Below are positions 1 to 59,191 of a DNA stretch of 59,191 nucleotides, piece by piece; position 1 is the stretch's first letter; each line of letters opens with the position of its first letter. Position numbers and translations under genes: made by a program. Location of the stretch: NCBI RefSeq assembly GCF_029624655.1, contig NZ_JARRSA010000024.1, forward strand, positions 1-59,191. The letters are read 5' to 3'. The stretch is from Roseicyclus salinarum. Lineage in GTDB: Bacteria; Pseudomonadota; Alphaproteobacteria; Rhodobacterales; Rhodobacteraceae. The notes beneath the pieces were generated by a model that saw only the letters and a program-made list of their open reading frames with translations, had not been told where the DNA came from and did no database searches.

Positions 1-370
1 ACACGGGCTCCATCTGCGCAGGGCCCGTGGCGGAGGGCGCGGGCGCGACCGCGCGGGCGGGCGTCGAAGGCTGCACGACGGGTTGCACCGCGGCGACCGT
101 CTCGGGTGCGGCACGGCCGGCCGTCTCGGGCGGCGTCGCGCTCCGGGCATCGGGCGGCGTCGCGGCCACGCGCGGGGCGCGGTCGGTCGGCGCGACAGGG
201 GTCAGGGTCCCCGCGACGGCGTCCTCGAAACTGTTGCCGATCATGGCGATCTGCGCGGGTCCGCCTGCCAGGGCCTCGGGCGGATCGGGCGCGAAGGCCG
301 TCAGCCCCGCGGCATGGAGGCCCACCGAGGCCACGCAGGCGAGACCTGCCGCCGCAGCGCGCCCCTTCAC
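1..370 (-). CDS. tonB: TonB-like energy transducer, C-terminus beyond window
   Basis: The visible 123 residues start with a short basic N-terminus and a hydrophobic segment (about residues 3-27), followed by an Ala/Pro/Thr-rich stretch. This is the usual layout of TonB: an inner-membrane anchor plus an extended periplasmic linker. The C-terminal domain that would contact the outer-membrane receptor lies outside the window. The start is a GTG overlapping the upstream exbD stop as GTGA, which implies translational coupling. It is the last visible gene of the riboswitch-headed ExbBD operon, which supports TonB over another proline-rich protein. Without the C-terminus the family call is contextual. 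Confidence 0.68.
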   Translation of the reverse strand, partial: MKGRAAAAGLACVASVGLHAAGLTAFAPDPPEALAGGPAQIAMIGNSFEDAVAGTLTPVAPTDRAPRVAATPPDARSATPPETAGRAAPETVAAVQPVVQPSTPARAVAPAPSATGPAQMEPV

Positions 371-774
371 CGAAGCCCCCGCTCGGTAACAATCCTGACC
401 TCGCCCGCCCCCGCGCCCCGCAGCGCCGAGGCCAGCGCGACCAGATCGCGCGCGGGCAGGTCGCGATCGGGCACGATCCGCAGAACCGCCGCGCCGTCAT
501 TGCCCCCGTCGCCCTCCGCGAGACGCGCGGCGAGATAGGCCTCGGGCGTGACGCGATCCCCGCGATAGACCATCGTGCCGTCGGACCGGATCACCGCGGC
601 GTCGGGCGGCGGGCGGGCCTCGAGCCGCTCGGCCCGCACGAGGCGCACGTCGCCGTCGAGGGGCGGCGCGATGGCGGCGGCCGCGAGAAAGAAGATCAGC
701 ATCAGGAAGACGATGTTGATGAGGGCGATCATCGGCTGGGACCGCCGGCGTCTCGGGGCGGGCGCGAGGGCCAT
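367..774 (-). CDS. exbD: ExbD/TolR-family biopolymer transport protein
   Basis: A 135-residue protein with a basic N-terminus, one transmembrane helix at about residues 16-36 (IALINIVFLMLIFFLAAAA) and a small periplasmic domain. ExbD proteins form the proton channel with ExbB that powers TonB. The usual membrane Asp of ExbD (as in the D-V-I-F-L motif of the neighbouring copy) is Asn here (N-I-V-F-L), so this paralogue may be proton-inactive and structural. The start at 774 lies five bases past the upstream exbD stop. It is the second of two tandem exbD genes. Confidence 0.85.
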   Translation of the reverse strand: MALAPAPRRRRSQPMIALINIVFLMLIFFLAAAAIAPPLDGDVRLVRAERLEARPPPDAAVIRSDGTMVYRGDRVTPEAYLAARLAEGDGGNDGAAVLRIVPDRDLPARDLVALASALRGAGAGEVRIVTERGLR

Positions 775-778
775 GGCG

Positions 779-1162
779 CTACTCCAGCACCGAGACGGCA
801 AGCCACGGCATCGCCCGCAGCACCACCAGAAGGTCCACCAGCCGCTGCGAGGTCACACGGTCGTCCAGCGTCACCAGGATCGTGCGCGGCGCATCGCCTT
901 CGGGGGCGAGCGGGACGAGCGCGCCCGCAAGCGTCTCGAGCGAATGGGCGTCGCCGTTCAGCGACAGGCCCTCCGCCCCGAGCCGCAGGAACAGGGGCGC
1001 CGTGCCCTGCGCCCCGCCCGCGCCCGCGTTGACCAGCGGCACCTCCGCGAAGCGCGTGAAGGTCGAGCTGAGCATGAAGAACAGGAGCAGCAGGAAGATC
1101 ACGTCGATCAGGGGGGTCAGCGTCACCGGACGGCGCCGCCACGTCGTCCGTTCAAGTGCCAT
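779..1162 (-). CDS. exbD: ExbD/TolR-family biopolymer transport protein
   Basis: A 127-residue ExbD with the classic N-terminal signature: a basic cytosolic tail, then TPLIDVIFLLLLFFML carrying the conserved membrane Asp (D-V-I-F-L-L) needed for proton translocation, then a periplasmic domain. Its ATG at 1162 overlaps the end of exbB by 11 bases, implying coupling. With two ExbDs downstream of one ExbB, this copy has the functional Asp while the next one has Asn, so the pair may form a mixed complex. It belongs to the TonB module controlled by the B12 riboswitch. Confidence 0.92.
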   Translation of the reverse strand: MALERTTWRRRPVTLTPLIDVIFLLLLFFMLSSTFTRFAEVPLVNAGAGGAQGTAPLFLRLGAEGLSLNGDAHSLETLAGALVPLAPEGDAPRTILVTLDDRVTSQRLVDLLVVLRAMPWLAVSVLE

Positions 1163-1826
1163 GGGCAAGGTTCCGGAAGGCGGAAACCGCCTCGGGCGCC
1201 TCGGCGGAGGCCGGCGCCATCGGATGGAACAGCGCCTCGAGGGCCTCGTCGGCCTTGGCGCGTTCGCGCGCGGCGCGCGCCTCGAACCACGACAGGACGA
1301 GCGCGGTGGGCATCGCAACCGCAAGGCCCGCCGCCGTCGTCAGAAGCGCGACCCAGATCCCGCCCGCGAGCGCGGCGGGATCGACCGCCTGCCCCGCCTC
1401 CTGCAGCGCGCGGAAGGCGTCGATCATGCCCAGCACGGTGCCGAAGAGGCCGAGAAGCGGCGCGACCTGCGCGATGCTGTCGAGCAGGCGGAAGCCGCGC
1501 TCGACGACGGCGAGGCGCGCCTCGGCCATCGCCGTCAGGCGCGGCTTCAGGTTCCCGTCGTCCCGGACCGCCGCGCGCAGCACTGGGGCGAGATGGCTGG
1601 GGCTCGCGTCGAGCTCGCTCAGCGCGCGTCCCCGCGCGCCCGCGTCCCGCGCCGCGACCGCCCGGTCGATGGCCCCGTGACGCCCCACGCCCAGCGCGTG
1701 GAACTGCCACAGCTTGTAGAGCACGACGGCCAGCACGACGACCGAGAGGCACATCAGCAGTGCTATGACCGGCCCGCCAAGGTCGATCAGCGCGGCGAGG
1801 GATCCGGAAAGCGGTTCGAGTGTCAT
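1152..1826 (-). CDS. exbB: ExbB/TolQ/MotA-family proton channel protein
   Basis: 224 residues with three predicted membrane helices: an N-terminal one (about 16-38) and the conserved pair in the second half around LLDSIAQVAPLLGLFGTVLG and the GIWVALLTTAAGLAVAMPTAL stretch. The L-G-L-x-G-T-V-x-G-M signature is typical of MotA/TolQ/ExbB channels. The start at 1826 overlaps the upstream stop as ATGA. It would assemble with the two ExbD proteins and TonB to energise an outer-membrane receptor. TolQ is less likely because no tolA, tolB or pal is nearby and a B12 riboswitch heads the operon. Confidence 0.93.
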   Translation of the reverse strand: MTLEPLSGSLAALIDLGGPVIALLMCLSVVVLAVVLYKLWQFHALGVGRHGAIDRAVAARDAGARGRALSELDASPSHLAPVLRAAVRDDGNLKPRLTAMAEARLAVVERGFRLLDSIAQVAPLLGLFGTVLGMIDAFRALQEAGQAVDPAALAGGIWVALLTTAAGLAVAMPTALVLSWFEARAARERAKADEALEALFHPMAPASAEAPEAVSAFRNLAHGT

Positions 1827-2248
1827 CAGCCGATCACCTCCACGTCGGTTCGGGTGCGCAGCCGCAGCGCGTCGGCGCAGTCCGCCGCGCCGCCGCACTC
1901 CGCGACCCCGTTGATCAGGACCCGCCCGAGCGCGTCGCACGACAGGCCGGGGATGTCGAACTGGCGGACGCGCGGCGTGCCGGCGGGCAACGCGCCGAAT
2001 TCGAACAGCGTCAGCCGCTCGACCACGCCGCCCGCGTCGATCAGGACCGTCTCGAGGGACAGGGCCGCGAGGTCCGCGCCGAGGCCGTTCTCGACCATGA
2101 AGGTCAGCCGGCAGGCGCCGTCCAGCTGGTCGATGCGGTTCAGTTCCACCGACACGCCCGGCCCGGGGGCCTCCTGCGCCGAGACGGCGGCGGCGGACAT
2201 GGCTGCGGCGGACATGGCGAAAACGAGGGCGCTCAGGTGCAGGCGCAT
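1826..2248 (-). CDS. Small secreted protein of unknown function in TonB operon
   Basis: 140 residues with a clear Sec-type signal peptide (MRLHLSALVFAMSAAAMSAA, probable cleavage after V-S-A) and a mature part with four cysteines (one in CRLTF, then later ones in LSC, AEC and ADC) that could form two disulfides. ATG 2248 has a good GGAGGGA ribosome site. An upstream in-frame ATG at 2299 overlaps the previous stop but would spoil the signal peptide. No specific family was recognised. Its place between the B12-binding protein and exbB suggests a periplasmic accessory of this uptake system. Confidence 0.75.
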   Translation of the reverse strand: MRLHLSALVFAMSAAAMSAAAVSAQEAPGPGVSVELNRIDQLDGACRLTFMVENGLGADLAALSLETVLIDAGGVVERLTLFEFGALPAGTPRVRQFDIPGLSCDALGRVLINGVAECGGAADCADALRLRTRTDVEVIG

Positions 2249-2295
2249 GGTCCCTCCGGATGCTGCGGGCAAGGCAAGGCGTGGTCGATGCGCGG

Positions 2296-3072
2296 TCATG
2301 ACAGCGCCTCGAGGATGGCGTCGAGACCGTCGGTCAGCGCGGCCGGGCCGGGCTGCAGGATGAGCGGCGACTTGATCTCGGCGATGCGGCCCGCGCGCAC
2401 CGCGGGGATCGCCTCCCAGCCGGGGCGCGCCGCGATCTTCTCGGGGCGGACCTTCTTGCCGCACCACGAGGCGAGGATGATGTCCGGGGCGGCGTCGATC
2501 ACCTGCTCGGGCCGCACGATCCTGTCGCGCGCGCCCTCCTTCGCGGCGAGGGCCGGGAACGCCTCGCGCCCGCCCGCGATGCCGATCAGCTCCGACACCC
2601 ACGCGATGCCCGAGATCATCGGCTCGTCCCATTCCTCGAAATAGACGATGGGGCGGTCGCGGCCCTCGGCCCTGCCCGCGACCTCTGCGAGCCTGCGCTC
2701 GTAGCCGTCGGCCAGTTCCTCTGCGCGCGCGCCCGCTCCCACCGTCGCGCCGAGATGCCGGATCATCGCGAGGATGCCGCGCACGTCGCGCTGGTTGTAG
2801 CCCATGACCGTGACGCCGGCGCGCAGAAGCTCGGCCGCGATTTCGGCCTGCAGATCCGAGAAGGTCAGCACGAGATCCGGCTCGAGCGCGAGGATCCTCG
2901 GCACGTCGGCCGAGGTGAACGCGCCCACGCGCGGCTTCTCGCGGCGCACGCGCGCGGGCCGCACGGCGTAGCCGGTGACGCCGACGATCCGGTGCTCCTG
3001 CCCCAGAAGGTAGAGCGTCTCGACCGTCTCTTCCGTCAGGCAGACGATGCGTTCGGGGGGGAAGCGTTTCAT
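2296..3072 (-). CDS. Cobalamin-binding-type periplasmic-binding-fold protein (BtuF-like)
   Basis: 258 residues of the BtuF/FhuD (class III binding protein) type. The N-terminal lobe contains RIVCLTEETVETLYLLG and VTGY. A central ILALEPDLVLTFSDLQAEIAAELL segment matches the family's P-D-L-V motif, and the C-terminal lobe has VIDAAPDIILASWCG. No signal peptide is visible: the protein starts directly with MKRFPPERIVCL, so it may be cytosolic or annotated too short. No ABC permease or ATPase is adjacent. The upstream B12 riboswitch supports cobalamin as ligand rather than a siderophore. The stop overlaps an ATG (ATGA) at 2299. Confidence 0.82.
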   Translation of the reverse strand: MKRFPPERIVCLTEETVETLYLLGQEHRIVGVTGYAVRPARVRREKPRVGAFTSADVPRILALEPDLVLTFSDLQAEIAAELLRAGVTVMGYNQRDVRGILAMIRHLGATVGAGARAEELADGYERRLAEVAGRAEGRDRPIVYFEEWDEPMISGIAWVSELIGIAGGREAFPALAAKEGARDRIVRPEQVIDAAPDIILASWCGKKVRPEKIAARPGWEAIPAVRAGRIAEIKSPLILQPGPAALTDGLDAILEALS

Positions 3073-3091
3073 GCCGTCTCGCCGCGCCGCG

Positions 3092-3403
3092 TCACTGGAT
3101 CATGCGGCCCGAACGCCGCGCGGTCGCGCCTCCGCGGCGCTGCCTGAGCGGCAGCACCATCGCAAGGGGCCGGGGCGGCATCCGGGTGGAGGCCACGAGC
3201 AGATCGCAGAACACGGCCACGGCGGGCGAGATGCGCGCAAAGGGCTGCGCCTTGGAGAAAGCCTCCATCGCCGCGCGCCTGTAATCCGCCGCGCCGGGCA
3301 GGCCCGCGAGCCATTGCATGTAGCCCAGATGGCCCAGTTCGGCCGCCTTCTCGGGCGGCAGGTGCCCTATGTCGAGCTGTGAGATCGTCCGTTCCAGAAG
3401 CAT
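3092..3403 (-). CDS. Conserved-looking hypothetical protein, first gene of B12-riboswitch operon
   Basis: 103 residues, predicted soluble and mostly helical, with a basic C-terminal tail (RQRRGGATARRSGR). No signal peptide, membrane helix or known motif was seen. The start at 3403 is chosen for the GGAGGGC ribosome site just upstream. It lies about 130 bases downstream of the riboswitch, so it is the first cistron whose translation could be controlled by B12. Only 19 bases separate it from the BtuF-like gene. A function linked to B12 use is inferred from position only. Confidence 0.65.
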   Translation of the reverse strand: MLLERTISQLDIGHLPPEKAAELGHLGYMQWLAGLPGAADYRRAAMEAFSKAQPFARISPAVAVFCDLLVASTRMPPRPLAMVLPLRQRRGGATARRSGRMIQ

Positions 3404-3532
3404 CGCGCCCTCCGCGCAAGGGGGCGAAGGCGCTTCTGCAACGGTGATGTCGGCGGGCCGGTCCGGTCCATCTCGGTCTCTCCGTGCCAGGGCACCCCGC
3501 CCGGGTCAAGGTGACTGCGGCGCGTCATGCGC

Positions 3533-3695
3533 CGGAGATGGCAGGTCTCCTGGCTTGCGGGTCGACGCTTCCCCGAACCTTCCCGGACAGTCGGTCCAGT
3601 GGTCACACTCGGGGTCGCTCGCCGCTCACAGTTGCGGGGGCAGCCGCGGACTTGGGGCTTCGCCCCGCACCGCATTCCCTTTTAAGCCGACTCCG
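3533..3695 (-). promoter_or_regulatory. Cobalamin (AdoCbl) riboswitch
   Basis: Read on the minus strand this contains the B12 box AAGCCAGGAGACCTGCC (3540-3556) exactly. Upstream lie the TTAAAAGGGAA motif of the 5' part and the GCCCCCGCAACTGTGA core of the cobalamin aptamer. Closing stem P1 can form between 3691-3695 and 3533-3537 (CGGAG/CTCCG). High B12 is expected to repress the TonB/ExbBD operon that begins 130 bases downstream. No clear terminator follows, so translational control is plausible. Confidence 0.95.
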
Positions 3696-3923
3696 TGAGA
3701 AGCCGGTCGCCATGCGCGGGAGCATCGCACGCAAGACCGCCCCTGTCCATCGCAAGCGGCGGGCGGCGTCGCGTCCCACCCTGCCCGGCCGCCCGCGCCG
3801 GGGGGGCCGCGGCCCGCCTTTCATGGCCGATCGCGCGGCGCCTGCGACGCTTCGTCAGGCGTGCTGGCCGGCGATGTCGCCCCGCCTATCTTCCCGGCGA
3901 TGCGAACAGGCGAACCGACACCG

Positions 3924-4715
3924 ATGACGCGCCTTCTGGACCTTGCCGCGGGCACACTGCGCCCCCCGCCGGGGCGGCGCCGGCTGGCGCTCGCCCTCGC
4001 CTATGGCGCGATCTGCCATACCATCTTCGCGGTCGCCGTCCTGTCGATGATCGCCGCCATGTTCTTCGGGATGAGCGAAAGCCTCGGGCGGGTGCCCGCG
4101 CCCTGGCACGTCCTCGCCAACGCCGCCCTGATCGCGCAGTTCCCCCTCGCGCATTCGCTGCTTCTGACGCGGCGTGGCGGGCGGCTCCTGGCGCGGCTCG
4201 CCCCCGGCGGGCATGGCGGGACGCTGTCGACGACGAGCTACGCCATCGTGGCCTCCCTCCAGCTTGTCGCGCTGTTCGTCCTCTGGACACCGAGCGGGAC
4301 CGTGTGGTGGCGCGCGGAAGGGGCGGCCTTCACGGCCATCTGCACCGCCTACGCCGCCTCGTGGCTTCTGCTGATCAAGGCCAGCTACGACGCGGGCGCA
4401 GAGGTGCAGTCGGGCGCGCTTGGCTGGATGTCGCTGGCGCAGGACCGCAGGCCCGTCTTTCCCGACATGCCGACCACCGGGCTTTTTGCCATCATCCGCC
4501 AGCCGATCTACGTCGCCTTCGCGCTGACGCTCTGGACGGTGCCGGTCTGGACGCCGGATCAGCTTGCCCTCGCGGTGACGCTCACGGCCTACTGCCTCGC
4601 TGCTCCGATCCTCAAGGAACGCCGGTTCGCGCGGCGCTACGGCGAGCGGTTCGCGGACTATCGCTCCCGCGTGCCCTATGCCCTGCCCCGCCTTCGGAGA
4701 CCGCGCAATGGCTGA
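3924..4715 (+). CDS. Isoprenylcysteine/phospholipid methyltransferase-type membrane protein
   Basis: 263 residues with five or six hydrophobic segments and a conserved C-terminal block: TGLFAIIRQPIYVAFAL, then a late helix, then LKERRFARRYGERFADY. The R-x-P-x-Y and E-x-x-x-x-x-x-Y-G-x-x-x-x-x-Y patterns are those of the ICMT/PEMT family, in which a SAM-dependent membrane enzyme methylates a lipid or a prenylated cysteine. The substrate cannot be told. ATG 3924 is preferred; ATG 3900 is in frame, and neither has a strong ribosome site. The gene overlaps the following methyltransferase by 8 bases, so the two are probably cotranscribed. Confidence 0.72.
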   Translation: MTRLLDLAAGTLRPPPGRRRLALALAYGAICHTIFAVAVLSMIAAMFFGMSESLGRVPAPWHVLANAALIAQFPLAHSLLLTRRGGRLLARLAPGGHGGTLSTTSYAIVASLQLVALFVLWTPSGTVWWRAEGAAFTAICTAYAASWLLLIKASYDAGAEVQSGALGWMSLAQDRRPVFPDMPTTGLFAIIRQPIYVAFALTLWTVPVWTPDQLALAVTLTAYCLAAPILKERRFARRYGERFADYRSRVPYALPRLRRPRNG

Positions 4716-5445
4716 GCGCGCGCGCAACGACCTCGGGATCTACGACGCCGTCGCGGCCGAGTGGTGGTCGGACGAGATCCGCTGGGTGCGGACGCTGAAG
4801 AACCTCGTGCCGGGGCGCCTTGCGTGGTTCGACCGCCATGCCGACTGGGACGGCAAGGCCGTGCTCGACCTCGGCTGCGCGGGAGGGTTCATGGCCGAGG
4901 CGATGGCCGACAAGGGCGCGCGCGTCACCGGCATAGACCCCGCCGCGAAGGCCGTGGAGGCCGCCCGCGCGCACGCCACGGCGGCCGGGCGTGACATCGC
5001 CTACGATGTCGGCGTCGGCGAGGCGCTGCCCTATGGCGACGGGGCCTTCGACATCGTGGTCTGCGTCGACGTGCTGGAGCATGTGAGCGACCGCGCCCGC
5101 GTCCTCGCCGAGGTCGCGCGGGTGCTGAAGCCCGGCGGCCTCTTCCTGTTCGACACGATCAACCGGAACCCCGTCGCCCGCTTCGCCACGATCACGATGG
5201 CCGAGGACGTGCTGCGGCTGCTGCCGCGGGGCACGCATGACCCGCGGATGTTCATCCGGCCGTCCGAGATGCGGCAGGGCCTCGCCGATGCCGGGCTGGT
5301 GGCGGGGCCGATGTGCGGCCTGGGGCCGCGCGGGCTGAACCGGCGGGGCGATTTCGTCTTCGGCCCGCTGCCGCTGCGGACGGTCATCTACCTCGGCCTC
5401 GCGAGGAAGCCGGACACGGACACGAACACGGGAGCCGCCCCATGA
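4708..5445 (+). CDS. UbiG-like class I SAM-dependent methyltransferase
   Basis: 245 residues. Motif I is VLDLGCAGGFMAEAMA (about residues 52-67), followed by VTGIDPAAKAVEAAR, the acidic post-motif, then VCVDVLEHVSD and LKPGGLFLFDTINR. This arrangement, especially the D-V-L-E-H-V and F-D-T-I-N-R pieces, is typical of UbiG-type O-methyltransferases of ubiquinone synthesis. Context does not prove that role, since the neighbours are a membrane methyltransferase family protein and a DUF4149 protein, so a paralogue with another small substrate is possible. ATG 4708 overlaps the previous gene by 8 bases. Confidence 0.82.
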   Translation: MAERARNDLGIYDAVAAEWWSDEIRWVRTLKNLVPGRLAWFDRHADWDGKAVLDLGCAGGFMAEAMADKGARVTGIDPAAKAVEAARAHATAAGRDIAYDVGVGEALPYGDGAFDIVVCVDVLEHVSDRARVLAEVARVLKPGGLFLFDTINRNPVARFATITMAEDVLRLLPRGTHDPRMFIRPSEMRQGLADAGLVAGPMCGLGPRGLNRRGDFVFGPLPLRTVIYLGLARKPDTDTNTGAAP

Positions 5446-5837
5446 CCGAGATCGCGCTGCTTGCCACGGCGCTCCTGTTCGGCGGCATGACGTTGTTTTC
5501 CTTCGGCTTCGCCGCCTTCGTGTTCAATGCGCTGCCCGCCGCGACGGCGGGAAAGCTTGTCCGGCGCGCCTTCCCTTGGTTCTACCTGTTCGTCTTCGGC
5601 ACCTCGGCCGTCGCGGCTGGCTGCGCGGCGGCGGGCGACGGCGTCTCGGCCGCGGTCCTCGGCGCGATCGCCCTCACGACAGTCTTCGCCCGCGAGGTTC
5701 TGATGCCCGCGATCAACCGGGCGACCGACGCCGGCGAGGCGCGGCGCTTCAAGGTGCTGCACGCCCTCTCCGTCCTGATCACGGTTGCCCATATCCTCGG
5801 GGCGGGTGCCGTCCTGCTGCGCCTCGCCACCGGATAG
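5442..5837 (+). CDS. DUF4149-like four-helix membrane protein
   Basis: 131 residues with four hydrophobic helices: an N-terminal LLATALLFGGMTLFSFGFAAFVF, a second around WFYLFVFGTSAVAAGCAAA, a third containing AVLGAIALTTVFA, and a C-terminal one. The pattern matches the DUF4149/TMEM205-like family of small membrane proteins of unknown function. The R-x-F-K-V-L-H-x-L-S-V segment before the last helix is characteristic. The ATG overlaps the stop of the methyltransferase (ATGA), so it is the third gene of a three-gene operon. No biochemical role can be assigned. Confidence 0.7.
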   Translation: MTEIALLATALLFGGMTLFSFGFAAFVFNALPAATAGKLVRRAFPWFYLFVFGTSAVAAGCAAAGDGVSAAVLGAIALTTVFAREVLMPAINRATDAGEARRFKVLHALSVLITVAHILGAGAVLLRLATG

Positions 5838-5854
5838 CGGACGTCCCCGCGCGC

Positions 5855-6550
5855 TCAGTCGGCAAGCCAGCGGGCGAGCGCCGCCGTCGTCTCCTCGGGC
5901 CGTTCGAGCGTGGGCATGTGGCCCGCGCCCTCCACCACCACGAGGCGCGAGCCGGGGACGAGCGCGTGCATCAGTTCGTGGCGCTCCACCGGGCAGAGCG
6001 CGTCGAGGGCGCCGCACAGGATCAGCGTCGGCACCCGCACCGCGCGCAGGGCGTCCTGCCGGTCGGGACGGTCGCGCAGCGCCAGCGATTGCCGGGCGAA
6101 GACCTCGGGGCCGAGATCGAGGGCCATCGCCATGCACACCTCCAGGATCTCGGCGCGGTGCGGGCCGTCGGCGAGGTAGTTCGGCTTCAGTTCCTCGCGC
6201 ATCACCCGCTCGAGCCCGCCTGCGCGCACCGCCGCGATCTGCGGGGCGCGGCGCGCCTTGACCTCCGGCAGTTCGGCGCGCGGGTTGGTGTCCAGCAGCG
6301 CAAGACGCTCGACACGATCGGGCGCCCGGGCCACGATCTCCATCGCGACGATGCCGCCCATGGAAAGGCCTGCAAGTGCAAAGCGTTGCGGGGCGTTGCT
6401 CAACACCGCTTCGGCCAGCCCGCCCATATCGGCGGCACCGGCGAGATCGCCGACGACCACTTCGCGTTCGTCCGACAGCGCCTTGATCTGGGGCGAGAAA
6501 AGCCTGCCGTCGCACATCATGCCCGGCAACAGGACAAGGGGCGGCGTCAT
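5855..6550 (-). CDS. Alpha/beta hydrolase
   Basis: 231 residues of the alpha/beta hydrolase fold. There is an oxyanion strand LVLLPGMMCDGR near the N-terminus, the nucleophile elbow LAGLSMGGIVAMEI (G-L-S-M-G-G, catalytic Ser about residue 65), an acid strand VPTLILCGALDALCP with the catalytic Asp, and the C-terminal EGAGHMPTLERPEE with the catalytic His. All triad residues are present, so it should be an active esterase or carbon-carbon-bond hydrolase. The start overlaps the MetE-like gene stop as ATGA, so it is the last gene of the minus-strand catabolic cluster. The substrate is unknown. Confidence 0.85.
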   Translation of the reverse strand: MTPPLVLLPGMMCDGRLFSPQIKALSDEREVVVGDLAGAADMGGLAEAVLSNAPQRFALAGLSMGGIVAMEIVARAPDRVERLALLDTNPRAELPEVKARRAPQIAAVRAGGLERVMREELKPNYLADGPHRAEILEVCMAMALDLGPEVFARQSLALRDRPDRQDALRAVRVPTLILCGALDALCPVERHELMHALVPGSRLVVVEGAGHMPTLERPEETTAALARWLAD

Positions 6551-7668
6551 CCGACCGCGCGCGCCCCTTCGCTCAGCGCGGCAAGCTTGGCGTAGGCGAT
6601 GGCGGGATCGACGGCGCCGAAGCCCGCGAAGGTCCCGAAACCGCAGTCGCTGCCCGCGATCACGCGCTCGGCGCCGACGATGTCGATGAACCGCTGAAGG
6701 CGCTGCGCGACGAGCTCGGGATGTTCGACGAAGTTGGTCGTCGTGTCGACGACGCCGGGCACAAGGATCTTGTCGTCGGGGATGTCGCGCTTGCGGTCGC
6801 GGAAGACCGTCCATTCATGGCCGTGACGGGGGTTCGACGTCTCGAACAGAACGTAGCGCGCCTTGGCCGACATCAGGGTGTCGAACATCCTGGCCATCGG
6901 GATGTCGCAGACATGCGGCCCCTCGTAGTTGCCCCAGCAGATGTGGATGCGCACGCGGTCCTCCGGCACGCCCGAAAGCGCGTGGTTCAGCGCCTCGACA
7001 TGGGAGGCCGCGACCTTCACGAACTCCTCGTCGGAGAGGTCCGCGAACAGCATGTGGCGCGACAGCGCGAGGTCGGGACAGTCGAGCTGAAGGTCGAGCC
7101 CGGCGGCCACGATGGTCTCGTATTCCTCCTTCATCGCGTCCGCGAGCGCGGCGAGATAGGCCTCGCGCGTGGGGTAGTGGGCGTTTTGCAGGAACAGGCT
7201 GATCACGCCGGGACTGGCCGCGTTCATGAAGCCGCGCCCGATGCCGTGGGCCTTCATCGCCACTTTCAGGTTCGCGATATCCTTCCCCAGTTCGCCCTGC
7301 CCCTTCGACTTCACCTCGCCGACGCACATCGGACGGGCGTATTTCGGCGTTCCGCCGGATTCCGCCAACCTTTTCAGGAAGCTGGGAAAGAGCTTCAGGT
7401 CGGCTGGCGCGTTCCTCGGGCTGTCGCCCCCGAAACCCGTGTAGCGATCCTTGACGTAGGTGGCGTAGGAAATTTTCGATGTTTCGCCATCAGAAACGAT
7501 ATCCACACCCGCGGCTTTCTGTTTCGCCACCGTCGCATCCACGGCCGTGGCCATGGCGGCGTCGAACGCCGCCGGGTCGAACGGTTCGCCACGCTCCCGG
7601 GCGAAGATGAAATCCACGACCTCCTGGCTGCGCGGAAGGCTTCCGACATGCGTGGTAGGAATGCTCAT
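6547..7668 (-). CDS. MetE C-terminal-like cobalamin-independent methyltransferase family protein
   Basis: 373 residues, matching only the zinc-binding C-terminal half of MetE (full MetE is about 750). The zinc ligands are visible: His242 and Cys244 (RIHICWGNY), Glu276 (VLFETSNPRHGHEW) and Cys342 (GSDCGFGTF). Entry motif THVGSLPRS is typical of stand-alone Meth_synt_2 proteins. Such proteins move methyl groups to or from thiols, or act on other zinc-bound substrates. Methionine synthesis is doubtful because the N-terminal folate-gripping half is missing and the gene sits in a catabolic cluster. It is followed with overlap by the alpha/beta hydrolase. Confidence 0.83.
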   Translation of the reverse strand: MSIPTTHVGSLPRSQEVVDFIFARERGEPFDPAAFDAAMATAVDATVAKQKAAGVDIVSDGETSKISYATYVKDRYTGFGGDSPRNAPADLKLFPSFLKRLAESGGTPKYARPMCVGEVKSKGQGELGKDIANLKVAMKAHGIGRGFMNAASPGVISLFLQNAHYPTREAYLAALADAMKEEYETIVAAGLDLQLDCPDLALSRHMLFADLSDEEFVKVAASHVEALNHALSGVPEDRVRIHICWGNYEGPHVCDIPMARMFDTLMSAKARYVLFETSNPRHGHEWTVFRDRKRDIPDDKILVPGVVDTTTNFVEHPELVAQRLQRFIDIVGAERVIAGSDCGFGTFAGFGAVDPAIAYAKLAALSEGARAVG

Positions 7669-7709
7669 GCCCGGTCCTCCTCGAGCGTTTCGAAATCGGG
7701 GCCCGCGCC

Positions 7710-8366
7710 TCAGCGCGCGCCGGCGGATGCAGCGGCGCCGGGGTCGAGTTCGGTCTGCACCGCGCAGGCGCCCGTGAAGTCGGATCCGTCGTGATAGAGG
7801 CCCGGAAAGGCCAGAACCCTGATGCCCGCCGCCGACGCCGCGCGCAGACCGTCGGGGTTGTCCTCGACGGCGAGCACATCCTCGGCCGCAATGCCGAGCG
7901 TCTCGAGCGCGCTCAGGTAGAGGTCCGGCGCGGGCTTGGGCCGGGCGTCCCAGGTGGCGTCCGTCACGAGGTCGAAGTCGCGCCGAGACAGCCGCGCGGC
8001 CGCGAGGATCGCGTCGACGTTGTCGGCCAGCGTGCCCGAGACGAAGGCCAGCCGCCCACCCGCCTTCCGCGTCTCGGCAATCGCCTCGATCACGCCGGGG
8101 CGGAGGGGCACGCCGGCATCGAGGCGCGCCTGGAACAGCGTGCTCTTGAGGCGGTGAAGCTCGACGGCGTCGACCGTCATGCCCTGCGCCTCGGCATAGT
8201 CCGCGATCCGCTGCTGCCCCCCGGAGCGGCGCAGCATCTTCGAATAGGCCTCGCGTGACCAGTTCCAGTCCAGTCCGACCTCGGCGAAGGCGTCGTTGAA
8301 GGCCTGCCGCTGAAGCTCGGACGTCTCGGCGAGCACGCCGATGGATCCAAGGAAGAGGTGCGTCAT
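7710..8366 (-). CDS. HAD-superfamily protein lacking catalytic aspartates (probable pseudo-phosphatase)
   Basis: 218 residues with the overall layout of beta-phosphoglucomutase/CbbY-like HAD proteins: cap region after motif I, motif II Ser110 (LAFVSGTLAD), motif III Lys144 (RPKPAPDLY) and motif IV Glu168-Asp169 (VEDNPDG). Motif I, normally D-x-D-G-x-L, reads G7-S8-I9-G10-V11-L12, so both the nucleophile Asp and the acid Asp are absent. The bases at 8331-8366 read cleanly, with no sign of frameshift. It may be a non-catalytic binding or regulatory protein, or use unusual chemistry. It lies between the bicupin and MetE-like genes of the catabolic island. Confidence 0.8.
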   Translation of the reverse strand: MTHLFLGSIGVLAETSELQRQAFNDAFAEVGLDWNWSREAYSKMLRRSGGQQRIADYAEAQGMTVDAVELHRLKSTLFQARLDAGVPLRPGVIEAIAETRKAGGRLAFVSGTLADNVDAILAAARLSRRDFDLVTDATWDARPKPAPDLYLSALETLGIAAEDVLAVEDNPDGLRAASAAGIRVLAFPGLYHDGSDFTGACAVQTELDPGAAASAGAR

Positions 8367-8393
8367 GGGTCGTGTCTCCAGTCTCGCGCGCCG

Positions 8394-8448
8394 CGGCGAG
8401 TTCCCCGCGGGTGGCGCCTGTCTCGGATGCGCGGAGGGCAACTCGCCG
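8394..8448. repeat. Long imperfect inverted repeat in intercistronic gap
   Basis: Perfect 9-base arms CGGCGAGTT (8394-8402) and AACTCGCCG (8440-8448) enclose a GC-rich interior that can extend the stem imperfectly. It fills most of the 97-base gap between the bicupin and HAD genes. It could act as an mRNA-stabilising or attenuating hairpin. No T-run follows on either strand, so a simple intrinsic terminator is unlikely. Confidence 0.6.
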
Positions 8449-8463
8449 TTCCGCGCGGTTCTA

Positions 8464-9426
8464 TCATGCCCAGGTCGCGCCGGCAGGATCGTCGGTGGCG
8501 ATGACGTGATAGAGCGCCGCCTCGCCGGTCATCGCGGGCACCGCGGCGTGGTCGAGCCCGCCGGGAACGCTCATCGTGTCGCCGGGGGCCAGAACGGTCG
8601 CGCCCCCCTCCCAGCTCACGCGCCAATGGCCGCGCACGGGCATCAGGACACTGGGGCGGTCGTGGGAATGCGGGGTCGCGCTCGCGCTGTCGCGGGTCAC
8701 GAAATCGACCTCGAAACCCGGCCTGTCGCGCAGGATGCCGGTCTCACCGATCACCCGGGCGGGCCTTTTCTCCGCCAGCGCCACCAGGTCCCAGTAGCGG
8801 GCGACGTAGTTCGGGACCACCTCCGCGGCGGTCGGTTCGGGGAAAGCCTCCAGCTCCTTCTCGCCAAGGACGGGCATCGGTCCCACCCCCTCGGGCAGGC
8901 TTTCGCCCTTCGCGGTGTCGTAGAGCCTGCCGTTCGCGCCCAGAACGAGGCCATGCGCCCGCGCGTCCTCGATCACCTGCGGCGCCCAGATGACGCCGCC
9001 GCCCGCGTCGTCGCCGCCGAGGATCGCCATGATCATCCCGTAATCGGTGCCGATGTTCTCGAAGCCGCGGAAGATGCCGGTGGGGATGTTGAAGATGTCG
9101 CCCTCCTCCAGCACGACCGACCCCGCGTCGCCGCGGCGCCCCCAGAAGAAGCGCCAGCGCCCCGACAGGACGAAGAAGACCTCGGCCGTGCGGTGGGAAT
9201 GGAGCGAGTTGCGGCACTTCGGCGGCTGGCCCGCGGCGCCGATGTTGAAGCCGTGCGGGATGGTGATGTGAACGTGCTGGTCCGCGGCCTCCGAGACGCC
9301 GCCGCCGATGATCGTGAAGTTCTCCTTGCGGTCGGAGCCCGGTGTGTGGGCGTCGATGAAGGCGGTGCGGCAGGGCTGAAGCTCGCCGTAGCGGACGATG
9401 CGGGCTGCCATCTCTTGGGCGTTCAT
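8464..9426 (-). CDS. Two-domain cupin (bicupin) protein
   Basis: 320 residues containing two cupin barrels. The first (about 55-140) has H76-S-H78 and E82 (LHSHRTAEVFFVLSGRW) and G-D-I-F-N-I-P-x-G. The second (about 235-315) has H253-S-H255 (TPHSHDRPSV) and APGDTMSVPGG. Both can bind a metal, as in gentisate-dioxygenase-like or sugar-binding bicupins. No transport signal is seen, so it is cytoplasmic. The gene sits between the SRPBCC gene (16 bases upstream) and the HAD pseudo-enzyme in the same minus-strand array. Enzymatic dioxygenase or isomerase activity is inference only. Confidence 0.82.
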   Translation of the reverse strand: MNAQEMAARIVRYGELQPCRTAFIDAHTPGSDRKENFTIIGGGVSEAADQHVHITIPHGFNIGAAGQPPKCRNSLHSHRTAEVFFVLSGRWRFFWGRRGDAGSVVLEEGDIFNIPTGIFRGFENIGTDYGMIMAILGGDDAGGGVIWAPQVIEDARAHGLVLGANGRLYDTAKGESLPEGVGPMPVLGEKELEAFPEPTAAEVVPNYVARYWDLVALAEKRPARVIGETGILRDRPGFEVDFVTRDSASATPHSHDRPSVLMPVRGHWRVSWEGGATVLAPGDTMSVPGGLDHAAVPAMTGEAALYHVIATDDPAGATWA

Positions 9427-9442
9427 GGGGTATCCCCGGCTG

Positions 9443-9916
9443 TCATGGTTTCGGGTTGGTGATTGGGCCGTAGGCGTCGATATCGGCCTGGAAACGCTCG
9501 AGGATCCAACTCCAGCCGGCCTCCTGTGCGCGGGCGATGTCGCGGCCCGACAGGTCGCTTGCCTGCGCCACGGCCTCGATGCGGCTGCCGTCCTCGGTCG
9601 CGATGAACTCGACCACGAGGGCCGTCATCATGGTCACGACGCCGCCGAAGATGCCGACCATAGAACTGGCGAGCAGGCGGTTCTCGTCGACGCGCAGGTG
9701 GGTCTGGATCATGCGCCCGATCTCGCGGCCGTCCTGCATCACGCGCACCGTCTCGGTGCCGCCGGGACGGGTGTCGAAACCGTCGTAGACCATCCCCGTA
9801 TCGGGGCCCGCCTCCCAGCGCCGCCGGGTGACGGGGCTGGTCCAGTGCGCGAAGATGTCCTCGACGGGAAGCGCGAAGTCGCGGGCGGCGCGGATCGTGG
9901 CGACGGAGGTTCGCAT
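9443..9916 (-). CDS. SRPBCC/AHSA1-family protein
   Basis: 157 residues of the START/AHSA1 fold: ARDFALPVEDIFAHWTSP at the N-terminus, the W-E-A-G-P-x-x-G-M-V-Y-D strand, and a C-terminal long helix ending GWSWILERFQADI. These proteins form a deep hydrophobic cavity for small organic ligands and often act as cyclases or carriers. The start overlaps the SnoaL gene stop (ATGA), so the two are translated together, and the bicupin gene follows. Ligand and reaction are unknown. Confidence 0.82.
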   Translation of the reverse strand: MRTSVATIRAARDFALPVEDIFAHWTSPVTRRRWEAGPDTGMVYDGFDTRPGGTETVRVMQDGREIGRMIQTHLRVDENRLLASSMVGIFGGVVTMMTALVVEFIATEDGSRIEAVAQASDLSGRDIARAQEAGWSWILERFQADIDAYGPITNPKP

Positions 9917-10890
9917 CAGCGCGCGCCCTCCTGCAGGAGGATCTGCTTCCAGATCGCGGTCTCGTCGTAGAGCGTGCATTCCCGGCGCAGGCCCCATGGG
10001 CCGAACTCGGCATGGGTGATGCCCAGGACGTAGACCATCGCGCCCGTGGGCACGCCGAACGCGCCCCAGCCCTCATGACGGCCCCACAGGCTCCAGCGGA
10101 CGGCGGCGCGGGGCGGCATCATGTCGTCCTCGCGGCCGATGACATGGTGCAGCGTGAACTCGGCGTTCGGAAACGCCGCGCGCAGCCCCATCCAGAAGCG
10201 GTCGGCGGCCTCACGGCCATGCGCCGTCACGCCGCCGGGATAGTCGAGATGGCAGGCGCGGTCATACTCGTCGGCGATGGCGGAGAGATCGGCGGACATG
10301 ATCCGGCTCAGGATCTCGGACAGCCGCTCGCCCCATGCGCTGTCGTTTCCGGTGCCCGTGTAGGGGCCGGGAAGGTCGGTCTCGGGCGTGAGGGGCTTCA
10401 CGCAGCGCGCCGGGCCGCCTTCGCGCTCGATCAGGCCGGCGGCGTAGTCGCGCGGCTCGAGGCCCAGCTGGCGCACGATCGCGCCCTGGTCGCGGATCAG
10501 CCACTCGTCGTCGATGGTGTTCTCGCGCGCGTGGCAGTCGGCGAGGATCCGGTAGACCAGCTTCCGGCCGGTCGCGCGGCCGTAGACGCCGTCGCCCGCA
10601 TGGGTCGCCATCGACGTGATCCGGTGCGAGGACAGCATCCCCGTCTCGGGGTCGCCCGACCAGATCACGTCCTCGCCCAGAAGGACGCGGTCGGGAAATT
10701 CGTGCAGCGTGGCCATCGTGGCGCCGATCACGCCCCTGTTGCCGACGACGACCGAACCGGGGGTGCGCACGACGATGTCGGCCGAATAGTAGTCGTGCAG
10801 TGTGTGGATCCCGCGGTCTTCCCAGATCTCCTTGGTGATGCCGATGATGTAGTCGGGGAAATCGCGGAATTTCGCGTCGAAGCCCTTCAT
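9916..10890 (-). CDS. Two-domain SnoaL/NTF2-like protein
   Basis: 324 residues containing two SnoaL-like (NTF2 fold) halves. The first has IWEDRGIHTLHDYYSADIVVRTP and the second DLSAIADEYDRACHLDYPGG followed by FWMGLRAAFPNAEFTLHHVIG, a classic SnoaL strand-helix pattern. Such domains catalyse aldol-type ring closures, epoxide hydrolysis or isomerisation. It lacks the C-terminal E-N-W-V-x-x-D motif shared by the other three SnoaL proteins here, so it forms a separate branch. ATG 10890 overlaps the lacI stop (ATGA); ATG 10899 is an alternative. Confidence 0.8.
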   Translation of the reverse strand: MKGFDAKFRDFPDYIIGITKEIWEDRGIHTLHDYYSADIVVRTPGSVVVGNRGVIGATMATLHEFPDRVLLGEDVIWSGDPETGMLSSHRITSMATHAGDGVYGRATGRKLVYRILADCHARENTIDDEWLIRDQGAIVRQLGLEPRDYAAGLIEREGGPARCVKPLTPETDLPGPYTGTGNDSAWGERLSEILSRIMSADLSAIADEYDRACHLDYPGGVTAHGREAADRFWMGLRAAFPNAEFTLHHVIGREDDMMPPRAAVRWSLWGRHEGWGAFGVPTGAMVYVLGITHAEFGPWGLRRECTLYDETAIWKQILLQEGAR

Positions 10891-11906
10891 GTGTCCCATC
10901 CCTGAGGTATGCGCGCCGACCCCCGCAGGATCAGCTGCCCGTTCACCTCCACGCTGCGCGGGGGCGTCGTGGGGTCTTCGACAAGCCCGAGCAGAAGGTC
11001 AACCGTCTCGGCCACCATCCGGCCCGCCGGTTGACGCACGGTCGTCAGGTCGTAGGACGGCCAGGATGCCGCCGGAACGTCGTCGTAGCCCGCGACGGAC
11101 ACGTCCAGCGGGACGCGCAGGCCCAGCTCGAAACGCAGGGTGTCCATGACGGCGAGCGCCATGTGGTCGTTGGCCACGAAGAGGGCATCGGGCGGATCGT
11201 GCGCGAACATGCGGCGCGCCGCCGCGCGGGCCTCTTCCATGCGGAAGTTCCCGACCTCGCGGCAATGCAGGGACCGCCCGGCGGCCGCAAGCGCGCGCAT
11301 GAAGCCGAATTCGCGGTCGCGCTGGGTCGAGGCGCCCTCCCACCCGGCGATATAGCCGATCCGCTCGTGTCCGGCCGCAAGGAACATCTCGGCCACCTTC
11401 GCGCCGCCCGCGGTATTGTCGGAGGTGACGACGCTGTCGTCCTCTCCGTCCTGCGCGCGGTTGAACAGCACCAGCGGCACGCCCGCCGCGCGGCAGCGGG
11501 CCGACAGGTCCGAGGACAGCGCAACGGAAGCGGCGATGATCCCGTCCACCTGGTAGTCGAGCAGCTCCTCCACCACGGTGTCGACGTTGCCGGCCGTCTG
11601 CGATGCCATGAACACGAGCACATGGTAGCCGCGTTCCTGCAGCGCGTTCGACAGCCTTTCCAGGACGTCGGGATAGAACTGGTTGTCGAGGTATGCGACC
11701 ACGAGGCCGATCATCCGGCTCTTGCCAGAAACCATCGCGCGCGCGAGCACGTTCGGCCGGTAGCCCAGCTCGGCCGCCGCGCTGCGCACCTTCTCCACGG
11801 TCTTGGCCGAGGCCGAGGCGCCGGGCGTGAAGACGCGGCTCACGGCGGACTGGCTGACGCCGGCCAGCGCCGCGACCTCGGCGGATGTGACCTTGGTCGT
11901 GGTCAT
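10887..11906 (-). CDS. LacI-family transcriptional regulator
   Basis: 339 residues. The N-terminal helix-turn-helix reads TSAEVAALAGVSQSAVSRVF, the hinge region LGYRPNVLARAMVSGKS leads into the sugar-binding core beginning MIGLVVAYLDNQFYPDVLERL, and the end carries PSYDLTTVRQPAGRM. This is a full-length LacI/GalR repressor sensing a small, probably sugar-like molecule. It is embedded inside the array, 40 bases downstream of a SnoaL gene, so it likely regulates its own cluster. The matching operator candidate is at 19514-19535 in front of the transporter genes. Confidence 0.95.
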   Translation of the reverse strand: MTTTKVTSAEVAALAGVSQSAVSRVFTPGASASAKTVEKVRSAAAELGYRPNVLARAMVSGKSRMIGLVVAYLDNQFYPDVLERLSNALQERGYHVLVFMASQTAGNVDTVVEELLDYQVDGIIAASVALSSDLSARCRAAGVPLVLFNRAQDGEDDSVVTSDNTAGGAKVAEMFLAAGHERIGYIAGWEGASTQRDREFGFMRALAAAGRSLHCREVGNFRMEEARAAARRMFAHDPPDALFVANDHMALAVMDTLRFELGLRVPLDVSVAGYDDVPAASWPSYDLTTVRQPAGRMVAETVDLLLGLVEDPTTPPRSVEVNGQLILRGSARIPQGWDT

Positions 11907-11946
11907 CGCGACACCGCGCAAGGAATGGGTTGCACCAGACCTAGTC

Positions 11947-12999
11947 TCATGCCGCCCCCACGGGAAAGGGAATTTCGCCGGGCACGCGCGCCTTGTTGAA
12001 TTCCCGCAGGCGGGCAAACACGTCCACGCCGAGCTGGCGGTAGACGTCAAGAAGGTCGACCATCACCCAGTTCTCGCGGATGAGCCCGTCCTTCACCCGC
12101 CAGAAGTCGAGGGAACACATCGTGATCCGCCTGCCCGAGGGCGCGATCCCCATCCAGCCGTCATGGGTGACCGTCTGGATCATGTTGGGCCAGCCCGTGA
12201 CGGCGGCGTAATCGCCGTCGCCGAAGAAGTGGTAGGTGATCTCGTCCCAGTACTGCCCCCGGTCGGGCATCGCGTTCAGGAACGGGATCTGGTGCCAGTT
12301 GCGGAAGCCCGCGATGCCGCGCCCCGTCCCGATCCCCGCGGGCCCGTACCAGTTGGCGTTCCGGTGCCAGAACCGCGGCATCTCCATCACCTCGGGGCCG
12401 CCTTGCGACGGGTGCCGCTTCATGTGGTCGAGCATCGCCACGATGTGATCGCAACTGGCTTGCGCGCGGCCCGCGTCCCAGGGCCCCGGCACGATCCCGT
12501 CGCAGGTCGCCGGGCCCGGAATGCAGAACTCCAGGCCGAGCGACGGCGCCATGGGCCATGCCTTGGCCTGCATCATCACCTCGGGAATGTCCCAGATCGC
12601 CTGCATCTCGACGACCCGTCCCGCCTCGAAGCGGTAGAACTCGTGGAACCGCATGTGGGAAAGATGCCCCGTCGGCGGAATGTCGAACCACGGACGGACG
12701 AAGGTTCCGACGTAGTGCCCGCCACAGCCGACCCAGTCGCCGCCATGTTCGGTCCGCCCGCCCATGACGATCCAGTCACGTCTCTCGAGGTCGGGCATGG
12801 CTGCGGCGAGCGGCGCGTAGCAGACGTCGAAGAGCGCCTCGGGACCGGTCATCGTGCCGAGGGGATGGCACATCGCGACGGAGGCCTCGGGGTCGATCAC
12901 ATCCCTCATGGCGGCCCGGACGCGGGACGGCTCGAACTCGTGCATGGCCTCGCGCAGGGGCGCGAGCGCCGCCTTGTTCGCCGTGTGAACGTCGCTCAT
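11947..12999 (-). CDS. Two-domain SnoaL/NTF2-like protein
   Basis: 350 residues with two SnoaL-like halves. The N-terminal half carries HMRFHEFYRFEAGRVVEMQAIWDIPEV and the C-terminal half ITYHFFGDGDYAAVTGW, then a closing DFWRVKDGLIRENWVMVD block. The terminal block is shared in pattern (D-N/E-N-W-V-x-x-D-x-x-x-V-x-x-Q-L-G-x-D-V-F) with the genes at 12996-13541 and 19611-20615. This indicates duplication and divergence of one family within the island. The start overlaps the preceding stop as ATGA. It probably acts on intermediates of the imported compound; no reaction can be named. Confidence 0.82.
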   Translation of the reverse strand: MSDVHTANKAALAPLREAMHEFEPSRVRAAMRDVIDPEASVAMCHPLGTMTGPEALFDVCYAPLAAAMPDLERRDWIVMGGRTEHGGDWVGCGGHYVGTFVRPWFDIPPTGHLSHMRFHEFYRFEAGRVVEMQAIWDIPEVMMQAKAWPMAPSLGLEFCIPGPATCDGIVPGPWDAGRAQASCDHIVAMLDHMKRHPSQGGPEVMEMPRFWHRNANWYGPAGIGTGRGIAGFRNWHQIPFLNAMPDRGQYWDEITYHFFGDGDYAAVTGWPNMIQTVTHDGWMGIAPSGRRITMCSLDFWRVKDGLIRENWVMVDLLDVYRQLGVDVFARLREFNKARVPGEIPFPVGAA

Positions 13000-13541
13000 G
13001 CGGTCCCCCCGGAGCTTTGCGGGCGCGGGGCTTCACGACGGCCGGTGTCGAAGGCCTCCCAGCCCTCTCCCGCGAAGACGTCGTGGCCGAGCTGCGACAG
13101 CACGTGCGGAAAGTCGACCATCACCCAGTTGTCGGCGATCTTGCCATCGGCCACGCGCCAGAAATCCATGTAGCGGATCTCGACCCGTCTGCCGGTCGGC
13201 GCGATGCCCATGAATTCGCCCGAATGCGTCGCTTCCTGGCGTCCGAACGCCGCGGCCCATTCCCCCATGAAGAGCCGCGCCTCGTCGATGCAGACCTTGT
13301 CCGAAAACGCGGCCTGGAACGGGCGCTGCCAGTTGTCCTGGAATGCCTTGAGGCCATGTTTCGTGCCGCAGCCGTAATTGCCCATCCAGCGGAAGTTCTC
13401 GGCGAAGAACTCTCCGATGTCGTCGATGCGGTGCGCGTTGAGCCCGTCCACCATGCCTTCGATGACCGCGCGCGTCTCATCCGTCCGCGACAGGTCCGCA
13501 TCGCGGGTCAGGACGGCCTGCAGGGGTGAGGGCACGCTCAT
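12996..13541 (-). CDS. Single-domain SnoaL/NTF2-like protein
   Basis: 181 residues, about half the length of the neighbouring SnoaL proteins and equivalent to their C-terminal half. It has ETRAVIEGMVDGLNAHRIDDIGEFFAENFRWMG, then GEFMGIAPTGRRVEIRYMDFWRVADGKIADNWVMVD, ending with V-L-S-Q-L-G-H-D-V-F. The conserved His/Asp/Trp pattern of SnoaL-like cyclases is visible. It overlaps the GMC oxidoreductase stop and the next SnoaL start by ATGA junctions, so these genes are tightly coupled. It may dimerise as NTF2-fold proteins usually do. Function in the pathway is inferred from position. Confidence 0.82.
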   Translation of the reverse strand: MSVPSPLQAVLTRDADLSRTDETRAVIEGMVDGLNAHRIDDIGEFFAENFRWMGNYGCGTKHGLKAFQDNWQRPFQAAFSDKVCIDEARLFMGEWAAAFGRQEATHSGEFMGIAPTGRRVEIRYMDFWRVADGKIADNWVMVDFPHVLSQLGHDVFAGEGWEAFDTGRREAPRPQSSGGTA

Positions 13542-15028
13542 GCCGCGTCCTGCGCGATGAAATCCGCGCCGCGCCAGCCGATCATCATCGAGGGCGCGTT
13601 CGTGTTGGCCGAAGTGAGCATCGGCATGACGCTTGCGTCGGCGGCCCAGAGCCCCCTCGCCCCCTTCACCGACAGCCTTGCCCCGACCGGTCCCTCGGCG
13701 CCCATGGAAAGCGTGCCGGCCGGATGGTAGGCCGTGCCCGCATGGTTGCGGATATGCGCCCTGAGCGCCTCGCCCGTGACGCTCTCGCCGGGAAAGACCT
13801 CGGGCGCGCGACGGGGGCCGAAATCGGCGCGCCGCAGAAGCGTCCGAAGCCGCTCCACCCCTGCCGCCATCGTCTCGAGATCCCCCTCCTCGCGGAACAG
13901 GCCCAGATCGATGGCTGGCGGCGCGGCGGGATCGCGCGAGGTCAGGCGCAGCGACCCGCGCGAGGCCGGGCGGCACAGGCAGACGTCCGCGAAATACCCC
14001 GCCTTGCGCTGGTAGCGCGGCCCCTCGTGGGCGAGGAAGAAGGGGATGAAATGCGTCTGCACGTCGGGAGGGGCATCCTCGCCGCGCGCGTTGAAGAAGG
14101 CGCCGGCCTCGCAGGTCGGCGAGGCCAGCGGGCCGCGCCGCAGGAGCCCGTAGGCGACGGGCGCCACGGCCCAGCGCGGCCATTGCGCGCGCTCCAGCCC
14201 GTAGCCCGACCCCGCCGCCTCGAAATGGAGGCCGACGCCCGGATGGTCGTGCAGGTTCCGCCCGACCGCAGGCGCATCGATCCGCGAATCGATCCCGAGG
14301 GCGGCAAGGTCGCCTCGGGGCCCCACGCCCGAGCGCATCAGGATGGCGGGCGATCCGATGGAGCCCGCGCAGAGAACGACCCCCTTGGCCGCGCGCACCT
14401 CGGTGCCGTCCGCGAGGGCGACGCCCGACGCCCTGTCGCCAGACCACAGGAGGCGGTCGACCTCGGCGCCGGTGCGCACCTCGACGTCTGGGCGGGCGCG
14501 CAGGTAGGCCCGCGCCGCCGACCTGCGCCGGTGCCGGTCCATGTTGTGCGCGAAAAGGCCCGCGCTTTCGCGGTCCGGGTGCGGGTGTGGGTCGTCGAAG
14601 ATGGAGGCGAGCCCCCTGGACAGCGGGTGCGCCTCGCGCAGGCGCACGGGCCGCAGTTCCGCCTCGACGGCCTCGAAGGCCGGGGCCACCTCCGCCGCCG
14701 ACCATCCCGGCACGTCCCATGCGTCGAAGTCGCGGTCGCTGCCACGGAACCAGACCATCGAGTTGATCGACCCCGAGCCCCCGACCATGCGCCCGCGCGG
14801 CACTGCGATCTCGCGCCCGCCTGCCGCCTCCTGCGGCACGGTGCGATAGCGCCAATCGCGCGGTCCGCCCAGCAGCCAGACGAGACCGAAGGGCATCGAG
14901 ACGAGCGGATGCGTCTCGGGCGGCCCGGCCTCGAGCACGAGGACCGACCCCGCCCCGCGCCGCGCCAGTTCCGCCGCCATGACACAGCCCGCAGATCCCG
15001 CGCCGATGACAATGAAATCGCGCATCAC
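13538..15028 (-). CDS. GMC-family FAD-dependent oxidoreductase (choline dehydrogenase-like)
   Basis: 496 residues. The FAD-binding motif DFIVIGAGSAGCVMAAELARRG is at the N-terminus with E at the end of the second strand (VLEAGPPE). GMC signatures follow: GRMVGGSGSINSMVWFRG and GSIGSPAILMRSGVGP. The active-site His region is HNAGTAYHPAGTLSMG, with the second residue in TSANTNAPSMMIG (Asn, as in choline-dehydrogenase types). It should oxidise an alcohol or sugar hydroxyl. It follows the ABC permease genes by about 50 bases, consistent with the first oxidation of the imported substrate. Confidence 0.92.
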   Translation of the reverse strand: MMRDFIVIGAGSAGCVMAAELARRGAGSVLVLEAGPPETHPLVSMPFGLVWLLGGPRDWRYRTVPQEAAGGREIAVPRGRMVGGSGSINSMVWFRGSDRDFDAWDVPGWSAAEVAPAFEAVEAELRPVRLREAHPLSRGLASIFDDPHPHPDRESAGLFAHNMDRHRRRSAARAYLRARPDVEVRTGAEVDRLLWSGDRASGVALADGTEVRAAKGVVLCAGSIGSPAILMRSGVGPRGDLAALGIDSRIDAPAVGRNLHDHPGVGLHFEAAGSGYGLERAQWPRWAVAPVAYGLLRRGPLASPTCEAGAFFNARGEDAPPDVQTHFIPFFLAHEGPRYQRKAGYFADVCLCRPASRGSLRLTSRDPAAPPAIDLGLFREEGDLETMAAGVERLRTLLRRADFGPRRAPEVFPGESVTGEALRAHIRNHAGTAYHPAGTLSMGAEGPVGARLSVKGARGLWAADASVMPMLTSANTNAPSMMIGWRGADFIAQDAA

Positions 15029-15077
15029 GCCGGTCCGCGCACAGCGCGCCCGGGACGTGGTCGCGTCGCGCGCGCCC

Positions 15078-15959
15078 TCATCCCTTCACCGCGCCGGCGG
15101 TCAGGCCGCTCACGATCTGACGCTGGAAGAACAGGACCAGCACGAAGAGCGGTGCGGTCGCGGACACGACGGCGGCGACCGCGAACATGACATTGCCGGC
15201 CTCCTGCGTCGTGCCGAGGAAGCTGGCGATCGCGGGGATCATCGTCTCGTTCTGCTCCGACAGGAGCATCGAGGTCACGGCGAAGTCGTTGTAGGCGAGA
15301 AGGAAGCTGAAAAGGCCGGTGGTGATGACGCCGGGCCACATCACCGGGATGATGACGTGCCGGAACGCCTGGAACCGGGTGCAGCCGTCCACCATCGCGC
15401 TTTCGTCGAGGTCCTTGGGGATGTTCAGGAAGAACGAATGCAGCATCCACAGCGTGAACGGCTGGTTGATCGCCACAAGGACGATGATCGTCGTGGGCAG
15501 GATGCCCCAGATGTTCCACTCGAAGAAGGGCAGCAGGTAGCCCGAGACCAGCGTGATATGCGGCATCGCGCGGAACACCAGCGCCAGCATCAGGAGCCAG
15601 AAGGCGTATCGGAAGCCCGACCGCGCCAGCGCGTAGCCGCCGAGCGTGCCGAAGGTGAGCGAGATCACCACGGTGAAGAAGACGACGATCATCGTGTTCA
15701 GCACGGGGCGCCAGAATTCCTCCTGCACCCATGCGCCGTAGTAGCCCTGCAGCGTGAAGGCGCTGCCCGTCTCGCGGATCGTGTTCACGCCGTAGAGCGC
15801 ATTGCGCCAGTCGGCCCGAGAGAAGAAGTCCGACTGGACCTTGAAGCTGCCCCAGAGCGTCCAGAGGAACGGGAAGGACGCGATGACGAGCCAGAGGATC
15901 ACCAGCGCGACCGAAAGGACGGTCAGGAGCGTGATGCGCGATTGCGCCTTTGTGGCCAT
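15078..15959 (-). CDS. Carbohydrate ABC transporter permease, MalG type
   Basis: 293 residues with six membrane helices, from LLTVLSVALVILWLVIASFPF near the N-terminus to the last hydrophobic stretch around APLFVLVLFFQ. The EAA loop that docks on the ATPase is DLDESAMVDGCTRFQAFRHVIIP, carrying E-S-A-x-x-D-G. This is the MalG-type partner of the adjacent MalF-type permease, from the CUT1 family for oligosaccharides, polyols or glycosides. The gap to the upstream permease is only 15 bases. Substrate not determinable. Confidence 0.93.
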   Translation of the reverse strand: MATKAQSRITLLTVLSVALVILWLVIASFPFLWTLWGSFKVQSDFFSRADWRNALYGVNTIRETGSAFTLQGYYGAWVQEEFWRPVLNTMIVVFFTVVISLTFGTLGGYALARSGFRYAFWLLMLALVFRAMPHITLVSGYLLPFFEWNIWGILPTTIIVLVAINQPFTLWMLHSFFLNIPKDLDESAMVDGCTRFQAFRHVIIPVMWPGVITTGLFSFLLAYNDFAVTSMLLSEQNETMIPAIASFLGTTQEAGNVMFAVAAVVSATAPLFVLVLFFQRQIVSGLTAGAVKG

Positions 15960-15974
15960 GATGCTCGCCCTCCC

Positions 15975-17006
15975 TCAGTGCGCCTTGCGGTTGAAATCGC
16001 GCCAGGTCCGGATCAGCACCGGCGCAAGCAGGATCGCCACCCCGACGATGGTCAGCATCGAGGTCGCCCCCGCCGAACCGTAGAGCGGGTTTCCCGCCTC
16101 GCGCAGGTCGTTGAAGATGATCCAGCTCAGCGAGGTCGCGTAGGCCTGCGCCTGGAAGCCCACGACGGGCTCGAAGACACGGAAATTGTCCATCAGCTGG
16201 ATCAGCGTGATGAAGATCACCAGCGGCATCAGGTGCGGCACGACGACATGGCGCATCCGCTGCCATTTCGAGGCGCCGTCGATCATCGCGGCCTCCATCG
16301 TGTCCTGCGGCACCGTCTGCAGGCCCGCGTAGAAGACGATGAAGCTGAACGGGATCGACGACCAGATGCCGTAGACGATGAGCATGAGCCACGTCAGCCC
16401 GGCGGACGCGCGCAGGCTCAGGCTGGGGTCGTTCATGATGTTCTGGATCGTGGCGCCGATGATGCCCTCGGCGTCCACCATCCACAGCAGGATCAGCGAC
16501 CCGACCAGCGGCGTGACCATCATCGGCAGCAGCGACACGAAGATCGTCGGGCCCTTGAACATGCGCGGCAAGTTGTTGACGCCGACCGCGATGGCGAGGC
16601 CCAGAAGCAGGACGAAGGGCGTGACCACGAAGGTGTAGGTCAACGTGAAGGCGAGAGCCCGGTAGAACGGCAGGCCCAGCACGCGGTCGAGGAAGGCGCC
16701 CACGGTGTCGGTGGTGGCCCAGGCCTCGCCGATCTGCTCGAACGCGAGATGCGCGCGGTTGGTATAGGTCTTGAGACCGTTGAACCGGCCAAGCGGCGCC
16801 TCCTCGCGCAGGGCGCGGGTGGCCTCCTGGTCCACGGCGGTGGACTCGGTGCAGCCGAAGGGGCCGCAGCTTTCGGTGACGACGATCACCTGCTCGTGCT
16901 GGATGTGCAGCGACTGGATGAAGACCGAGACGATGGGCAGCGCGATGAACAGCGTCATCGCGGTCAGCGTCGGAAGGATGAACCAGAAGAAGGTCTTGTG
17001 TTTCAT
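15975..17006 (-). CDS. Carbohydrate ABC transporter permease, MalF type
   Basis: 343 residues. The first helix FFWFILPTLTAMTLFIALPIV is followed by a periplasmic segment of roughly 80 residues holding two cysteines (CGPFGC), then a further group of helices. The EAA loop is DTMEAAMIDGASKWQRMRHVVVPHL. This is a MalF-like CUT1 permease with a longer periplasmic loop than average. It pairs with the downstream MalG-like gene; the substrate-binding protein gene lies upstream, separated by a strong hairpin. Confidence 0.93.
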   Translation of the reverse strand: MKHKTFFWFILPTLTAMTLFIALPIVSVFIQSLHIQHEQVIVVTESCGPFGCTESTAVDQEATRALREEAPLGRFNGLKTYTNRAHLAFEQIGEAWATTDTVGAFLDRVLGLPFYRALAFTLTYTFVVTPFVLLLGLAIAVGVNNLPRMFKGPTIFVSLLPMMVTPLVGSLILLWMVDAEGIIGATIQNIMNDPSLSLRASAGLTWLMLIVYGIWSSIPFSFIVFYAGLQTVPQDTMEAAMIDGASKWQRMRHVVVPHLMPLVIFITLIQLMDNFRVFEPVVGFQAQAYATSLSWIIFNDLREAGNPLYGSAGATSMLTIVGVAILLAPVLIRTWRDFNRKAH

Positions 17007-17043
17007 GCGCCGCGCCCCCGTCGCGCCCCAGGATGGGAGGGAG

Positions 17044-17066
17044 GGCGGGGCCCGCAAGGCCCCGCC
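17044..17066. repeat. Perfect hairpin between binding-protein and permease genes
   Basis: GGCGGGGCC (17044-17052) and GGCCCCGCC (17058-17066) form a 9-bp perfect stem with a 5-base loop. It stands right after the solute-binding-protein gene in the transcribed direction. Hairpins here commonly protect the binding-protein mRNA and reduce readthrough into the permease genes. No T-run follows. Confidence 0.75.
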
Positions 17067-17079
17067 GCCCGTGTCCGCC

Positions 17080-18333
17080 TTACTGCAGGAAGCCCGCTTC
17101 GCGCGCGGCGTCGCGATATGCGGCCTCCACGTCGGCAAGCGCCTGCTCGGCGCTTTCGTTGCCCTGCATGAAGTCAGCCAGTTCGGCGCCGAGCGCGTTG
17201 TGCAGGAGGCCGATCTGGGGGACCATCGGATAGGGCTTCGCCCCGCCCCGCGCGGTCGCCGACACGCCCGCGGCCGCCGGGCCGGGGGTGAAGCCGTCCA
17301 GAAGCCACACGGCGTCGTCGTTGTGGGCTGCCACCATCTCGGGCGTCAGCGCGCTGGCGAGCGCCGCGAAGGTCGCCTCGGCCTCGCTGTCGGGGACGTT
17401 GGCGGCGATGGTGAAGCCGTCCCACCAGAGCGTCGCGGCGGGAATGCCGATGCCCTCGACCACGGGGGCCGCGGCCAGCACGGTGTTGCCCGTGACCTCA
17501 GGCGAGGACCCCTCGTCGTCGAGGATGACCGAACCGCGCGAGCCCCACATCATGCCGAGCGCGGCCTGGCCGGCCTCCCACGTCGCCTGGGTCTCGTTCG
17601 AGGCCTGGCTGAGGTGGTCGGGATGGGCGTATTCCGCCAGCGCCGCCAGCGTCTCGAGCGTGGCCACGCCCGCCTCGCTGTTGACCAAGGGATTGGCGGT
17701 GCCCGGCTCGAAGAATTCGCCGCCATGCGCGAGGAACACGAGGTTGAACGTCTCCGCGAGGTTCCAGCCGACCTGCATGTTCATGACCACCGGATGCTCC
17801 ATGATGCCCGCGGCGCGAATGGCCTCGGCGGCGGCGAGAAGCTCGTCGAAGGTCGCCGGGACGCCCTCGACGCCGGCCTCCTCCAGGATGTCGGTCCTGG
17901 CGAAGAGGTGCTGGGAGTTGGCCATGAAGGCCACGGCCATCACGTCTCCGTTGATGGTGATCAGCAGGTTGGGGTCGATGTTCGCGCCATAGGCCTCGAC
18001 CAGATCGTTGAGCGGACGCACCAGGCCGTCGTTCATCAGCTGCGTGAGCGTCGCGTTGGCCACGATGACGGAGGTGTATTCGGCCGGATCGGGCGTGAGC
18101 GCGGCGTTCATGATGTCCCGCGCCTCGGTCGTGTGGTTGCGCTGGAACTCGGAGGCGGCGGCGCCGCAGTTTGCCTCGGCGGTGCCCGCGACGGCGTGGA
18201 TCGCGGGGAAGTCGCTGGCGAGGATGCGGATCGACTGCCCCTCGGGCCCGCAGATCGCGTGCCCGTCGGCGTAGGCTGCCGAAGCCATCAGGCCGACAAG
18301 GCTTCCCGCTGCGGCGAGTGTCTTGAATGTCAT
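17080..18333 (-). CDS. ABC transporter solute-binding protein (CUT1 sugar type)
   Basis: 417 residues starting with a Sec signal peptide (MTFKTLAAAGSLVGLMASAA, cleavage near A-Y-A). The mature part fits family 1 extracellular solute-binding proteins: RILASDFPAIHAV, hinge DELLAAAEAIRAAG, and AALGMMWGSRGSVILDDEG near the C-lobe. Two early cysteines (AICGPEG, ANCGAA) may form a disulfide. Start 18333 has a GGGAG ribosome site. It sits between the ATPase gene (upstream) and the two permeases (downstream), giving a complete importer. The ligand is likely a sugar or sugar-like compound. Confidence 0.92.
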   Translation of the reverse strand: MTFKTLAAAGSLVGLMASAAYADGHAICGPEGQSIRILASDFPAIHAVAGTAEANCGAAASEFQRNHTTEARDIMNAALTPDPAEYTSVIVANATLTQLMNDGLVRPLNDLVEAYGANIDPNLLITINGDVMAVAFMANSQHLFARTDILEEAGVEGVPATFDELLAAAEAIRAAGIMEHPVVMNMQVGWNLAETFNLVFLAHGGEFFEPGTANPLVNSEAGVATLETLAALAEYAHPDHLSQASNETQATWEAGQAALGMMWGSRGSVILDDEGSSPEVTGNTVLAAAPVVEGIGIPAATLWWDGFTIAANVPDSEAEATFAALASALTPEMVAAHNDDAVWLLDGFTPGPAAAGVSATARGGAKPYPMVPQIGLLHNALGAELADFMQGNESAEQALADVEAAYRDAAREAGFLQ

Positions 18334-18397
18334 GGTCTTCTCCCTGTTTCTTTTTCGGGTGGATGCGCCTTGCAGGCAGGCATCCCGTCCTTGTGGT

Positions 18398-18414
18398 CCG
18401 GGCCTCCGGCCCGG
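18398..18414. repeat. Short GC-rich hairpin upstream of binding-protein gene
   Basis: CCGGGCC (18398-18404) and GGCCCGG (18408-18414) with a 3-base loop, in the 97-base gap between the ATPase stop and the binding-protein start. It may mark an mRNA processing or attenuation point; no T-run is present. Confidence 0.5.
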
Positions 18415-18430
18415 GCTTTGCTTGCGGGGC

Positions 18431-19480
18431 TCAGGCCCCCATTCGCTCACCGTTCTTGCCGTCGAACAGGTGGCAGATCCCTGCGGGCACGGCGATCGAC
18501 ACGCGGTCGTCGATCTCGGCCCGGAACGTCTTGTCGGCCCGGACGCTGACCAGCGTGCCGCCGATGCGCACCGTGACCATCGTCGCGTCGCCCAGAAGCT
18601 CGAGCGTGTAGATCGGCGCGTTGATCTGGCCGCCCGCCTCGACCACCTGCGCGTCCTCGGCCCTGTAGCCCAGCGTGGCGGGCCCGTCCGGCGCGGAGAG
18701 GCCGGTGACCTCGACGTTCGGCGCGGTGAACACGCCGTCCCTGACGGAGCCGTCGATCAGGTTCATCGCGGGGTTGCCGATGAAGCTTGCGACGAAGGTG
18801 TTCGCCGGGCGGTCGTAGATCTCGGTCGGGCTGCCGACCTGCTGCACGACGCCCTTCTTCATCACCACGACCCTGTCGGCCAGCGTCATCGCCTCGATCT
18901 GGTCGTGGGTGACGTAGATCGTGGTGACGGCAAGCTCGTGGCTGAGGTTCTTGATCTGCGCGCGGGTCGAGACGCGCAGCTTGGCGTCGAGGTTCGACAG
19001 CGGCTCGTCCATCAGGAACACGTTGGGCTCGCGCACGATCGCGCGCGCCAGCGCCACGCGCTGCCGCTGGCCGCCCGACAGCTCAGCGGGCTTGCGGTGC
19101 AGGAACTCGTCGAGCTCCACCATCGCGCTGGCGCGGCGCACCTTCTCGTCGTGGGTCGCGGGATCGATGCCCCGCACCTTCAGCGGAAAGCGGATGTTCT
19201 CGTAGACGTTCATGTTGGGGTAGAGCGCGTAGGACTGGAAAACCATGGCCACGTCGCGGTCCTTGGGCTCCAGGTGCGTCACGTCGCGGCCGTCGATCAG
19301 GATCTCGCCGTCGGTGGGATCCTCCAGCCCGGCGATCATGCGCATCGTGGTGGTCTTGCCGCAGCCCGACGGGCCCAGCAGCACGAGGAACTCGCGGTCG
19401 GCGATGGTGAGGTTGAAATCGTCCACGCCGACGAAACCGCCCCAACGCTTGCAAACGCCGTTCAGCTTGATTTCCGCCAT
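18431..19480 (-). CDS. Sugar ABC transporter ATP-binding protein (UgpC/MsmK type)
   Basis: 349 residues. Walker A is GPSGCGKTT, followed by the Q-loop (FQSYALYPNMNVYENI), signature LSGGQRQRVALARA, Walker B VFLMDEPLSNLD and the H-loop VTHDQ. After about residue 235 comes the OB-like regulatory domain (GYRAEDAQVV) typical of MalK/UgpC. This is the ATPase of the CUT1 importer. Start 19480 has a strong AGGGGGG ribosome site. It is the first gene transcribed leftward from the divergent promoter that carries the LacI-type operator. Confidence 0.95.
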   Translation of the reverse strand: MAEIKLNGVCKRWGGFVGVDDFNLTIADREFLVLLGPSGCGKTTTMRMIAGLEDPTDGEILIDGRDVTHLEPKDRDVAMVFQSYALYPNMNVYENIRFPLKVRGIDPATHDEKVRRASAMVELDEFLHRKPAELSGGQRQRVALARAIVREPNVFLMDEPLSNLDAKLRVSTRAQIKNLSHELAVTTIYVTHDQIEAMTLADRVVVMKKGVVQQVGSPTEIYDRPANTFVASFIGNPAMNLIDGSVRDGVFTAPNVEVTGLSAPDGPATLGYRAEDAQVVEAGGQINAPIYTLELLGDATMVTVRIGGTLVSVRADKTFRAEIDDRVSIAVPAGICHLFDGKNGERMGA

Positions 19481-19513
19481 GGCCGTCCCCCCTGAAGGTC
19501 TCTGGGATGCGCA

Positions 19514-19535
19514 TTTTTGCATACGCTTGCAAAAA
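19514..19535. promoter_or_regulatory. LacI-type operator in divergent promoter region
   Basis: Palindrome TTTTTGCA-N6-TGCAAAAA centred on a CpG (19524-19525), the usual geometry of LacI/GalR-family operators. It lies 34 bases before the ATPase gene start and 76 bases before the plus-strand SnoaL gene, in the divergent region 19481-19610. The LacI protein at 10887-11906 is the natural candidate to bind it. Confidence 0.72.
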
Positions 19536-19610
19536 GCCTAGACAGGAATTCCGCAAGCTGGCAACAGTTTTCTTCGGAGCACGGCCCCCGCGGCGGGAGA
19601 GCGGAACGAC

Positions 19611-20615
19611 ATGACCGAATTTCAGGCGGAAAAGGCGCTGGTCCGCGCCCACCACGCGGCGCTGGCGGCCGCGACACCGCGCACCGCGGCAGCGGCGCTG
19701 GCCGAACACACCGCCCCGGACTGGCAATGGCGCGGCATCTGCCCCTTCGACGAGCGCCGCGGCGCGGACGAGGTCGCGGACGTTTTCTGGACACCGCTCC
19801 TGACGGCGATGACGGCGCTTCAGCGGCGCGAGGACATATTCTTCGCGGGCCGGAACGAGATCGACGGTTTCCGGGGAACTTGGGTCGTTTCGATGGGCCA
19901 CCTTGCGGGACTGTTCGATGCGTCATGGCTCGGCATCCGGCCCACGCGGAAGCTTGCGATGCTGCGCTATGCCGAGTTCCACCGCGTCGAGGACGGCCGC
20001 ATCGCCGAGACGGCGCAGTTCGCCGACATCCCCCACCTGATGACGCAGGCGGGCCAGTCCCCCTTCGGCCCCGCCACCGCGCAGCACATGGTGCAGCCGG
20101 GGCCGCGCACGCATGACGGCCTTCTTCTGGGCCCGCAGCCGCGGACCGAGGGCGAGGCGACGCTGGCCGCGATCGACGCCATGATCTCGGATCTCGGGAC
20201 CTGGCAGTCGGGGCTGCCGCTCGAGGACGAGCTTCGCCGCACCTGGGCGGAGGACATGCTGTGGTGGGGTCCCGAGGGGATCGGGGCGACCTACACGATC
20301 CCGCGCTACGCCGCGCAGCATTCCGGCCCGTTCCGCGCCGCCTTCACCGACCGCTCGCGCACGGGCCACGTCGCGCGGCTGGCCGAGGGGCACTACGGCG
20401 GCTTCTTCGGCTGGCCGAACTTCACCGCGCGCCACGCGGGCGGCTTCATGGGCCTGCCCGCCGGCGACCGCCCGGCGGAGTTCCGCGTCGTGGACATCTA
20501 CCGCCGCGAGGGCGATAGGCTGGCCGAGAACTGGGTCTTCATCGACATGCTGCACGTCATGCGCAGCCAGGGCGTCGACGTGCTGGGCCGGATGCGGGCG
20601 ATCAGCGGCGCCTGA
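19611..20615 (+). CDS. Two-domain SnoaL/NTF2-like protein, divergent from the ABC operon
   Basis: 334 residues with two NTF2-like halves: the first has DWQWRGICPFDERRGADEVADVFW, RKLAMLRYAEFHRVEDGRIAETAQF and ADIPHLM; the second ends AEFRVVDIYRREGDRLAENWVFIDMLH and the shared V-M-R-S-Q-G-V-D-V-L tail. It is a paralogue of the genes at 11947 and 12996. It is transcribed away from the ABC ATPase and shares the operator region, so it probably belongs to the same regulon despite lying on the other strand. Its 3' end overlaps the convergent permease gene by 14 bases. Confidence 0.8.
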   Translation: MTEFQAEKALVRAHHAALAAATPRTAAAALAEHTAPDWQWRGICPFDERRGADEVADVFWTPLLTAMTALQRREDIFFAGRNEIDGFRGTWVVSMGHLAGLFDASWLGIRPTRKLAMLRYAEFHRVEDGRIAETAQFADIPHLMTQAGQSPFGPATAQHMVQPGPRTHDGLLLGPQPRTEGEATLAAIDAMISDLGTWQSGLPLEDELRRTWAEDMLWWGPEGIGATYTIPRYAAQHSGPFRAAFTDRSRTGHVARLAEGHYGGFFGWPNFTARHAGGFMGLPAGDRPAEFRVVDIYRREGDRLAENWVFIDMLHVMRSQGVDVLGRMRAISGA

Positions 20616-21558
20616 ACGCCCCCAGCCTGCCCGAGGCGACGGCGAGGATGATGATCGTGCCCACGAGGACCTCGCGGATGTAGCTGTCCACGTTCATCTG
20701 CGTCAGCCCGTTGTCGAGCAGCCCCAGCAGAAGCACGCCCAGAAGCGTGCCGAGCACGCGCGGCTCGCCCTCCTCGCTCATCGTCATGCCGAGAAACACG
20801 CAGGCGATGGCGTCGAGCATCAGCCCGTCGCCCTGCGTCGGATTGGCCGAGGCGACGCGGCTGGCATACATCAGCCCCGCGACCGCAGCGCCGAGACCGG
20901 TGAAACAGAACGCCAGCAGCCTGAGCTTCACGACCCGCGTGCCCGCGAGGCGCGCGGCCTCGATGTTGCCGCCGATCGCATAGAGCCGGCGTCCGTAGGG
21001 CGTCTGTTCCAGCACCGCCCAGATGATGGCGAGCACCCCGAGCGCGACCAGCGACAGTGCTGGCACGCGAAGGTCCCCAAGCTCGATCCCCGACCGCGCG
21101 AAGCCCGAGAAGGAGGCCGGGATGTCACGCCCGAAGATGGTCCGGCCGTCCGAGACGAGGAAGGCAAGGCCGCCGAAGACGGTCATCGTGCCAAGCGTCG
21201 CGACGAAGGGCAGGATGCCGAGGACGCTGACCAGAAGGCCGTTCAGAAGCCCGCCCGCGACCCCCACGCACAAGGCCGCCGCGATGGCGAGCCCCACGGG
21301 AAGGCCCGCCACGAACAGGACCGCCGCGACGACCCCCGCAAGCGACGCCATCGCGCCCACGCTGAGGTCGAAATCGCCCATCGACATGACCACGGTCATC
21401 GTGAAGGCGACGACGGCCAGCATCGATATCTGCTGCGTCACGTTCAGCAGGTTACGCGCGCTCAGGAACGTGTCGGGCAGGTTCACGGCGAAGAAGGCGA
21501 CCATCGCCGCAAAGCCCAGAAGCGTGCCGTAACGGCGCAGCGATGCCCCCCACGTCAT
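20602..21558 (-). CDS. Ribose/xylose-type ABC transporter permease (RbsC-like)
   Basis: 318 residues, about nine hydrophobic helices, with hallmark MGDFDLSVGAMASLAGVVAA after the third helix and the C-terminal motif DAIACVFLGMTMSEEGEPRVLGTLLGV of the branched-chain/ribose permease family. It functions as the membrane channel of a CUT2 (monosaccharide) importer with the upstream ATPase and binding protein. The ATG overlaps the ATPase stop (ATGA). Being last in its operon, it converges on and overlaps the plus-strand SnoaL gene by 14 bases. Confidence 0.93.
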   Translation of the reverse strand: MTWGASLRRYGTLLGFAAMVAFFAVNLPDTFLSARNLLNVTQQISMLAVVAFTMTVVMSMGDFDLSVGAMASLAGVVAAVLFVAGLPVGLAIAAALCVGVAGGLLNGLLVSVLGILPFVATLGTMTVFGGLAFLVSDGRTIFGRDIPASFSGFARSGIELGDLRVPALSLVALGVLAIIWAVLEQTPYGRRLYAIGGNIEAARLAGTRVVKLRLLAFCFTGLGAAVAGLMYASRVASANPTQGDGLMLDAIACVFLGMTMSEEGEPRVLGTLLGVLLLGLLDNGLTQMNVDSYIREVLVGTIIILAVASGRLGAFRRR

Positions 21559-23072
21559 GCCACCGCCTCCACCGGCCGGTCGCCGTAGATCATCGCCAGA
21601 AGCGCCGAGGCGGTCAGCCCGTCGGTCGGCACGATCCCCGCCTGCCGCCCGCCGCGCAGCACCAGGATCCGGTCCGACAGCCCGATGAGCTCGGGCAGGT
21701 CGGTGGAGGCCATGACGACCGCGGTGCCCTTCGCGCCGAGGTCGCGGATCATCGCGTAGATGTCCTCGCGCGCGCCGACATCGACGCCCCGCGTCGGCTC
21801 GTCCAGAAGCGCGAGCCTCGGGCGGCCCGCGACGGCTCGGGCGAAGACGACCTTCTGCTGGTTCCCGCCGGACAGCGTCGAGACGCTCTGGTCGATGCTT
21901 TCGTGTTTCAGTCGGACCTCCCTGCCCCGCGCCTCGGCTTCGGCGCGCTCGGCGCGGGGCCGCGACCACAGGCCCGCGCGGCTGAGGCGCGACAGGTGCG
22001 GCAGCACGACATTGGGCGCGATGCCCCGGCGCAGCATCAGCCCCTCGCGCCGCCGCTCGCGCGGGACGTAGGCCATCCCGGCGGCCCAAGCCTCGGCGGC
22101 CGAGCGCGGGGCCTCGCGGCCGAGGAAGCGCACGCGCCCGCCATGAGGCAGATCGCCCAGGATCGCGCGCAAAATCGCGGATTGCCCGCCCCCCTCGAGC
22201 CCCGCGATGCCCATGACGCCGCCCTCTCGCAGCGTGAACGAGACGCCCGAGGCGCCCCCGGCGGACAGATCCTCGACCTGAAGAAGAACGGCCTCGCCCG
22301 GCGCGGAGGCGCGCGCGGGATAGGCGTCGGCCACCTCGCGGCCCGTCATCGCCTCGATGATGCCCTCGCGCGAGGTCTCTGCCATCGGGCAGGACAGAAC
22401 GACCGCGCCGTCGCGCAGGACCGTGACGCGGTCGGCCAGTTCCACCACCTCGGCCATCCGGTGCGAGACATAGAGGATCGCCGCCCCCCGCGCCTTCAGC
22501 TCGGCGATCACGCCAAAGAGACGGTCGGCCTCGGCATGGGTCAGCGCGGCCGTCGGCTCGTCGAGGACGAAGACCGACGGCGCGGTATCGTCGGCGGCCA
22601 CGAGCCCCGCCAGTACGGTCAGCATCCGGTCGCCCGTGGACAGCCGCCCGGCCGGCGCGTCGACATCGACATGGTCCGCGCCGAAGCGCCCAAGCGCCTC
22701 GCGCGCCCGCGCCCGCATCGCGGACCAGTCGACGGCGAGGCCGAGCCGGCGCGGCGTCCGGCGCGACAGCAGGATGTTCTCGGCCACAGACAGCGACGGC
22801 ACGATGTTGAGTTCCTGGTGGACGAAGCGAAGTCCGAGGGCGGCGGCGTCCTCGGGGCCGGCGAGCGCGCGCGCGCGACCGTCGAGCGTCAGCCGCATCG
22901 CGTCGGCCGGCACGATCCCGGCGAGCACCTTGATGAGCGTGGACTTGCCCGCCCCGTTCTCACCCATCAGCGCATGGACCTCGCCCGCGCGCAGCTTCAG
23001 GCCCACGCCGCGCAGGACGCGGGCGGGCCCGTAGCTCTTGTCGAGACCGGAGATGGCGAGTTCCTGCATCAT
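21555..23072 (-). CDS. CUT2 sugar ABC transporter ATP-binding protein (RbsA/XylG-like)
   Basis: 505 residues with two fused nucleotide-binding domains, as in RbsA. Domain 1 has GENGAGKST and Walker B VFVLDEPTAAL, but its signature reads LSTGDRMLT instead of LSIGQQQ. Domain 2 has the degenerate Walker A GLEGGGQSAI usual for this family, a normal signature LSGGNQQKV and Walker B LALLDEPTRGVDVG. It energises the ribose-type importer. The binding-protein gene lies upstream across a strong hairpin; the permease gene overlaps downstream. Confidence 0.94.
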   Translation of the reverse strand: MMQELAISGLDKSYGPARVLRGVGLKLRAGEVHALMGENGAGKSTLIKVLAGIVPADAMRLTLDGRARALAGPEDAAALGLRFVHQELNIVPSLSVAENILLSRRTPRRLGLAVDWSAMRARAREALGRFGADHVDVDAPAGRLSTGDRMLTVLAGLVAADDTAPSVFVLDEPTAALTHAEADRLFGVIAELKARGAAILYVSHRMAEVVELADRVTVLRDGAVVLSCPMAETSREGIIEAMTGREVADAYPARASAPGEAVLLQVEDLSAGGASGVSFTLREGGVMGIAGLEGGGQSAILRAILGDLPHGGRVRFLGREAPRSAAEAWAAGMAYVPRERRREGLMLRRGIAPNVVLPHLSRLSRAGLWSRPRAERAEAEARGREVRLKHESIDQSVSTLSGGNQQKVVFARAVAGRPRLALLDEPTRGVDVGAREDIYAMIRDLGAKGTAVVMASTDLPELIGLSDRILVLRGGRQAGIVPTDGLTASALLAMIYGDRPVEAVA

Positions 23073-23084
23073 GCGACGGGGTGC

Positions 23085-23108
23085 GGGGCGGCCGCGATGG
23101 GCCGCCCC
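23085..23108. repeat. Perfect hairpin between binding-protein and ATPase genes
   Basis: GGGGCGGCC (23085-23093) and GGCCGCCCC (23100-23108) give a 9-bp stem with a 6-base loop, directly downstream of the binding-protein gene. It parallels the hairpin at 17044-17066 after the other binding-protein gene and probably sets differential expression. Confidence 0.75.
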
Positions 23109-23132
23109 GGACGCGATCCCGCGATCCCCGCC

Positions 23133-24047
23133 CTAGTCGGCGACGTTGGCCGAGGTGATCAGGCGCGTCGGCACGTAGGTGACGGGCGCGGTGATCGTCT
23201 CGCCCCCGATCAGCCGGGCCACGGCCTCGGCCGCAGCGGCGCCGATGCCCTCGAAGTCCTGCGCCATGGATGCCTCGAAGCTGCCCCCCGCCGCGATGGC
23301 GTCGCGCGCCTGCGGGTTGGCGTCCATGCCGACGATGACGATGCCCTCGCCGGCGCGTCCTGCGTCCTCGATGGCCTGAAGCGCGCCGAGCGCCGGCTGG
23401 TCCCATGCCGCCCAGACCGCGTCGATGGAGCCCGGCTCGGGGTTGGCGGCCAGAAGCGCCTCCATCTGCGCGCGGCTGTCGGCGATGCCGCCGTCCTGCA
23501 CGTCGGGCGTGACGCGCGCGATCACCTCGAGGTCGGGGGTGTTGGCGAAGATGGCGTCTGCGATCACGCCGCGGATCTGGACCGGCGGGAAGGGATCGAA
23601 GACAAACATCACCACGTTGCCTTCGCCGCCAAGCCGGTTGACGACGTAGGCTGCCGTCTCGGCCGCCATCGCGTAGCCGTTGGAGGTCACGTTGGTCTCG
23701 AGGTAGGGCGACATGCCTGCGTCCATGCCGACCACGGGGATGCCGGCCTCCTCGGCCATCGCGAGGCCCGCCTCGACCTGAGCGGGATCCACGTTGATGA
23801 CGATGGCGTCGACGCCCTGCGTCACCGCGTCCTCGATACGGCTGATGACGGCCGCGATGTCGCCGGCCGTATCGATCACGTTGACTTCCCAGCCGCGCCC
23901 TTCGGATGCGGCCTCGAACCCGTCGACGTAGAACTGCGTTCCGGGCTGCGCGAGGTAGGGGGTGATCACCGTCACCCGCTCCTGCGCCGCCGCGCCCGAT
24001 GCCACCAGCATGGCGCCGAGGCCGAACAATACACCCTTGAATGGCAT
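23133..24047 (-). CDS. CUT2 sugar ABC transporter substrate-binding protein (RbsB-like)
   Basis: 304 residues. A Sec signal peptide (MPFKGVLFGLGAMLVASGAA, cleaved around A-A-A-Q) precedes a type I periplasmic-binding fold: VTVITPYLAQPGTQFYVDGF, AVTQGVDAIVINVDPAQ, IPVVGMDAGM and IVIVGMDANPQARDAI. This is the RbsB/LacI-core type of monosaccharide binder. It precedes the ATPase and permease and follows an FGGY kinase gene, so the ligand is probably a pentose, pentulose or polyol. Confidence 0.92.
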   Translation of the reverse strand: MPFKGVLFGLGAMLVASGAAAQERVTVITPYLAQPGTQFYVDGFEAASEGRGWEVNVIDTAGDIAAVISRIEDAVTQGVDAIVINVDPAQVEAGLAMAEEAGIPVVGMDAGMSPYLETNVTSNGYAMAAETAAYVVNRLGGEGNVVMFVFDPFPPVQIRGVIADAIFANTPDLEVIARVTPDVQDGGIADSRAQMEALLAANPEPGSIDAVWAAWDQPALGALQAIEDAGRAGEGIVIVGMDANPQARDAIAAGGSFEASMAQDFEGIGAAAAEAVARLIGGETITAPVTYVPTRLITSANVAD

Positions 24048-24111
24048 GTCTCTTCCCTCCGTTGGATCGTTTTGCCGGACCATGCCCCGCCGCACGGACA
24101 GGGGCAAGCGC

Positions 24112-25578
24112 CTAGCCCATCGCGGCGAGCGCATGGTTGGTGGCGCGCGCCGCGTCGTAGGCCGGACGAAAGAGCGCATAAAGCGCCTCGGCCCGCTCCT
24201 GCGCCATCGGGTCGGGCCGGTACGTCCTGTCGAAGCGCACCGCCGAGGCGAGGGCCGCGTCGAGGTCGGAATGAAGGCCTGCCGCCACCGCGGCCAGCGC
24301 CGCGGCGCCGAGCGCACCGGGGTCCTTCGCCTCGAGCCGCTGCAGGTCGCGCCCGAGAACGTCGGCCCGGATCTGGTTCCATGTGTCCGAGGCGAACCCG
24401 CCGCCGCCGCAATGCAGAAGACCCGCGCGCGTCCCCGACGACGCGTCGAGCGCCGCGAAGGCCAGCCGGACCGACATCGCCACGCCCTCGAGCACTGCGC
24501 GCGCCATCTCGGCGCGTCCCATGCCCGCGTCGAGCCCGAGGAAGGTGCCCCGCGCCGAGCCGTCCCAGAGCGGCGCGCGCTCGCCCGACAGATGCGGCAG
24601 GAACAGAAGGCCCGGCCCCTCGGGCGCCAGCGCCGCGACCTCGGCCATCAGCGCCTCGGGCGCGGTGTCGAACAGGCGGCAAAGCCACGCCAGCGACGCG
24701 CCGCCCGATTGGGTCGGCGCGGCATGCAGCGTCAGGCCCATGTGCGGCGGGAAGACCAGCGCCCCGTCGGCGGGGCGGACCGTGCCTGAAATGACGCCGG
24801 GGATCTCGCTCGTGCCCGAAAGATACATCGCATCGCCCTCGGCGCGCACCCCGACGCCGAACATGGACGCCCATGCGTCCATCAGCCCCGTGGCCACCGG
24901 CACCGCGCGCGCCGCTCCCGGCAGGACCGTCTCGCCCGCGATCGAGATGGGGTCGCGCAACTCGGGCAGACGGCCCGCGCCGCCCGCGATCCGCGCGAAG
25001 AGGTCGGCCACGAATTCGCCGTCCAGCCCCACCGCGCCGACCTGGCTGACCGGGTCCGACACGAAGACGCCCGTCAGCCGCCCGATCACCCAGTCCTTTG
25101 GCAGAAGCACCAGCGACGTCGCCTGCCAGACCTCGGGCCTCGCGTCCTCCATCCAAGCCATGCGCGCGGCCATGTGGCTGGCGTCCACGCCCATCGGCGC
25201 GCCCCACCAGGCCTGCCGCTCCTGCGCGCCGATCGTGCCGTCGAGCGCGGCGGCGGCGGTTCCGGCGCGGGTGTCCGCCCATGTGATCGCGGGATGCAGG
25301 ACCGCCCCGTCCGCGCCCGCGAAGACATGCGTGTTGACCTGGCTCGTGACGCCCACCGCCTCGATGCGCGGCGTAAGACCCTTCGCCGCGATTTCCTCGA
25401 AGGCCGCGGCGAGGCATGACATCCAGTCCTCGGGATCCTGCTCGACGAAGGCGCCCGCGCGCCGCGTCGGATAGGGGCGCGCGAAGCGATGCCGCTCGCG
25501 GCCCTCCGCATCATAGGCCACGACCTTCACGGCCGTGGTCCCGATGTCGATCCCGAGGATCAGCTGCGCGTCGTCCAT
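24112..25578 (-). CDS. FGGY-family carbohydrate kinase (xylulokinase-like)
   Basis: 488 residues. The N-terminal ATPase motif LILGIDIGTTAVKVVAYD and the FGGY substrate domain (PAITWADTR) are followed by TGLMDAWASMFGVG with the catalytic Asp, and the C-terminal ADP-binding segment LLHCGGGGFASDTWNQIRADVLG. The size and motifs fit xylulokinase or a related ketose/polyol kinase, which would phosphorylate the sugar brought in by the downstream CUT2 importer. ATG 25578 is preferred over GTG 25587 because AAGGGAG lies 8 bases upstream. Substrate specificity is not proven. Confidence 0.87.
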   Translation of the reverse strand: MDDAQLILGIDIGTTAVKVVAYDAEGRERHRFARPYPTRRAGAFVEQDPEDWMSCLAAAFEEIAAKGLTPRIEAVGVTSQVNTHVFAGADGAVLHPAITWADTRAGTAAAALDGTIGAQERQAWWGAPMGVDASHMAARMAWMEDARPEVWQATSLVLLPKDWVIGRLTGVFVSDPVSQVGAVGLDGEFVADLFARIAGGAGRLPELRDPISIAGETVLPGAARAVPVATGLMDAWASMFGVGVRAEGDAMYLSGTSEIPGVISGTVRPADGALVFPPHMGLTLHAAPTQSGGASLAWLCRLFDTAPEALMAEVAALAPEGPGLLFLPHLSGERAPLWDGSARGTFLGLDAGMGRAEMARAVLEGVAMSVRLAFAALDASSGTRAGLLHCGGGGFASDTWNQIRADVLGRDLQRLEAKDPGALGAAALAAVAAGLHSDLDAALASAVRFDRTYRPDPMAQERAEALYALFRPAYDAARATNHALAAMG

Positions 25579-25635
25579 CCCGCTCACTCCCTTGCCGGGC
25601 CAGAGCCTAGACGTCCCGCGCTCCTCCTTCCAGCG

Positions 25636-26742
25636 TCAGAAGCAGGCTTCGAAACTGTCGGCCATTCCGCGGATCAGTGCCGGGTAGAAACCCGGCCCCG
25701 GCGTCAGCTCCGCGCCTACCGGGTCGATCACGCCGATCGTGGCGCCGCTGCCCTCGAAAACCGCGTCGACCATGCCGCGGTTGAACTGCGGCTCGGCGAA
25801 GACGCAGCCCGCGCCCAGTTCTGCCACGAGGTCGCGGATCTCGGCCACGCGCGCGGGCCCGGGTTCGGAGGCGTCCGAAACCGAGATCGCACCAGCCGCC
25901 TCGAGCCCGAAACGGGCCTCGAAATACTGGTAGGCGTCATGGAAGACGATGAAGGGCCGTCCCCGCAGCGGCGCCATCCGCCCCTCGACCTCGGCGATGA
26001 GCGCGTCGATTTCCGCGCGCCCGGCTCTCGCATTGGCGCGATAGGCCGCCGCGTTGCCCGGGTCGAGCTCCGAAAGCGCCTCGGCGATGTCGGCCATCCA
26101 GATCCCGGCGTTCACGGGATCGAGCCAGGCATGGGGATCGATGCCCTCGTGCGCGTGGCCATGCGCGTCGTCATGCGCGTGATCGTCGTGATGGTCGTCG
26201 TGCGCATGCTCGTCGTGGTGCTCGCCGTCCGCATGCTCGTCGTGGTGGTCGTCGTGCGCATGGTCGTCGTGGTGCTCGTCGTGCGCATGGTCGTCGTGGT
26301 GCTCGTCGTCCGCATGGTCGTCGTGATGCTCGTCATGCGCGGGGTCGTCGTGATGGTCGTCGCCGCCATGCTCGTGAGCGCCGAAACGCGCGCCCGTCCG
26401 CGTCTCGCGCCTGATCGCGCCCTCGACCTCGAGAAGCTTCAGGCCGGGCGCGTCGCCCGCGAGCCTGTCGATCGCGTCCGCCATCCATGGCGTCAGCTCC
26501 GGCCCGATCCACACCACGAGATCCGCGGCCTCCAGCGCGCGCGCCTCGGAGGGGCGCAGGGAATGCGCGTGCGGCGACGCGGTGGCCGGCAGCACGAGGT
26601 CGGGCTCGCCCACCCCCTGCATCACGCGCGCGACCAGCGAATGGACCGGCGCGACATCCACGGCGACGCGCGGCACCTCCGCCAGCGCGCCCCCAGCGGC
26701 CACGCTCAACGCCAGCGCCGACACTCCTGCAAATCGCACCAT
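25636..26742 (-). CDS. znuA: Zinc ABC transporter substrate-binding protein ZnuA
   Basis: 368 residues with a signal peptide (MVRFAGVSALALSVAAGG, cleaved near A-L-A). Zinc ligands of cluster A-I binders are visible: His in ATASPHAHSLRPS, His in DPHAWLDP, His in FIVFHDAYQYFE, and an acidic residue late. Between lobes lies a 79-residue His/Asp/Glu-rich loop (26143-26379, 30 His) built from H-D-D-H-x-H-like repeats, longer than the loops usual for ZnuA. ATG 26742 gives an 8-base spacing from AGGAG; ATG 26748 is too close. Divergent from zur-znuCB. Confidence 0.95.
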   Translation of the reverse strand: MVRFAGVSALALSVAAGGALAEVPRVAVDVAPVHSLVARVMQGVGEPDLVLPATASPHAHSLRPSEARALEAADLVVWIGPELTPWMADAIDRLAGDAPGLKLLEVEGAIRRETRTGARFGAHEHGGDDHHDDPAHDEHHDDHADDEHHDDHAHDEHHDDHAHDDHHDEHADGEHHDEHAHDDHHDDHAHDDAHGHAHEGIDPHAWLDPVNAGIWMADIAEALSELDPGNAAAYRANARAGRAEIDALIAEVEGRMAPLRGRPFIVFHDAYQYFEARFGLEAAGAISVSDASEPGPARVAEIRDLVAELGAGCVFAEPQFNRGMVDAVFEGSGATIGVIDPVGAELTPGPGFYPALIRGMADSFEACF

Positions 26743-26760
26743 TTCCATGTCTCCTGATGT

Positions 26761-26809
26761 GATGTTATAACTTCGCATGGGTTGATACTTGTGATGACAT
26801 AACATATCA
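26761..26809. promoter_or_regulatory. Zur-box-like sites in divergent znuA / zur promoter
   Basis: Two A/T-rich TGTTAT-type sites face each other: GATGTTATAAC at 26761-26771, containing the perfect palindrome GTTATAAC, and ATAACATATC at 26800-26809. They lie in the 93-base gap between the divergent genes and resemble alphaproteobacterial Zur boxes. Zn-loaded Zur would repress both directions. Confidence 0.72.
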
Positions 26810-26835
26810 AGCCCCCACGACACGGCAGGATCCCC

Positions 26836-27321
26836 ATGCAGACGATCGGCTTCGCCCGGCACGACCACCAGCATTGCATCGCCTCGACCATCGAGGCGGC
26901 GGCGACGCGCTGCGCGGCCGAGGGGCTTCAGTTCACGCCCGTCCGGCGCCGCGTCCTCGAGATCCTGCTGGAGCGGCACCGCGCCATGGGCGCCTACGAC
27001 ATCCTCGAGATCCTGCGCGACGAGGGCATGGGCGCGCAGCCGCCCGTCGCCTACCGCGCCCTCGATTTCCTGATCGCGCATGGCTTCGCGCACCGGATCG
27101 AACTTCTGAACGCCTTCATCGCCTGCCATCATCCCGACGAGCGCCATACCCCCGCCTTCCTGATCTGCAGGGCGTGCAACGCCGTCGCCGAAGCGCCGTC
27201 GGGCCCCTCCCGCGAGGGGCTGAACGCGACCGCGGCCGCGGCGGGCTTCACCGTCGAGCGCAGCGTCGTCGAGGCGACGGGTCTCTGCCCGAACTGCGCC
27301 GACGAAGGCCGGCGGACATGA
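26836..27321 (+). CDS. zur: Fur-family zinc regulator Zur
   Basis: 161 residues of the Fur family. The winged-helix domain covers LQFTPVRRRVLEILLERHRAMGAYDILEIL and VAYRALDFLIAHGFAHRIE. The metal-binding domain has HHPDERH, CRAC and CPNC, giving two C-x-x-C pairs for structural zinc plus the regulatory His set. Genetic linkage to znuA and znuCB makes Zur the specific call over Fur or Mur. The stop overlaps the znuC ATG (ATGA). Confidence 0.95.
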   Translation: MQTIGFARHDHQHCIASTIEAAATRCAAEGLQFTPVRRRVLEILLERHRAMGAYDILEILRDEGMGAQPPVAYRALDFLIAHGFAHRIELLNAFIACHHPDERHTPAFLICRACNAVAEAPSGPSREGLNATAAAAGFTVERSVVEATGLCPNCADEGRRT

Positions 27322-28100
27322 ACGGGGCCGGCGCGGGGCGCCTGATCGAGGCGCGCGGCCTTGCCGTCGGATATGGCGCCGAGCCTGTCCTGAGCGGTGT
27401 CGATTTCCACGTCGACCGGGGCGAGATCGTCACCATCGTCGGGCCCAACGGGTCGGGCAAGTCGACGCTGCTGCGCGCGCTGATCGGGGCGGTGACGCCA
27501 TCGGCCGGCCGGATCGAGCGCGCGCGCGGCACGCGGATCGGTTATGTGCCGCAACGGCTTCATATCGATCCCACCCTGCCGCTGACTGTGCGCCGCTTTC
27601 TCGATCTGCCAGTCCGCGTGTCCGCCGACGAGACCGCCCGCGCGCTCGACGCCTCGGGCGCAGGCGACGTGCGGGACCGGCAGATGAGCGCCCTGTCCGG
27701 CGGCCAGCTGCAGCGCGTGCTTCTGGCCCGCGCGCTTCTCTGCCAGCCGGACGTCCTGATCCTGGACGAGCCGACACAGGGCCTCGACCAGCCCGGCTCG
27801 GCCGCCTTCTACCGCCAGATCGAGGCCGTGCGCGCCCGGCTCGGCTGCGCCATCGTCATGGTCAGCCACGAGTTGCACGTCGTCATGGCCGCCTCGGACC
27901 GCGTGGTCTGCCTCAACGGACATGTCTGCTGCGAAGGGCACCCCGAGCATGTCGCCTCGGCGCCCGAATACCGCGCGCTCTTCGGCACCGGCACCGGCGG
28001 CGCGCTGGCGCTCTACCGGCATGAGCACAGCCACGCCCACGATCATTCAGCCACCGCGACGGCGCTTGACGCGCAAGTCGAAGATAATGGCGTAAGCTGA
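27318..28100 (+). CDS. znuC: Zinc ABC transporter ATP-binding protein ZnuC
   Basis: 260 residues. Walker A is GPNGSGKST, signature LSGGQLQRVLLARA, Walker B VLILDEPTQGLD, and the H-loop is VSHELHVVM. The C-terminal extension is rich in His (RHEHSHAHDH), consistent with zinc handling. It is the cytoplasmic ATPase of the ZnuABC importer. Start ATG 27318 overlaps the zur stop; its own stop overlaps the znuB start. Confidence 0.95.
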   Translation: MNGAGAGRLIEARGLAVGYGAEPVLSGVDFHVDRGEIVTIVGPNGSGKSTLLRALIGAVTPSAGRIERARGTRIGYVPQRLHIDPTLPLTVRRFLDLPVRVSADETARALDASGAGDVRDRQMSALSGGQLQRVLLARALLCQPDVLILDEPTQGLDQPGSAAFYRQIEAVRARLGCAIVMVSHELHVVMAASDRVVCLNGHVCCEGHPEHVASAPEYRALFGTGTGGALALYRHEHSHAHDHSATATALDAQVEDNGVS

Positions 28101-28900
28101 TGGAATTGCTAGATAGCTTCCTTGTCCGCGCAACGCTTGCCGCGGTCGGCGTCGCGATGGCCGCAGCCCCCTTGGGGGCCTTCGTGGTGTGGCGGCGGAT
28201 GGCCTATTTCGGCGATGCCACGGCCCATGCGGCAATCATGGGCGTGGCCCTGTCGCTTGGCTTCGGCATCTCGATCTTCGCCGGCGCGCTGGTGATGGCG
28301 CTCTTGATGGCCACAGCCGTCTCCGCGCTCACCGGCCGCGGATACGCCGTGGACACGATCCTTGGCGTGCTGGCGCATTCGGCCCTTGCCGTGGGCCTCG
28401 TGGCGGTCAGCCTCCTTCCGGGAGTCCGGGTGGACCTGTCCGCCTATCTTTTCGGGGACATCCTGGCCGTCGGGCGCACGGATCTGGGGGTGATCTGGGC
28501 CGGCGCGCTGCTGGTGCTCGGCCTGCTCTGGGCGCGGTGGTCGGCGCTTCTGACGGCCACGCTGTCGCCGGAACTGGCCTGGGCGGCGGGGCTCGATCCC
28601 CGGCGCGAGCAATACGTCCTGACGCTTGCGCTGGCGGTCGTGGTCGCCGTCGCGATCAAGGTGGTGGGCGTCCTTCTCATCGCGGCGCTCCTGATCATTC
28701 CCGCCGCGGCGGCGCGGCCCTTCGCGCGGACGCCCGAGGGCATGGCGATGATCGGCGCGGCCCTCGGCGCGGTGTCCGCACTCGGCGGGATGGCCGCCGC
28801 TTGGCAGTTCGACACGCCGGCAGGCCCCACGATCGTGTGCTGCGCCGCCCTCGTCTTCGCAGTCTCGAACATGATGAAGCTTGTGACGGCAAGGTCCTGA
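28100..28900 (+). CDS. znuB: Zinc ABC transporter permease ZnuB
   Basis: 266 residues with seven to eight hydrophobic helices, beginning LDSFLVRATLAAVGVAMAAAPLGAFVVWRRMAYFGDATAHAAIMGVALS. The FGDATAHAA segment is the conserved family loop of metal ABC-3 permeases (F-G-D-x-x-x-H). It forms the membrane channel of ZnuABC with the preceding ATPase. The start ATG shares its A with the znuC stop. It ends 175 bases before the convergent AlkZ-like gene. Confidence 0.95.
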   Translation: MELLDSFLVRATLAAVGVAMAAAPLGAFVVWRRMAYFGDATAHAAIMGVALSLGFGISIFAGALVMALLMATAVSALTGRGYAVDTILGVLAHSALAVGLVAVSLLPGVRVDLSAYLFGDILAVGRTDLGVIWAGALLVLGLLWARWSALLTATLSPELAWAAGLDPRREQYVLTLALAVVVAVAIKVVGVLLIAALLIIPAAAARPFARTPEGMAMIGAALGAVSALGGMAAAWQFDTPAGPTIVCCAALVFAVSNMMKLVTARS

Positions 28901-29075
28901 TTTTAAAAGAGAGTGACAGCGCCACGCCAATGCGCGCGCTCCATCCACAGGTCGGCTGCCCCAGCCCGCCAAGGGCGCTGCTGACGGCAGACTGCCCGAT
29001 GGCGCTAAGATCCCACATACCTTTGAAACGAAACGGTTTCCTGAATTATCCACATGGGGATAACGGGGTCCCGTT
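28901..29075. other. Convergent intergenic region with DnaA-box pair and palindromes
   Basis: No gene was seen in these 175 bases. TTATCCACA (29046-29054) is an exact DnaA-box consensus, immediately followed by TGGGGATAA (29055-29063), a one-mismatch box on the other strand, together forming an 18-base near-palindrome. Nearby are GAAACGGTTTC (29030-29040) and AACGGG-GT-CCCGTT (29062-29075). Such clustering is unusual between two convergent genes. Confidence 0.65.
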
Positions 29076-30287
29076 TCATTTAGGGCCCCGGATCCAGTCC
29101 GTCTCGAAGACGACGTCGGCGCAGCCCGCGAAACGCGCCGCGCGCTCGATCTCGGCCACGAGACGGGCCACGCGGCCCTTGCCCATCCGCACGCCGCGCT
29201 CGGGCCAGAACGCCCGGACAGCGAGCCGCTCGCGCCCCTCCCTTGCGGCCATGTCGATGCGCCCCGCGAGCCGGTCCCCCTCGAGCACGGGAAAGACGTA
29301 GTAGCCGTATTCGCGTTGCGCCTCGGGCACGAAGATCTCGATCCGGTAGCGGAACCCGAACAGCCGCTCGGCGCGGTTGCGGTCCCTCAGTGCGGGGTCG
29401 AAGGGGCTGAGGACGCGGAGGCGCGCGGGCGGCGGCGGAACCGTGTCGAGGCAGGCGAGCGCCTCGGGCCGCATCACCGACCGGCGCGTGCGGCCGTCCG
29501 CGCCCTCGACCAGCACCTCCACGAGCCGCCCGTCACGCAGCGCGGAGGCGACCCAGGTCTTCGCCTCGTCCGGTCTCACGAGGTCCCAGAACGCCGCAAG
29601 CTCTCCCGATGTGGCGAAGCCCAACCGCTCCAGCGCGGCGCGGCAGGCCCAGTCCACCGTCTCCTCGGGATCAGGGTGGCGGGCGTTCAGCCACTCGGGC
29701 GGGATCACGCGTTCGCAAAGGTCGTAGACCTTGCGGAACCCCTCGCGCCGCGTCACCGCCAGCTCGCCAGAGCGCCAAAGGTATTCCAGCGCGGTCTTCG
29801 AGGGATGCCAGTCCCACCAGCCCGTCGACTTCGACGCCCGTTCGCCCGCGAAATCGGCGCTCGAAACCGGCCCCGTCTCGGCCACGTGGGCCAGCACGCG
29901 GTCCAGCTCGCCATGGAACTCGGGCCCGTGCCAGTTGCGCCACCGCGCGTGCAGGCGGTCGCGGTCGCGCGCGAAGCGCAGGCGCCAACGGGGAAAGAAC
30001 TCCACCGGGATGATCGCGGCGTCATGGGTCCAGTGCTCGAACGTGGACCGCTTGGCGTCGTTGAGCCAGCGCAGCGAGGCCGGCCGATACGCCCTTCTGC
30101 GCGACCACAGGATCATGTCGTGGGCGCGCGCGAGCGTGTTGACGCTGTCGACCTGCACGAAGCCGAGCCGCCCGACAAGTGCGGCGAGGGCCGCCCCGGC
30201 GGCCGGTCCCGCCGGCGCCTCGGCCAGCGCGTGCCGGTCGAGAAACAGCCGCCGTGCGGCCGCGTTGCCGATCACGGGAAGGGTCAC
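29076..30287 (-). CDS. AlkZ/YcaQ-like winged-helix DNA glycosylase
   Basis: 403 residues. The catalytic QxD motif of the AlkZ (HTH_42) family is present in GFVQVDSVNTLARAHDMILWSR, then AFFPRW-type and WHPSKTALEYLWRSGEL segments of tandem winged-helix domains, and the C-terminal FRYRIEIFVPEAQREYGYYVFPVLEGDRLAGRID stretch. AlkZ unhooks DNA interstrand crosslinks; YcaQ-type members repair bulky N7 adducts. Start GTG 30287 is the first plausible one, 10 bases after the upstream ligase stop. A single enzyme role in DNA repair is likely, substrate range unknown. Confidence 0.87.
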   Translation of the reverse strand: MTLPVIGNAAARRLFLDRHALAEAPAGPAAGAALAALVGRLGFVQVDSVNTLARAHDMILWSRRRAYRPASLRWLNDAKRSTFEHWTHDAAIIPVEFFPRWRLRFARDRDRLHARWRNWHGPEFHGELDRVLAHVAETGPVSSADFAGERASKSTGWWDWHPSKTALEYLWRSGELAVTRREGFRKVYDLCERVIPPEWLNARHPDPEETVDWACRAALERLGFATSGELAAFWDLVRPDEAKTWVASALRDGRLVEVLVEGADGRTRRSVMRPEALACLDTVPPPPARLRVLSPFDPALRDRNRAERLFGFRYRIEIFVPEAQREYGYYVFPVLEGDRLAGRIDMAAREGRERLAVRAFWPERGVRMGKGRVARLVAEIERAARFAGCADVVFETDWIRGPK

Positions 30288-30297
30288 GGCGGCCGCC

Positions 30298-32190
30298 CTA
30301 CGGGTCGCGCCAGGCCCAGGGCCGGGTATACTGGCCGAGCACGCTGTTGACCTGCGCGTCGTCCGCCTCGCCCATGCGCTTGATGACCGCGACGAGCCCG
30401 AGGCGCCGGTCCTCGCGCACCTCGGCCACCCGGGCGGGCACGCCGGCCTCCGCCAGGGCCGTGTCGTAGACCCGCGTGATGGCAAGCTTGCGCAAGGCGG
30501 GCTTGAACACCTTGCCGACGGCGGTGGTGGGCATTTCGGGCAGGATCTCCAGATGCTTGGGCACCGCCGCGCGCTCATGAACATGCTCGCGGCACCAATC
30601 CATGAGCTCCTCTACCTCGACATGCGCTCCGTCCACCAACTCGACGTAAACGCACGGCAATTCGCCCGCGAAGGCGTCGGGCTGGCCGATCGCCCCGGCA
30701 ATGGCGACGGCAGGGTGCCCGGCCAGCGCCTCCTCGATCTCGGCGGGGTCGATGTTGTGGCCGCCGCGGATGATCAGGTCCTTCGCGCGGCCGGTGATCC
30801 AGAGGTAGCCGTCGGCGTCGATCCGGCCGAGGTCGCCGGTGCGAAGGAAGCGGCCGAAATGATAGAGATCGACGTTCTTGCGCTGCTCGGTATAGGTCGC
30901 GCCCTCAAGCACGCCGGGGTTGTCGACGCAGATCTCGCCCACCTCGTCGGTCTCGCAGTCGATGACGCCCTCGGGCGTCTGCTTGAGGATGCGCACCCTG
31001 CAATGCGGGAACGGGATCCCGACCGAGCCGATCTTCTTCTCGCCGTCCACGGGGTTGCACGAGACAAGGCAGGTCGCCTCGGTCAGGCCGTAGCCCTCGA
31101 TGAGCGTCACGCCCGTCGCGCGTTCGAAGCGGTTGAACAATTCGACCGGAAGCGGCGCCGAGCCCGAGAACGCCGTCTTGACCGAGGAGACGTCCGCATC
31201 GACGGGCCGCTGCATCATCGCGGCGATCGCCGTGGGCACGGTGATGATGAAGGTGACGCCCCAGCGCTCCACCAGCTTCCAGAAATTGTCGAAAACGCCC
31301 TCGCCCCGGTAGCCCTGCGGCGTGGGCAGGATGATGTGCCCGCCCGACGTCACCATCGCCATCAGGATCACGTGGCAGGCGAAGACGTGGAACAGCGGCA
31401 GGGGGCAGATCACGTTGTCGTTCTCGCTGAACAGGATCGTGTGGCCGATCCAGCCGTTGTAGATCATGCCCGAATAGGTGTGCTGCGCGACCTTGGGCAT
31501 GCCCGTGGTGCCGCCGGTATGGAAGAAGGCCGCCACGCGGTCGGTCGTGCCGGCCTCGAAGGTCAGCCGGTCGCGGGGGTGCCTCGCCGCCTCGGCCTGC
31601 CAGTCGACCACCTTCGCCTTGTGGCCGGTAGGGTTCCTTGGACGAATGAACGGGACGATAAGCTTCCTGATCCCTGTCATGTAGCGCAGCAGGTCCACCT
31701 CGATCACCACCTGCACGCCGGGCGCGTTGCGCACCGCCTCGGCCATCTTGCCTGCCACGTCGGACCGGGGGAATTCCTTGAGCGTCACGACGACCTTGGC
31801 ATCCGTCTCGCGGAGGATGGCGGCGATCTGCTCGGGCTCCAGCAGCGGATTGATCGGGTTCACGACCCCCGCCACCGCACCGCCGAGGATGGTCACCGCG
31901 GCCTCGGTACAGTTCGGCAGCACCATGGCGACGGTGTCGGTCTCCTTCACGCCGAGCGCGCGGAACATGTTGGCGGCCTGCGTGACGCGGGCGTGCATCT
32001 CGGACCAGGTCAGCGTCTCGGCCTTGTCCTTCGGGCCCGAGAACATCTGGAACGACAGCGCGTTGCGCGCGCCATGCCTGCGGGCCGTGTCGCCGAGAAG
32101 CTCGTAGAGCGTCGTCGCGCCCCGGCTCTCGGGCCAGGGATGCTCGGCCTCGAGCGCGGCGACGTCGTCGCGATTGGCAAATCTCGCCAT
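30298..32190 (-). CDS. AMP-forming acyl-CoA synthetase
   Basis: 630 residues of the ANL superfamily. The ATP-binding loop reads FFHTGGTTGMPKVAQ, followed by YGLTEATCLVS, the hinge GDLGRIDADGYLWITGRAKDLIIRGGHNI, and the catalytic lysine in PTTAVGKVFKP near the C-terminus. This identifies a long-chain-type acid:CoA ligase activating a carboxylate to its acyl-adenylate and thioester. It has a GGGAGAGG ribosome site. It sits upstream of the AlkZ-like gene and downstream of an ABC exporter; the acid substrate is not evident. Confidence 0.93.
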   Translation of the reverse strand: MARFANRDDVAALEAEHPWPESRGATTLYELLGDTARRHGARNALSFQMFSGPKDKAETLTWSEMHARVTQAANMFRALGVKETDTVAMVLPNCTEAAVTILGGAVAGVVNPINPLLEPEQIAAILRETDAKVVVTLKEFPRSDVAGKMAEAVRNAPGVQVVIEVDLLRYMTGIRKLIVPFIRPRNPTGHKAKVVDWQAEAARHPRDRLTFEAGTTDRVAAFFHTGGTTGMPKVAQHTYSGMIYNGWIGHTILFSENDNVICPLPLFHVFACHVILMAMVTSGGHIILPTPQGYRGEGVFDNFWKLVERWGVTFIITVPTAIAAMMQRPVDADVSSVKTAFSGSAPLPVELFNRFERATGVTLIEGYGLTEATCLVSCNPVDGEKKIGSVGIPFPHCRVRILKQTPEGVIDCETDEVGEICVDNPGVLEGATYTEQRKNVDLYHFGRFLRTGDLGRIDADGYLWITGRAKDLIIRGGHNIDPAEIEEALAGHPAVAIAGAIGQPDAFAGELPCVYVELVDGAHVEVEELMDWCREHVHERAAVPKHLEILPEMPTTAVGKVFKPALRKLAITRVYDTALAEAGVPARVAEVREDRRLGLVAVIKRMGEADDAQVNSVLGQYTRPWAWRDP

Positions 32191-32295
32191 GGCGTCCTCC
32201 CTCTCCCGCCGCGCGGCCCTCGCCCTTCGAGGCACAGGCCGGCGCGCGGTCCAGCATGAGAGCAAGTGCCGCGCCGCGCAAGGCGGCGCGCAGGA

Positions 32296-34131
32296 TTACT
32301 CGGCGGCAAGCCCCTCGGTGAACTGCAGCCGCGCGAGGCGCGCATAGAGGCCGCCCTCGGCCACGAGGCTGTCATGCGTGCCCTCGGCCGCGATGCGCCC
32401 GTTCTCGAAGACGAGGATGCGGTCGGCCTGCTTCACGGTGGCGAGGCGATGCGCCACGATCAGCGTCGTTCGCTCCTGCGAAAGCCGGGTCACCGCGTCC
32501 TGCACCAGCCGCTCGCTTTCGGCGTCGAGCGCGCTCGTGGCCTCGTCCAGCAAGAGGATCGGAGCATCGCGCAGGATGGCCCGCGCGATCGCGATGCGCT
32601 GCTTCTGGCCCCCCGACAGCATCAGGCCGCGTTCGCCGACATAGGTGTCGTAGCCCTGCGGCAACTCGGTGAGAAAGCCGTGCGCGGCGGCCGCGCGGGC
32701 TGCTTCCTCGACCTCGGCATCGGTGGCGTCGGGCCGGCCGAAACGGATGTTCTCGCGCGCCGAGGCCGCGAAGATGACCGGGTCCTGCGGCACCAGCGCC
32801 ATCGCGGCGCGGAAGGTCTCTCGGCGCATGTCGCCCAGCGGCACGCCATCCAGCGAAATGCGCCCCGACACAGGGTCGTAGAAGCGCTGCAGTAGCTGGA
32901 ACACGGTGGTCTTGCCCGCGCCCGACGGGCCCACGAGGGCCACCGTCTCGCCCGGCCGGATGCGGAAGGACACCCCGTCGAGGGCGTGGCTTTCGGGGCG
33001 CGTCGGGTAGAAGAAGCGCACGTCCTCGAACGCGATCTCGCCCCGCCCGCCCTGCGGCAGCGGCTTGCCGCGCACCGGATCCTCGACGCTGTCGTCGGTA
33101 TGCAGAAGTTCGACCAGCCGCTCGGTCGCGCCCGAGGCGCGCTGCAGCTCGCCCCATATCTCGGACAGGGCGCCGACGGATCCCGCGACCATGATCGCGT
33201 AGATCAGGAACTGGATGAGCTCGCCGATCGACATGGCCTCCGCGCGGACGTCGCGCGCCCCGATCCACAGCACGCCCACGATCCCCGCGAAGACCAGCGA
33301 GATGACGATGACCGTCATTACCGCGCGCGTGGCGATCCGCTTCTTGGCGCTGTCGAAGCTCTTTTCCGTCACCGCGTCGAAGGTCGCGGCCGAGGGGCGT
33401 TCGTGGGTGAAGGCCTGCACGGTCTGCACCGCCAGCAACGCCTCGGAGGCGTTGCCCGAGCTTTCCGCGATCCAGTCCTGGTTCTGACGGCTCAGCGCCC
33501 GCAGGCGGCGGCCGAGGACGACGATCGGCACGATGACGGCGGGCACGATCAGAAGGACGGCGGCCGACAGCTTGGGCGAGGTCACCAGCATCAGGCCGAG
33601 GCCGCCGATCAGGATCAGGAGGTTGCGCAGGGCGATCGACACGCTCGAGGAGATCACGCTGAGAAGAAGCGTGGTGTCTGTCGTGATCCGGCTCAGGACC
33701 TCGCCGGTCATGATCTTCTCGTAGAAGGCGGGGCTCATCCCGATCATGCGGTCGAAGACGGACTTGCGGATGTCGGCCACGACCCGCTCGCCGAGGCGCG
33801 TCACGAGGTAGTATCGAAGGCCCGTGCCCAGCGCGAGCAGCAGCGCGATCAGGAGCGCGGCGAGGAAATATTGGTCAAGAAGCTCGGCGCTTTCGGTCTC
33901 GAACCCGTCGACGACCCGACGCACGGCAAGCGGCAGCGTGAGCGAGACGACCGCCGTGAGCACGAGCGCCCCGATCGCGGCCAGAACCAGCGTCCTGTAG
34001 GGTGCAAGGTAGGGCCCGAGGGCGCGCAGGCTGCCGATGCGGCGCGACTTCGCGCGCTCCTCGCTGGCCAGATTGGGGCCCGGCGCCACGGGCGCCGCGG
34101 ATTTCTGTGGAGCTGGCCGGAGCGTCGCCAT
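32296..34131 (-). CDS. MsbA/BmrA-type ABC exporter (fused TMD-NBD)
   Basis: 611 residues. The N-terminal membrane domain (about 35-345) has six helices, including [26 protein letters not shown]. The ATPase domain (about 365-600) carries GPSGAGKTT, a Q-loop VPQDPVIF, signature [14 protein letters not shown], Walker [13 protein letters not shown] and a final H-loop VAHRL. It would homodimerise and export a lipid, lipopolysaccharide precursor or drug. ATG 34131 is preferred, as it begins MATLRPAPQ without a strong ribosome site. The neighbouring tRNA and pdxY lie on the other side. Confidence 0.93.
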
Positions 34132-34266
34132 GAGCCGTCTTGTCTTGCCTCGTTTCAACCGTAGCGATACCGCCCGGCCCGGCGGGGCGCAAGAACGCGG
34201 GGGCGCGACGAGACGTCCGGATGCGCGTGCGGCGAAGCCTGGGGGGGGCGAACCTGGGGGCGAGCT

Positions 34267-34340
34267 TGGAGCGGGTAGCGGGAATCGAACCCGCACGACT
34301 AGCTTGGAAGGCTAGGGCGCTACCATTACACCATACCCGC
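34267..34340 (-). tRNA. tRNA-Gly (anticodon UCC) with encoded CCA
   Basis: Read on the minus strand this folds as a canonical tRNA: acceptor stem GCGGGTA/TACCCGC, D-loop with GTAATGGTAG, anticodon stem CTAGC/GCTAG around loop CTTCCAA (anticodon TCC), T-loop GGTTCGATTCC, discriminator T and a genomically encoded CCA (34267-34269). Length is 71 bases plus CCA. Confidence 0.97.
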
Positions 34341-34475
34341 CCGGAGATGCCGAGATATGCGCAGGGCCCTTCGAGGTCAAGCCTCCTCGACGCGCGGCGC
34401 GCCCGCCTTCGGGGCTTGGAGACGCCCGCCGCGCCGCCTAGGGTGGCGCTGAACCCTCCAGCCGAAAGCCCCCGC

Positions 34476-35321
34476 ATGAGCCGCATCCTGATCCTGTCGA
34501 GCTGGGTCGCCCATGGCCATGTCGGGCTGTCGGCGGCCGTGCCGGTGCTTCAGGGCCTCGGCCACTCTGTCACGCAGCTGCCCACGGTGCAGTTGTCGAA
34601 CCACCCCGGATGGCCGCATGTCGCGGGCCGGCAGGTGCCGCCGCCCGAGATCGACGCGATGATCGGGGCGCTGGAGGCGAACGGGTGGCTCGGCCAGTGC
34701 GACACGCTCCTGACCGGCTACCTTCCCTCGCCCGGGCATGTGACGATTGCGGCCGACCTTGTCGCGCGGCTTCGAGCCGCCGGGGCGGATCCGCGCGTCG
34801 TCGTGGACCCGGTGCTGGGCGACGCGCCCAAGGGCCTTTACGTCGATGCGGGCGCGGCCGCCGCGCTGCGCGACGGCCTCGTGCCCCTCGCCGACGTGCT
34901 GACGCCCAACGCCTTCGAGCTTGGCTGGCTGTCCGGCACCGCCTGCGGGACGCTGGAGAACGTCCGCGCCACCGCCGAAACGCTGCGCGGCCGGACGCGG
35001 GGGGCGGAGATCCTCGTGACGTCCCCGCCCCTCGCGCCCGGCGCGACCGGCATCCTTGCGCTGACGGCGGCGGGCGCCGAGGTGCTGCGCGCCCCCCTGC
35101 AGGACGCCGGACGCGTGCCGAACGGGCCGGGCGACGTCTTCTCGGCGCTGATCGCGGGCGGCGTGCCCCCCGGCGCGGCGCTGGGACAGCTGGGCGCGCT
35201 GGTCGCGGCCAGCCTCGGCGCGCCGCACCTGCGCATTGCCGAGGCCGCCTCGTCATGGCGCGCCGCACCGCCTGTCGCGGCGGAACCCATTGACCGGGCG
35301 CCCCCCGGCGCGCTGAGGTAG
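34476..35321 (+). CDS. pdxY: Pyridoxal kinase
   Basis: 281 residues of the PfkB/ribokinase-like pyridoxal kinase family. The N-terminal HGHVGLSAAVPVLQGLGHSV and TVQLSNHPGW match the vitamin-binding and lid region. VVVDPVLGD and the C-terminal GPGDVFSALIAGG (anion hole and catalytic Asp) complete the active site. It phosphorylates pyridoxal, pyridoxine or pyridoxamine in B6 salvage. The next gene, a TIM-barrel/MGS fusion, starts only 5 bases after its stop, so both likely form one operon. The gene before is a tRNA on the other strand. Confidence 0.93.
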   Translation: MSRILILSSWVAHGHVGLSAAVPVLQGLGHSVTQLPTVQLSNHPGWPHVAGRQVPPPEIDAMIGALEANGWLGQCDTLLTGYLPSPGHVTIAADLVARLRAAGADPRVVVDPVLGDAPKGLYVDAGAAAALRDGLVPLADVLTPNAFELGWLSGTACGTLENVRATAETLRGRTRGAEILVTSPPLAPGATGILALTAAGAEVLRAPLQDAGRVPNGPGDVFSALIAGGVPPGAALGQLGALVAASLGAPHLRIAEAASSWRAAPPVAAEPIDRAPPGALR

Positions 35322-35325
35322 GGTC

Positions 35326-36450
35326 ATGAGCTTCGACTTCATCCTGATGCTGACCGAGAACGACCGGACCATCCCCGATGCCCGCGCGCGTCTGGAGGAG
35401 GCGCTGGAGGGCGGCGTGCGCCACATCGGCTTCAAGGACGTGGGCCTGCCGCTGCCCGAGCTTCGCGGACTGGCCGAGGCGATCAGGGCTGCTGGCGGAC
35501 GCTCCTACCTCGAGGTCGTCAGCCTCGACGCGGAAAGCGAGATGGCCTCGGCGCGGGCGGCGGTCGATCTCGACGTTGACGTACTGCTGGGCGGAACGCG
35601 GGCCGAGGCGGTCACGGGCATCACGCGCCACCACCCGGTGCGCTACTACCCCTTTCCGGGCCGGATCACGGGCCATCCCAGCGTTCTGGAGGGTCCGGCG
35701 GACGACATCCTCGCCTCCGCCGGAGCGCTGGCCGAACTGGAGCATGTCCACGGCCTCGACCTGCTCGCCTATCGCTACGGGGGCGACGTGCCGGCCCTGA
35801 TGACGCAGGTCTGCGCGGCGGTTTCGAAGCCGGTCATCGTGGCCGGCAGCATCGACGGCGCCGCCCGTGTCGAGGCGGTCGCACGCGCTGGGGCCCAGGG
35901 CTTCACGGTGGGCACGGCGGCCTTCGCGGGGGCCTTCGCGCCGCCTCCGGAGGGCTTCGCGGGGCAGGTTCGCGCGATCCTGGCCCTGGCCGCGACGGCG
36001 CGCGCGCAATCGACGGCGCCGCGGCGGATCGCGCTCGTGGCCCACGACACGCGCAAGTCGCATCTGCGGGCATGGGTCCTGCGCCACGCCGCAGCGCTTG
36101 CGGGCCACCGGTTGATATGCACCGGGGGCACGGGCCGGATGATCGCCGATACGGCGCCCGATCTGTCCGTCCACCGGCTGCAGCGCGGCGGGCGCGGCGG
36201 CGACCAGCAGCTTGCCGCGATGATCGCGACCGGGGACCTCGACGCGGTGGTGTTCTTCGCCGACCCGACCGTGCCGCATTCCGGCGACGTGGACCTGCAG
36301 GCGCTGACGCGGCTGACGACGGTGCACGACACGCCGCTCGCGCTCGGGCCCTCGGGGGCGGACCTGCTGGTGGCGGGATTGCTCGGCGCCGGGGGACGGA
36401 CCGTGGCGACACACGAACCGGTAAACAAAACGCGCGAAACCGGCCAATAA
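35326..36450 (+). CDS. Fusion of TIM-barrel-like domain and methylglyoxal synthase
   Basis: 374 residues in two parts. Residues 1-225 look like a phosphate-binding beta/alpha barrel: alternating strands FDFILMLT, VRHIGFKDV, YLEVVSLD, VDVLLGG, then PVIVAGSI (170-176) and QGFTVGTAAF. Residues 232-352 are a methylglyoxal synthase: ALVAH240-D241-x-x-K244, CTGGTG, GRGGD293QQ, VVFFAD313P, VPH318 and D321, matching E. coli MgsA catalytic D71, D101 and H98. MgsA turns DHAP into methylglyoxal and phosphate; the fused barrel may feed it a triose or act on a related phosphosugar. Directly downstream of pdxY. Confidence 0.88.
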   Translation: MSFDFILMLTENDRTIPDARARLEEALEGGVRHIGFKDVGLPLPELRGLAEAIRAAGGRSYLEVVSLDAESEMASARAAVDLDVDVLLGGTRAEAVTGITRHHPVRYYPFPGRITGHPSVLEGPADDILASAGALAELEHVHGLDLLAYRYGGDVPALMTQVCAAVSKPVIVAGSIDGAARVEAVARAGAQGFTVGTAAFAGAFAPPPEGFAGQVRAILALAATARAQSTAPRRIALVAHDTRKSHLRAWVLRHAAALAGHRLICTGGTGRMIADTAPDLSVHRLQRGGRGGDQQLAAMIATGDLDAVVFFADPTVPHSGDVDLQALTRLTTVHDTPLALGPSGADLLVAGLLGAGGRTVATHEPVNKTRETGQ

Positions 36451-36581
36451 TTCACGATTGTCCGAAAATCGTTTCTTCTACGCCCAAATCTTGCCGCGAA
36501 TGAGCAGGATTGTCATTCACATGGAAACGGCGGGCGCTTCCCCTCCCGCACCTGCCATTCCAACTTCCCCTGACCCGACTA

Positions 36582-36609
36582 GGGCCGCATCTTCCCCAGG
36601 ATGCGGCCC
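36582..36609. terminator. Bidirectional hairpin between convergent genes
   Basis: GGGCCGCATC (36582-36591) and GATGCGGCCC (36600-36609) form a perfect 10-bp stem with an 8-base loop between the ends of the fusion gene (36450) and the SRAP gene (36644). No strong T-run is visible, so it is a weak or Rho-assisted terminator serving both directions. Confidence 0.6.
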
Positions 36610-36643
36610 GCCCTTTCCGGGCCCCGCGAGGCGCGAACGCCCC

Positions 36644-37309
36644 TCACGCCGCAAGTGGCTCGATCAGGTCGGCGCCCTCGGCGCGGTTGGAGTTGACCTT
36701 GGGATCGACGCGCCAGCGCCGGTAGCGGCCTTCGGGGGCCGGGCGCATCAGCGTCGCGGCGCCCTTGCCCTCCTCGCCCAGCCACTTCGCCCAGTCGCCG
36801 GGCGCAAGGCTCACCGGCTCGCGGTGGTGGGTCTGCGACATCCACTCCGACGCGCCGCAGGTCACGATCGCAAGCGTCGCGAGGCGCTCGTCTCCGCGCT
36901 CCCAGTCCTGCCAGATCCCGGCCAGCACCAGCGGCGCGCCGTCGGCCGGGGTGAAGTACCACGGCAGGCGCGACCCGTCCTCGGCCTTCGTCCATTCGTA
37001 GAATCCGGTCACCGGCACGAGGCAGCGCCGCTCGCGGCAGGCGGCCCTGAACGCCGGTTTTTCCGCGATCGTCTCGGCTCGGGCGTTGATCAGGAGGGGG
37101 CCGTCGCCGGGCGTCTTGTACCAGTGCGGCAGGAAACCCCAGCGCATCGGCCGGTAGCGCCGCCCCTCGGCCGTCGAGGTGACGACGCCGACCGGCTGCG
37201 TCGGGCAGATGTTGTAGCGGGGAACTGGCGGAAGGTCGTTCGACGGTGCGGCCTCGAAAAGCCGCGCCATCGCGTCCGCCGGGTGGGTCATGGTCATGCG
37301 CCCGCACAT
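36644..37309 (-). CDS. SRAP/HMCES-family abasic-site protein (YedK-like)
   Basis: 221 residues. The N-terminal Met-Cys-Gly-Arg is diagnostic: after Met removal Cys2 crosslinks to abasic sites in single-stranded DNA. Other conserved parts are YNICPTQPV, WGFLPHW, INARAET, the TGFYEW glutamate and a THHREPV histidine. It shields abasic sites at replication forks as a DNA-protein crosslink. The start ATG at 37309 gives the mature Cys. Single gene, transcribed toward the fusion gene; a short DUF1127-like gene lies upstream on the same strand. Confidence 0.94.
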   Translation of the reverse strand: MCGRMTMTHPADAMARLFEAAPSNDLPPVPRYNICPTQPVGVVTSTAEGRRYRPMRWGFLPHWYKTPGDGPLLINARAETIAEKPAFRAACRERRCLVPVTGFYEWTKAEDGSRLPWYFTPADGAPLVLAGIWQDWERGDERLATLAIVTCGASEWMSQTHHREPVSLAPGDWAKWLGEEGKGAATLMRPAPEGRYRRWRVDPKVNSNRAEGADLIEPLAA

Positions 37310-37384
37310 GGGCGCCAGACTAGGGTCGGTGACGCCTTCGGGCAAGGCGCACCGCGCCCTGCCCCGTGTCTTGCGCGTCGCGGA

Positions 37385-37552
37385 TCAGGCGCCGTAGACG
37401 GCTTCGCGCGCGATGCGTTCGGCGTCGCCGGGGTAGATCCCGAGGTCCTCGATCGCGATGTCCCGGTTCATGCCCTGGATCTCGGCGACGGTGCGGTTGT
37501 AGAGCGCACGTTTCTGGGCGGTGGAGCGGAGGTAGGTGATGATCGACGTCAT
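37385..37552 (-). CDS. DUF1127-like small protein
   Basis: 55 residues: MTSIITYLRSTAQKRALYNRT, then VAEIQGMNRDIAIEDLGIYPGD and a short tail. The pattern of two amphipathic helices with a central L-G-I/D-L motif resembles the DUF1127 (YjiS-like) family, small proteins often linked to RNA turnover or stress in alphaproteobacteria. Ribosome site AAAGGAG is well placed. The gene lies between SRAP (75 bases downstream) and the ushA-like terminator. Family call is moderate because the protein is so short. Confidence 0.72.
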   Translation of the reverse strand: MTSIITYLRSTAQKRALYNRTVAEIQGMNRDIAIEDLGIYPGDAERIAREAVYGA

Positions 37553-37669
37553 GGGTCAGCTCCTTTCATCGGCTGGTGTGTCCCTTGTTCGTGACCCTCA
37601 TATGATAGCGCTAACGCCACCGACAATTGCCGCTTTCCGAAAGCCGCCTTGCATTTTCCGCAACGCAGC

Positions 37670-37700
37670 AAAAAGGCCGGCACGCAGCGCGTGCCGGCCT
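37670..37700 (-). terminator. Intrinsic terminator after ushA-like gene
   Basis: On the minus strand AGGCCGGCACGC pairs perfectly with GCGTGCCGGCCT (12 bp, 3-base loop) and is followed by TTTTT. It stands 27 bases after the stop of the 5'-nucleotidase gene and matches a textbook Rho-independent terminator. Confidence 0.92.
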
Positions 37701-37726
37701 GATCCGAACCGCCCTCGGGCGCGCCG

Positions 37727-39334
37727 TCACTCCACGCGGGAGATGCGGCCGTCGGTGTAGGGCGCGTAGGGCATGTTCTCGGCGATGTAATCCGCCACGA
37801 CCTGCTCCAGACCCGGACCGTAGTCGTAGGCGTTCTCGCCGTAGACCGAGAACACGCCGTAGCCGTCGCCGCCGCCGCGCATGTAGTTGTTCGTCACGAC
37901 GCCGTAGGTGGCCTCCGGGTCGATGGCGGAGAAGCTTCCGTCCTCGCCCGCGACCTCGACCGAGACGATGCGGCTGCCCGGTTCGGCCTCGGGGTCCCAC
38001 GTGTAGCGGATGCCCGCCACCTGCGGGAAGCGGCCGGCGCCGTCGGCGACCTGGCTCACGCCGTTCTCCAGCGCCTCGATCACCCGCGCGCCGGTGAGCT
38101 GGAACGTGGCCAGCGTGTTCTGGAACGGCAGGACCGTGAAGACCTCGCCCATCGTGATCTCGCCGCCATCGATCGACGCGCGCAGACCGCCGCCGTTCTG
38201 GATGGCGATCTGGACGCCCTGGTCCTTCACGCGGTCGAGCATGGCGTCGGCCACCAGGTTGCCCATCGGGCATTCCTCGGCCCGGCAGACCTCGCGCGAG
38301 CCCTCGATGAACTCCGAGGTCTCTCCGATGACCTCGGCCATGGCTTCCTCGATCGGGCCGGCCAGCTCCTCGACGCGGGCGGCGATCTCGGGGTCGGGCG
38401 TGACCGAGGCGTCAAGCAGCATCGTGTTGCCATCCGCGTAGATCACGTTGCCGTCGTCGTCGAAGGTCACTTCGAGATGCCCGAGGTATTTCGAGTAGGC
38501 GTATGCCTGCACGATCGGCACCAGTTCGCCCTCAGGGTTGCTGATCCACGTCGGGTAGGGTCCCGCCCGGTCCGGATCGTCGGCGGAGAGGTAGGTGTGC
38601 GAATGCCCGCCCACGATGACGTCGAGCCCGGTCACGGCCTCGGCGATGCGCATGTCGGCCGGCAGGCCCACATGGGTCAGCGCGATGATGATGTCGATGC
38701 CCTGCTCGGTCAGCGCGTCGACGTCGGCCTGGATCGCGTCGATCTCGTTCTGGAAGATCACGGTCGGTCCCGGGCTCGAGGTCTCGGCGGTGTCGGTGGC
38801 CAGCGCCGACACGATCCCGACCTGCACGCCGTTCACCTCCAGGACGACGGTGTCCTCGACCTCGGCGTCGAGCGCGTCGTTCATGCTGAGGTCGAGGTTG
38901 CCCGACACGACCGGGAATTCCACGGTGTCGAGGAAGCGCAGAAGGTTGTCGGGCCCGTCGTCGAACTCGTGGTTTCCGACCGCCATGGCGTCGAAGCCGA
39001 TCGCCTGCATGAACTCGGCTTCCACGTCGCCCTTGTAGGTCGTGTACATCAGCGAGCCCTGGAACTGGTCGCCGGCATCGAGGACGATCACGTTCTCGCC
39101 GTCGAGTTCGTCCCGGAGCGTGTTGATCGCCGTCGCGACCCGCGCCACGCCGCCGAAGCATTCGCCCGCGGCGTCGTCCTCGGCGGGGCAGGTGGAATCG
39201 AAGCGGTTGATCGGCTGGATGCGGCTGTGAAGGTCGTTGATGTGCAGAATGTGCAGCGTGGTCTCCGCCGCGACCGGCGCGGCCATCGAAAGGCCCGCGA
39301 GTATCGCGGTTGAACCGAGAATCCGTGCAAGCAT
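37727..39334 (-). CDS. Secreted 5'-nucleotidase/UshA-type metallophosphatase
   Basis: 535 residues with a Sec signal peptide (MLARILGSTAILAGLSMA, cleavage near V-A-A). The N-terminal metallophosphatase domain has LHINDLHSRI, DAGDQFQG, GNHEFDDG, THVGLP and GGHSHTYLS, the full metal-binding set. The C-terminal 5'-nucleotidase domain contains GNLVADAML, NGGGLRASIDGGEITMGEVF and TNNYMRGGGDGYG. It is periplasmic and releases phosphate or nucleosides from nucleotides or sugar-nucleotides. It is divergent from DUF952/pyrD and ends at a strong terminator. UshA versus SoxB/CpdB-like roles cannot be separated from sequence alone. Confidence 0.92.
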   Translation of the reverse strand: MLARILGSTAILAGLSMAAPVAAETTLHILHINDLHSRIQPINRFDSTCPAEDDAAGECFGGVARVATAINTLRDELDGENVIVLDAGDQFQGSLMYTTYKGDVEAEFMQAIGFDAMAVGNHEFDDGPDNLLRFLDTVEFPVVSGNLDLSMNDALDAEVEDTVVLEVNGVQVGIVSALATDTAETSSPGPTVIFQNEIDAIQADVDALTEQGIDIIIALTHVGLPADMRIAEAVTGLDVIVGGHSHTYLSADDPDRAGPYPTWISNPEGELVPIVQAYAYSKYLGHLEVTFDDDGNVIYADGNTMLLDASVTPDPEIAARVEELAGPIEEAMAEVIGETSEFIEGSREVCRAEECPMGNLVADAMLDRVKDQGVQIAIQNGGGLRASIDGGEITMGEVFTVLPFQNTLATFQLTGARVIEALENGVSQVADGAGRFPQVAGIRYTWDPEAEPGSRIVSVEVAGEDGSFSAIDPEATYGVVTNNYMRGGGDGYGVFSVYGENAYDYGPGLEQVVADYIAENMPYAPYTDGRISRVE

Positions 39335-39471
39335 GTATGCTCTCCCGTATGTGTTGGACTGAAGCCAGACTGGCGGCGCACGCGCGTCAAGTAAAGCGCG
39401 ATCGTGCCGCTGACGTAACGGCCCCCGGGCGCCTCTTGACGGGCGATTGCGGGCGGGCGAAGGGAACGGAC

Positions 39472-39807
39472 ATGCGTATCTACAAGATCCTCAGGCCCCG
39501 GGAATGGGCCGAGCTGGAGCGGCAGGGCGAGACCGCCGGTGCCCCGATCGACGTGGCGGACGGCTACGTGCATTTCTCGACCGCGGAGCAGGTGGGCGAG
39601 ACCGCGGCGAAGCACTTCGCTGGCGAGGAGGGGCTGATCCTCGCCGCGTTCGAGGCCGACGGCCTCGGCCCCGCGCTGCGGTGGGAGCCGTCCCGCGGCG
39701 GCGCGCTGTTCCCGCATCTCTACGGGCCGCTGCGCCGCGCCGACGTCGCCTGGCACGCGCCGCTGCTGCTGCTGGACGGCGCGCACGTGCTGCCCGAGGG
39801 GCTCTGA
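39472..39807 (+). CDS. DUF952-family protein
   Basis: 111 residues of the DUF952 family, recognised by [19 protein letters not shown] at the start, then [30 protein letters not shown] and the closing V-x-x-x-x-P-L-x-L-x-x-D/x. The conserved F-P-H-L-Y motif suggests a nucleotide- or metal-binding fold of unknown role. Ribosome site AGGGAACGG is close to the ATG. Five bases separate it from pyrD, so they form an operon with arsC. Confidence 0.85.
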
Positions 39808-39812
39808 GCGCC

Positions 39813-40862
39813 ATGTGGGAACGCTTCGGCCTTTCGGTCATGCAGCGGATGGACCCCGAGCGCGCCCACGCGCTCGCCATCGCGGCGCTCAGGACGGGCG
39901 CGCTTCCGCTCAAGGGGCCGGTGACGTCGCCGCGGCTGGCCACGACGCTCGCCGGGCTGGCCCTGCCCAACCCTGTCGGGCTGGCCGCGGGCTTCGACAA
40001 GAACGCCGAGGCGATCGCGCCCCTGTCGAGGGCCGGCTTCGGCTTTCTCGAGGTCGGCGCCGCAACGCCCCGCGCGCAGGAGGGCAACGCGAGGCCGCGG
40101 CTGTTCCGGCTGACCGAGGATGCCGCCGCGATCAACCGTTTCGGCTTCAACAACGCCGGGATGGAGGCCATCGCCGGGCGTCTTGCGGCGGCACCGCGGC
40201 TGGTTCCCGTCGGGCTGAACCTCGGCGCGAACAAGGACAGCGCCGACCGCGCCGGCGATTTCGCCCGCGTCCTCGCACGCTGCGGCCCGCATCTCGACTT
40301 CGCGACGGTGAACGTCTCGTCGCCGAACACCGAGCGGCTGCGCGAGCTTCAGGGCCGCGCCGCTCTCGAGGGTTTGCTGGCCGGCGTGATGGCGGCGAAC
40401 GCGGACCTCGCGCGCCCCGTGCCGATCTTCCTCAAGATCGCGCCCGACCTCGACGACGAGGCGCTCGCCGAGATCGCCGAAGTCGCCAAGGCCAGCGGCA
40501 TCGCCGGGATCATCGCGACGAACACGACGCTGTCGCGCAGCGGCCTCACCTCCCGGCACCGGGACGAGACGGGCGGATTGTCGGGCCAGCCGCTTTTCGA
40601 GAAGAGCACGCGGGTCCTGGCGAAGCTTCACCGGCTGACGGAGGGCGCGATGCCGCTGATCGGCGTCGGCGGGGTGGCGAGCGCGGCGCAGGCATGGGAG
40701 AAGCTCCGCGCGGGAGCAACCGCGGTGCAGCTTTATACCGGCCTCGTCTACGGCGGCATCACGCTGGGCGCGCGCATCGCCGAGAAGCTGGACGCGGGCC
40801 TCGTCGCCGAAGGCATGACGGTGGCCGAGGTTACGGGAACGGGGGTGGACGCATGGCTATGA
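39813..40862 (+). CDS. pyrD: Dihydroorotate dehydrogenase (quinone), class 2
   Basis: 349 residues. The N-terminal helix that binds the membrane ([20 protein letters not shown]) marks the quinone-linked class 2 type. FMN and substrate sites follow: [32 protein letters not shown]-type region, NLGANKD, and NVSSPNT with the catalytic Ser in SSPNT. ANTT and GVGGVAS are conserved too. It oxidises dihydroorotate to orotate in pyrimidine synthesis at the inner membrane. It overlaps arsC by 10 bases. Confidence 0.95.
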
Positions 40863-41194
40863 CGCTCTGGCACAATCCGCGCTGCTCCAAGTCGCGCGCG
40901 GCGCTGGCGCTTCTGCGCGAGCGCGGGATCGAACCCGACCTGCGGCTCTACCTCAAGTCGCCGCCGATCGAGGACGAGATCGTGGAGCTTCTGCGCCGAC
41001 TGCGGATCCCGGCGATCGGCCTCGTGAGGACGAACGAGCCGATCTTCGGCGACCTCGGCCTTGCGGATGCCGACGACACGGCACTCGTCGCGGCGATGGC
41101 CGCGTACCCCATCCTGATCGAGCGGCCGATCCTCGACGACGGCCACCGCGCCGTCATCGGCCGTCCGCCCGAGGCGATCCTCGACCTGCTCTAG
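40853..41194 (+). CDS. arsC: ArsC/Spx-family arsenate reductase-like protein
   Basis: 113 residues, the normal ArsC size. The active Cys is in [16 protein letters not shown] (Cys11), with YLKSPP and the later LVRTNEP and [21 protein letters not shown] segments typical of glutaredoxin-dependent ArsC. It either reduces arsenate or is a thioredoxin-fold paralogue (YffB/ArsC-like) without arsenic function, because no ars operon is nearby. The gene overlaps pyrD at its start and the MATE gene at its end (four bases, CTAG). Confidence 0.85.
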
Positions 41195-42534
41195 GACGCC
41201 GCCCGCTCGAGCGCGGGGTAGCGCACCCCGAGCGTCACGCCGCGCAGCACGAAGAAGCCCACCAGCGCGGCCCACAGCCCGTGGTTGCCGAAGGCCGGCA
41301 TCAGCAGGAGCACCATCGCGACGTAGCCCGCAAAGCTCAGCGCCATCATGTTGCGCATGTCCCGCGTCCGCGTGGCGCCGATGAAGATGCCGTCCAGCAT
41401 CCACGACGCCCAGCCCGCGAGGGGCCCGAGCACCATCCAGGGCAGGTAGTCGCGCGCCGCCTCGCGCACGCCGGGCGCGGTCGTCATGAGGTCGATGAAC
41501 GCGCCGCCCGCCGTCAGGAACAGCACGGCCATCACGCAGCAGATCACGAGGCCCCAGAAGCTGGTGAGGAGCGCCGCGCGCCTAAGGCGGGCCGCCGCCC
41601 GCGCACCCATCGCCTGCCCCACCAGCGCCTCGGCCGCGAAGGCGAAGCCGTCCATCGCATGGGCGGTGACGTAGACGAACTGGATCAGCACCTGGTTCGC
41701 GGCGAGGGTGACGTCGCCGAAGTCCGAGGCGAGGAACATGAAGGACGTGAACCCCGCCATCAGCAGGAGCGAGCGGATCAGGATGTCGGCGTTCACGCTG
41801 GCCATGCGCCACAGCTGCGCCCGGTCGAGCACCCGCGCCCAGTCGCGCCACGCCGGCACCCCGAAGGCCGCGCGGCAGAGCCAGAGGCCAAGCGCCAGCC
41901 CGCTCCATTCGGCGACGAACGTGCCCCAGGCGACGCCCGCCACGCCAAGGTCGAGCCCCAGCACCAGGATGGCGGACAGGACGATGTTCAGACCGTTCTG
42001 GAAAAGCTGCAGCGCAAGGACCGCAGACGTCCGCTCCTGCGCGATCAGCCATCCGGTGATGCCATAGATCGCAATCGCCGCGGGCGCGGAAAGGACGCGG
42101 ATCGTCAGGTAGGTCGAGACGAGCGCCTCGACCTCCGCACTGGCGGGCGACAGCCAGAGCGCGGCGGCGAAAAGCGGGATCTGCAGCAAGATCAGGGCGA
42201 CGCCCGCCCCCGCCCCGATCATCAGCACCCGCGTCAGCAGGGCCGCGACCTCGCCCGCGTCCCGCGCGCCGATCGCCTGCGCGGCAAGGCCGACGGTGCC
42301 CATCCGCAAGAAGCCGAAGGCCCAGTAGATCGAGGTGAGGATCGCGGCGCCGAGACCGACCGCGCCGATCGGCACCGGATCGCCGATCTGGCCGACCACG
42401 GCGGTGTCGACGATCCCCAGAAGCGGGATCGTGGCGTTCGAGATGACGACGGGCACCGCGATCCGCAGCACGCGGCCATGGCTCAGCGGCCGGGTTCCGG
42501 CGACCTCCGGCGCGGCGTCGGGGACCACGCTCAC
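41191..42534 (-). CDS. MATE-family efflux transporter
   Basis: 447 residues with twelve hydrophobic segments in two homologous halves, including RIAVPVVISNATIPLLGIVDTAVVGQIG with the family's D-T-A/x-x-x-G motif, and FMFLASDFGDVTLAANQVLIQFVY in the second half. The multidrug and toxin extrusion family exports organic cations or metabolites with Na+ or H+. Start GTG 42534 overlaps the thioesterase stop (GTGA). The convergent arsC gene overlaps its last four bases. It is the third gene after two thioesterases. Confidence 0.92.
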   Translation of the reverse strand: MSVVPDAAPEVAGTRPLSHGRVLRIAVPVVISNATIPLLGIVDTAVVGQIGDPVPIGAVGLGAAILTSIYWAFGFLRMGTVGLAAQAIGARDAGEVAALLTRVLMIGAGAGVALILLQIPLFAAALWLSPASAEVEALVSTYLTIRVLSAPAAIAIYGITGWLIAQERTSAVLALQLFQNGLNIVLSAILVLGLDLGVAGVAWGTFVAEWSGLALGLWLCRAAFGVPAWRDWARVLDRAQLWRMASVNADILIRSLLLMAGFTSFMFLASDFGDVTLAANQVLIQFVYVTAHAMDGFAFAAEALVGQAMGARAAARLRRAALLTSFWGLVICCVMAVLFLTAGGAFIDLMTTAPGVREAARDYLPWMVLGPLAGWASWMLDGIFIGATRTRDMRNMMALSFAGYVAMVLLLMPAFGNHGLWAALVGFFVLRGVTLGVRYPALERAAS

Positions 42535-43052
42535 TCCGCCGGACCGTCCGGCAGCGGCATCAGGAAATGCCCCGTGGCCTGTGCGAAGAGACGCTGGCGG
42601 TTGTCCTGCCACGCCTCGACGTGCACGGATGCATAGCGCCGCCCCGACCGGTTGACGCGCGCCCGCGCATAGGCGTCCCGCGGCAGGCCCGAGCGCAGGT
42701 AGTCGACGGTGAAATCGATTGTCTTGGGCAGGCGCGGAAGGGCGTCGGCCGACAGCGCCGCGGCATCGAGGCGACCGCTCTCGATGTCGTCCCAGAGCAT
42801 CTGGAACGACAGCTCCATGATCGCGGAGACCTCGAGGAACGAGGCGATGGCCCCGCCGTGCAGCGCGGGCAGGTAGGGGTTCCCGATGTGCTTCTCGTCG
42901 TAGGGAAGCACCGCCGTCAGCTCGTCGCCGCGCCTGTCGAAGGCGATGCCCATGAAGCCGATGTAGGGCACGCCCTCCACCAGCGCCTTAAGCGCCCGGT
43001 CGCGGCGGTGCTTGACGAGGTGGACGGGTTCGGGCGGCTGGCGCGGGCTCAT
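42531..43052 (-). CDS. Hotdog-fold acyl-CoA thioesterase (PaaI-like)
   Basis: 173 residues. The hotdog motif is NPYLPALHGGAIASFLEVSAIMEL, and IDFTVDYLRSGLPRDAYARA strand-loop follows. It hydrolyses acyl-CoA thioesters, with specificity unknown. It overlaps a second thioesterase at its start (ATGA) and the MATE gene at its stop (GTGA). A paired hotdog arrangement, with two different subunits, is possible. Confidence 0.85.
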   Translation of the reverse strand: MSPRQPPEPVHLVKHRRDRALKALVEGVPYIGFMGIAFDRRGDELTAVLPYDEKHIGNPYLPALHGGAIASFLEVSAIMELSFQMLWDDIESGRLDAAALSADALPRLPKTIDFTVDYLRSGLPRDAYARARVNRSGRRYASVHVEAWQDNRQRLFAQATGHFLMPLPDGPAE

Positions 43053-43558
43053 GGAGTCCCCTCCCCTTGCGCGGCCCGCGCGACAGTGAAGGCCCCCGTG
43101 GCGGCGGCGACGGGGCGGCTTCGGTCGTCGTCCCATGCCTCGGCGCGCACGAAGGCGACCGAGCGCGTGACATGGTAGCAGCTCGCGCGCGCGGTGATCC
43201 GCTGGCCGGGCTGGGCGGGGCGCATGTAGTCGATCCTGAGGTCGATGGTCGCCGTTCCCGCCAGCGCCTCGGGATGGGACATCACCGCCGCCCCGCCGCA
43301 GGTGTCCATCAGGGCCGAGACCGCCCCGCCGTGGATCACGCCTGTGCGCGGATCGCCCACGAGGCGCGCGTCCCACGGCATCGAGATGACCGCGACGCCG
43401 TCGCCGATCTCGTCCAGCCGCATCTGCAGCGCGCGGGAGAACGGGATCGCCTCGATGAACTGCCGCGCGATCGCGGCCTTGTCCGCCCCCTGCCCCTTCC
43501 CGTCCGCGCCGTCGCCTGCCATGCCGTCCGTCCCGTCTGCGAAACCCGTCCAAGACAT
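43049..43558 (-). CDS. Hotdog-fold acyl-CoA thioesterase (PaaI-like)
   Basis: About 169 residues. The core has FSRALQMRLDEIGDGVAVISMPW, the HGG motif in TGVIHGGAVSALMDTCGGAAVMSH, and IDLRIDYMRPAQPGQRITA, all typical of PaaI-type thioesterases. The N-terminal region up to DKAAIARQ is low in complexity and the start could be ATG 43558 or 43522. It is transcribed divergently from the MerR regulator at 43669 and overlaps the next thioesterase. A role in thioester turnover is inferred from the pair. Confidence 0.85.
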   Translation of the reverse strand: MSWTGFADGTDGMAGDGADGKGQGADKAAIARQFIEAIPFSRALQMRLDEIGDGVAVISMPWDARLVGDPRTGVIHGGAVSALMDTCGGAAVMSHPEALAGTATIDLRIDYMRPAQPGQRITARASCYHVTRSVAFVRAEAWDDDRSRPVAAATGAFTVARAAQGEGTP

Positions 43559-43668
43559 CGCCCCCCGCGCGGCGGCTTGCAAGGGACATGTGGCTCCGCC
43601 GCCGCGCTTGGCAGCGTGGCGGACACGGTGTTACATCTGCGCTGCGGGACCCGGAGGGAGAGGCGCCG

Positions 43669-44043
43669 ATGCCCGAGGAGCGGCTGGATTTCAAGGCGAT
43701 GTGCGCGCGGTTCGACGTGACGCCCCGAACGCTGCGCCACTACGAATACATCGAACTGCTCGCGCCCGAGCGCGAGGGACGCGCGCGTTTCTACAGCGCC
43801 CGCGACGTCGCCCGGATGACGCTGATCCTGCGCGGCCGGCGCTTCGGCTTCTCGCTTGAGGAAATCCGCCAATGGCTGGAACTCTATGGCCGCGACCCCG
43901 AGGGACGGATGCAGCGCAAGGTCTGGCTTGAGATGGCGGACCGCCAGCTGCAGGAGCTTCAGGACCGCAGGCGCGAACTTGACGAGGTGATCGCCGAGCT
44001 GACGGCGCTCAGGAACGAGACCGCGGCCGGCGACGAGGATTGA
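43669..44043 (+). CDS. MerR-family regulator (LiuR-like type)
   Basis: 124 residues. The MerR winged-helix begins [24 protein letters not shown], followed by [39 protein letters not shown] and a C-terminal coiled coil. No cysteine metal site is seen, so it is not a metal sensor. It resembles the regulators of acyl-CoA catabolism (LiuR type). Start 43669 has GGAGGGAG. It is 65% similar in pattern to the next MerR gene, a likely duplication, and shares the region with the beta-oxidation genes. Confidence 0.88.
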   Translation: MPEERLDFKAMCARFDVTPRTLRHYEYIELLAPEREGRARFYSARDVARMTLILRGRRFGFSLEEIRQWLELYGRDPEGRMQRKVWLEMADRQLQELQDRRRELDEVIAELTALRNETAAGDED

Positions 44044-44101
44044 CCCTGCGGCACGTCCCGGCGGCCTGACGCGACGTCGCCCAAAGTGACGCAACGTTCT
44101 C

Positions 44102-44117
44102 TTTACGTCAACGTCAT
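44102..44117. promoter_or_regulatory. MerR-type (LiuR-like) operator upstream of second MerR gene
   Basis: TTTACGTCAACGTCAT at 44102-44117 has ACGT half-sites separated by two bases, the shape seen in LiuR-type MerR operators. It lies about 75 bases before the ATG of the second MerR gene. GTGACGCAACGTTC at about 44086-44099 is a weaker second copy. Autoregulation is likely. Confidence 0.55.
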
Positions 44118-44192
44118 CTTCCCTTGCAACACGTGTCCGCGCAGGACAGGTATTCCCCCAATCCGGGACCACCTCACCTTTTGGACACCGCA

Positions 44193-44594
44193 ATGAGCGA
44201 CGACACCCTGACCATTCGCGAGATGTGCGACGCGTTCGACGTGACGCCCCGCACCTTGCGCTTCTACGAGGCCAAGGAGCTTCTGTTTCCCCGGCGCGAG
44301 GGGCAGAAGCGGCTGTTCACACGGCGCGACCGCGCGCGGCTGAAGCTGATCCTGCGCGGCAAGCGCTTCGGCTTCTCGCTTGAGGAGATCCGCCAGCTTC
44401 TCGACCTCTATTACGTCGGCGACCAGCAGGCGACGCAGCTTGCCGCGACCCTCGGCGTGGCGCGCGACCGCCTCGCCGACATGGAGCAGAAGCGCGACGA
44501 GCTGACCGCCGCCGTCGACGACCTGCGCAACCAGATGAACATGGTCGAGGACATGCTGTCCTCGGTCGGCCGCGTCAGCGACGCGGCGGAATGA
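44193..44594 (+). CDS. MerR-family regulator (LiuR-like), adjacent to acyl-CoA dehydrogenase
   Basis: 133 residues: [26 protein letters not shown] at the N-terminus, [41 protein letters not shown], then a coiled coil [25 protein letters not shown]. No metal cysteines. It is encoded 22 bases before the acyl-CoA dehydrogenase gene and nearly repeats the upstream MerR in sequence (identical [14 protein letters not shown] helix). It probably controls the beta-oxidation genes with an acyl-CoA-derived signal. Confidence 0.88.
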
Positions 44595-44616
44595 ACGACA
44601 TTCGGGAGGATTGACG

Positions 44617-46392
44617 ATGCCGAGTTACACCGCCCCCGTGAAGGACATGCAGTTCATCCTTCACGACGTCCTGAAGATCGCCGAGGCCGGCATCGCGGGC
44701 TACGAGGATCTCGACCGGGACTTCACCGCCGCCATCCTCGAGGAGGCCGGAAAGATCAGCTCCGAGGTGCTGGCGCCGCTCAACCCCGTGGGCGACACCG
44801 AGGGCTGCCGGATGGAGAACGGGATCGTCTACACCCCGACCGGGTTCAAGGACGCCTTCGAGCAGATGCGCGAGGGCGGCTGGCCCGCCATCGACATGCC
44901 CGAGGAATATGGCGGCCAGGGGCTTCCCTACATCATGAACACCGCCGTGGGCGAGATGTTCTCGGCCGCCAACCAGGCCTTCACGATGTACCAGGGCCTG
45001 ACCCACGGCGCGGCCTCGGCCATCATCACCCACGGCACCGACGCCCAGAAGGCGACCTATCTGCCCCGGATGGCGTCCTGCGAGTGGACCGGCACGATGA
45101 ACCTGACCGAGCCGCATTGCGGCACGGACCTCGGCCTGATGCGCACCCGCGCGGTGCCGCAGGACGACGGCACCTACAAGCTCAGCGGCCAGAAGATCTT
45201 CATCTCGGCCGGCGAACACGACATGGCCGAGAACATCGTCCATCTCGTGCTCGCCAAGATCCCGGGCGGGCCCGAGGGCGTCAAGGGCATCTCCCTCTTC
45301 ATCGTGCCGAAGTTCCTCGTGAACGCCGACGGCTCTCTCGGGCCGCGCAACGGCGTCTCCTGCGGCAAGATCGAGGAGAAGATGGGCATCCACGGCAATT
45401 CCACCTGCGTGATGAACTACGACGAGGCGACGGGCTATCTTCTGGGCGAGGCGCACAAGGGCATGCGCGCGATGTTCACGATGATGAACGAGGCGCGCCT
45501 CGGCGTCGGGATGCAGGGCGTGGCGCAAGCCGAGATCGCGTTCCAGAACGCGCTCGCCTATGCCAAGGACCGTCTGCAGGGCCGTGACGTCACGGGTCCC
45601 GCGAACCCCGAGGCGCCCGCCGATCCGCTGATCGTGCACCCCGACATCCGCCGCAACCTGATGGAGCAGAAAAGCTTCACCGAGGGCGGTCGCGCGTTCC
45701 TGCTCTGGGGCTCGACCCTGATCGACCGGGCGCACCGCGAGGGCGACGCTGACGCGGACGGCCTCGTGTCGCTGCTCACGCCCGTCATCAAGGGCTTCCT
45801 GACGGACAAGGGCTACGACATGACCGTGCAGGCCCAGCAGATCTATGGCGGCCACGGCTACATCGAGGAATGGGGCATGTCGCAGTATACCCGCGACGCC
45901 CGCATCGCCATGATCTACGAGGGCGCCAACGGCATCCAGGCCCTGGACCTCGTGGGCCGGAAGCTTTCGCAGGACGGCGGCAAGCACGTCATGGCGTTCT
46001 TCGAACTGGTGAAGAGCTTCGGCCGCGACAACGCCGACATCGACGGCATGGCGGAATTCAGCGAACCGCTGAAGCGCGCCTCGAAGGATTTGCAGGCGGC
46101 GGGAATGTACTTCATGCAGGAAGGCATGAAGAATCCCAACGCGGCCCTGGCGGGGTCCTACGACTTCATGCATCTCTTCGGCCACGTCTGCCTCGGGCTG
46201 ATGTGGGCGCGCATGGCGCGCGCCTCGCTCGACGCGCTGGCAAGCGGCACGGGGGACGCGGCGTTCCACGAGACCAAGCTCGCGACGGCGCGCTTCTACA
46301 TGGCCCGCCAGCTGCCGATGACGGCGACGCACCTCGCGCGCATCCAGTCGGGCGCCGAGCCGGTGATGGCGCTGGAAGCGGCCAATTTCTAA
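44617..46392 (+). CDS. Acyl-CoA dehydrogenase, large (FadE/DmdC-like) type
   Basis: 591 residues, longer than ordinary acyl-CoA dehydrogenases because of a C-terminal extension. FAD and acyl-CoA sites are seen in [53 protein letters not shown], and [38 protein letters not shown] with the catalytic Glu in Y-E-G. Start ATG 44617 with GGAGGA; a TTG at 44611 is not needed. Such proteins act on medium/long acyl-CoAs or, in DMSP users, on methylmercaptopropionyl-CoA. It leads the beta-oxidation operon. Confidence 0.93.
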
Positions 46393-46417
46393 GGGACCGA
46401 CGTCTGCAGGAGCAAGG

Positions 46418-46630
46418 ATGCCGAAACGCCTTCGCCTCACCCGCCGCCCGAACATCGCGATGAGCGAGGACGGCTATCGCAAGCTGCGCAAGCTGGCGGC
46501 GGAGGCGGGCCTCGACGAGGGGGAATTCCTGTCCTTCGTCTTCGAGCACTGGGGCAGCATCATGAACGAAGAGAAGTTCCTCGCCCGCATCCGCCTGTTC
46601 AACTCGGAACTGGAAGAGCGCAAGAGATAG
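46418..46630 (+). CDS. Small hypothetical protein, possibly ribbon-helix-helix
   Basis: 70 residues, basic and predicted mainly helical. RLTRRPNIAMSEDGYRKLRKLAAEAG could be a beta strand followed by a helix as in ribbon-helix-helix DNA-binding proteins, then FLSFVFEHWGSIMNEEKFLARIRLFNSELEERKR as further helices. AGGAGCAAGG ribosome site. It starts 25 bases after the acyl-CoA dehydrogenase, so it is probably cotranscribed. No family recognised, function open. Confidence 0.62.
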   Translation: MPKRLRLTRRPNIAMSEDGYRKLRKLAAEAGLDEGEFLSFVFEHWGSIMNEEKFLARIRLFNSELEERKR

Positions 46631-46658
46631 GACGGCGTGCGGTGGGGCCGACGGGGGG

Positions 46659-46683
46659 AATGCGTATTTCGGGAAAGATGAAG
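46659..46683 (+). repeat. Left arm of 25-base inverted repeat
   Basis: AATGCGTATTTCGGGAAAGA followed by TGAAG; the reverse complement recurs at 46852-46876 with a single mismatch. The arms are 168 bases apart and define a 218-base unit. No target-site duplication is apparent at the borders. Confidence 0.8.
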
Positions 46684-46851
46684 ACACGAGGGGATCGGCC
46701 CCCTGCCGAACCGAGTGTTCCCCTTGGCCTCCGGATGCTTCGGGGCGCTGCACTGAACGACAGGGGCGCCTTCACCTTTCGCGGTCATCGGCTCGCCAGC
46801 CTGTACCGCGGACGAAAGATGGCACGTTAACCTTAACGAAGCGTTATGAGC

Positions 46852-46876
46852 CTTCATCTTTCCTGAAATACGCATT
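46852..46876 (-). repeat. Right arm of 25-base inverted repeat
   Basis: Reverse complement of 46659-46683 except for one base (24 of 25 identical). Together they may form a long-range stem, flank a MITE-like remnant or present two opposed protein-binding sites. Confidence 0.8.
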
Positions 46877-46959
46877 GTCCGGGCGAGGCCCCGGGACGCG
46901 GCGATCAAGATACGAGGGACGGCCCCGGCAGGCGCCGGGAACGGAAGGGGACGGCAACC

Positions 46960-47595
46960 ATGACGAACACGCTCTACTGCTTCGGAGAATCGGGCAATGC
47001 CTACAAGGCGGCGCTGGCGCTGGAACTGGCCGGCATCGCCTGGTCCCCGCGCCATGTCGACTTCTTCCGTGGCGAGGCGCGCAGCCCGGAGTTCCGCGCG
47101 CTCAATCCCATGGGAGAGGTTCCCGTCCTCGACGCGGACGGCACGATCCTGACGCAGTCGGGCGTGATCCAGGACTGGATCATGGGCGAGACGGGCAGGC
47201 TGTGCGGCGACGGCTCGGGACCGGTGCGCCGCGAGATCCTGCGCTGGACGATCTTCGACAACCAGAAGGTGTCCGGCATGGCGGGGCCGCTGCGTTTCGT
47301 CATGAACTTCCTGCCCGAGGACAAGCGCTCGGCTGACGTGATCGGTTTCCTGTCGGGGCGGCTCAGGGCCGCGCTGCAAGTGCTGGAGGGCGAGTTGCAG
47401 TCCCGCGACTGGCTGGCGGGGGACACGCTGACCTGCGCTGACATCTCCTGCGCGGGCTACCTCTACTACGAGGAACCCTTCACATTCGAGCGCGCCGATT
47501 ATCCGGCAATCGACGCCTGGCTCGACCGCATCGCGGCGACGCCTGGCTGGAGACACCCCTACGACATGATGCAGCGCGCCCTGCCCGCCTCCTGA
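46960..47595 (+). CDS. Glutathione S-transferase family protein
   Basis: 211 residues. The N-terminal thioredoxin-like half has TLYCFGESGNAYKAALALELAG, the Pro-loop MGEVPVLDADGTILTQSGVI with the conserved cis-Pro and GSH-binding Ser, and the helical C-half ends in DWLAGDTLTCADISCAGYLYY. It likely conjugates or dehalogenates electrophiles, or performs GSH-linked isomerisation. It sits between acyl-CoA dehydrogenase and thiolase genes in the beta-oxidation locus, so a link to fatty-acyl-derived electrophiles is plausible but unproven. Confidence 0.9.
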   Translation: MTNTLYCFGESGNAYKAALALELAGIAWSPRHVDFFRGEARSPEFRALNPMGEVPVLDADGTILTQSGVIQDWIMGETGRLCGDGSGPVRREILRWTIFDNQKVSGMAGPLRFVMNFLPEDKRSADVIGFLSGRLRAALQVLEGELQSRDWLAGDTLTCADISCAGYLYYEEPFTFERADYPAIDAWLDRIAATPGWRHPYDMMQRALPAS

Positions 47596-47653
47596 GCGGT
47601 CCGAGCGCAGCCCCGAGAACGTTCCAGACGGACCAGACCAGAGGACATCCGAG

Positions 47654-48865
47654 ATGACCGACGCCTACATCTACGACGCGATCCGCACGCCGCGCGGCAA
47701 GGGCCGCAAGGACGGCTCCCTGCAGGAGGTGACGGCCGCGCGCCTCTCGGCCTTCACGCTGAACGCGCTGAAGGAGCGCAACAGCCTCGAGGGCCACGCG
47801 GTCGAGGACGTCATCTGGGGCAACGCCACGCAGGTGGCCGAGCAGGGCGGATGCCTTGCGCGGACGGCCGTGCTGGCCTCCGATCTCGACCAGTCGATCC
47901 CTGGACTTGCCATCAACCGCTTCTGCGCGAGCGGACTGGAGGCCGTGAACCTCGCGGCGAACCAGGTGCGCGGCGGCGCGGGCCAGGCCTACATCGCCGG
48001 CGGCGTCGAGATGATGGGCCGGGTCGCGATGGGCTCGGACGGCGCGGCGATCGCCGTCGACCCCTCCATCGCGATGAACACCTACTTCGTGCCGCAGGGC
48101 ATCTCGGCCGACATCATCGCGACCGAATACGGCTTCTCGCGGGACGACGCGGACGCGCTCGCCGTCGAGAGCCAGAAGCGCGCGGCAATGGCCTGGGACG
48201 AGGGCCGCTTCGCGCGCTCCGTCGTTCCGGTCCGGGACGTGAACGGCCTGACGATCCTCGATCGCGACGAATACATGCGCCCCGGCACCGACATGCAGTC
48301 GCTCGGCGCGCTCAAGCCTTCGTTCAAGGAAATGGGCGAGCAGATGCCGGGCTTCGACGCGGTCGCGCTGATGAAATACCCCCACCTCGAGCGGATCGAG
48401 CACATCCACCATGCCGGGAATTCCAGCGGGATCGTCGACGGAGCGGCCGCGATCCTCGTGGGCAACAGGGAATTCGGCGAACGGCACGGCCTGACGCCCC
48501 GCGCGCGCATCCGCGCCACCGCGAAGATCGGAACCGATCCCACGATCATGCTGACAGGTCCGGTGCCCGCCACGCAGAAGATCCTCGCCGAGAGCGGCAT
48601 GTCGATCTCCGACATCGACCTTTTCGAGGTGAACGAGGCGTTCTCGTCGGTCGTGCTGCGCTTCATGCAGGCCTTCGACGTGGATCACGACCGGGTCAAC
48701 GTGAACGGCGGCGCCATCGCGATGGGCCACCCGCTGGGCGCCACGGGCGCGATCATCCTCGGCACGCTGCTGGACGAGCTGGAGCGGTCGGGCAAGGGCA
48801 CCGGCCTTGCCACACTGTGCGTCGCGTCAGGCATGGGCGCGGCCACCATCATCGAGCGGGTCTGA
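47654..48865 (+). CDS. Acetyl-CoA C-acyltransferase (thiolase)
   Basis: 403 residues. The catalytic triad motifs are NRFCASGLEAVNLAA (acylated Cys), GGAIAMGHPLGATGAI (His) and TLCVASGMGAATII (second Cys). VNEAFSSV completes the site. It is the last step of beta-oxidation, cleaving 3-ketoacyl-CoA to acetyl-CoA and shortened acyl-CoA (FadA/FadI). It lies between GST and an NTF2-like unknown in the operon and near the FadB/FadJ-type gene, giving all enzymes of the cycle together with the dehydrogenase. Confidence 0.95.
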   Translation: MTDAYIYDAIRTPRGKGRKDGSLQEVTAARLSAFTLNALKERNSLEGHAVEDVIWGNATQVAEQGGCLARTAVLASDLDQSIPGLAINRFCASGLEAVNLAANQVRGGAGQAYIAGGVEMMGRVAMGSDGAAIAVDPSIAMNTYFVPQGISADIIATEYGFSRDDADALAVESQKRAAMAWDEGRFARSVVPVRDVNGLTILDRDEYMRPGTDMQSLGALKPSFKEMGEQMPGFDAVALMKYPHLERIEHIHHAGNSSGIVDGAAAILVGNREFGERHGLTPRARIRATAKIGTDPTIMLTGPVPATQKILAESGMSISDIDLFEVNEAFSSVVLRFMQAFDVDHDRVNVNGGAIAMGHPLGATGAIILGTLLDELERSGKGTGLATLCVASGMGAATIIERV

Positions 48866-48910
48866 CCGGCCATGGGCGCGGAAGCGGCGCGCATCGCGGG
48901 GAACTGGGCC

Positions 48911-48935
48911 GGCGCCGCCGCGTCGGCGCGGCGCC
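48911..48935. repeat. GC-rich hairpin after thiolase gene
   Basis: GGCGCCGC (48911-48918) and GCGGCGCC (48928-48935) form a perfect 8-bp stem with a 9-base loop in the 152-base gap before the next gene. It may attenuate or stabilise the transcript; no T-run follows. Confidence 0.55.
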
Positions 48936-49017
48936 CGCGCCGGGCGCGGCCCGGCGGACGCCCGGCCGTGTCGGCCTGTCCTTCCAGGAAAATCGGCGCA
49001 TCGCGGGAGGGGTGGCC

Positions 49018-49473
49018 ATGACCGAAAGCGCGTTCGACATCTACCAGCGCAATTGCGACGAGGTCGCACGCGCCGTCTGGGACCGGGACTTCGATCTCGC
49101 GCTACGGCACATCGGGCTGCCGCTGCGCGCGGTCACGCCTGAGGCGGACGTGACGCTGCGCGACGAGGCAGCGCTGATCCAGACCCTCGAAGAGATGCGC
49201 GAAAATCTCCGCAAGCTCGGGGCCACGGCGTTTCTGCGCATCTGCCGCGAGGCCGACTTCTACCCCGGCGACGATGGCCGCATCCACGGAAGCCACATGT
49301 CCTACGTCCTGCGCGGGGCAACAAATCTCGTGCCGCCATACACAAGCCGGATGCTCCTGGTCCGCGGCCCTGACGGGTGGCAGCAGACCGAACTCATCTC
49401 GCGGGTAAGCAACAGGCACGTGACGGTGTTGAGCGAGGACATCGCCGTGACCCACCGCACGCACACCGAATGA
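49018..49473 (+). CDS. NTF2/SnoaL-like hypothetical protein in beta-oxidation locus
   Basis: 151 residues: FDIYQRNCDEVARAVWDRDFDLALRHIGLP, then DVTLRDEAALIQTLEEMRENLRKLGATAFLRICREADFY, GSHMSYVLRGATNLVPPYTSRMLLVRGPDGWQQTELIS. A helical start and a strand-rich second half with an H-M-S-Y-V-L-R strand are NTF2-like in form, but no catalytic residues can be named. GGGAGGGG ribosome site. It lies between thiolase and the hydratase/dehydrogenase, 49 bases before the latter, so it may be an accessory to acyl-CoA metabolism. Confidence 0.7.
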   Translation: MTESAFDIYQRNCDEVARAVWDRDFDLALRHIGLPLRAVTPEADVTLRDEAALIQTLEEMRENLRKLGATAFLRICREADFYPGDDGRIHGSHMSYVLRGATNLVPPYTSRMLLVRGPDGWQQTELISRVSNRHVTVLSEDIAVTHRTHTE

Positions 49474-49522
49474 CGCGGAGCCATCGCGCCCGCCACAGAC
49501 ATACTTGGGAAGGAAACGCCAG

Positions 49523-51727
49523 ATGACCGACTTCACGATGAAGACCGACGAGAACGGCGTCGCCGTGATCACCTGGGACGTTGCGTCGAAGTCCATGAAC
49601 GTGCTGACGCGCGAGGCTTTCGGCACCATCGACACGCTGATCGACGAGGCGCTCGCGGACGACGCGGTCAAGGGCATCGTCATCACCTCCGGCAAGGACA
49701 GCTTCGCCGGCGGCATGGACCTCAACACCCTCGCCACGATCCGCGCCGAGGCCGGAGACGAGCCCGCGCAGGCGCTGTTCGACTTCACGATGAACGGCCA
49801 CCGCATCCTGCGGAAGCTCGAGCGCGCCGGCCTGGACCCCAAGACCAACAAGGGCGGCAAGCCCGTCGCCTGCGCCATCACCGGCACCTGCGCGGGGATC
49901 GGCACCGAGATCGCGCTTGCCTGCCACCGCCGTTTCGTGGCGGACAATCCCAGGGCGAAGATCGGCCTGCCCGAGATCCTCGTGGGCATCTTCCCCGGCG
50001 GCGGCGGCACGACGCGCTACAGCCGCATGGTCGGCGCGATGGCGGCCGCGCCGGTGCTTCTGGAAGGCCGGATGCTGAGCCCCGCAAAGGCCAAGGGCGC
50101 GGGTCTCGTGGACGAGGTGGTGGCCCCCGACGCGCTTCTGGCGCGGGCGAAGGAGTGGGTCCTGGGCGCGACGGACGCCGATATCGTGAAGCCGTGGGAC
50201 CAGAAGGGCTGGAAGATGCCGGGCGGCGCGCCCTACCACCCCGCGGGCTTCATGACGTTCGTGGGCGCCTCGGCCATGATCAACGGCCGTACCAAGGGCG
50301 TCTACCCGGCGGCCAAGGCGCTTCTTTCGGCCGTCTACGAGGGGGCGCTGGTCGATTTCGACACCGCGCTGAAGATCGAGGCGCGCTGGTTCACGCATGT
50401 GCTCATGAACCCCTCCTCCTCGGCCATGATCCGGTCGCTCTTCGTCAACAAGGAAGCGCTCGAGAAGGGCGCGAACCGCCCCGACGTGCCCGACCAGCGC
50501 GTGCGGAAGGTCGGCGTCATGGGCGCGGGCATGATGGGCGCGGGCATCGCCTACGTCTCGGCCAACGCGGGCATCGAGGTCGTGCTGATCGACCAGGAGC
50601 AGGCGGCGGCGGACAAGGGCAAGGCATTGTCCGAAAGCCTTCTCGACAAGGGCATGAAACGCGGCAAGGTCACGGCCGAGAAGAAGGACGAGGTTCTCGG
50701 CCGGATCACGGCTACGACGGATTACGCCGCGCTTCAGGGCTGCGACCTGATCGTGGAGGCCGTCTTCGAGGATCCGGGCATCAAGGCGGAGGTCACGAAG
50801 AAGGTGCTCGCCGTCGTGCCCGAGGACTGCATCTTCGCCACCAACACCTCGACCATGCCGATCACCGAGCTTGCCAAGGCCTCCGACAAGCCCGAGCAGT
50901 TCATCGGCATCCACTTCTTCTCGCCCGTCGACAAGATGATGCTGGTCGAGATCATCAAGGGCGCCGGGACCGGCGACCGGGCGGTGGCCAAGGCGCTCGA
51001 CTACGTCCGCCAGATCCGCAAGACGCCGATCGTGGTGAACGACGCGCGCTTCTTCTACGCCAACCGCTGCATCATCCCCTACATCAACGAGGGCATCCGC
51101 CTCGTGAAGGAGGGGGTCGCCCCCACCCTGATCGAGAACGCGGCGAAGCTCGTGGGAATGCCGCTCGGGCCGCTGCAGCTGGTGGACGAGACCTCGATCG
51201 ACCTCGGCGTGAAGATCGCCAGGGCCACCAAGGCCGCGATGGGCGACGCCTATCCCGACGACGCCGTGGACGAGGTGCTGTTCTGGATGGCGGGCGAGGG
51301 CCGGATGGGCCGCAAGTCCAACGCCGGGTTCTACGCCTACGACGAGGCGGGCAAGCGGCAGGGCCTGTGGGAGGGCCTGGGCGCGCGCTATCCTGTGGCC
51401 GAGGACCAGCCGGACGTGACCGAGGTGCAGCACCGCCTTCTGTTCGCACAGGTCCTCGAGGCCGTCCGCGCGCTGGAGGAAGGCGTCCTGACGGATATCC
51501 GCGAGGGCGACGTGGGCGCGATCCTCGGCTGGGGCTTCGCGCCGTGGTCCGGCGGCCCGTTCTCGTGGCTCGACATGCTGGGCACGCCCTACGCGGCCGA
51601 GCGCTGCGACGCGCTGCAGGAGGCGCATGGCGACCGCTTCGCCTGCCCCGCCCTCCTGCGCGAGATGGCCGCGAAGAACCAGACGTTCTACGGCCGGTTC
51701 GGGTCGCACGACCAGGCCGCCGCCTGA
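49523..51727 (+). CDS. FadB/FadJ-type bifunctional enoyl-CoA hydratase/3-hydroxyacyl-CoA dehydrogenase
   Basis: 734 residues. Residues 1-200 form the hydratase/isomerase domain with oxyanion loop SFAGGMDL, and Glu residues in CAGIGTEIALACHRRF and IGLPEILVGIFPGGGGTTR. From about 325 the NAD-binding dehydrogenase begins: VGVMGAGMMGAGIAYVS, NTSTMPITELA, catalytic His in IGIHFFSPVDKMMLVEII, and the helical end. It does steps two and three of beta-oxidation with the thiolase upstream. Ribosome site GGGAAGGA at 49508. Confidence 0.95.
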   Translation: MTDFTMKTDENGVAVITWDVASKSMNVLTREAFGTIDTLIDEALADDAVKGIVITSGKDSFAGGMDLNTLATIRAEAGDEPAQALFDFTMNGHRILRKLERAGLDPKTNKGGKPVACAITGTCAGIGTEIALACHRRFVADNPRAKIGLPEILVGIFPGGGGTTRYSRMVGAMAAAPVLLEGRMLSPAKAKGAGLVDEVVAPDALLARAKEWVLGATDADIVKPWDQKGWKMPGGAPYHPAGFMTFVGASAMINGRTKGVYPAAKALLSAVYEGALVDFDTALKIEARWFTHVLMNPSSSAMIRSLFVNKEALEKGANRPDVPDQRVRKVGVMGAGMMGAGIAYVSANAGIEVVLIDQEQAAADKGKALSESLLDKGMKRGKVTAEKKDEVLGRITATTDYAALQGCDLIVEAVFEDPGIKAEVTKKVLAVVPEDCIFATNTSTMPITELAKASDKPEQFIGIHFFSPVDKMMLVEIIKGAGTGDRAVAKALDYVRQIRKTPIVVNDARFFYANRCIIPYINEGIRLVKEGVAPTLIENAAKLVGMPLGPLQLVDETSIDLGVKIARATKAAMGDAYPDDAVDEVLFWMAGEGRMGRKSNAGFYAYDEAGKRQGLWEGLGARYPVAEDQPDVTEVQHRLLFAQVLEAVRALEEGVLTDIREGDVGAILGWGFAPWSGGPFSWLDMLGTPYAAERCDALQEAHGDRFACPALLREMAAKNQTFYGRFGSHDQAAA

Positions 51728-51737
51728 CATCCGGGCA

Positions 51738-51759
51738 CGCCGGCCGCCATTGGCCGGCG
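51738..51759 (+). terminator. Terminator-like hairpin after FadB-type gene
   Basis: Perfect 8-bp stem CGCCGGCC (51738-51745)/GGCCGGCG (51752-51759) with a 6-base loop, 11 bases after the stop. No T-run, so Rho-dependent or weak. Confidence 0.5.
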
Positions 51760-51803
51760 GCCCGCCGTCTTCACGGAAAGCGCCGCGAGGGCCCGCGCCG
51801 AGG

Positions 51804-51869
51804 CCGGGTCCTCGCGGCAGGACACCGGGGTGGAGACCGGGACCTCGCGGCAGGAAACCGGGGTCGAGG
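51804..51869 (+). repeat. 33-base tandem repeat, two copies
   Basis: Two adjacent copies at 51804-51836 and 51837-51869 with the shared core CTCGCGGCAGGA followed by A/C-ACCGGGGT-G/C-GAG; a few mismatches. In one frame they read G-T-S-R-Q-E-T-G-V-E. Probably a slippage-prone non-coding repeat. Confidence 0.75.
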
Positions 51870-52159
51870 GACCTCGGCGGCGCGGCCCCCCCCGGCGCGC
51901 CTCGCCCGGCCCTGCCCTCGCCCGCCGCCGCCACGGCGATGCGTCCGGGCACGTAGGGGGGGCGCAGCCCCTCGACCCCGTCCCCCGTCCCCGACGCCCC
52001 CTCAGGCCCCCGCACGGGGCCGATCTCCTCCCGAACGCCGATGCAGGCACTTTTGGCCGCGCCGGCGCTGCCCTAGGCTTCGCGCGCGCTCGCTTCGGCC
52101 GCTTCCTGCCGCCGCGGCGATCTCGCGCCCCATGCGAAGGGATGAAAAGGGAGGGACAC

Positions 52160-52954
52160 ATGGCAGAAGAACCGCGGATGAGGCTTTCCGGCCTCGATGG
52201 CCTGCGCGTCGCCGTGACGGCGGGCGGCGGGGGCATCGGGCTCTGCATCGCGCGCGCGCTCGCCGCACAGGGCGCGCGCCTCGCGATCTGCGACGTCGAG
52301 GAGGAGGCCCTGACGGCCGCGCGCGCCGAGCTTGGCGCGGAGGTGGCCGAAATCGCGGACGTCTCCGACGAGGATGCGGTCGCGCGGTTCTTCGCGCGCA
52401 TCGCCGGGCGGATGGGCGGGCTCGACGCATTGGTGAACAACGCCGGGATCGCCGGGCCGACCGGCGGCGTGGACGAGATCTCCCCGGCCGAGTGGCGGCG
52501 CTGCATCGACGTGTGCCTGACGGGGCAGTTCCTGTGCACGCACCACGCCGTGCCCATGCTGAAGGCCGCTGGGGGCGGCTCCATCGTCAACATCTCCTCG
52601 GCGGCGGGCCGGTTCGGGTATGCGTTCCGCACGCCCTATTCCTCGGCCAAGTGGGGCGTGATCGGCTTCACCCAGAGCCTCGCCAAGGAGCTGGGTCCCG
52701 ACGGCATCCGCGCCAATGCGATCCTGCCCGGCATCATCGAGGGCCCGCGCATGGAGGGCGTGATCGCGGCACGGGCCCGCCAGACCGGCGTCAGCCACGA
52801 CGCCATGAAGGCGGAATACCTTTCGCGGATCTCGCTTCGGCGGATGACCCCGCCCGAGGACGTCGCCGACATGGCCGCCTTCCTGATCTCGGATGCAGGC
52901 CGCAACCTGTCGGGCCAGAGCTTTCCAGTCGACGGCAACGTGGAGGCCCTGTGA
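52160..52954 (+). CDS. SDR-family short-chain dehydrogenase
   Basis: 264 residues. The Rossmann motif is VTAGGGGIGLCIARAL, NNAG is in ALVNNAGIAG, and the active site has Ser in ISSAAG and Tyr-x-x-x-Lys in PYSSAKWG. The end G-Q-S-F-P-V-D-G-N is typical. It oxidises or reduces a 3-hydroxy or keto group with NAD(P). ATG 52160 has GGGAGGGA; ATG 52142 is an alternative. It is 110 bases before a BKACE gene, so the pair may convert a beta-hydroxy acid to a beta-keto acid and then cleave it. Confidence 0.92.
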   Translation: MAEEPRMRLSGLDGLRVAVTAGGGGIGLCIARALAAQGARLAICDVEEEALTAARAELGAEVAEIADVSDEDAVARFFARIAGRMGGLDALVNNAGIAGPTGGVDEISPAEWRRCIDVCLTGQFLCTHHAVPMLKAAGGGSIVNISSAAGRFGYAFRTPYSSAKWGVIGFTQSLAKELGPDGIRANAILPGIIEGPRMEGVIAARARQTGVSHDAMKAEYLSRISLRRMTPPEDVADMAAFLISDAGRNLSGQSFPVDGNVEAL

Positions 52955-53063
52955 TGGACACCCCCCTCGAGATCGCGGGCCGGGCGGCCCCGAAACACGC
53001 CGACCGCGCAGCCGGCCCTTGCCGCGCGGGACCGAAGCGCGGACAGGAAGACAGGAGACCGAC

Positions 53064-53996
53064 ATGATCCGAGCCGACAAGGTCATCATAAGCTGCGCCG
53101 TGACGGGCGCGATCCACACGCCCTCGATGACGCCGCACCTTCCGATCACGCCCGACGAGATCGCCGAGGCCGCCATCGGCGCGGCCGAGGCGGGCGCCGC
53201 GATCCTGCACCTGCACGCACGCGACCCCGTGACCGGCCGCCCCGACCAGTCGCCCGAGGCCTTCGCGCCCTTCCTGCCGAGGATCAAGCAGGCAACCGAT
53301 GCCGTGGTGAACATCACCACTGGCGGCTCGCCCTACATGACCGTCGCCGAGCGCGCCGGCCCCGCCGCGCGCTACAAGCCCGAGATCGCCTCGCTCAACA
53401 TGGGCTCGATGAACTTCGGCTTCTTCCCGCTGCTGGCGAAATACAAGGAGTTCCGGCACGACTGGGAATACGACCACCTCGAGGGGTCGCGCGACCTCGT
53501 GTTCCGCAACTCCTTCAAGGACATCGAGTTCGTCCTCGAGACCTGCTACGGCAACGGCACCCGGTTCGAGTTCGAGTGCTACGACATCTCGCATCTCTAC
53601 AACCTCGCGCATTTCGCCGACCGGGGCCTGGTGAAGCCGCCCTTCTTCATCCAGTCGGTCTTCGGGCTTCTGGGCGGGATCGGCACCCACCCCGAGGACG
53701 TCATGCACATGAAGCGCACCGCCGACCGCCTTTTCGGCACGGATTTCCGCTGGTCGGTCCTGGGCGCGGGCAAGGACCAGTTCCGCATCGCGACGCAGGC
53801 GGTGTCGATGGGGGGCAACATCCGGGTCGGGCTCGAGGACAGCATCTGGATCGCGCGCGGCGAACTGGCCTCGTCGAACGCGCAGCAGGTCGACAAGGCG
53901 CGGCGGCTGGTGGAGGGCCTGGGCCTGCAGGTCGCCACCCCGGCCGAGGCGCGCGAGATGCTGTCGCTGAAGGGCGGCGACAGCGTCAATTTCTGA
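53064..53996 (+). CDS. BKACE (3-keto-5-aminohexanoate cleavage) family protein
   Basis: 310 residues. The Zn motif is ILHLHARDP (His-x-His), with ITCAVTGA-like IISCAVTGAIHTPSMTPHLPITP at the N-terminus, MGSMNFGFF and the central FEFECYDISHLYNLAHF stretch. The family cleaves beta-keto acids with acetyl-CoA, giving acetoacetyl-CoA and a shortened product, or acts on dehydrocarnitine. The substrate here is unknown. It is encoded after an SDR dehydrogenase, suggesting the two steps work together. GGAGACC ribosome site. Confidence 0.92.
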   Translation: MIRADKVIISCAVTGAIHTPSMTPHLPITPDEIAEAAIGAAEAGAAILHLHARDPVTGRPDQSPEAFAPFLPRIKQATDAVVNITTGGSPYMTVAERAGPAARYKPEIASLNMGSMNFGFFPLLAKYKEFRHDWEYDHLEGSRDLVFRNSFKDIEFVLETCYGNGTRFEFECYDISHLYNLAHFADRGLVKPPFFIQSVFGLLGGIGTHPEDVMHMKRTADRLFGTDFRWSVLGAGKDQFRIATQAVSMGGNIRVGLEDSIWIARGELASSNAQQVDKARRLVEGLGLQVATPAEAREMLSLKGGDSVNF

Positions 53997-54114
53997 GGCC
54001 CGGCCGCCTGGATCGCGCATCCGCCGCAGGGGCGTCGCCGCGCGCGCTGCCCCCATGAACCGGAAGGCCGGGGCCCGCCCTTGGGACGCCTGCGGCGCGC
54101 GCGCGGCGCGGCCC

Positions 54115-54918
54115 TCAGCCCTCCCCGCCGCGCAGCCAGACGTCCCCCGCACGGCGGAAGCGCGAGATGGCGTGGGGGAGGAACTCGCCGTCGCGGGCGA
54201 CCATGCGCGTGATTTCCACCTGCCCCGGCGCGACGGCGATCAGGGCGAAGTCGTTGACCTGCCCCCTCAGCCGGGTCGAAAGGCCGGTGCCGACATGGAC
54301 CTGCAGGACCCGCGCGCCGACCTTTCGCGACAGGAACGGTTCGGCCCGCCAGCGATGCAGATGCCCCGACAGGATCAGATCGGCGCCGGCTTCGGCAAGA
54401 TGCTCGACCGCCATGCGCGCGTTCCGCATCAGCCGCTTCTCCTCGTCCGGGCCGTGCTCGAAGGGGTGATGGGCCATCACCACGTTGACCGAGCCTTCCG
54501 GCGCCTCGCGGAACGCGCCCCCCGCGCGCCAGAGCTGCCTGCGCCGCACGCGGCCGCGCTGCCACGCCCTCGGGTCGGCGGTGTTCAGCGCCTCCAGCAC
54601 GAGGAGGCCGTTCGACCAGCGGGGCGCGAGGTCGGCGCAGATTTCGGCGCGGTAGCGGCCGAAGGGATGGAGCGCCCGGTGCCAGAACTCGTCGAGCGGG
54701 ATGTCATGATTGCCGGGCACCGAGATCCACGGCAGGCCGAGGCCGTCGAGGAACGCGCGGGCCGCCCGGAACTGGCCGGGGCGCGCGCGCTGGGTCAGAT
54801 CGCCGCTGACCGCAACGAGGTCCGGGCGTGCCTGCCGGATCGCGATCCTGAGGGGGCCGAGAAGCTCGTGATCCTCGGTGCCGAAATGCAGGTCGGAGAT
54901 ATGCGCGATCCGCGTCAT
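54115..54918 (-). CDS. Metallophosphoesterase
   Basis: 267 residues of the calcineurin-like phosphoesterase fold. The five metal-binding blocks are RIAHISDLHFG, VAVSGDLTQRA, SVPGNHDIPL, VMAHHPFEH and LSGHLHRW. It hydrolyses phosphodiesters or monoesters such as cyclic nucleotides or UDP-diacylglucosamine (LpxH-like) in the cytoplasm. It overlaps the lipid kinase gene (ATGA), so a role in lipid or phosphate metabolism is plausible. No signal peptide seen. Confidence 0.9.
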   Translation of the reverse strand: MTRIAHISDLHFGTEDHELLGPLRIAIRQARPDLVAVSGDLTQRARPGQFRAARAFLDGLGLPWISVPGNHDIPLDEFWHRALHPFGRYRAEICADLAPRWSNGLLVLEALNTADPRAWQRGRVRRRQLWRAGGAFREAPEGSVNVVMAHHPFEHGPDEEKRLMRNARMAVEHLAEAGADLILSGHLHRWRAEPFLSRKVGARVLQVHVGTGLSTRLRGQVNDFALIAVAPGQVEITRMVARDGEFLPHAISRFRRAGDVWLRGGEG

Positions 54919-55820
54919 GCGGGCCTCGGCACGATGACCTCGATCGGGCGTTCGGAAAACGCCACGCGAAGCGGGGTCGCCATGTGCTCTCGCTCGCCGT
55001 CGCGCGCGACGAGGACCCGGGCCTTGTGCGGGTGGATTTCGAATGCGCGGCCCGTTCGCATGTCGAATTCCTCGCCCTCGCGCGCCCGTCCGCGCGCCAG
55101 CGCCACGGCGCTCCGCACGAGGTCGGCCGCCCGCGCCTTGCGCGCCGCGAACAGCGCGAGCCGGCCCTCGCGCACCGCGTCCGCGCCCTGCAGGCTGTAT
55201 GCGTCGAGCTGGTAGGCCGAGGCCGCCACGAACACGAGCGGCGTGACCATGCGCTCGCGCGTGCCGTCCGTGTCGAGCGTCAGGCGCATGGGCCGGTGCA
55301 TCCCCGTCAGCGTCGTCAGGACCGACCAGTAGGCTGCTGCGCGCGACCGGCCCCAGCGCGCGTAGACGTCCTCGCGGTTGTCGAGGATCGAGGGATAGAG
55401 GCCGAGGCTCATGTTGTTGAGGAAGACCCGACCGTTCACCGTGCCCACCGCGACGCCGCGCGTCGCGCCGTCGCGCAGACACGCCGCCGCCCCTGCGGGA
55501 TCGAGCGGCAGGCTCAGCCCGCGCGCGAAGAAGTTGAACGTGCCGAAGGGCAGAAGGCCGAGGCGCGCGCCGCCCCCGGCATGGAGGACCGCGTTCGCGA
55601 CGCCCGAGACGGTGCCGTCGCCGCCCGCGGCCACGATCGTGTCGAACGCCGCGGCCAGCGCCTCGCGCGCGGCGTCCTCGGGCGAACGGCCCGGCGCCAT
55701 GGGCCGGATTTCGGCCTCGACCCCGGCTTCGGCAAGCGCCTCGCGCACCTCGGTGCCGCGATCGGACGTGCCGGTGCCGCCCGCGTGCGGGTTCACGATG
55801 ACGCAGATCGCGCTGCTCAA
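54915..55820 (-). CDS. Diacylglycerol/sphingosine kinase-like lipid kinase (YegS/DgkB type)
   Basis: 301 residues. The nucleotide-binding part has VIVNPHAGGTGTS and AAGGDGTVSGVANAVLHAG (G-G-D-G-T), and GLLPFGTFNFFARGLSLP follows, as in DAG kinase catalytic domain proteins; the C-terminal half is the YegS-like beta-sandwich. It phosphorylates a lipid or lipid-like alcohol at the membrane. No ATG is available; TTG 55820 has AGGCAGGAAC just upstream and is the best start. It overlaps the metallophosphoesterase gene. Confidence 0.88.
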   Translation of the reverse strand: MSSAICVIVNPHAGGTGTSDRGTEVREALAEAGVEAEIRPMAPGRSPEDAAREALAAAFDTIVAAGGDGTVSGVANAVLHAGGGARLGLLPFGTFNFFARGLSLPLDPAGAAACLRDGATRGVAVGTVNGRVFLNNMSLGLYPSILDNREDVYARWGRSRAAAYWSVLTTLTGMHRPMRLTLDTDGTRERMVTPLVFVAASAYQLDAYSLQGADAVREGRLALFAARKARAADLVRSAVALARGRAREGEEFDMRTGRAFEIHPHKARVLVARDGEREHMATPLRVAFSERPIEVIVPRPA

Positions 55821-56029
55821 GTTCCTGCCTCCGATGGCCTGTTCACGGGCGGTGAACGCCCCGTGGCCCTCCCCGTTCCCGCGGCCCCGCACCTGCGCGC
55901 CGCGCCCTGCCCCGGGTGTGGGGCCGCAAGACCCCGAAGTCCCCGGCGCCCGCACCTGCCCCCTTTCCTTTTCTTGCGTCACGTTCCATGTCTGGGCGAA
56001 CATTCTTTCGCAGGCGAGGGAGGCCGCAC

Positions 56030-57664
56030 ATGGGCTGGATGAAGGACGAGACCGGGCTCGAGAAACGCGCGGCCAATTTCGTGCCGCTGACGCCGCTCAG
56101 CCACCTCATCCGCGCCGCGCAGGTCTTTCCCCACCGGGATGCCGTCGTCGACCGCGGTTTCCGCACGACCTATGCCGAATACATGGTCCGCGTCACCCGC
56201 CTCGCCTCGGCGCTGGCGAAGCATGGCGTGGCGCCCGGCGACGTGGTGGCAACGGTGCTGCCCAACACCTACGCCCACGTCGAGGCGCATTTCGGCGTTC
56301 CGGCCTGCGGCGCGATCCTGAACTCGATCAACGTCAGGCTCGATGTCGGCACGGTCTCCTACATCCTCGACCACGGCGAGGCGAAGGTCGTGCTGGTGGA
56401 CACCCAGTTCCTCGGCACCGTCGAGGCGGCGCTGAAGGAGATGGAGAACGAGGCGCAGCCGATGATCGTCGAGGTGCCGGACGAGAGCGCGGGCTATCAC
56501 GCCTCGGGCCGTCACATGACCTACGAGCAGCTGCTCGCGGAAGGCGACGACGACTTCGCGTGGATCATGCCGCAGGACGAGTGGGAATCGCTGGCCCTGA
56601 ACTACACCTCGGGCACCACGGGCCGGCCGAAGGGCGTCGTCTATCACCACCGGGGCGCTTACCTCATCACGATGGGCACGCCGATTTCGTGGCGGATGAC
56701 GCTCTATCCGAAATACCTGACCATCGTGCCGCTCTTCCACTGCAACAACTGGTGCCACGTCTGGACCATGCCAGCCGTGGGCGGCACCACCGTCTGCTGC
56801 CGCGACATCACCGCCAAGGCGATCTACGACGCCATCGCCGACGAGGGCGTGACCCATTTCGGCGGCGCGCCGATCGTGCTGAACATGATCGTGAACGCCA
56901 AGGACGCCGAGCGGCGCGACTTCTCGCACACGGTCGAGGTCTTCACGGCGGGCGCGCCGCCGGCCCCTGCGACGCTCGCGGCAATCGAGACCATGGGCTT
57001 CAACATCACGCAGGTCTACGGCCTGACCGAGACCTACGGCCCGGCCACCGAATGCACCTTCAAGGACGGCGAGTGGGACGGCCTTCGGGGCGAGGAGCGC
57101 GCGGCGGTCAAGGCGCGGCAGGGCGTGGCGATGCCCAACATGGACCACATCACGGTCATGGACGCCGAGGCAATGCGCCAGATCCCCATGGACGGCGCCG
57201 CGCTCGGCGAGATCATGATGCGCGGCAACTCGGTGATGAAGGGCTACTACAAGAACCCTCGCGCCACGAACGAGGCGTTCCGGGGCGGCTATTTCCACAC
57301 CGGCGACATCGCGGTGCAGCATCCCGACACCTACGTCCAGATCGCCGACCGGGCGAAGGACATCATCATCTCGGGCGGCGAGAACGTCAGCTCCGTCGAG
57401 GTCGAGGGCGCGCTGATGCACCACCCCGCCGTCCTGCTCTGCGCCGTGGTCGCCAAGGCCGACGACAAGTGGGGCGAGGTGCCCTGCGCCTTCGTCGAGC
57501 TGAAGGAGGGCGCCGAGACGAGCGAGGACGACCTGATCGCCTTCGCGCGGCAGCGGCTGGCCGGGTTCAAGACGCCCAAGCGCATCGTTTTCCGGGACCT
57601 GCCCAAGACCTCGACCGGCAAGATCCAGAAGTTCGAGCTGCGCAAGGCCGCGGCCGAGCTTTGA
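56030..57664 (+). CDS. AMP-forming acyl-CoA ligase (DmdB-like)
   Basis: 544 residues of the ANL superfamily: LNYTSGTTGRPKGVVYHHRG, FTAGAPPAPATLAAIETMGFNITQVYGLTETYGPATECTF, hinge HTGDIAVQHPDTYVQIADRAKDIIISGGENVSSVEVE, and catalytic Lys in KTSTGKIQKFELRKA. The length and the ending are close to DmdB-type methylmercaptopropionate or medium-chain acyl-CoA ligases. GGGAGG ribosome site. No DmdA or DmdD is in the window, so a DMSP role is only a possibility; the locus may instead activate fatty acids. Confidence 0.92.
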   Translation: MGWMKDETGLEKRAANFVPLTPLSHLIRAAQVFPHRDAVVDRGFRTTYAEYMVRVTRLASALAKHGVAPGDVVATVLPNTYAHVEAHFGVPACGAILNSINVRLDVGTVSYILDHGEAKVVLVDTQFLGTVEAALKEMENEAQPMIVEVPDESAGYHASGRHMTYEQLLAEGDDDFAWIMPQDEWESLALNYTSGTTGRPKGVVYHHRGAYLITMGTPISWRMTLYPKYLTIVPLFHCNNWCHVWTMPAVGGTTVCCRDITAKAIYDAIADEGVTHFGGAPIVLNMIVNAKDAERRDFSHTVEVFTAGAPPAPATLAAIETMGFNITQVYGLTETYGPATECTFKDGEWDGLRGEERAAVKARQGVAMPNMDHITVMDAEAMRQIPMDGAALGEIMMRGNSVMKGYYKNPRATNEAFRGGYFHTGDIAVQHPDTYVQIADRAKDIIISGGENVSSVEVEGALMHHPAVLLCAVVAKADDKWGEVPCAFVELKEGAETSEDDLIAFARQRLAGFKTPKRIVFRDLPKTSTGKIQKFELRKAAAEL

Positions 57665-57746
57665 GGACGCGCGACGGCGTTGAGGCGCCTCGCGCTCCGG
57701 GCTACGGTCTGAGCGGGCGAATGGGGGACAGGGCGGCTTTGGGCGA

Positions 57747-58766
57747 ATGACGGTGCTGGAGCAATACCGCAGGCTCGAGGCGCTCGGGCTCTGGCGCGAG
57801 GGCACGGACGCGCAGCGGCGCGAGGTCGTCGTGTCGCTGGGCGACGCGTCACTGATCGTCTCCACGCCCACCGAAACGGCCTTGTCGCACTGGTCCCTGC
57901 CCGCGGTGGAGCGGCTGAACCCGGGACGCACGCCCGCGCTGTACGCGCCGGGCGCGGATGCCGACGAGCGTCTCGAAATCGACGATCCCGACATGATCGC
58001 GGCCATCGAGAAGGTGCGCGAGGCCATCGACAGGGGCCGCCCGCATCCGGGCCGACTGCGCCTGATCCTCGGGGCGGGCGCGGCGGCCGTGGTACTGGCC
58101 GCCGCCCTCTTCTGGCTTCCCGGCGCGCTCACGCGGCAGACCGTTGGCCTCCTGCCCGAGGCCAAGCGGGTCGAGATCGGCGACGCGCTCCTCGACGAGA
58201 TATCGCGGCTTGCGGGCCAGCCCTGCGACAGCCCGCGGGCCCGCGTCGCGCTGGCGCGGCTTTCGACGCGGACATTCGGCCCGCCCGCGCCGCGCATCCT
58301 GCTTCTGCCCAGCGCGATCCCCGACACGCTGAGCCTGCCCGGCGGCCTGATCCTCGCCAGCGCCGCCCTCGCCGAGGACCACGAAACGCCCGAGGTCCTT
58401 GCCGGCTTCCTTTTGGCCGAGGACGTCCGGCGCGACGCCACCGACCCGATGCTGACGCTTCTGCAGGAGGCGGGGCTTCTGGTGACGTTCCGCCTGCTGA
58501 CGACGGGCGAGGTCGCGCGCGACGCGCTTCGCGATCATGCCGTGCGCCTTCTGAGCGCGCCGTCGGCGCCGGTGCCCGATGCCGAGCTGATCGCGCGCTT
58601 CACCGACGCGGCCCTTTCGACTGAGCCCTATGCCTATGCCCGCGACGTGTCGGGCGAAAGCGTGCTGGCGCTGATCGAGGCGGACCCGATGCGGGGCCTG
58701 CCCCGCGAGCCCCTGATGAGCGACGAGGGCTGGCTGAGCCTTCAGAACGTCTGCGTGAGCGGCTAG
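57747..58766 (+). CDS. Membrane protein with degenerate M48-peptidase-like domain
   Basis: 339 residues with a cytoplasmic N-part, one membrane helix at 106-125 (LILGAGAAAVVLAAALFWLP) and a C-part resembling M48 zinc peptidases: IGDALLDEISRLAG, then LLLPSAIPDTLSLPGGLILASAALAEDHETPEVLAGFLLAEDVRR. The LPGG and L-A-G-x-L-A-x-E order fits M48 well, but where the H-E-x-x-H zinc motif should be, the sequence reads AEDVRR (224-229). It looks like an inactive homologue. It follows the acyl-CoA ligase by 82 bases; function unknown. Confidence 0.7.
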   Translation: MTVLEQYRRLEALGLWREGTDAQRREVVVSLGDASLIVSTPTETALSHWSLPAVERLNPGRTPALYAPGADADERLEIDDPDMIAAIEKVREAIDRGRPHPGRLRLILGAGAAAVVLAAALFWLPGALTRQTVGLLPEAKRVEIGDALLDEISRLAGQPCDSPRARVALARLSTRTFGPPAPRILLLPSAIPDTLSLPGGLILASAALAEDHETPEVLAGFLLAEDVRRDATDPMLTLLQEAGLLVTFRLLTTGEVARDALRDHAVRLLSAPSAPVPDAELIARFTDAALSTEPYAYARDVSGESVLALIEADPMRGLPREPLMSDEGWLSLQNVCVSG

Positions 58767-58779
58767 GAGGCCGCGGCCG

Positions 58780-59191
58780 TCACTCGCTTCGGATCAGGCG
58801 GCGCGGGACCGTGTCGGTCCAGATCTGCCGCATCTCCATCTCGCCCTCGACGGTGCGCACCCCCGCATGAGGGTTGATCCGCCCATCCTCCCAGGCGCGG
58901 CGGTAGCCCGGCGGCGGCCCCGGCAGCGCAAGGTCGAGGCGCGCGACCCCGCCCGCCGCATGGGCGTCGAGATCCGCGGGGTCGACCAGCGCGCAGGTCA
59001 CGCCGGGACGGTCGAGATAGGCGGCGGCGGGCCCGCTCACCTCCGGGCACTCCACTTCGGTCGCGCCGTCGAGAACGACGGTCGGCGGCAGGATGACGAG
59101 CAACGGGCGCGCGGACGCGCGCGCGGGCCCGGAGTGCCGGATCACGGGCGCGGCGCTGCGCCTCGCGTCGGGACCGGGGGCCGGGTCGGCC
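58780..59191 (-). CDS. Partial hypothetical protein (N-terminus beyond window)
   Basis: The reading frame is open to the window edge and its last 137 residues are visible. The upstream part is Pro/Ala/Arg-rich (P-A-P-G-P-D-A-R-R) and a GTG at 59145 could also start it. The visible end has LLVILPPTVVLDGATEVECPEVSGP, CALVDPADLD, RRAWEDGRINPHAGVR and RQIWTDTVPRRLIR. No family recognised. It is transcribed toward the M48-like gene. Confidence 0.6.
   Translation of the reverse strand, partial: ADPAPGPDARRSAAPVIRHSGPARASARPLLVILPPTVVLDGATEVECPEVSGPAAAYLDRPGVTCALVDPADLDAHAAGGVARLDLALPGPPPGYRRAWEDGRINPHAGVRTVEGEMEMRQIWTDTVPRRLIRSE

Follow-up and report, generated by a model that had tools for sequence, protein, structure and literature searches.

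A SnoaL-rich gene cluster with a predicted LacI operator in Roseicyclus salinarum: a candidate catabolic regulon for mycosporine-like amino acids

Introduction

Which compound do the products of the 15 genes packed tightly at positions 5855–20615 of the Roseicyclus salinarum DNA analyzed here (59,191 nucleotides, hereafter the window) act on? A first-pass annotation had described an unusual catabolic island and had offered a methylated or cyclic sugar-like compound as one hypothesis for its substrate. We propose that the cluster is a regulon under LacI control for the catabolism of mycosporine-like amino acids (MAAs; shinorine, porphyra-334, mycosporine-glycine and their kin) or of a very close class of compounds, a reading that we favor, if only modestly. 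These metabolites, widespread in phytoplankton, corals, seaweeds and cyanobacteria, serve as screens against sunlight. No pathway or genes for MAA breakdown were found in the literature, as judged from titles and abstract openings, and a paper on the transporters of R. pomeroyi (PMC10130141) makes no mention of SnoaL, ester cyclase, mycosporine, methionine synthase or unknown substrate.

Results

Composition of the cluster

Pfam matches and the sequences themselves recovered every part that the first-pass annotation had named: a CUT1 importer, a GMC oxidoreductase, four SnoaL proteins, a LacI regulator, an SRPBCC protein, a bicupin, a HAD protein, a MetE C-terminal-like protein and an alpha/beta hydrolase (Table 1). 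Fourteen of the 15 genes are on the minus strand, Sno1 alone being divergent. Three of the four SnoaL genes encode double-domain proteins, so the cluster holds seven SnoaL domains. The many ATGA junctions noted earlier number four (GMC/Sno2, Sno2/Sno3, LacI/Sno4 and MetE/abH), and the Sno4/SRPBCC junction is TGATG. The importer set is complete by Pfam, with an ATPase, a binding protein and two permeases; the distant solved kin of the binding protein are sugar binders, including the sulfoquinovosylglycerol-binding SmoF. No iol family names occur among the Pfam matches of the cluster. HAD enzymes are expected to carry a DxDG motif; the protein encoded here has GSIG at that position, so the label of pseudo-enzyme was a fair one. 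The GMC oxidoreductase scores below the NCBIfam choline dehydrogenase cut-offs. Sequence searches against solved structures gave only distant matches for the SnoaL, MetE-like, cupin and binding proteins.

Table 1. Features of the cluster, in window coordinates.
Feature	Position	Strand	Basis
Sno1, divergent double-domain SnoaL protein	19611..20615	+	Pfam SnoaL in two stretches
LacI-type operator TTTGCATACGCTTGCAAA (predicted), between Sno1 and ATPase gene	19516..19533		pattern search
UgpC/MalK-type importer ATPase	18431..19480	-	Pfam ABC_tran
Extracellular solute-binding protein (SBP_bac_1)	17080..18333	-	Pfam
CUT1-type permease 1	15975..17006	-	Pfam BPD_transp_1
CUT1-type permease 2	15078..15959	-	Pfam BPD_transp_1
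GMC oxidoreductase, accessory	13538..15028	-	Pfam GMC_oxred_N/C
Sno2, single-domain SnoaL protein	12996..13541	-	Pfam on containing ORF
Sno3, double-domain SnoaL protein	11947..12999	-	Pfam; structure model
LacI-family regulator	10887..11906	-	Pfam LacI + Peripla_BP_3
Sno4, double-domain SnoaL protein, separate subfamily	9916..10890	-	Pfam; tree
AHSA1-type SRPBCC protein, accessory	9443..9916	-	Pfam
Bicupin	8464..9426	-	Pfam; alignment; structure model
HAD-fold protein without usual catalytic Asp pair	7710..8366	-	Pfam HAD_2; sequence
MetE C-terminal-like zinc methyltransferase candidate	6547..7668	-	Pfam Meth_synt_2; HxC...C site kept
Alpha/beta hydrolase (abH)	5855..6550	-	Pfam Abhydrolase_6

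Conservation of the cluster

A scan of 198 family genomes found relatives of Sno3 in 81 (E≤1e-3, counting paralogues), of the MetE-like protein likewise in 81 (E≤1e-60) and of the bicupin also in 81 (E≤1e-40). All three occur together in 73 of these genomes, with pairwise Fisher p values of 1e-44 to 2.1e-37, and because of this their grouping is not due to chance. The gene set thus recurs in other Rhodobacteraceae, and the idea of an odd local island was dropped. Among the 198, the lists of MetE-positive and of cupin-positive genomes both lack one type-B genome, G164. Relatives of the cluster were also found in Gammaproteobacteria, Chloroflexi, Halobacillus and haloarchaea. A search at the level of the phylum returned 22 positive genomes of 398 and added few lineages, since 16 of them (the window's own and 15 others) belong to the window's family.

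The unusual enzyme mix is real in that its parts are present, but some of them are accessory. Among 49 loci searched by tblastn, six have GMC, two have SRPBCC and one has HAD; each of these genes is absent from the 80 named loci as well as from L215 and L216, two stretches of the same genus. The window is the sole carrier of the HAD protein among the 49 and 80 loci, and the SRPBCC gene is also found in L061 and precedes MetE in L210. These three genes were set aside as guides to the substrate because they are accessory. ORF labeling loses genes that overlap long spurious ORFs, such as the Sno3 gene of L216, and key counts were redone by tblastn.

A shared operator and a second operon

The palindrome TTTGCATACGTATGCAAA, whose center is CG, marks 26 of the 33 divergent Sno/ATPase promoters sampled, that of the window included (at most one mismatch). 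At the same stringency, 39 sites fall in 9,941 positions inside these promoters versus nine in 664,828 positions outside. The predicted operator in the window is the only match there at up to three mismatches. Because the palindrome recurs at these promoters, the LacI control claimed by the first-pass annotation is supported at the level of sequence, as is the reading of the array as one co-regulated catabolic unit. An exact pattern search over the 198 genomes matched 54 of them; this count was set aside because a second palindrome, TTTGCAACCGGTTGCAAA, was mixed in, which, judged by eye, probably belongs to another regulon.

The only other operator site in the window's genome (at most two mismatches) precedes an operon of genes that are absent from the window's cluster, encoding HisD (75%), an SDR protein (62%) and LacI (58%). 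The cluster HisD forms a group of its own: over 49 loci it is 75–94% identical to the Ruegeria HisD, and 59–93% in another comparison, whereas further HisD-like proteins encoded in three named genomes reach 36–47%. HpsN is a HisD-like dehydrogenase of DHPS degradation, and the cluster HisD resembles such catabolic dehydrogenases in lying outside histidine synthesis, here with an SDR gene alongside. The SDR protein scores among sugar-type SDR models.

SnoaL proteins

The SnoaL profile scores above the Pfam cut-off, and the Sno3 model (pLDDT 92.2) has two domains of the NTF2-like fold shared with SnoaL2, IdmH, Lsd19 and MonBI/MonBII. Its best fold matches are MonBI/MonBII, Lsd19 and IdmH. Lsd19 and MonBI/MonBII are polyether epoxide hydrolases. 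These double-domain chains align to the Sno3 model over nearly its whole length, but at 11–14% identity, a TM-score of about 0.3 on the query and an rmsd of 15–18 Å; IdmH is 22–25% identical over one domain, with a TM-score of 0.75–0.78 on the target. The polyketide-side enzymes serve assembly, whereas Sno3 is set among import and breakdown genes.

Phylogenetic reconstruction places Sno4 in a separate SnoaL subfamily and Sno1 in one clade (SH-aLRT 98) with the SnoaL protein of a Vibrio serine module, to which it is 48% identical. This module, LacI-porin-SnoaL-MFS / SSS-L-serine ammonia-lyase, was found in L218, L219, L221 and L074. Of 20 additional Vibrio loci, 12 have the L-serine ammonia-lyase gene about 3.3 kb from the SnoaL gene and eight are without it. 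Genome G446 has the small module and, elsewhere, a fuller cluster (L220). By tblastn, L-serine ammonia-lyase is present in 6 of the 80 named loci and absent from the stretch in the other 74 and in all 49 other loci. A threonine ammonia-lyase gene adjoins the cupin gene in L080. The Vibrio module hints at serine release by Sno1-type SnoaL proteins, and Sno1 is predicted to free serine or threonine from the imported compound. In Vibrio, the SSS protein could alternatively be a serine carrier, with SnoaL acting on another serine conjugate.

The MetE-like protein and its replacements

The MetE-like protein shares the Meth_synt_2 barrel family and the HxC...C zinc site with core methionine synthases and epoxyalkane:CoM transferases; the zinc ligands are at least 97% kept in an alignment of 27 rows and invariant throughout a second alignment, of nine rows. 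Unlike core methionine synthases, it scores below every NCBIfam methionine synthase cut-off (best 94 bits versus 406) and sits in a catabolic regulon. It is about 26% identical to its matches in Mycolicibacterium NBB4 and Nocardioides JS614, which we take to be epoxide-pathway enzymes, and it also occurs outside such clusters. In some lineages corrinoid methyltransferase genes replace the MetE-like gene. The L137 stretch encodes pterin-binding, URO-D-type and corrinoid proteins and has no MetE-like match. In the family genome G064, which is neither MetE-positive nor cupin-positive, an operator site (one mismatch) immediately precedes the probable start of a gene for a corrinoid protein, which scores below the NCBIfam cut-off. 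The kept zinc site and these swaps support the possible methyl transfer proposed in the first-pass annotation. Gene swaps may hint at chemistry, that between MetE-like and corrinoid genes at methyl removal.

Aldolases and bicupin

A second lineage swap exchanges RraA for the pyruvate aldolase HpaI. By tblastn, RraA is present in 17 and an HpaI-like protein in 13 of the 80 named loci, and both in only one (a first ORF labeling gave 15 and 14). A search of the window's genome gave no RraA, and no operator site lies within the 19 kb surrounding its nearest HpaI-like gene (43%). The cluster-associated RraA keeps the RD (Arg-Asp) motif of the HMG/CHA aldolases in 20 rows and matches CHA aldolase models weakly (E 5e-7), and the HpaI-like protein matches GarL/HpaI models; in contrast to the HMG/CHA and HpaI/GarL aldolases themselves, all score below the curated cut-offs.

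In the bicupin, the N-terminal residues H76, H78 and E82 are invariant in 37 close relatives (64–82% identical to the window's protein). The usual fourth ligand of the cupin metal set is His; alignments show Arg at this position, and the C-terminal His set varies among relatives. The structure model is nearest to quercetin dioxygenase YxaG, and its fold matches also include decarboxylases and storage proteins. We predict a ring-cleaving or isomerizing metal enzyme.

Discussion

Amino-acid enzymes accompany relatives of the cluster, namely L-serine and threonine ammonia-lyases, a SolA-type oxidase and sarcosine oxidase. Taken with RraA or HpaI, the pyruvate aldolases, they suggest that the substrate is a methylated cyclitol carrying an amino acid. 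Of the earlier hypothesis, the cyclic, sugar-like nature of the substrate stands as the best class, but the amino-acid and aldolase links are left unaccounted for by a simple glycoside or O-methyl cyclitol. A review (PMC3083659, citing Dunlap & Shick 1998) relates the suggestion that Vibrio harveyi hydrolyzes hydroxyamino acids off shinorine and porphyra-334. The genus, the hydroxyamino acid, mycosporine-glycine and 4-deoxygadusol agree with what the Vibrio module predicts, although the passages of the review on this point name no gene or enzyme.

We infer the substrate and every reaction of the route from gene content, co-occurrence, the shared operator and the gene swaps. The compound would be taken up by the CUT1 importer, as its family suggests. 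Extrapolating from the Vibrio module, a Sno1-type SnoaL protein would hydrolyze an imine or enamine C-N bond to yield serine or threonine, and the remaining SnoaL proteins may remove other substituents, such as glycine. The MetE-like zinc enzyme would pass the O-methyl group to a thiol, as suggested by its kept zinc site and by the corrinoid methyltransferase genes present where it is missing, and HisD, encoded with SDR at the second operator-marked locus, would oxidize -CH2OH to -COOH. Ring opening by the bicupin and the alpha/beta hydrolase is speculative. Finally, a 4-hydroxy-2-oxo acid would be split by a pyruvate aldolase, a role for which other genomes encode RraA or HpaI. 4-Carboxy-4-hydroxy-2-oxoadipate is the substrate of CHA aldolase, and on chemical reasoning C1-C2 cleavage of demethylated, oxidized 4-deoxygadusol would give this compound.

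If the substrate were a methylated sugar or cyclitol that lacks an amino acid, such as an O-methyl inositol, the SnoaL proteins would be dehydratases or isomerases, and a lactonase and aldolase would finish a sugar acid. The CUT1 importer, LacI, the sugar-type SDR scores, the GarL/HpaI-like aldolase, a fuconolactonase-like (lactonase-like) amidohydrolase near some clusters and the creatininase- and fucose-isomerase-like genes of L137 agree with this, but it leaves unexplained the L-serine ammonia-lyase found with SnoaL in Vibrio and in six of the 80 other loci, the threonine ammonia-lyase of L080 and the SolA-type oxidase of L102, and we consider it unlikely. A different conjugate, with an amino acid or an N-methyl group, is unlikely to nearly the same degree; examples are the head group of a betaine lipid, an Amadori compound or a further conjugate of serine or glycine. 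Evidence for it comes from L020 and L083, which have sarcosine oxidase and PurU within or next to the cluster (by annotation in L020, by BLAST labels and reading in L083), from the SolA-type oxidase of L102 and the group to which it belongs (7 of 80 loci), from a GcvT-type gene near the Halobellus cluster and from the L209 corrinoid protein, which scores among the N-methyl systems MtgC and MtbC, below their cut-offs. A glycerol-based head group, however, needs neither pyruvate aldolase nor bicupin, and no Amadori-type deglycases were recognized by eye. Polyketide cyclization is the best-known activity of SnoaL proteins, and the Pfam name alone could suggest a biosynthetic, polyketide-like cluster. 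We ruled this out as very improbable: the scanned cluster proteins have no ketosynthase or other synthase domain by Pfam, and an importer, LacI and, elsewhere, aldolases are found instead.

Several observations count against the MAA reading itself. Sarcosine oxidase with PurU also fits glycine betaine metabolism, and the lactonase-like amidohydrolase fits ordinary sugar-acid pathways. To these may be added the lack of RraA in the window's genome and of an operator site around its HpaI-like gene, the lack of serine ammonia-lyase in most loci, including eight of the 20 Vibrio loci, the fuller cluster of G446 and the other roles that the SSS and SnoaL proteins could have in Vibrio, the variable C-terminal His of the cupin and the decarboxylases and storage proteins among its fold matches, the absence of G064 from the cupin-positive genomes and of G164 from both lists, and the occurrence of the MetE-like protein outside clusters and its scores below cut-offs.

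We put forward a wider version of the MAA reading tentatively, and think it rather doubtful. The double-domain SnoaL proteins would be a new class of MAA C-N hydrolases, and the regulon a complete MAA route to pyruvate and oxaloacetate, via 5-carboxy-4-deoxygadusol and 4-carboxy-4-hydroxy-2-oxoadipate, spread over both bacteria and haloarchaea; a side-branch in Vibrio would be able to take serine alone.

If the MAA reading is true, a widespread regulon would have its role assigned, a single enzyme assay could probe a step still open in the cycling of marine carbon and nitrogen, and breakdown would join polyketide cyclization among the roles of the SnoaL family.

Gene content of the cluster

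In a genome of 3.95 Mb, the window makes up contig 16. Its cluster contains fifteen genes, one of which, encoding Sno1, is divergent; the remainder are on the minus strand. After Sno1 these encode, in order, an importer ATPase, a binding protein, two permeases, a GMC oxidoreductase, Sno2, Sno3, LacI, Sno4, an SRPBCC protein, a bicupin, a HAD-fold protein, a MetE C-terminal-like protein and an alpha/beta hydrolase. The gene list of the first-pass annotation was correct. Genes overlap by ATGA at four junctions, and a fifth reads TGATG. The HAD-fold protein has GSIG at motif I, where DxDG is usual, and both usual catalytic aspartates are absent. A CUT2-type (ribose-like) importer and an FGGY carbohydrate kinase directly adjoin the cluster; a search of the window for the palindrome described below found no regulon operator in their region.

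Positions of features in the window and in compared loci
Feature	Location	Position	Strand
Cluster	window	5855-20615	
HAD-fold protein	window	7710-8366	-
Sno4, double-domain SnoaL	window	9916-10890	-
Sno3, double-domain SnoaL	window	11947-12999	-
Sno2, single-domain SnoaL	window	12996-13541	-
Operator	window	19516-19533	
Sno1, double-domain SnoaL	window	19611-20615	+
CUT2-type importer and FGGY kinase	window	20602-25587	
Sno3 copy	L026, Ensifer adhaerens	12001-13038	
Sno3 copy	L073, Phaeobacter inhibens DOK1-1	12001-13043	
SBP56-type gene	L028, Marinovum algicola	19548-20945	
SBP56-type gene	L071, Phaeobacter piscinae	12789-14186	
GH1 beta-glucosidase-like gene	L128, Sphingobium algorifonticola	5444-6904	

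A shared operator

The divergent Sno/ATPase promoter contains an 18-base palindrome, TTTGCATACGTATGCAAA, and 26 of the 33 promoter regions of this kind have it if up to one mismatch is allowed. At this threshold 39 sites fall in 9,941 promoter positions, compared with 9 in the 664,828 positions that make up the rest of these loci. Seven promoter regions are without it. In five of these a site lies at another point of the locus, and four of the five had been shortened to 35-108 bases, probably through too-long gene-start calls; loci L026 and L029 have none. The window copy has no mismatch and is the sole match in the window at up to three mismatches, a threshold at which 15 of 100 shuffles also matched.

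The window's genome has one further operator place at up to two mismatches (the reversed pattern gives none). It precedes genes for HisD (75% to Ruegeria HisD), an SDR (62%) and another LacI (58%), genes that the window's cluster lacks. Operator sites also precede the MetE-like gene by about 0.1 kb in genomes G126 and G001, and in G001 the cupin gene too has one upstream. Because the palindrome is distributed over the promoters, the HisD-SDR-LacI place and the MetE-like and cupin genes, the sequences support the earlier proposal that the genes form a co-regulated set. Another perfect palindrome, TTTGCAACCGGTTGCAAA, is found repeatedly in family genomes (e.g. G086:C1, G105:C21, G171:C1 and G049:C1). 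In these four it stands as two copies about 4.3-4.4 kb apart, and it probably marks a separate LacI regulon.

Core genes, accessory genes and distribution

Forty family-genome stretches, eight plasmid loci and the window were compared. The usual order (type A) is Sno1 / ATPase-SBP-permease-permease-Sno2-HisD-Sno3-SDR-LacI-Sno4-bicupin-MetE-like-hydrolase-RraA. By tblastn, HisD is matched in 36 of these 49 loci, bicupin and LacI in 35 each, SDR in 33, MetE-like in 28 and RraA in 20. GMC is matched in 6, SRPBCC in 2 and HAD in 1, and all three are absent by tblastn from the same-genus stretches L215 and L216. A second set comprised the best 80 of 575 relatives from a scan of named genomes; the window is the sole carrier of the HAD-fold gene in the two sets.

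A shorter arrangement (type B), with the importer, Sno3 and often Sno4, is found in ten loci, seven from unnamed family genomes and three named, and has a divergent LysR gene beside the ATPase in seven. Type-A markers accompany it in nine of the ten genomes, six of which have the MetE-like and cupin genes and three a close HisD. The exception, G164, appears on neither the MetE-like nor the cupin gene list but has an operator-bearing importer/Sno1/amidohydrolase cluster (L205). Type B therefore probably feeds type A.

Genes of the cluster are widespread in the Rhodobacteraceae: Sno3 relatives (paralogues counted), the MetE-like protein and the bicupin each occur in 81 of 198 family genomes, and together in 73. 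Versions lie on annotated plasmids of Ruegeria, Octadecabacter, Marinovum, Paracoccus, Vibrio and the haloarchaeon Halobellus. The best 80 of 575 relatives include Salinigranum, Haloferax, Halobacillus, Colwellia, Halomonas, Vibrio, Roseateles, Sphingobium, Spirochaetia, Trueperaceae and many Chloroflexi MAGs. MetE-like relatives are also found outside such clusters, in Sphingobium, Dietzia, Halomicrobium and Pantoea plasmids.

Two Sno3 copies are apparently broken, that of E. adhaerens by an in-frame stop and that of P. inhibens DOK1-1 as a two-piece match with no annotated gene. SBP56-type genes, of the methanethiol oxidase type, adjoin SnoaL clusters in M. algicola and P. piscinae, the former also having a gene annotated DmdA nearby. 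The GH1-like gene inside the S. algorifonticola cluster, which scores under the curated cut-off, might suit a glycosylated substrate. A recurrent Chloroflexi MAG set (L091, L095, L097, L113, L115, L131) combines several SnoaL genes with an amino-acid-racemase-like gene (u3, named by eye) and a SolA-like oxidase (u9), in stretches without an importer or MetE-like label.

Gene substitutions in relatives

The MetE-like protein retains the HxC...C site in alignments. URO-D-type genes occur in four of the best 80 of 575 relatives (L077, L112, L132, L137), and tblastn gives no MetE-like match in any of them; in L137, a Chloroflexi MAG, pterin-binding, URO-D-type and corrinoid proteins take its place. 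Corrinoid-domain matches occur in five of the 80, that of L119 resembling ordinary MetH. Family genome G064, which has double SnoaL genes, is absent from both the MetE and the cupin lists; in it an operator site lies just upstream of what is likely the start of a gene for a corrinoid protein, next to which is a LacI gene.

Within the same best 80 of 575, tblastn matched RraA in 17 and an HpaI/GarL-like aldolase in 13, both solely in L135. RraA has no match in the window's genome, and no operator site lies in the 19 kb examined around its closest HpaI-like gene. Uptake groups, whose names come from inspection of the sequences and from annotated relatives in L074, are TonB-receptor (9/80), SSS (8/80) and MFS (5/80). 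HisD occurs in 35 of the 80, and some loci carry GMC, AldA or Ldh-type genes. L-serine ammonia-lyase was matched by tblastn in 6 of the 80 (in L093 with 686 bits, cut-off 345) and in none of the 49-locus set. A threonine ammonia-lyase adjoins the cupin in L080 (619, cut-off 496), a SolA-type oxidase is present in L102, and sarcosine oxidase with PurU occurs in L020 (annotated) and L083 (labels and reading). The majority of loci have no amino-acid gene within the stretch seen.

A serine module of LacI, porin, double SnoaL, MFS protein, SSS symporter and L-serine ammonia-lyase is present in Vibrio europaeus (L074) and in three further Vibrio loci (L218, L219, L221; DNA 80% match to V. europaeus). 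HisD, MetE-like, cupin and aldolase have no tblastn match in these four stretches. One module genome, G446, also carries a more complete cluster at another locus (L220), with HisD, HpaI, LacI, cupin, Sno3 and Sno4 matches and operator-like sites at 1-2 mismatches, and in L241 the module is joined to hydrolase, cupin, SDR, HisD, HpaI and LacI. The module SnoaL occurs in 67 of 227 Vibrio genomes (E<=1e-60); in one its rows are identical to those of a V. pelagius plasmid. Among 20 of 69 listed places, hand-picked for spread, 12 have the ammonia-lyase gene at a distance of about 3.3 kb from the SnoaL gene, with the SSS and MFS genes between; the others are five fuller clusters, one SSS and MFS pair without ammonia-lyase, and two isolated genes. 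The protein is 48% identical to Sno1 and 31% to Sno3, has no meaningful match to Sno4, and groups with Sno1 in a quick tree of 120 rows (SH-aLRT 98). On the simplest reading it is predicted to free L-serine from an imported conjugate. Serine is carried by shinorine and threonine by porphyra-334, both mycosporine-like amino acids (MAAs). A review (PMC3083659, citing Dunlap & Shick 1998) relays a proposal that Vibrio harveyi cleaves the hydroxyamino acids from these two compounds.

Proposed route

The MAA ring, a cyclohexenone or imine, carries an O-methyl group and glycine, often together with another amino acid, and includes a tertiary carbon substituted with OH and CH2OH. On such a structure each cluster function would have a task. 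We infer every reaction of the route, the gene patterns being the observed part. SnoaL proteins would hydrolyze the C-N bonds with water activated in the NTF2 cavity, by analogy with epoxide hydrolases of this fold. The Sno3 model (pLDDT 92) has its best fold matches in MonBI/MonBII, Lsd19 and IdmH, but the double-domain chains of Lsd19 and MonBI/MonBII superpose poorly on it as wholes. The MetE-like enzyme would take the methyl group and HisD would oxidize CH2OH to COOH. The 1,2,3-oxygenated ring might then be opened by the bicupin (model pLDDT 82, nearest structure quercetin dioxygenase) or the hydrolase, which is the weakest step. On paper, C1-C2 cleavage would yield 4-carboxy-4-hydroxy-2-oxoadipate, and an RraA-type aldolase would split this into pyruvate and oxaloacetate.

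Nearby sarcosine oxidase and GlxA-type regulators are also members of betaine metabolism, which counts against an MAA substrate. Among the papers listed by full-text searches, titles and the beginnings of abstracts tied no SnoaL gene to such a cluster and named no MAA breakdown genes, most subscription papers lying outside this scope. The parts are of known families and the layout is of the sugar operon type; the substrate, the role of the SnoaL proteins and the regulon appear undescribed so far. Because amino-acid genes are sparse, some neighbours also fit betaine metabolism, RraA has no match in the window's genome, the HpaI-like gene there has no operator in the 19 kb around it, MetE-like genes also occur outside clusters and the reactions are predicted, the full route is doubtful, and we lean only slightly towards the cluster serving the use of an MAA-type substrate.
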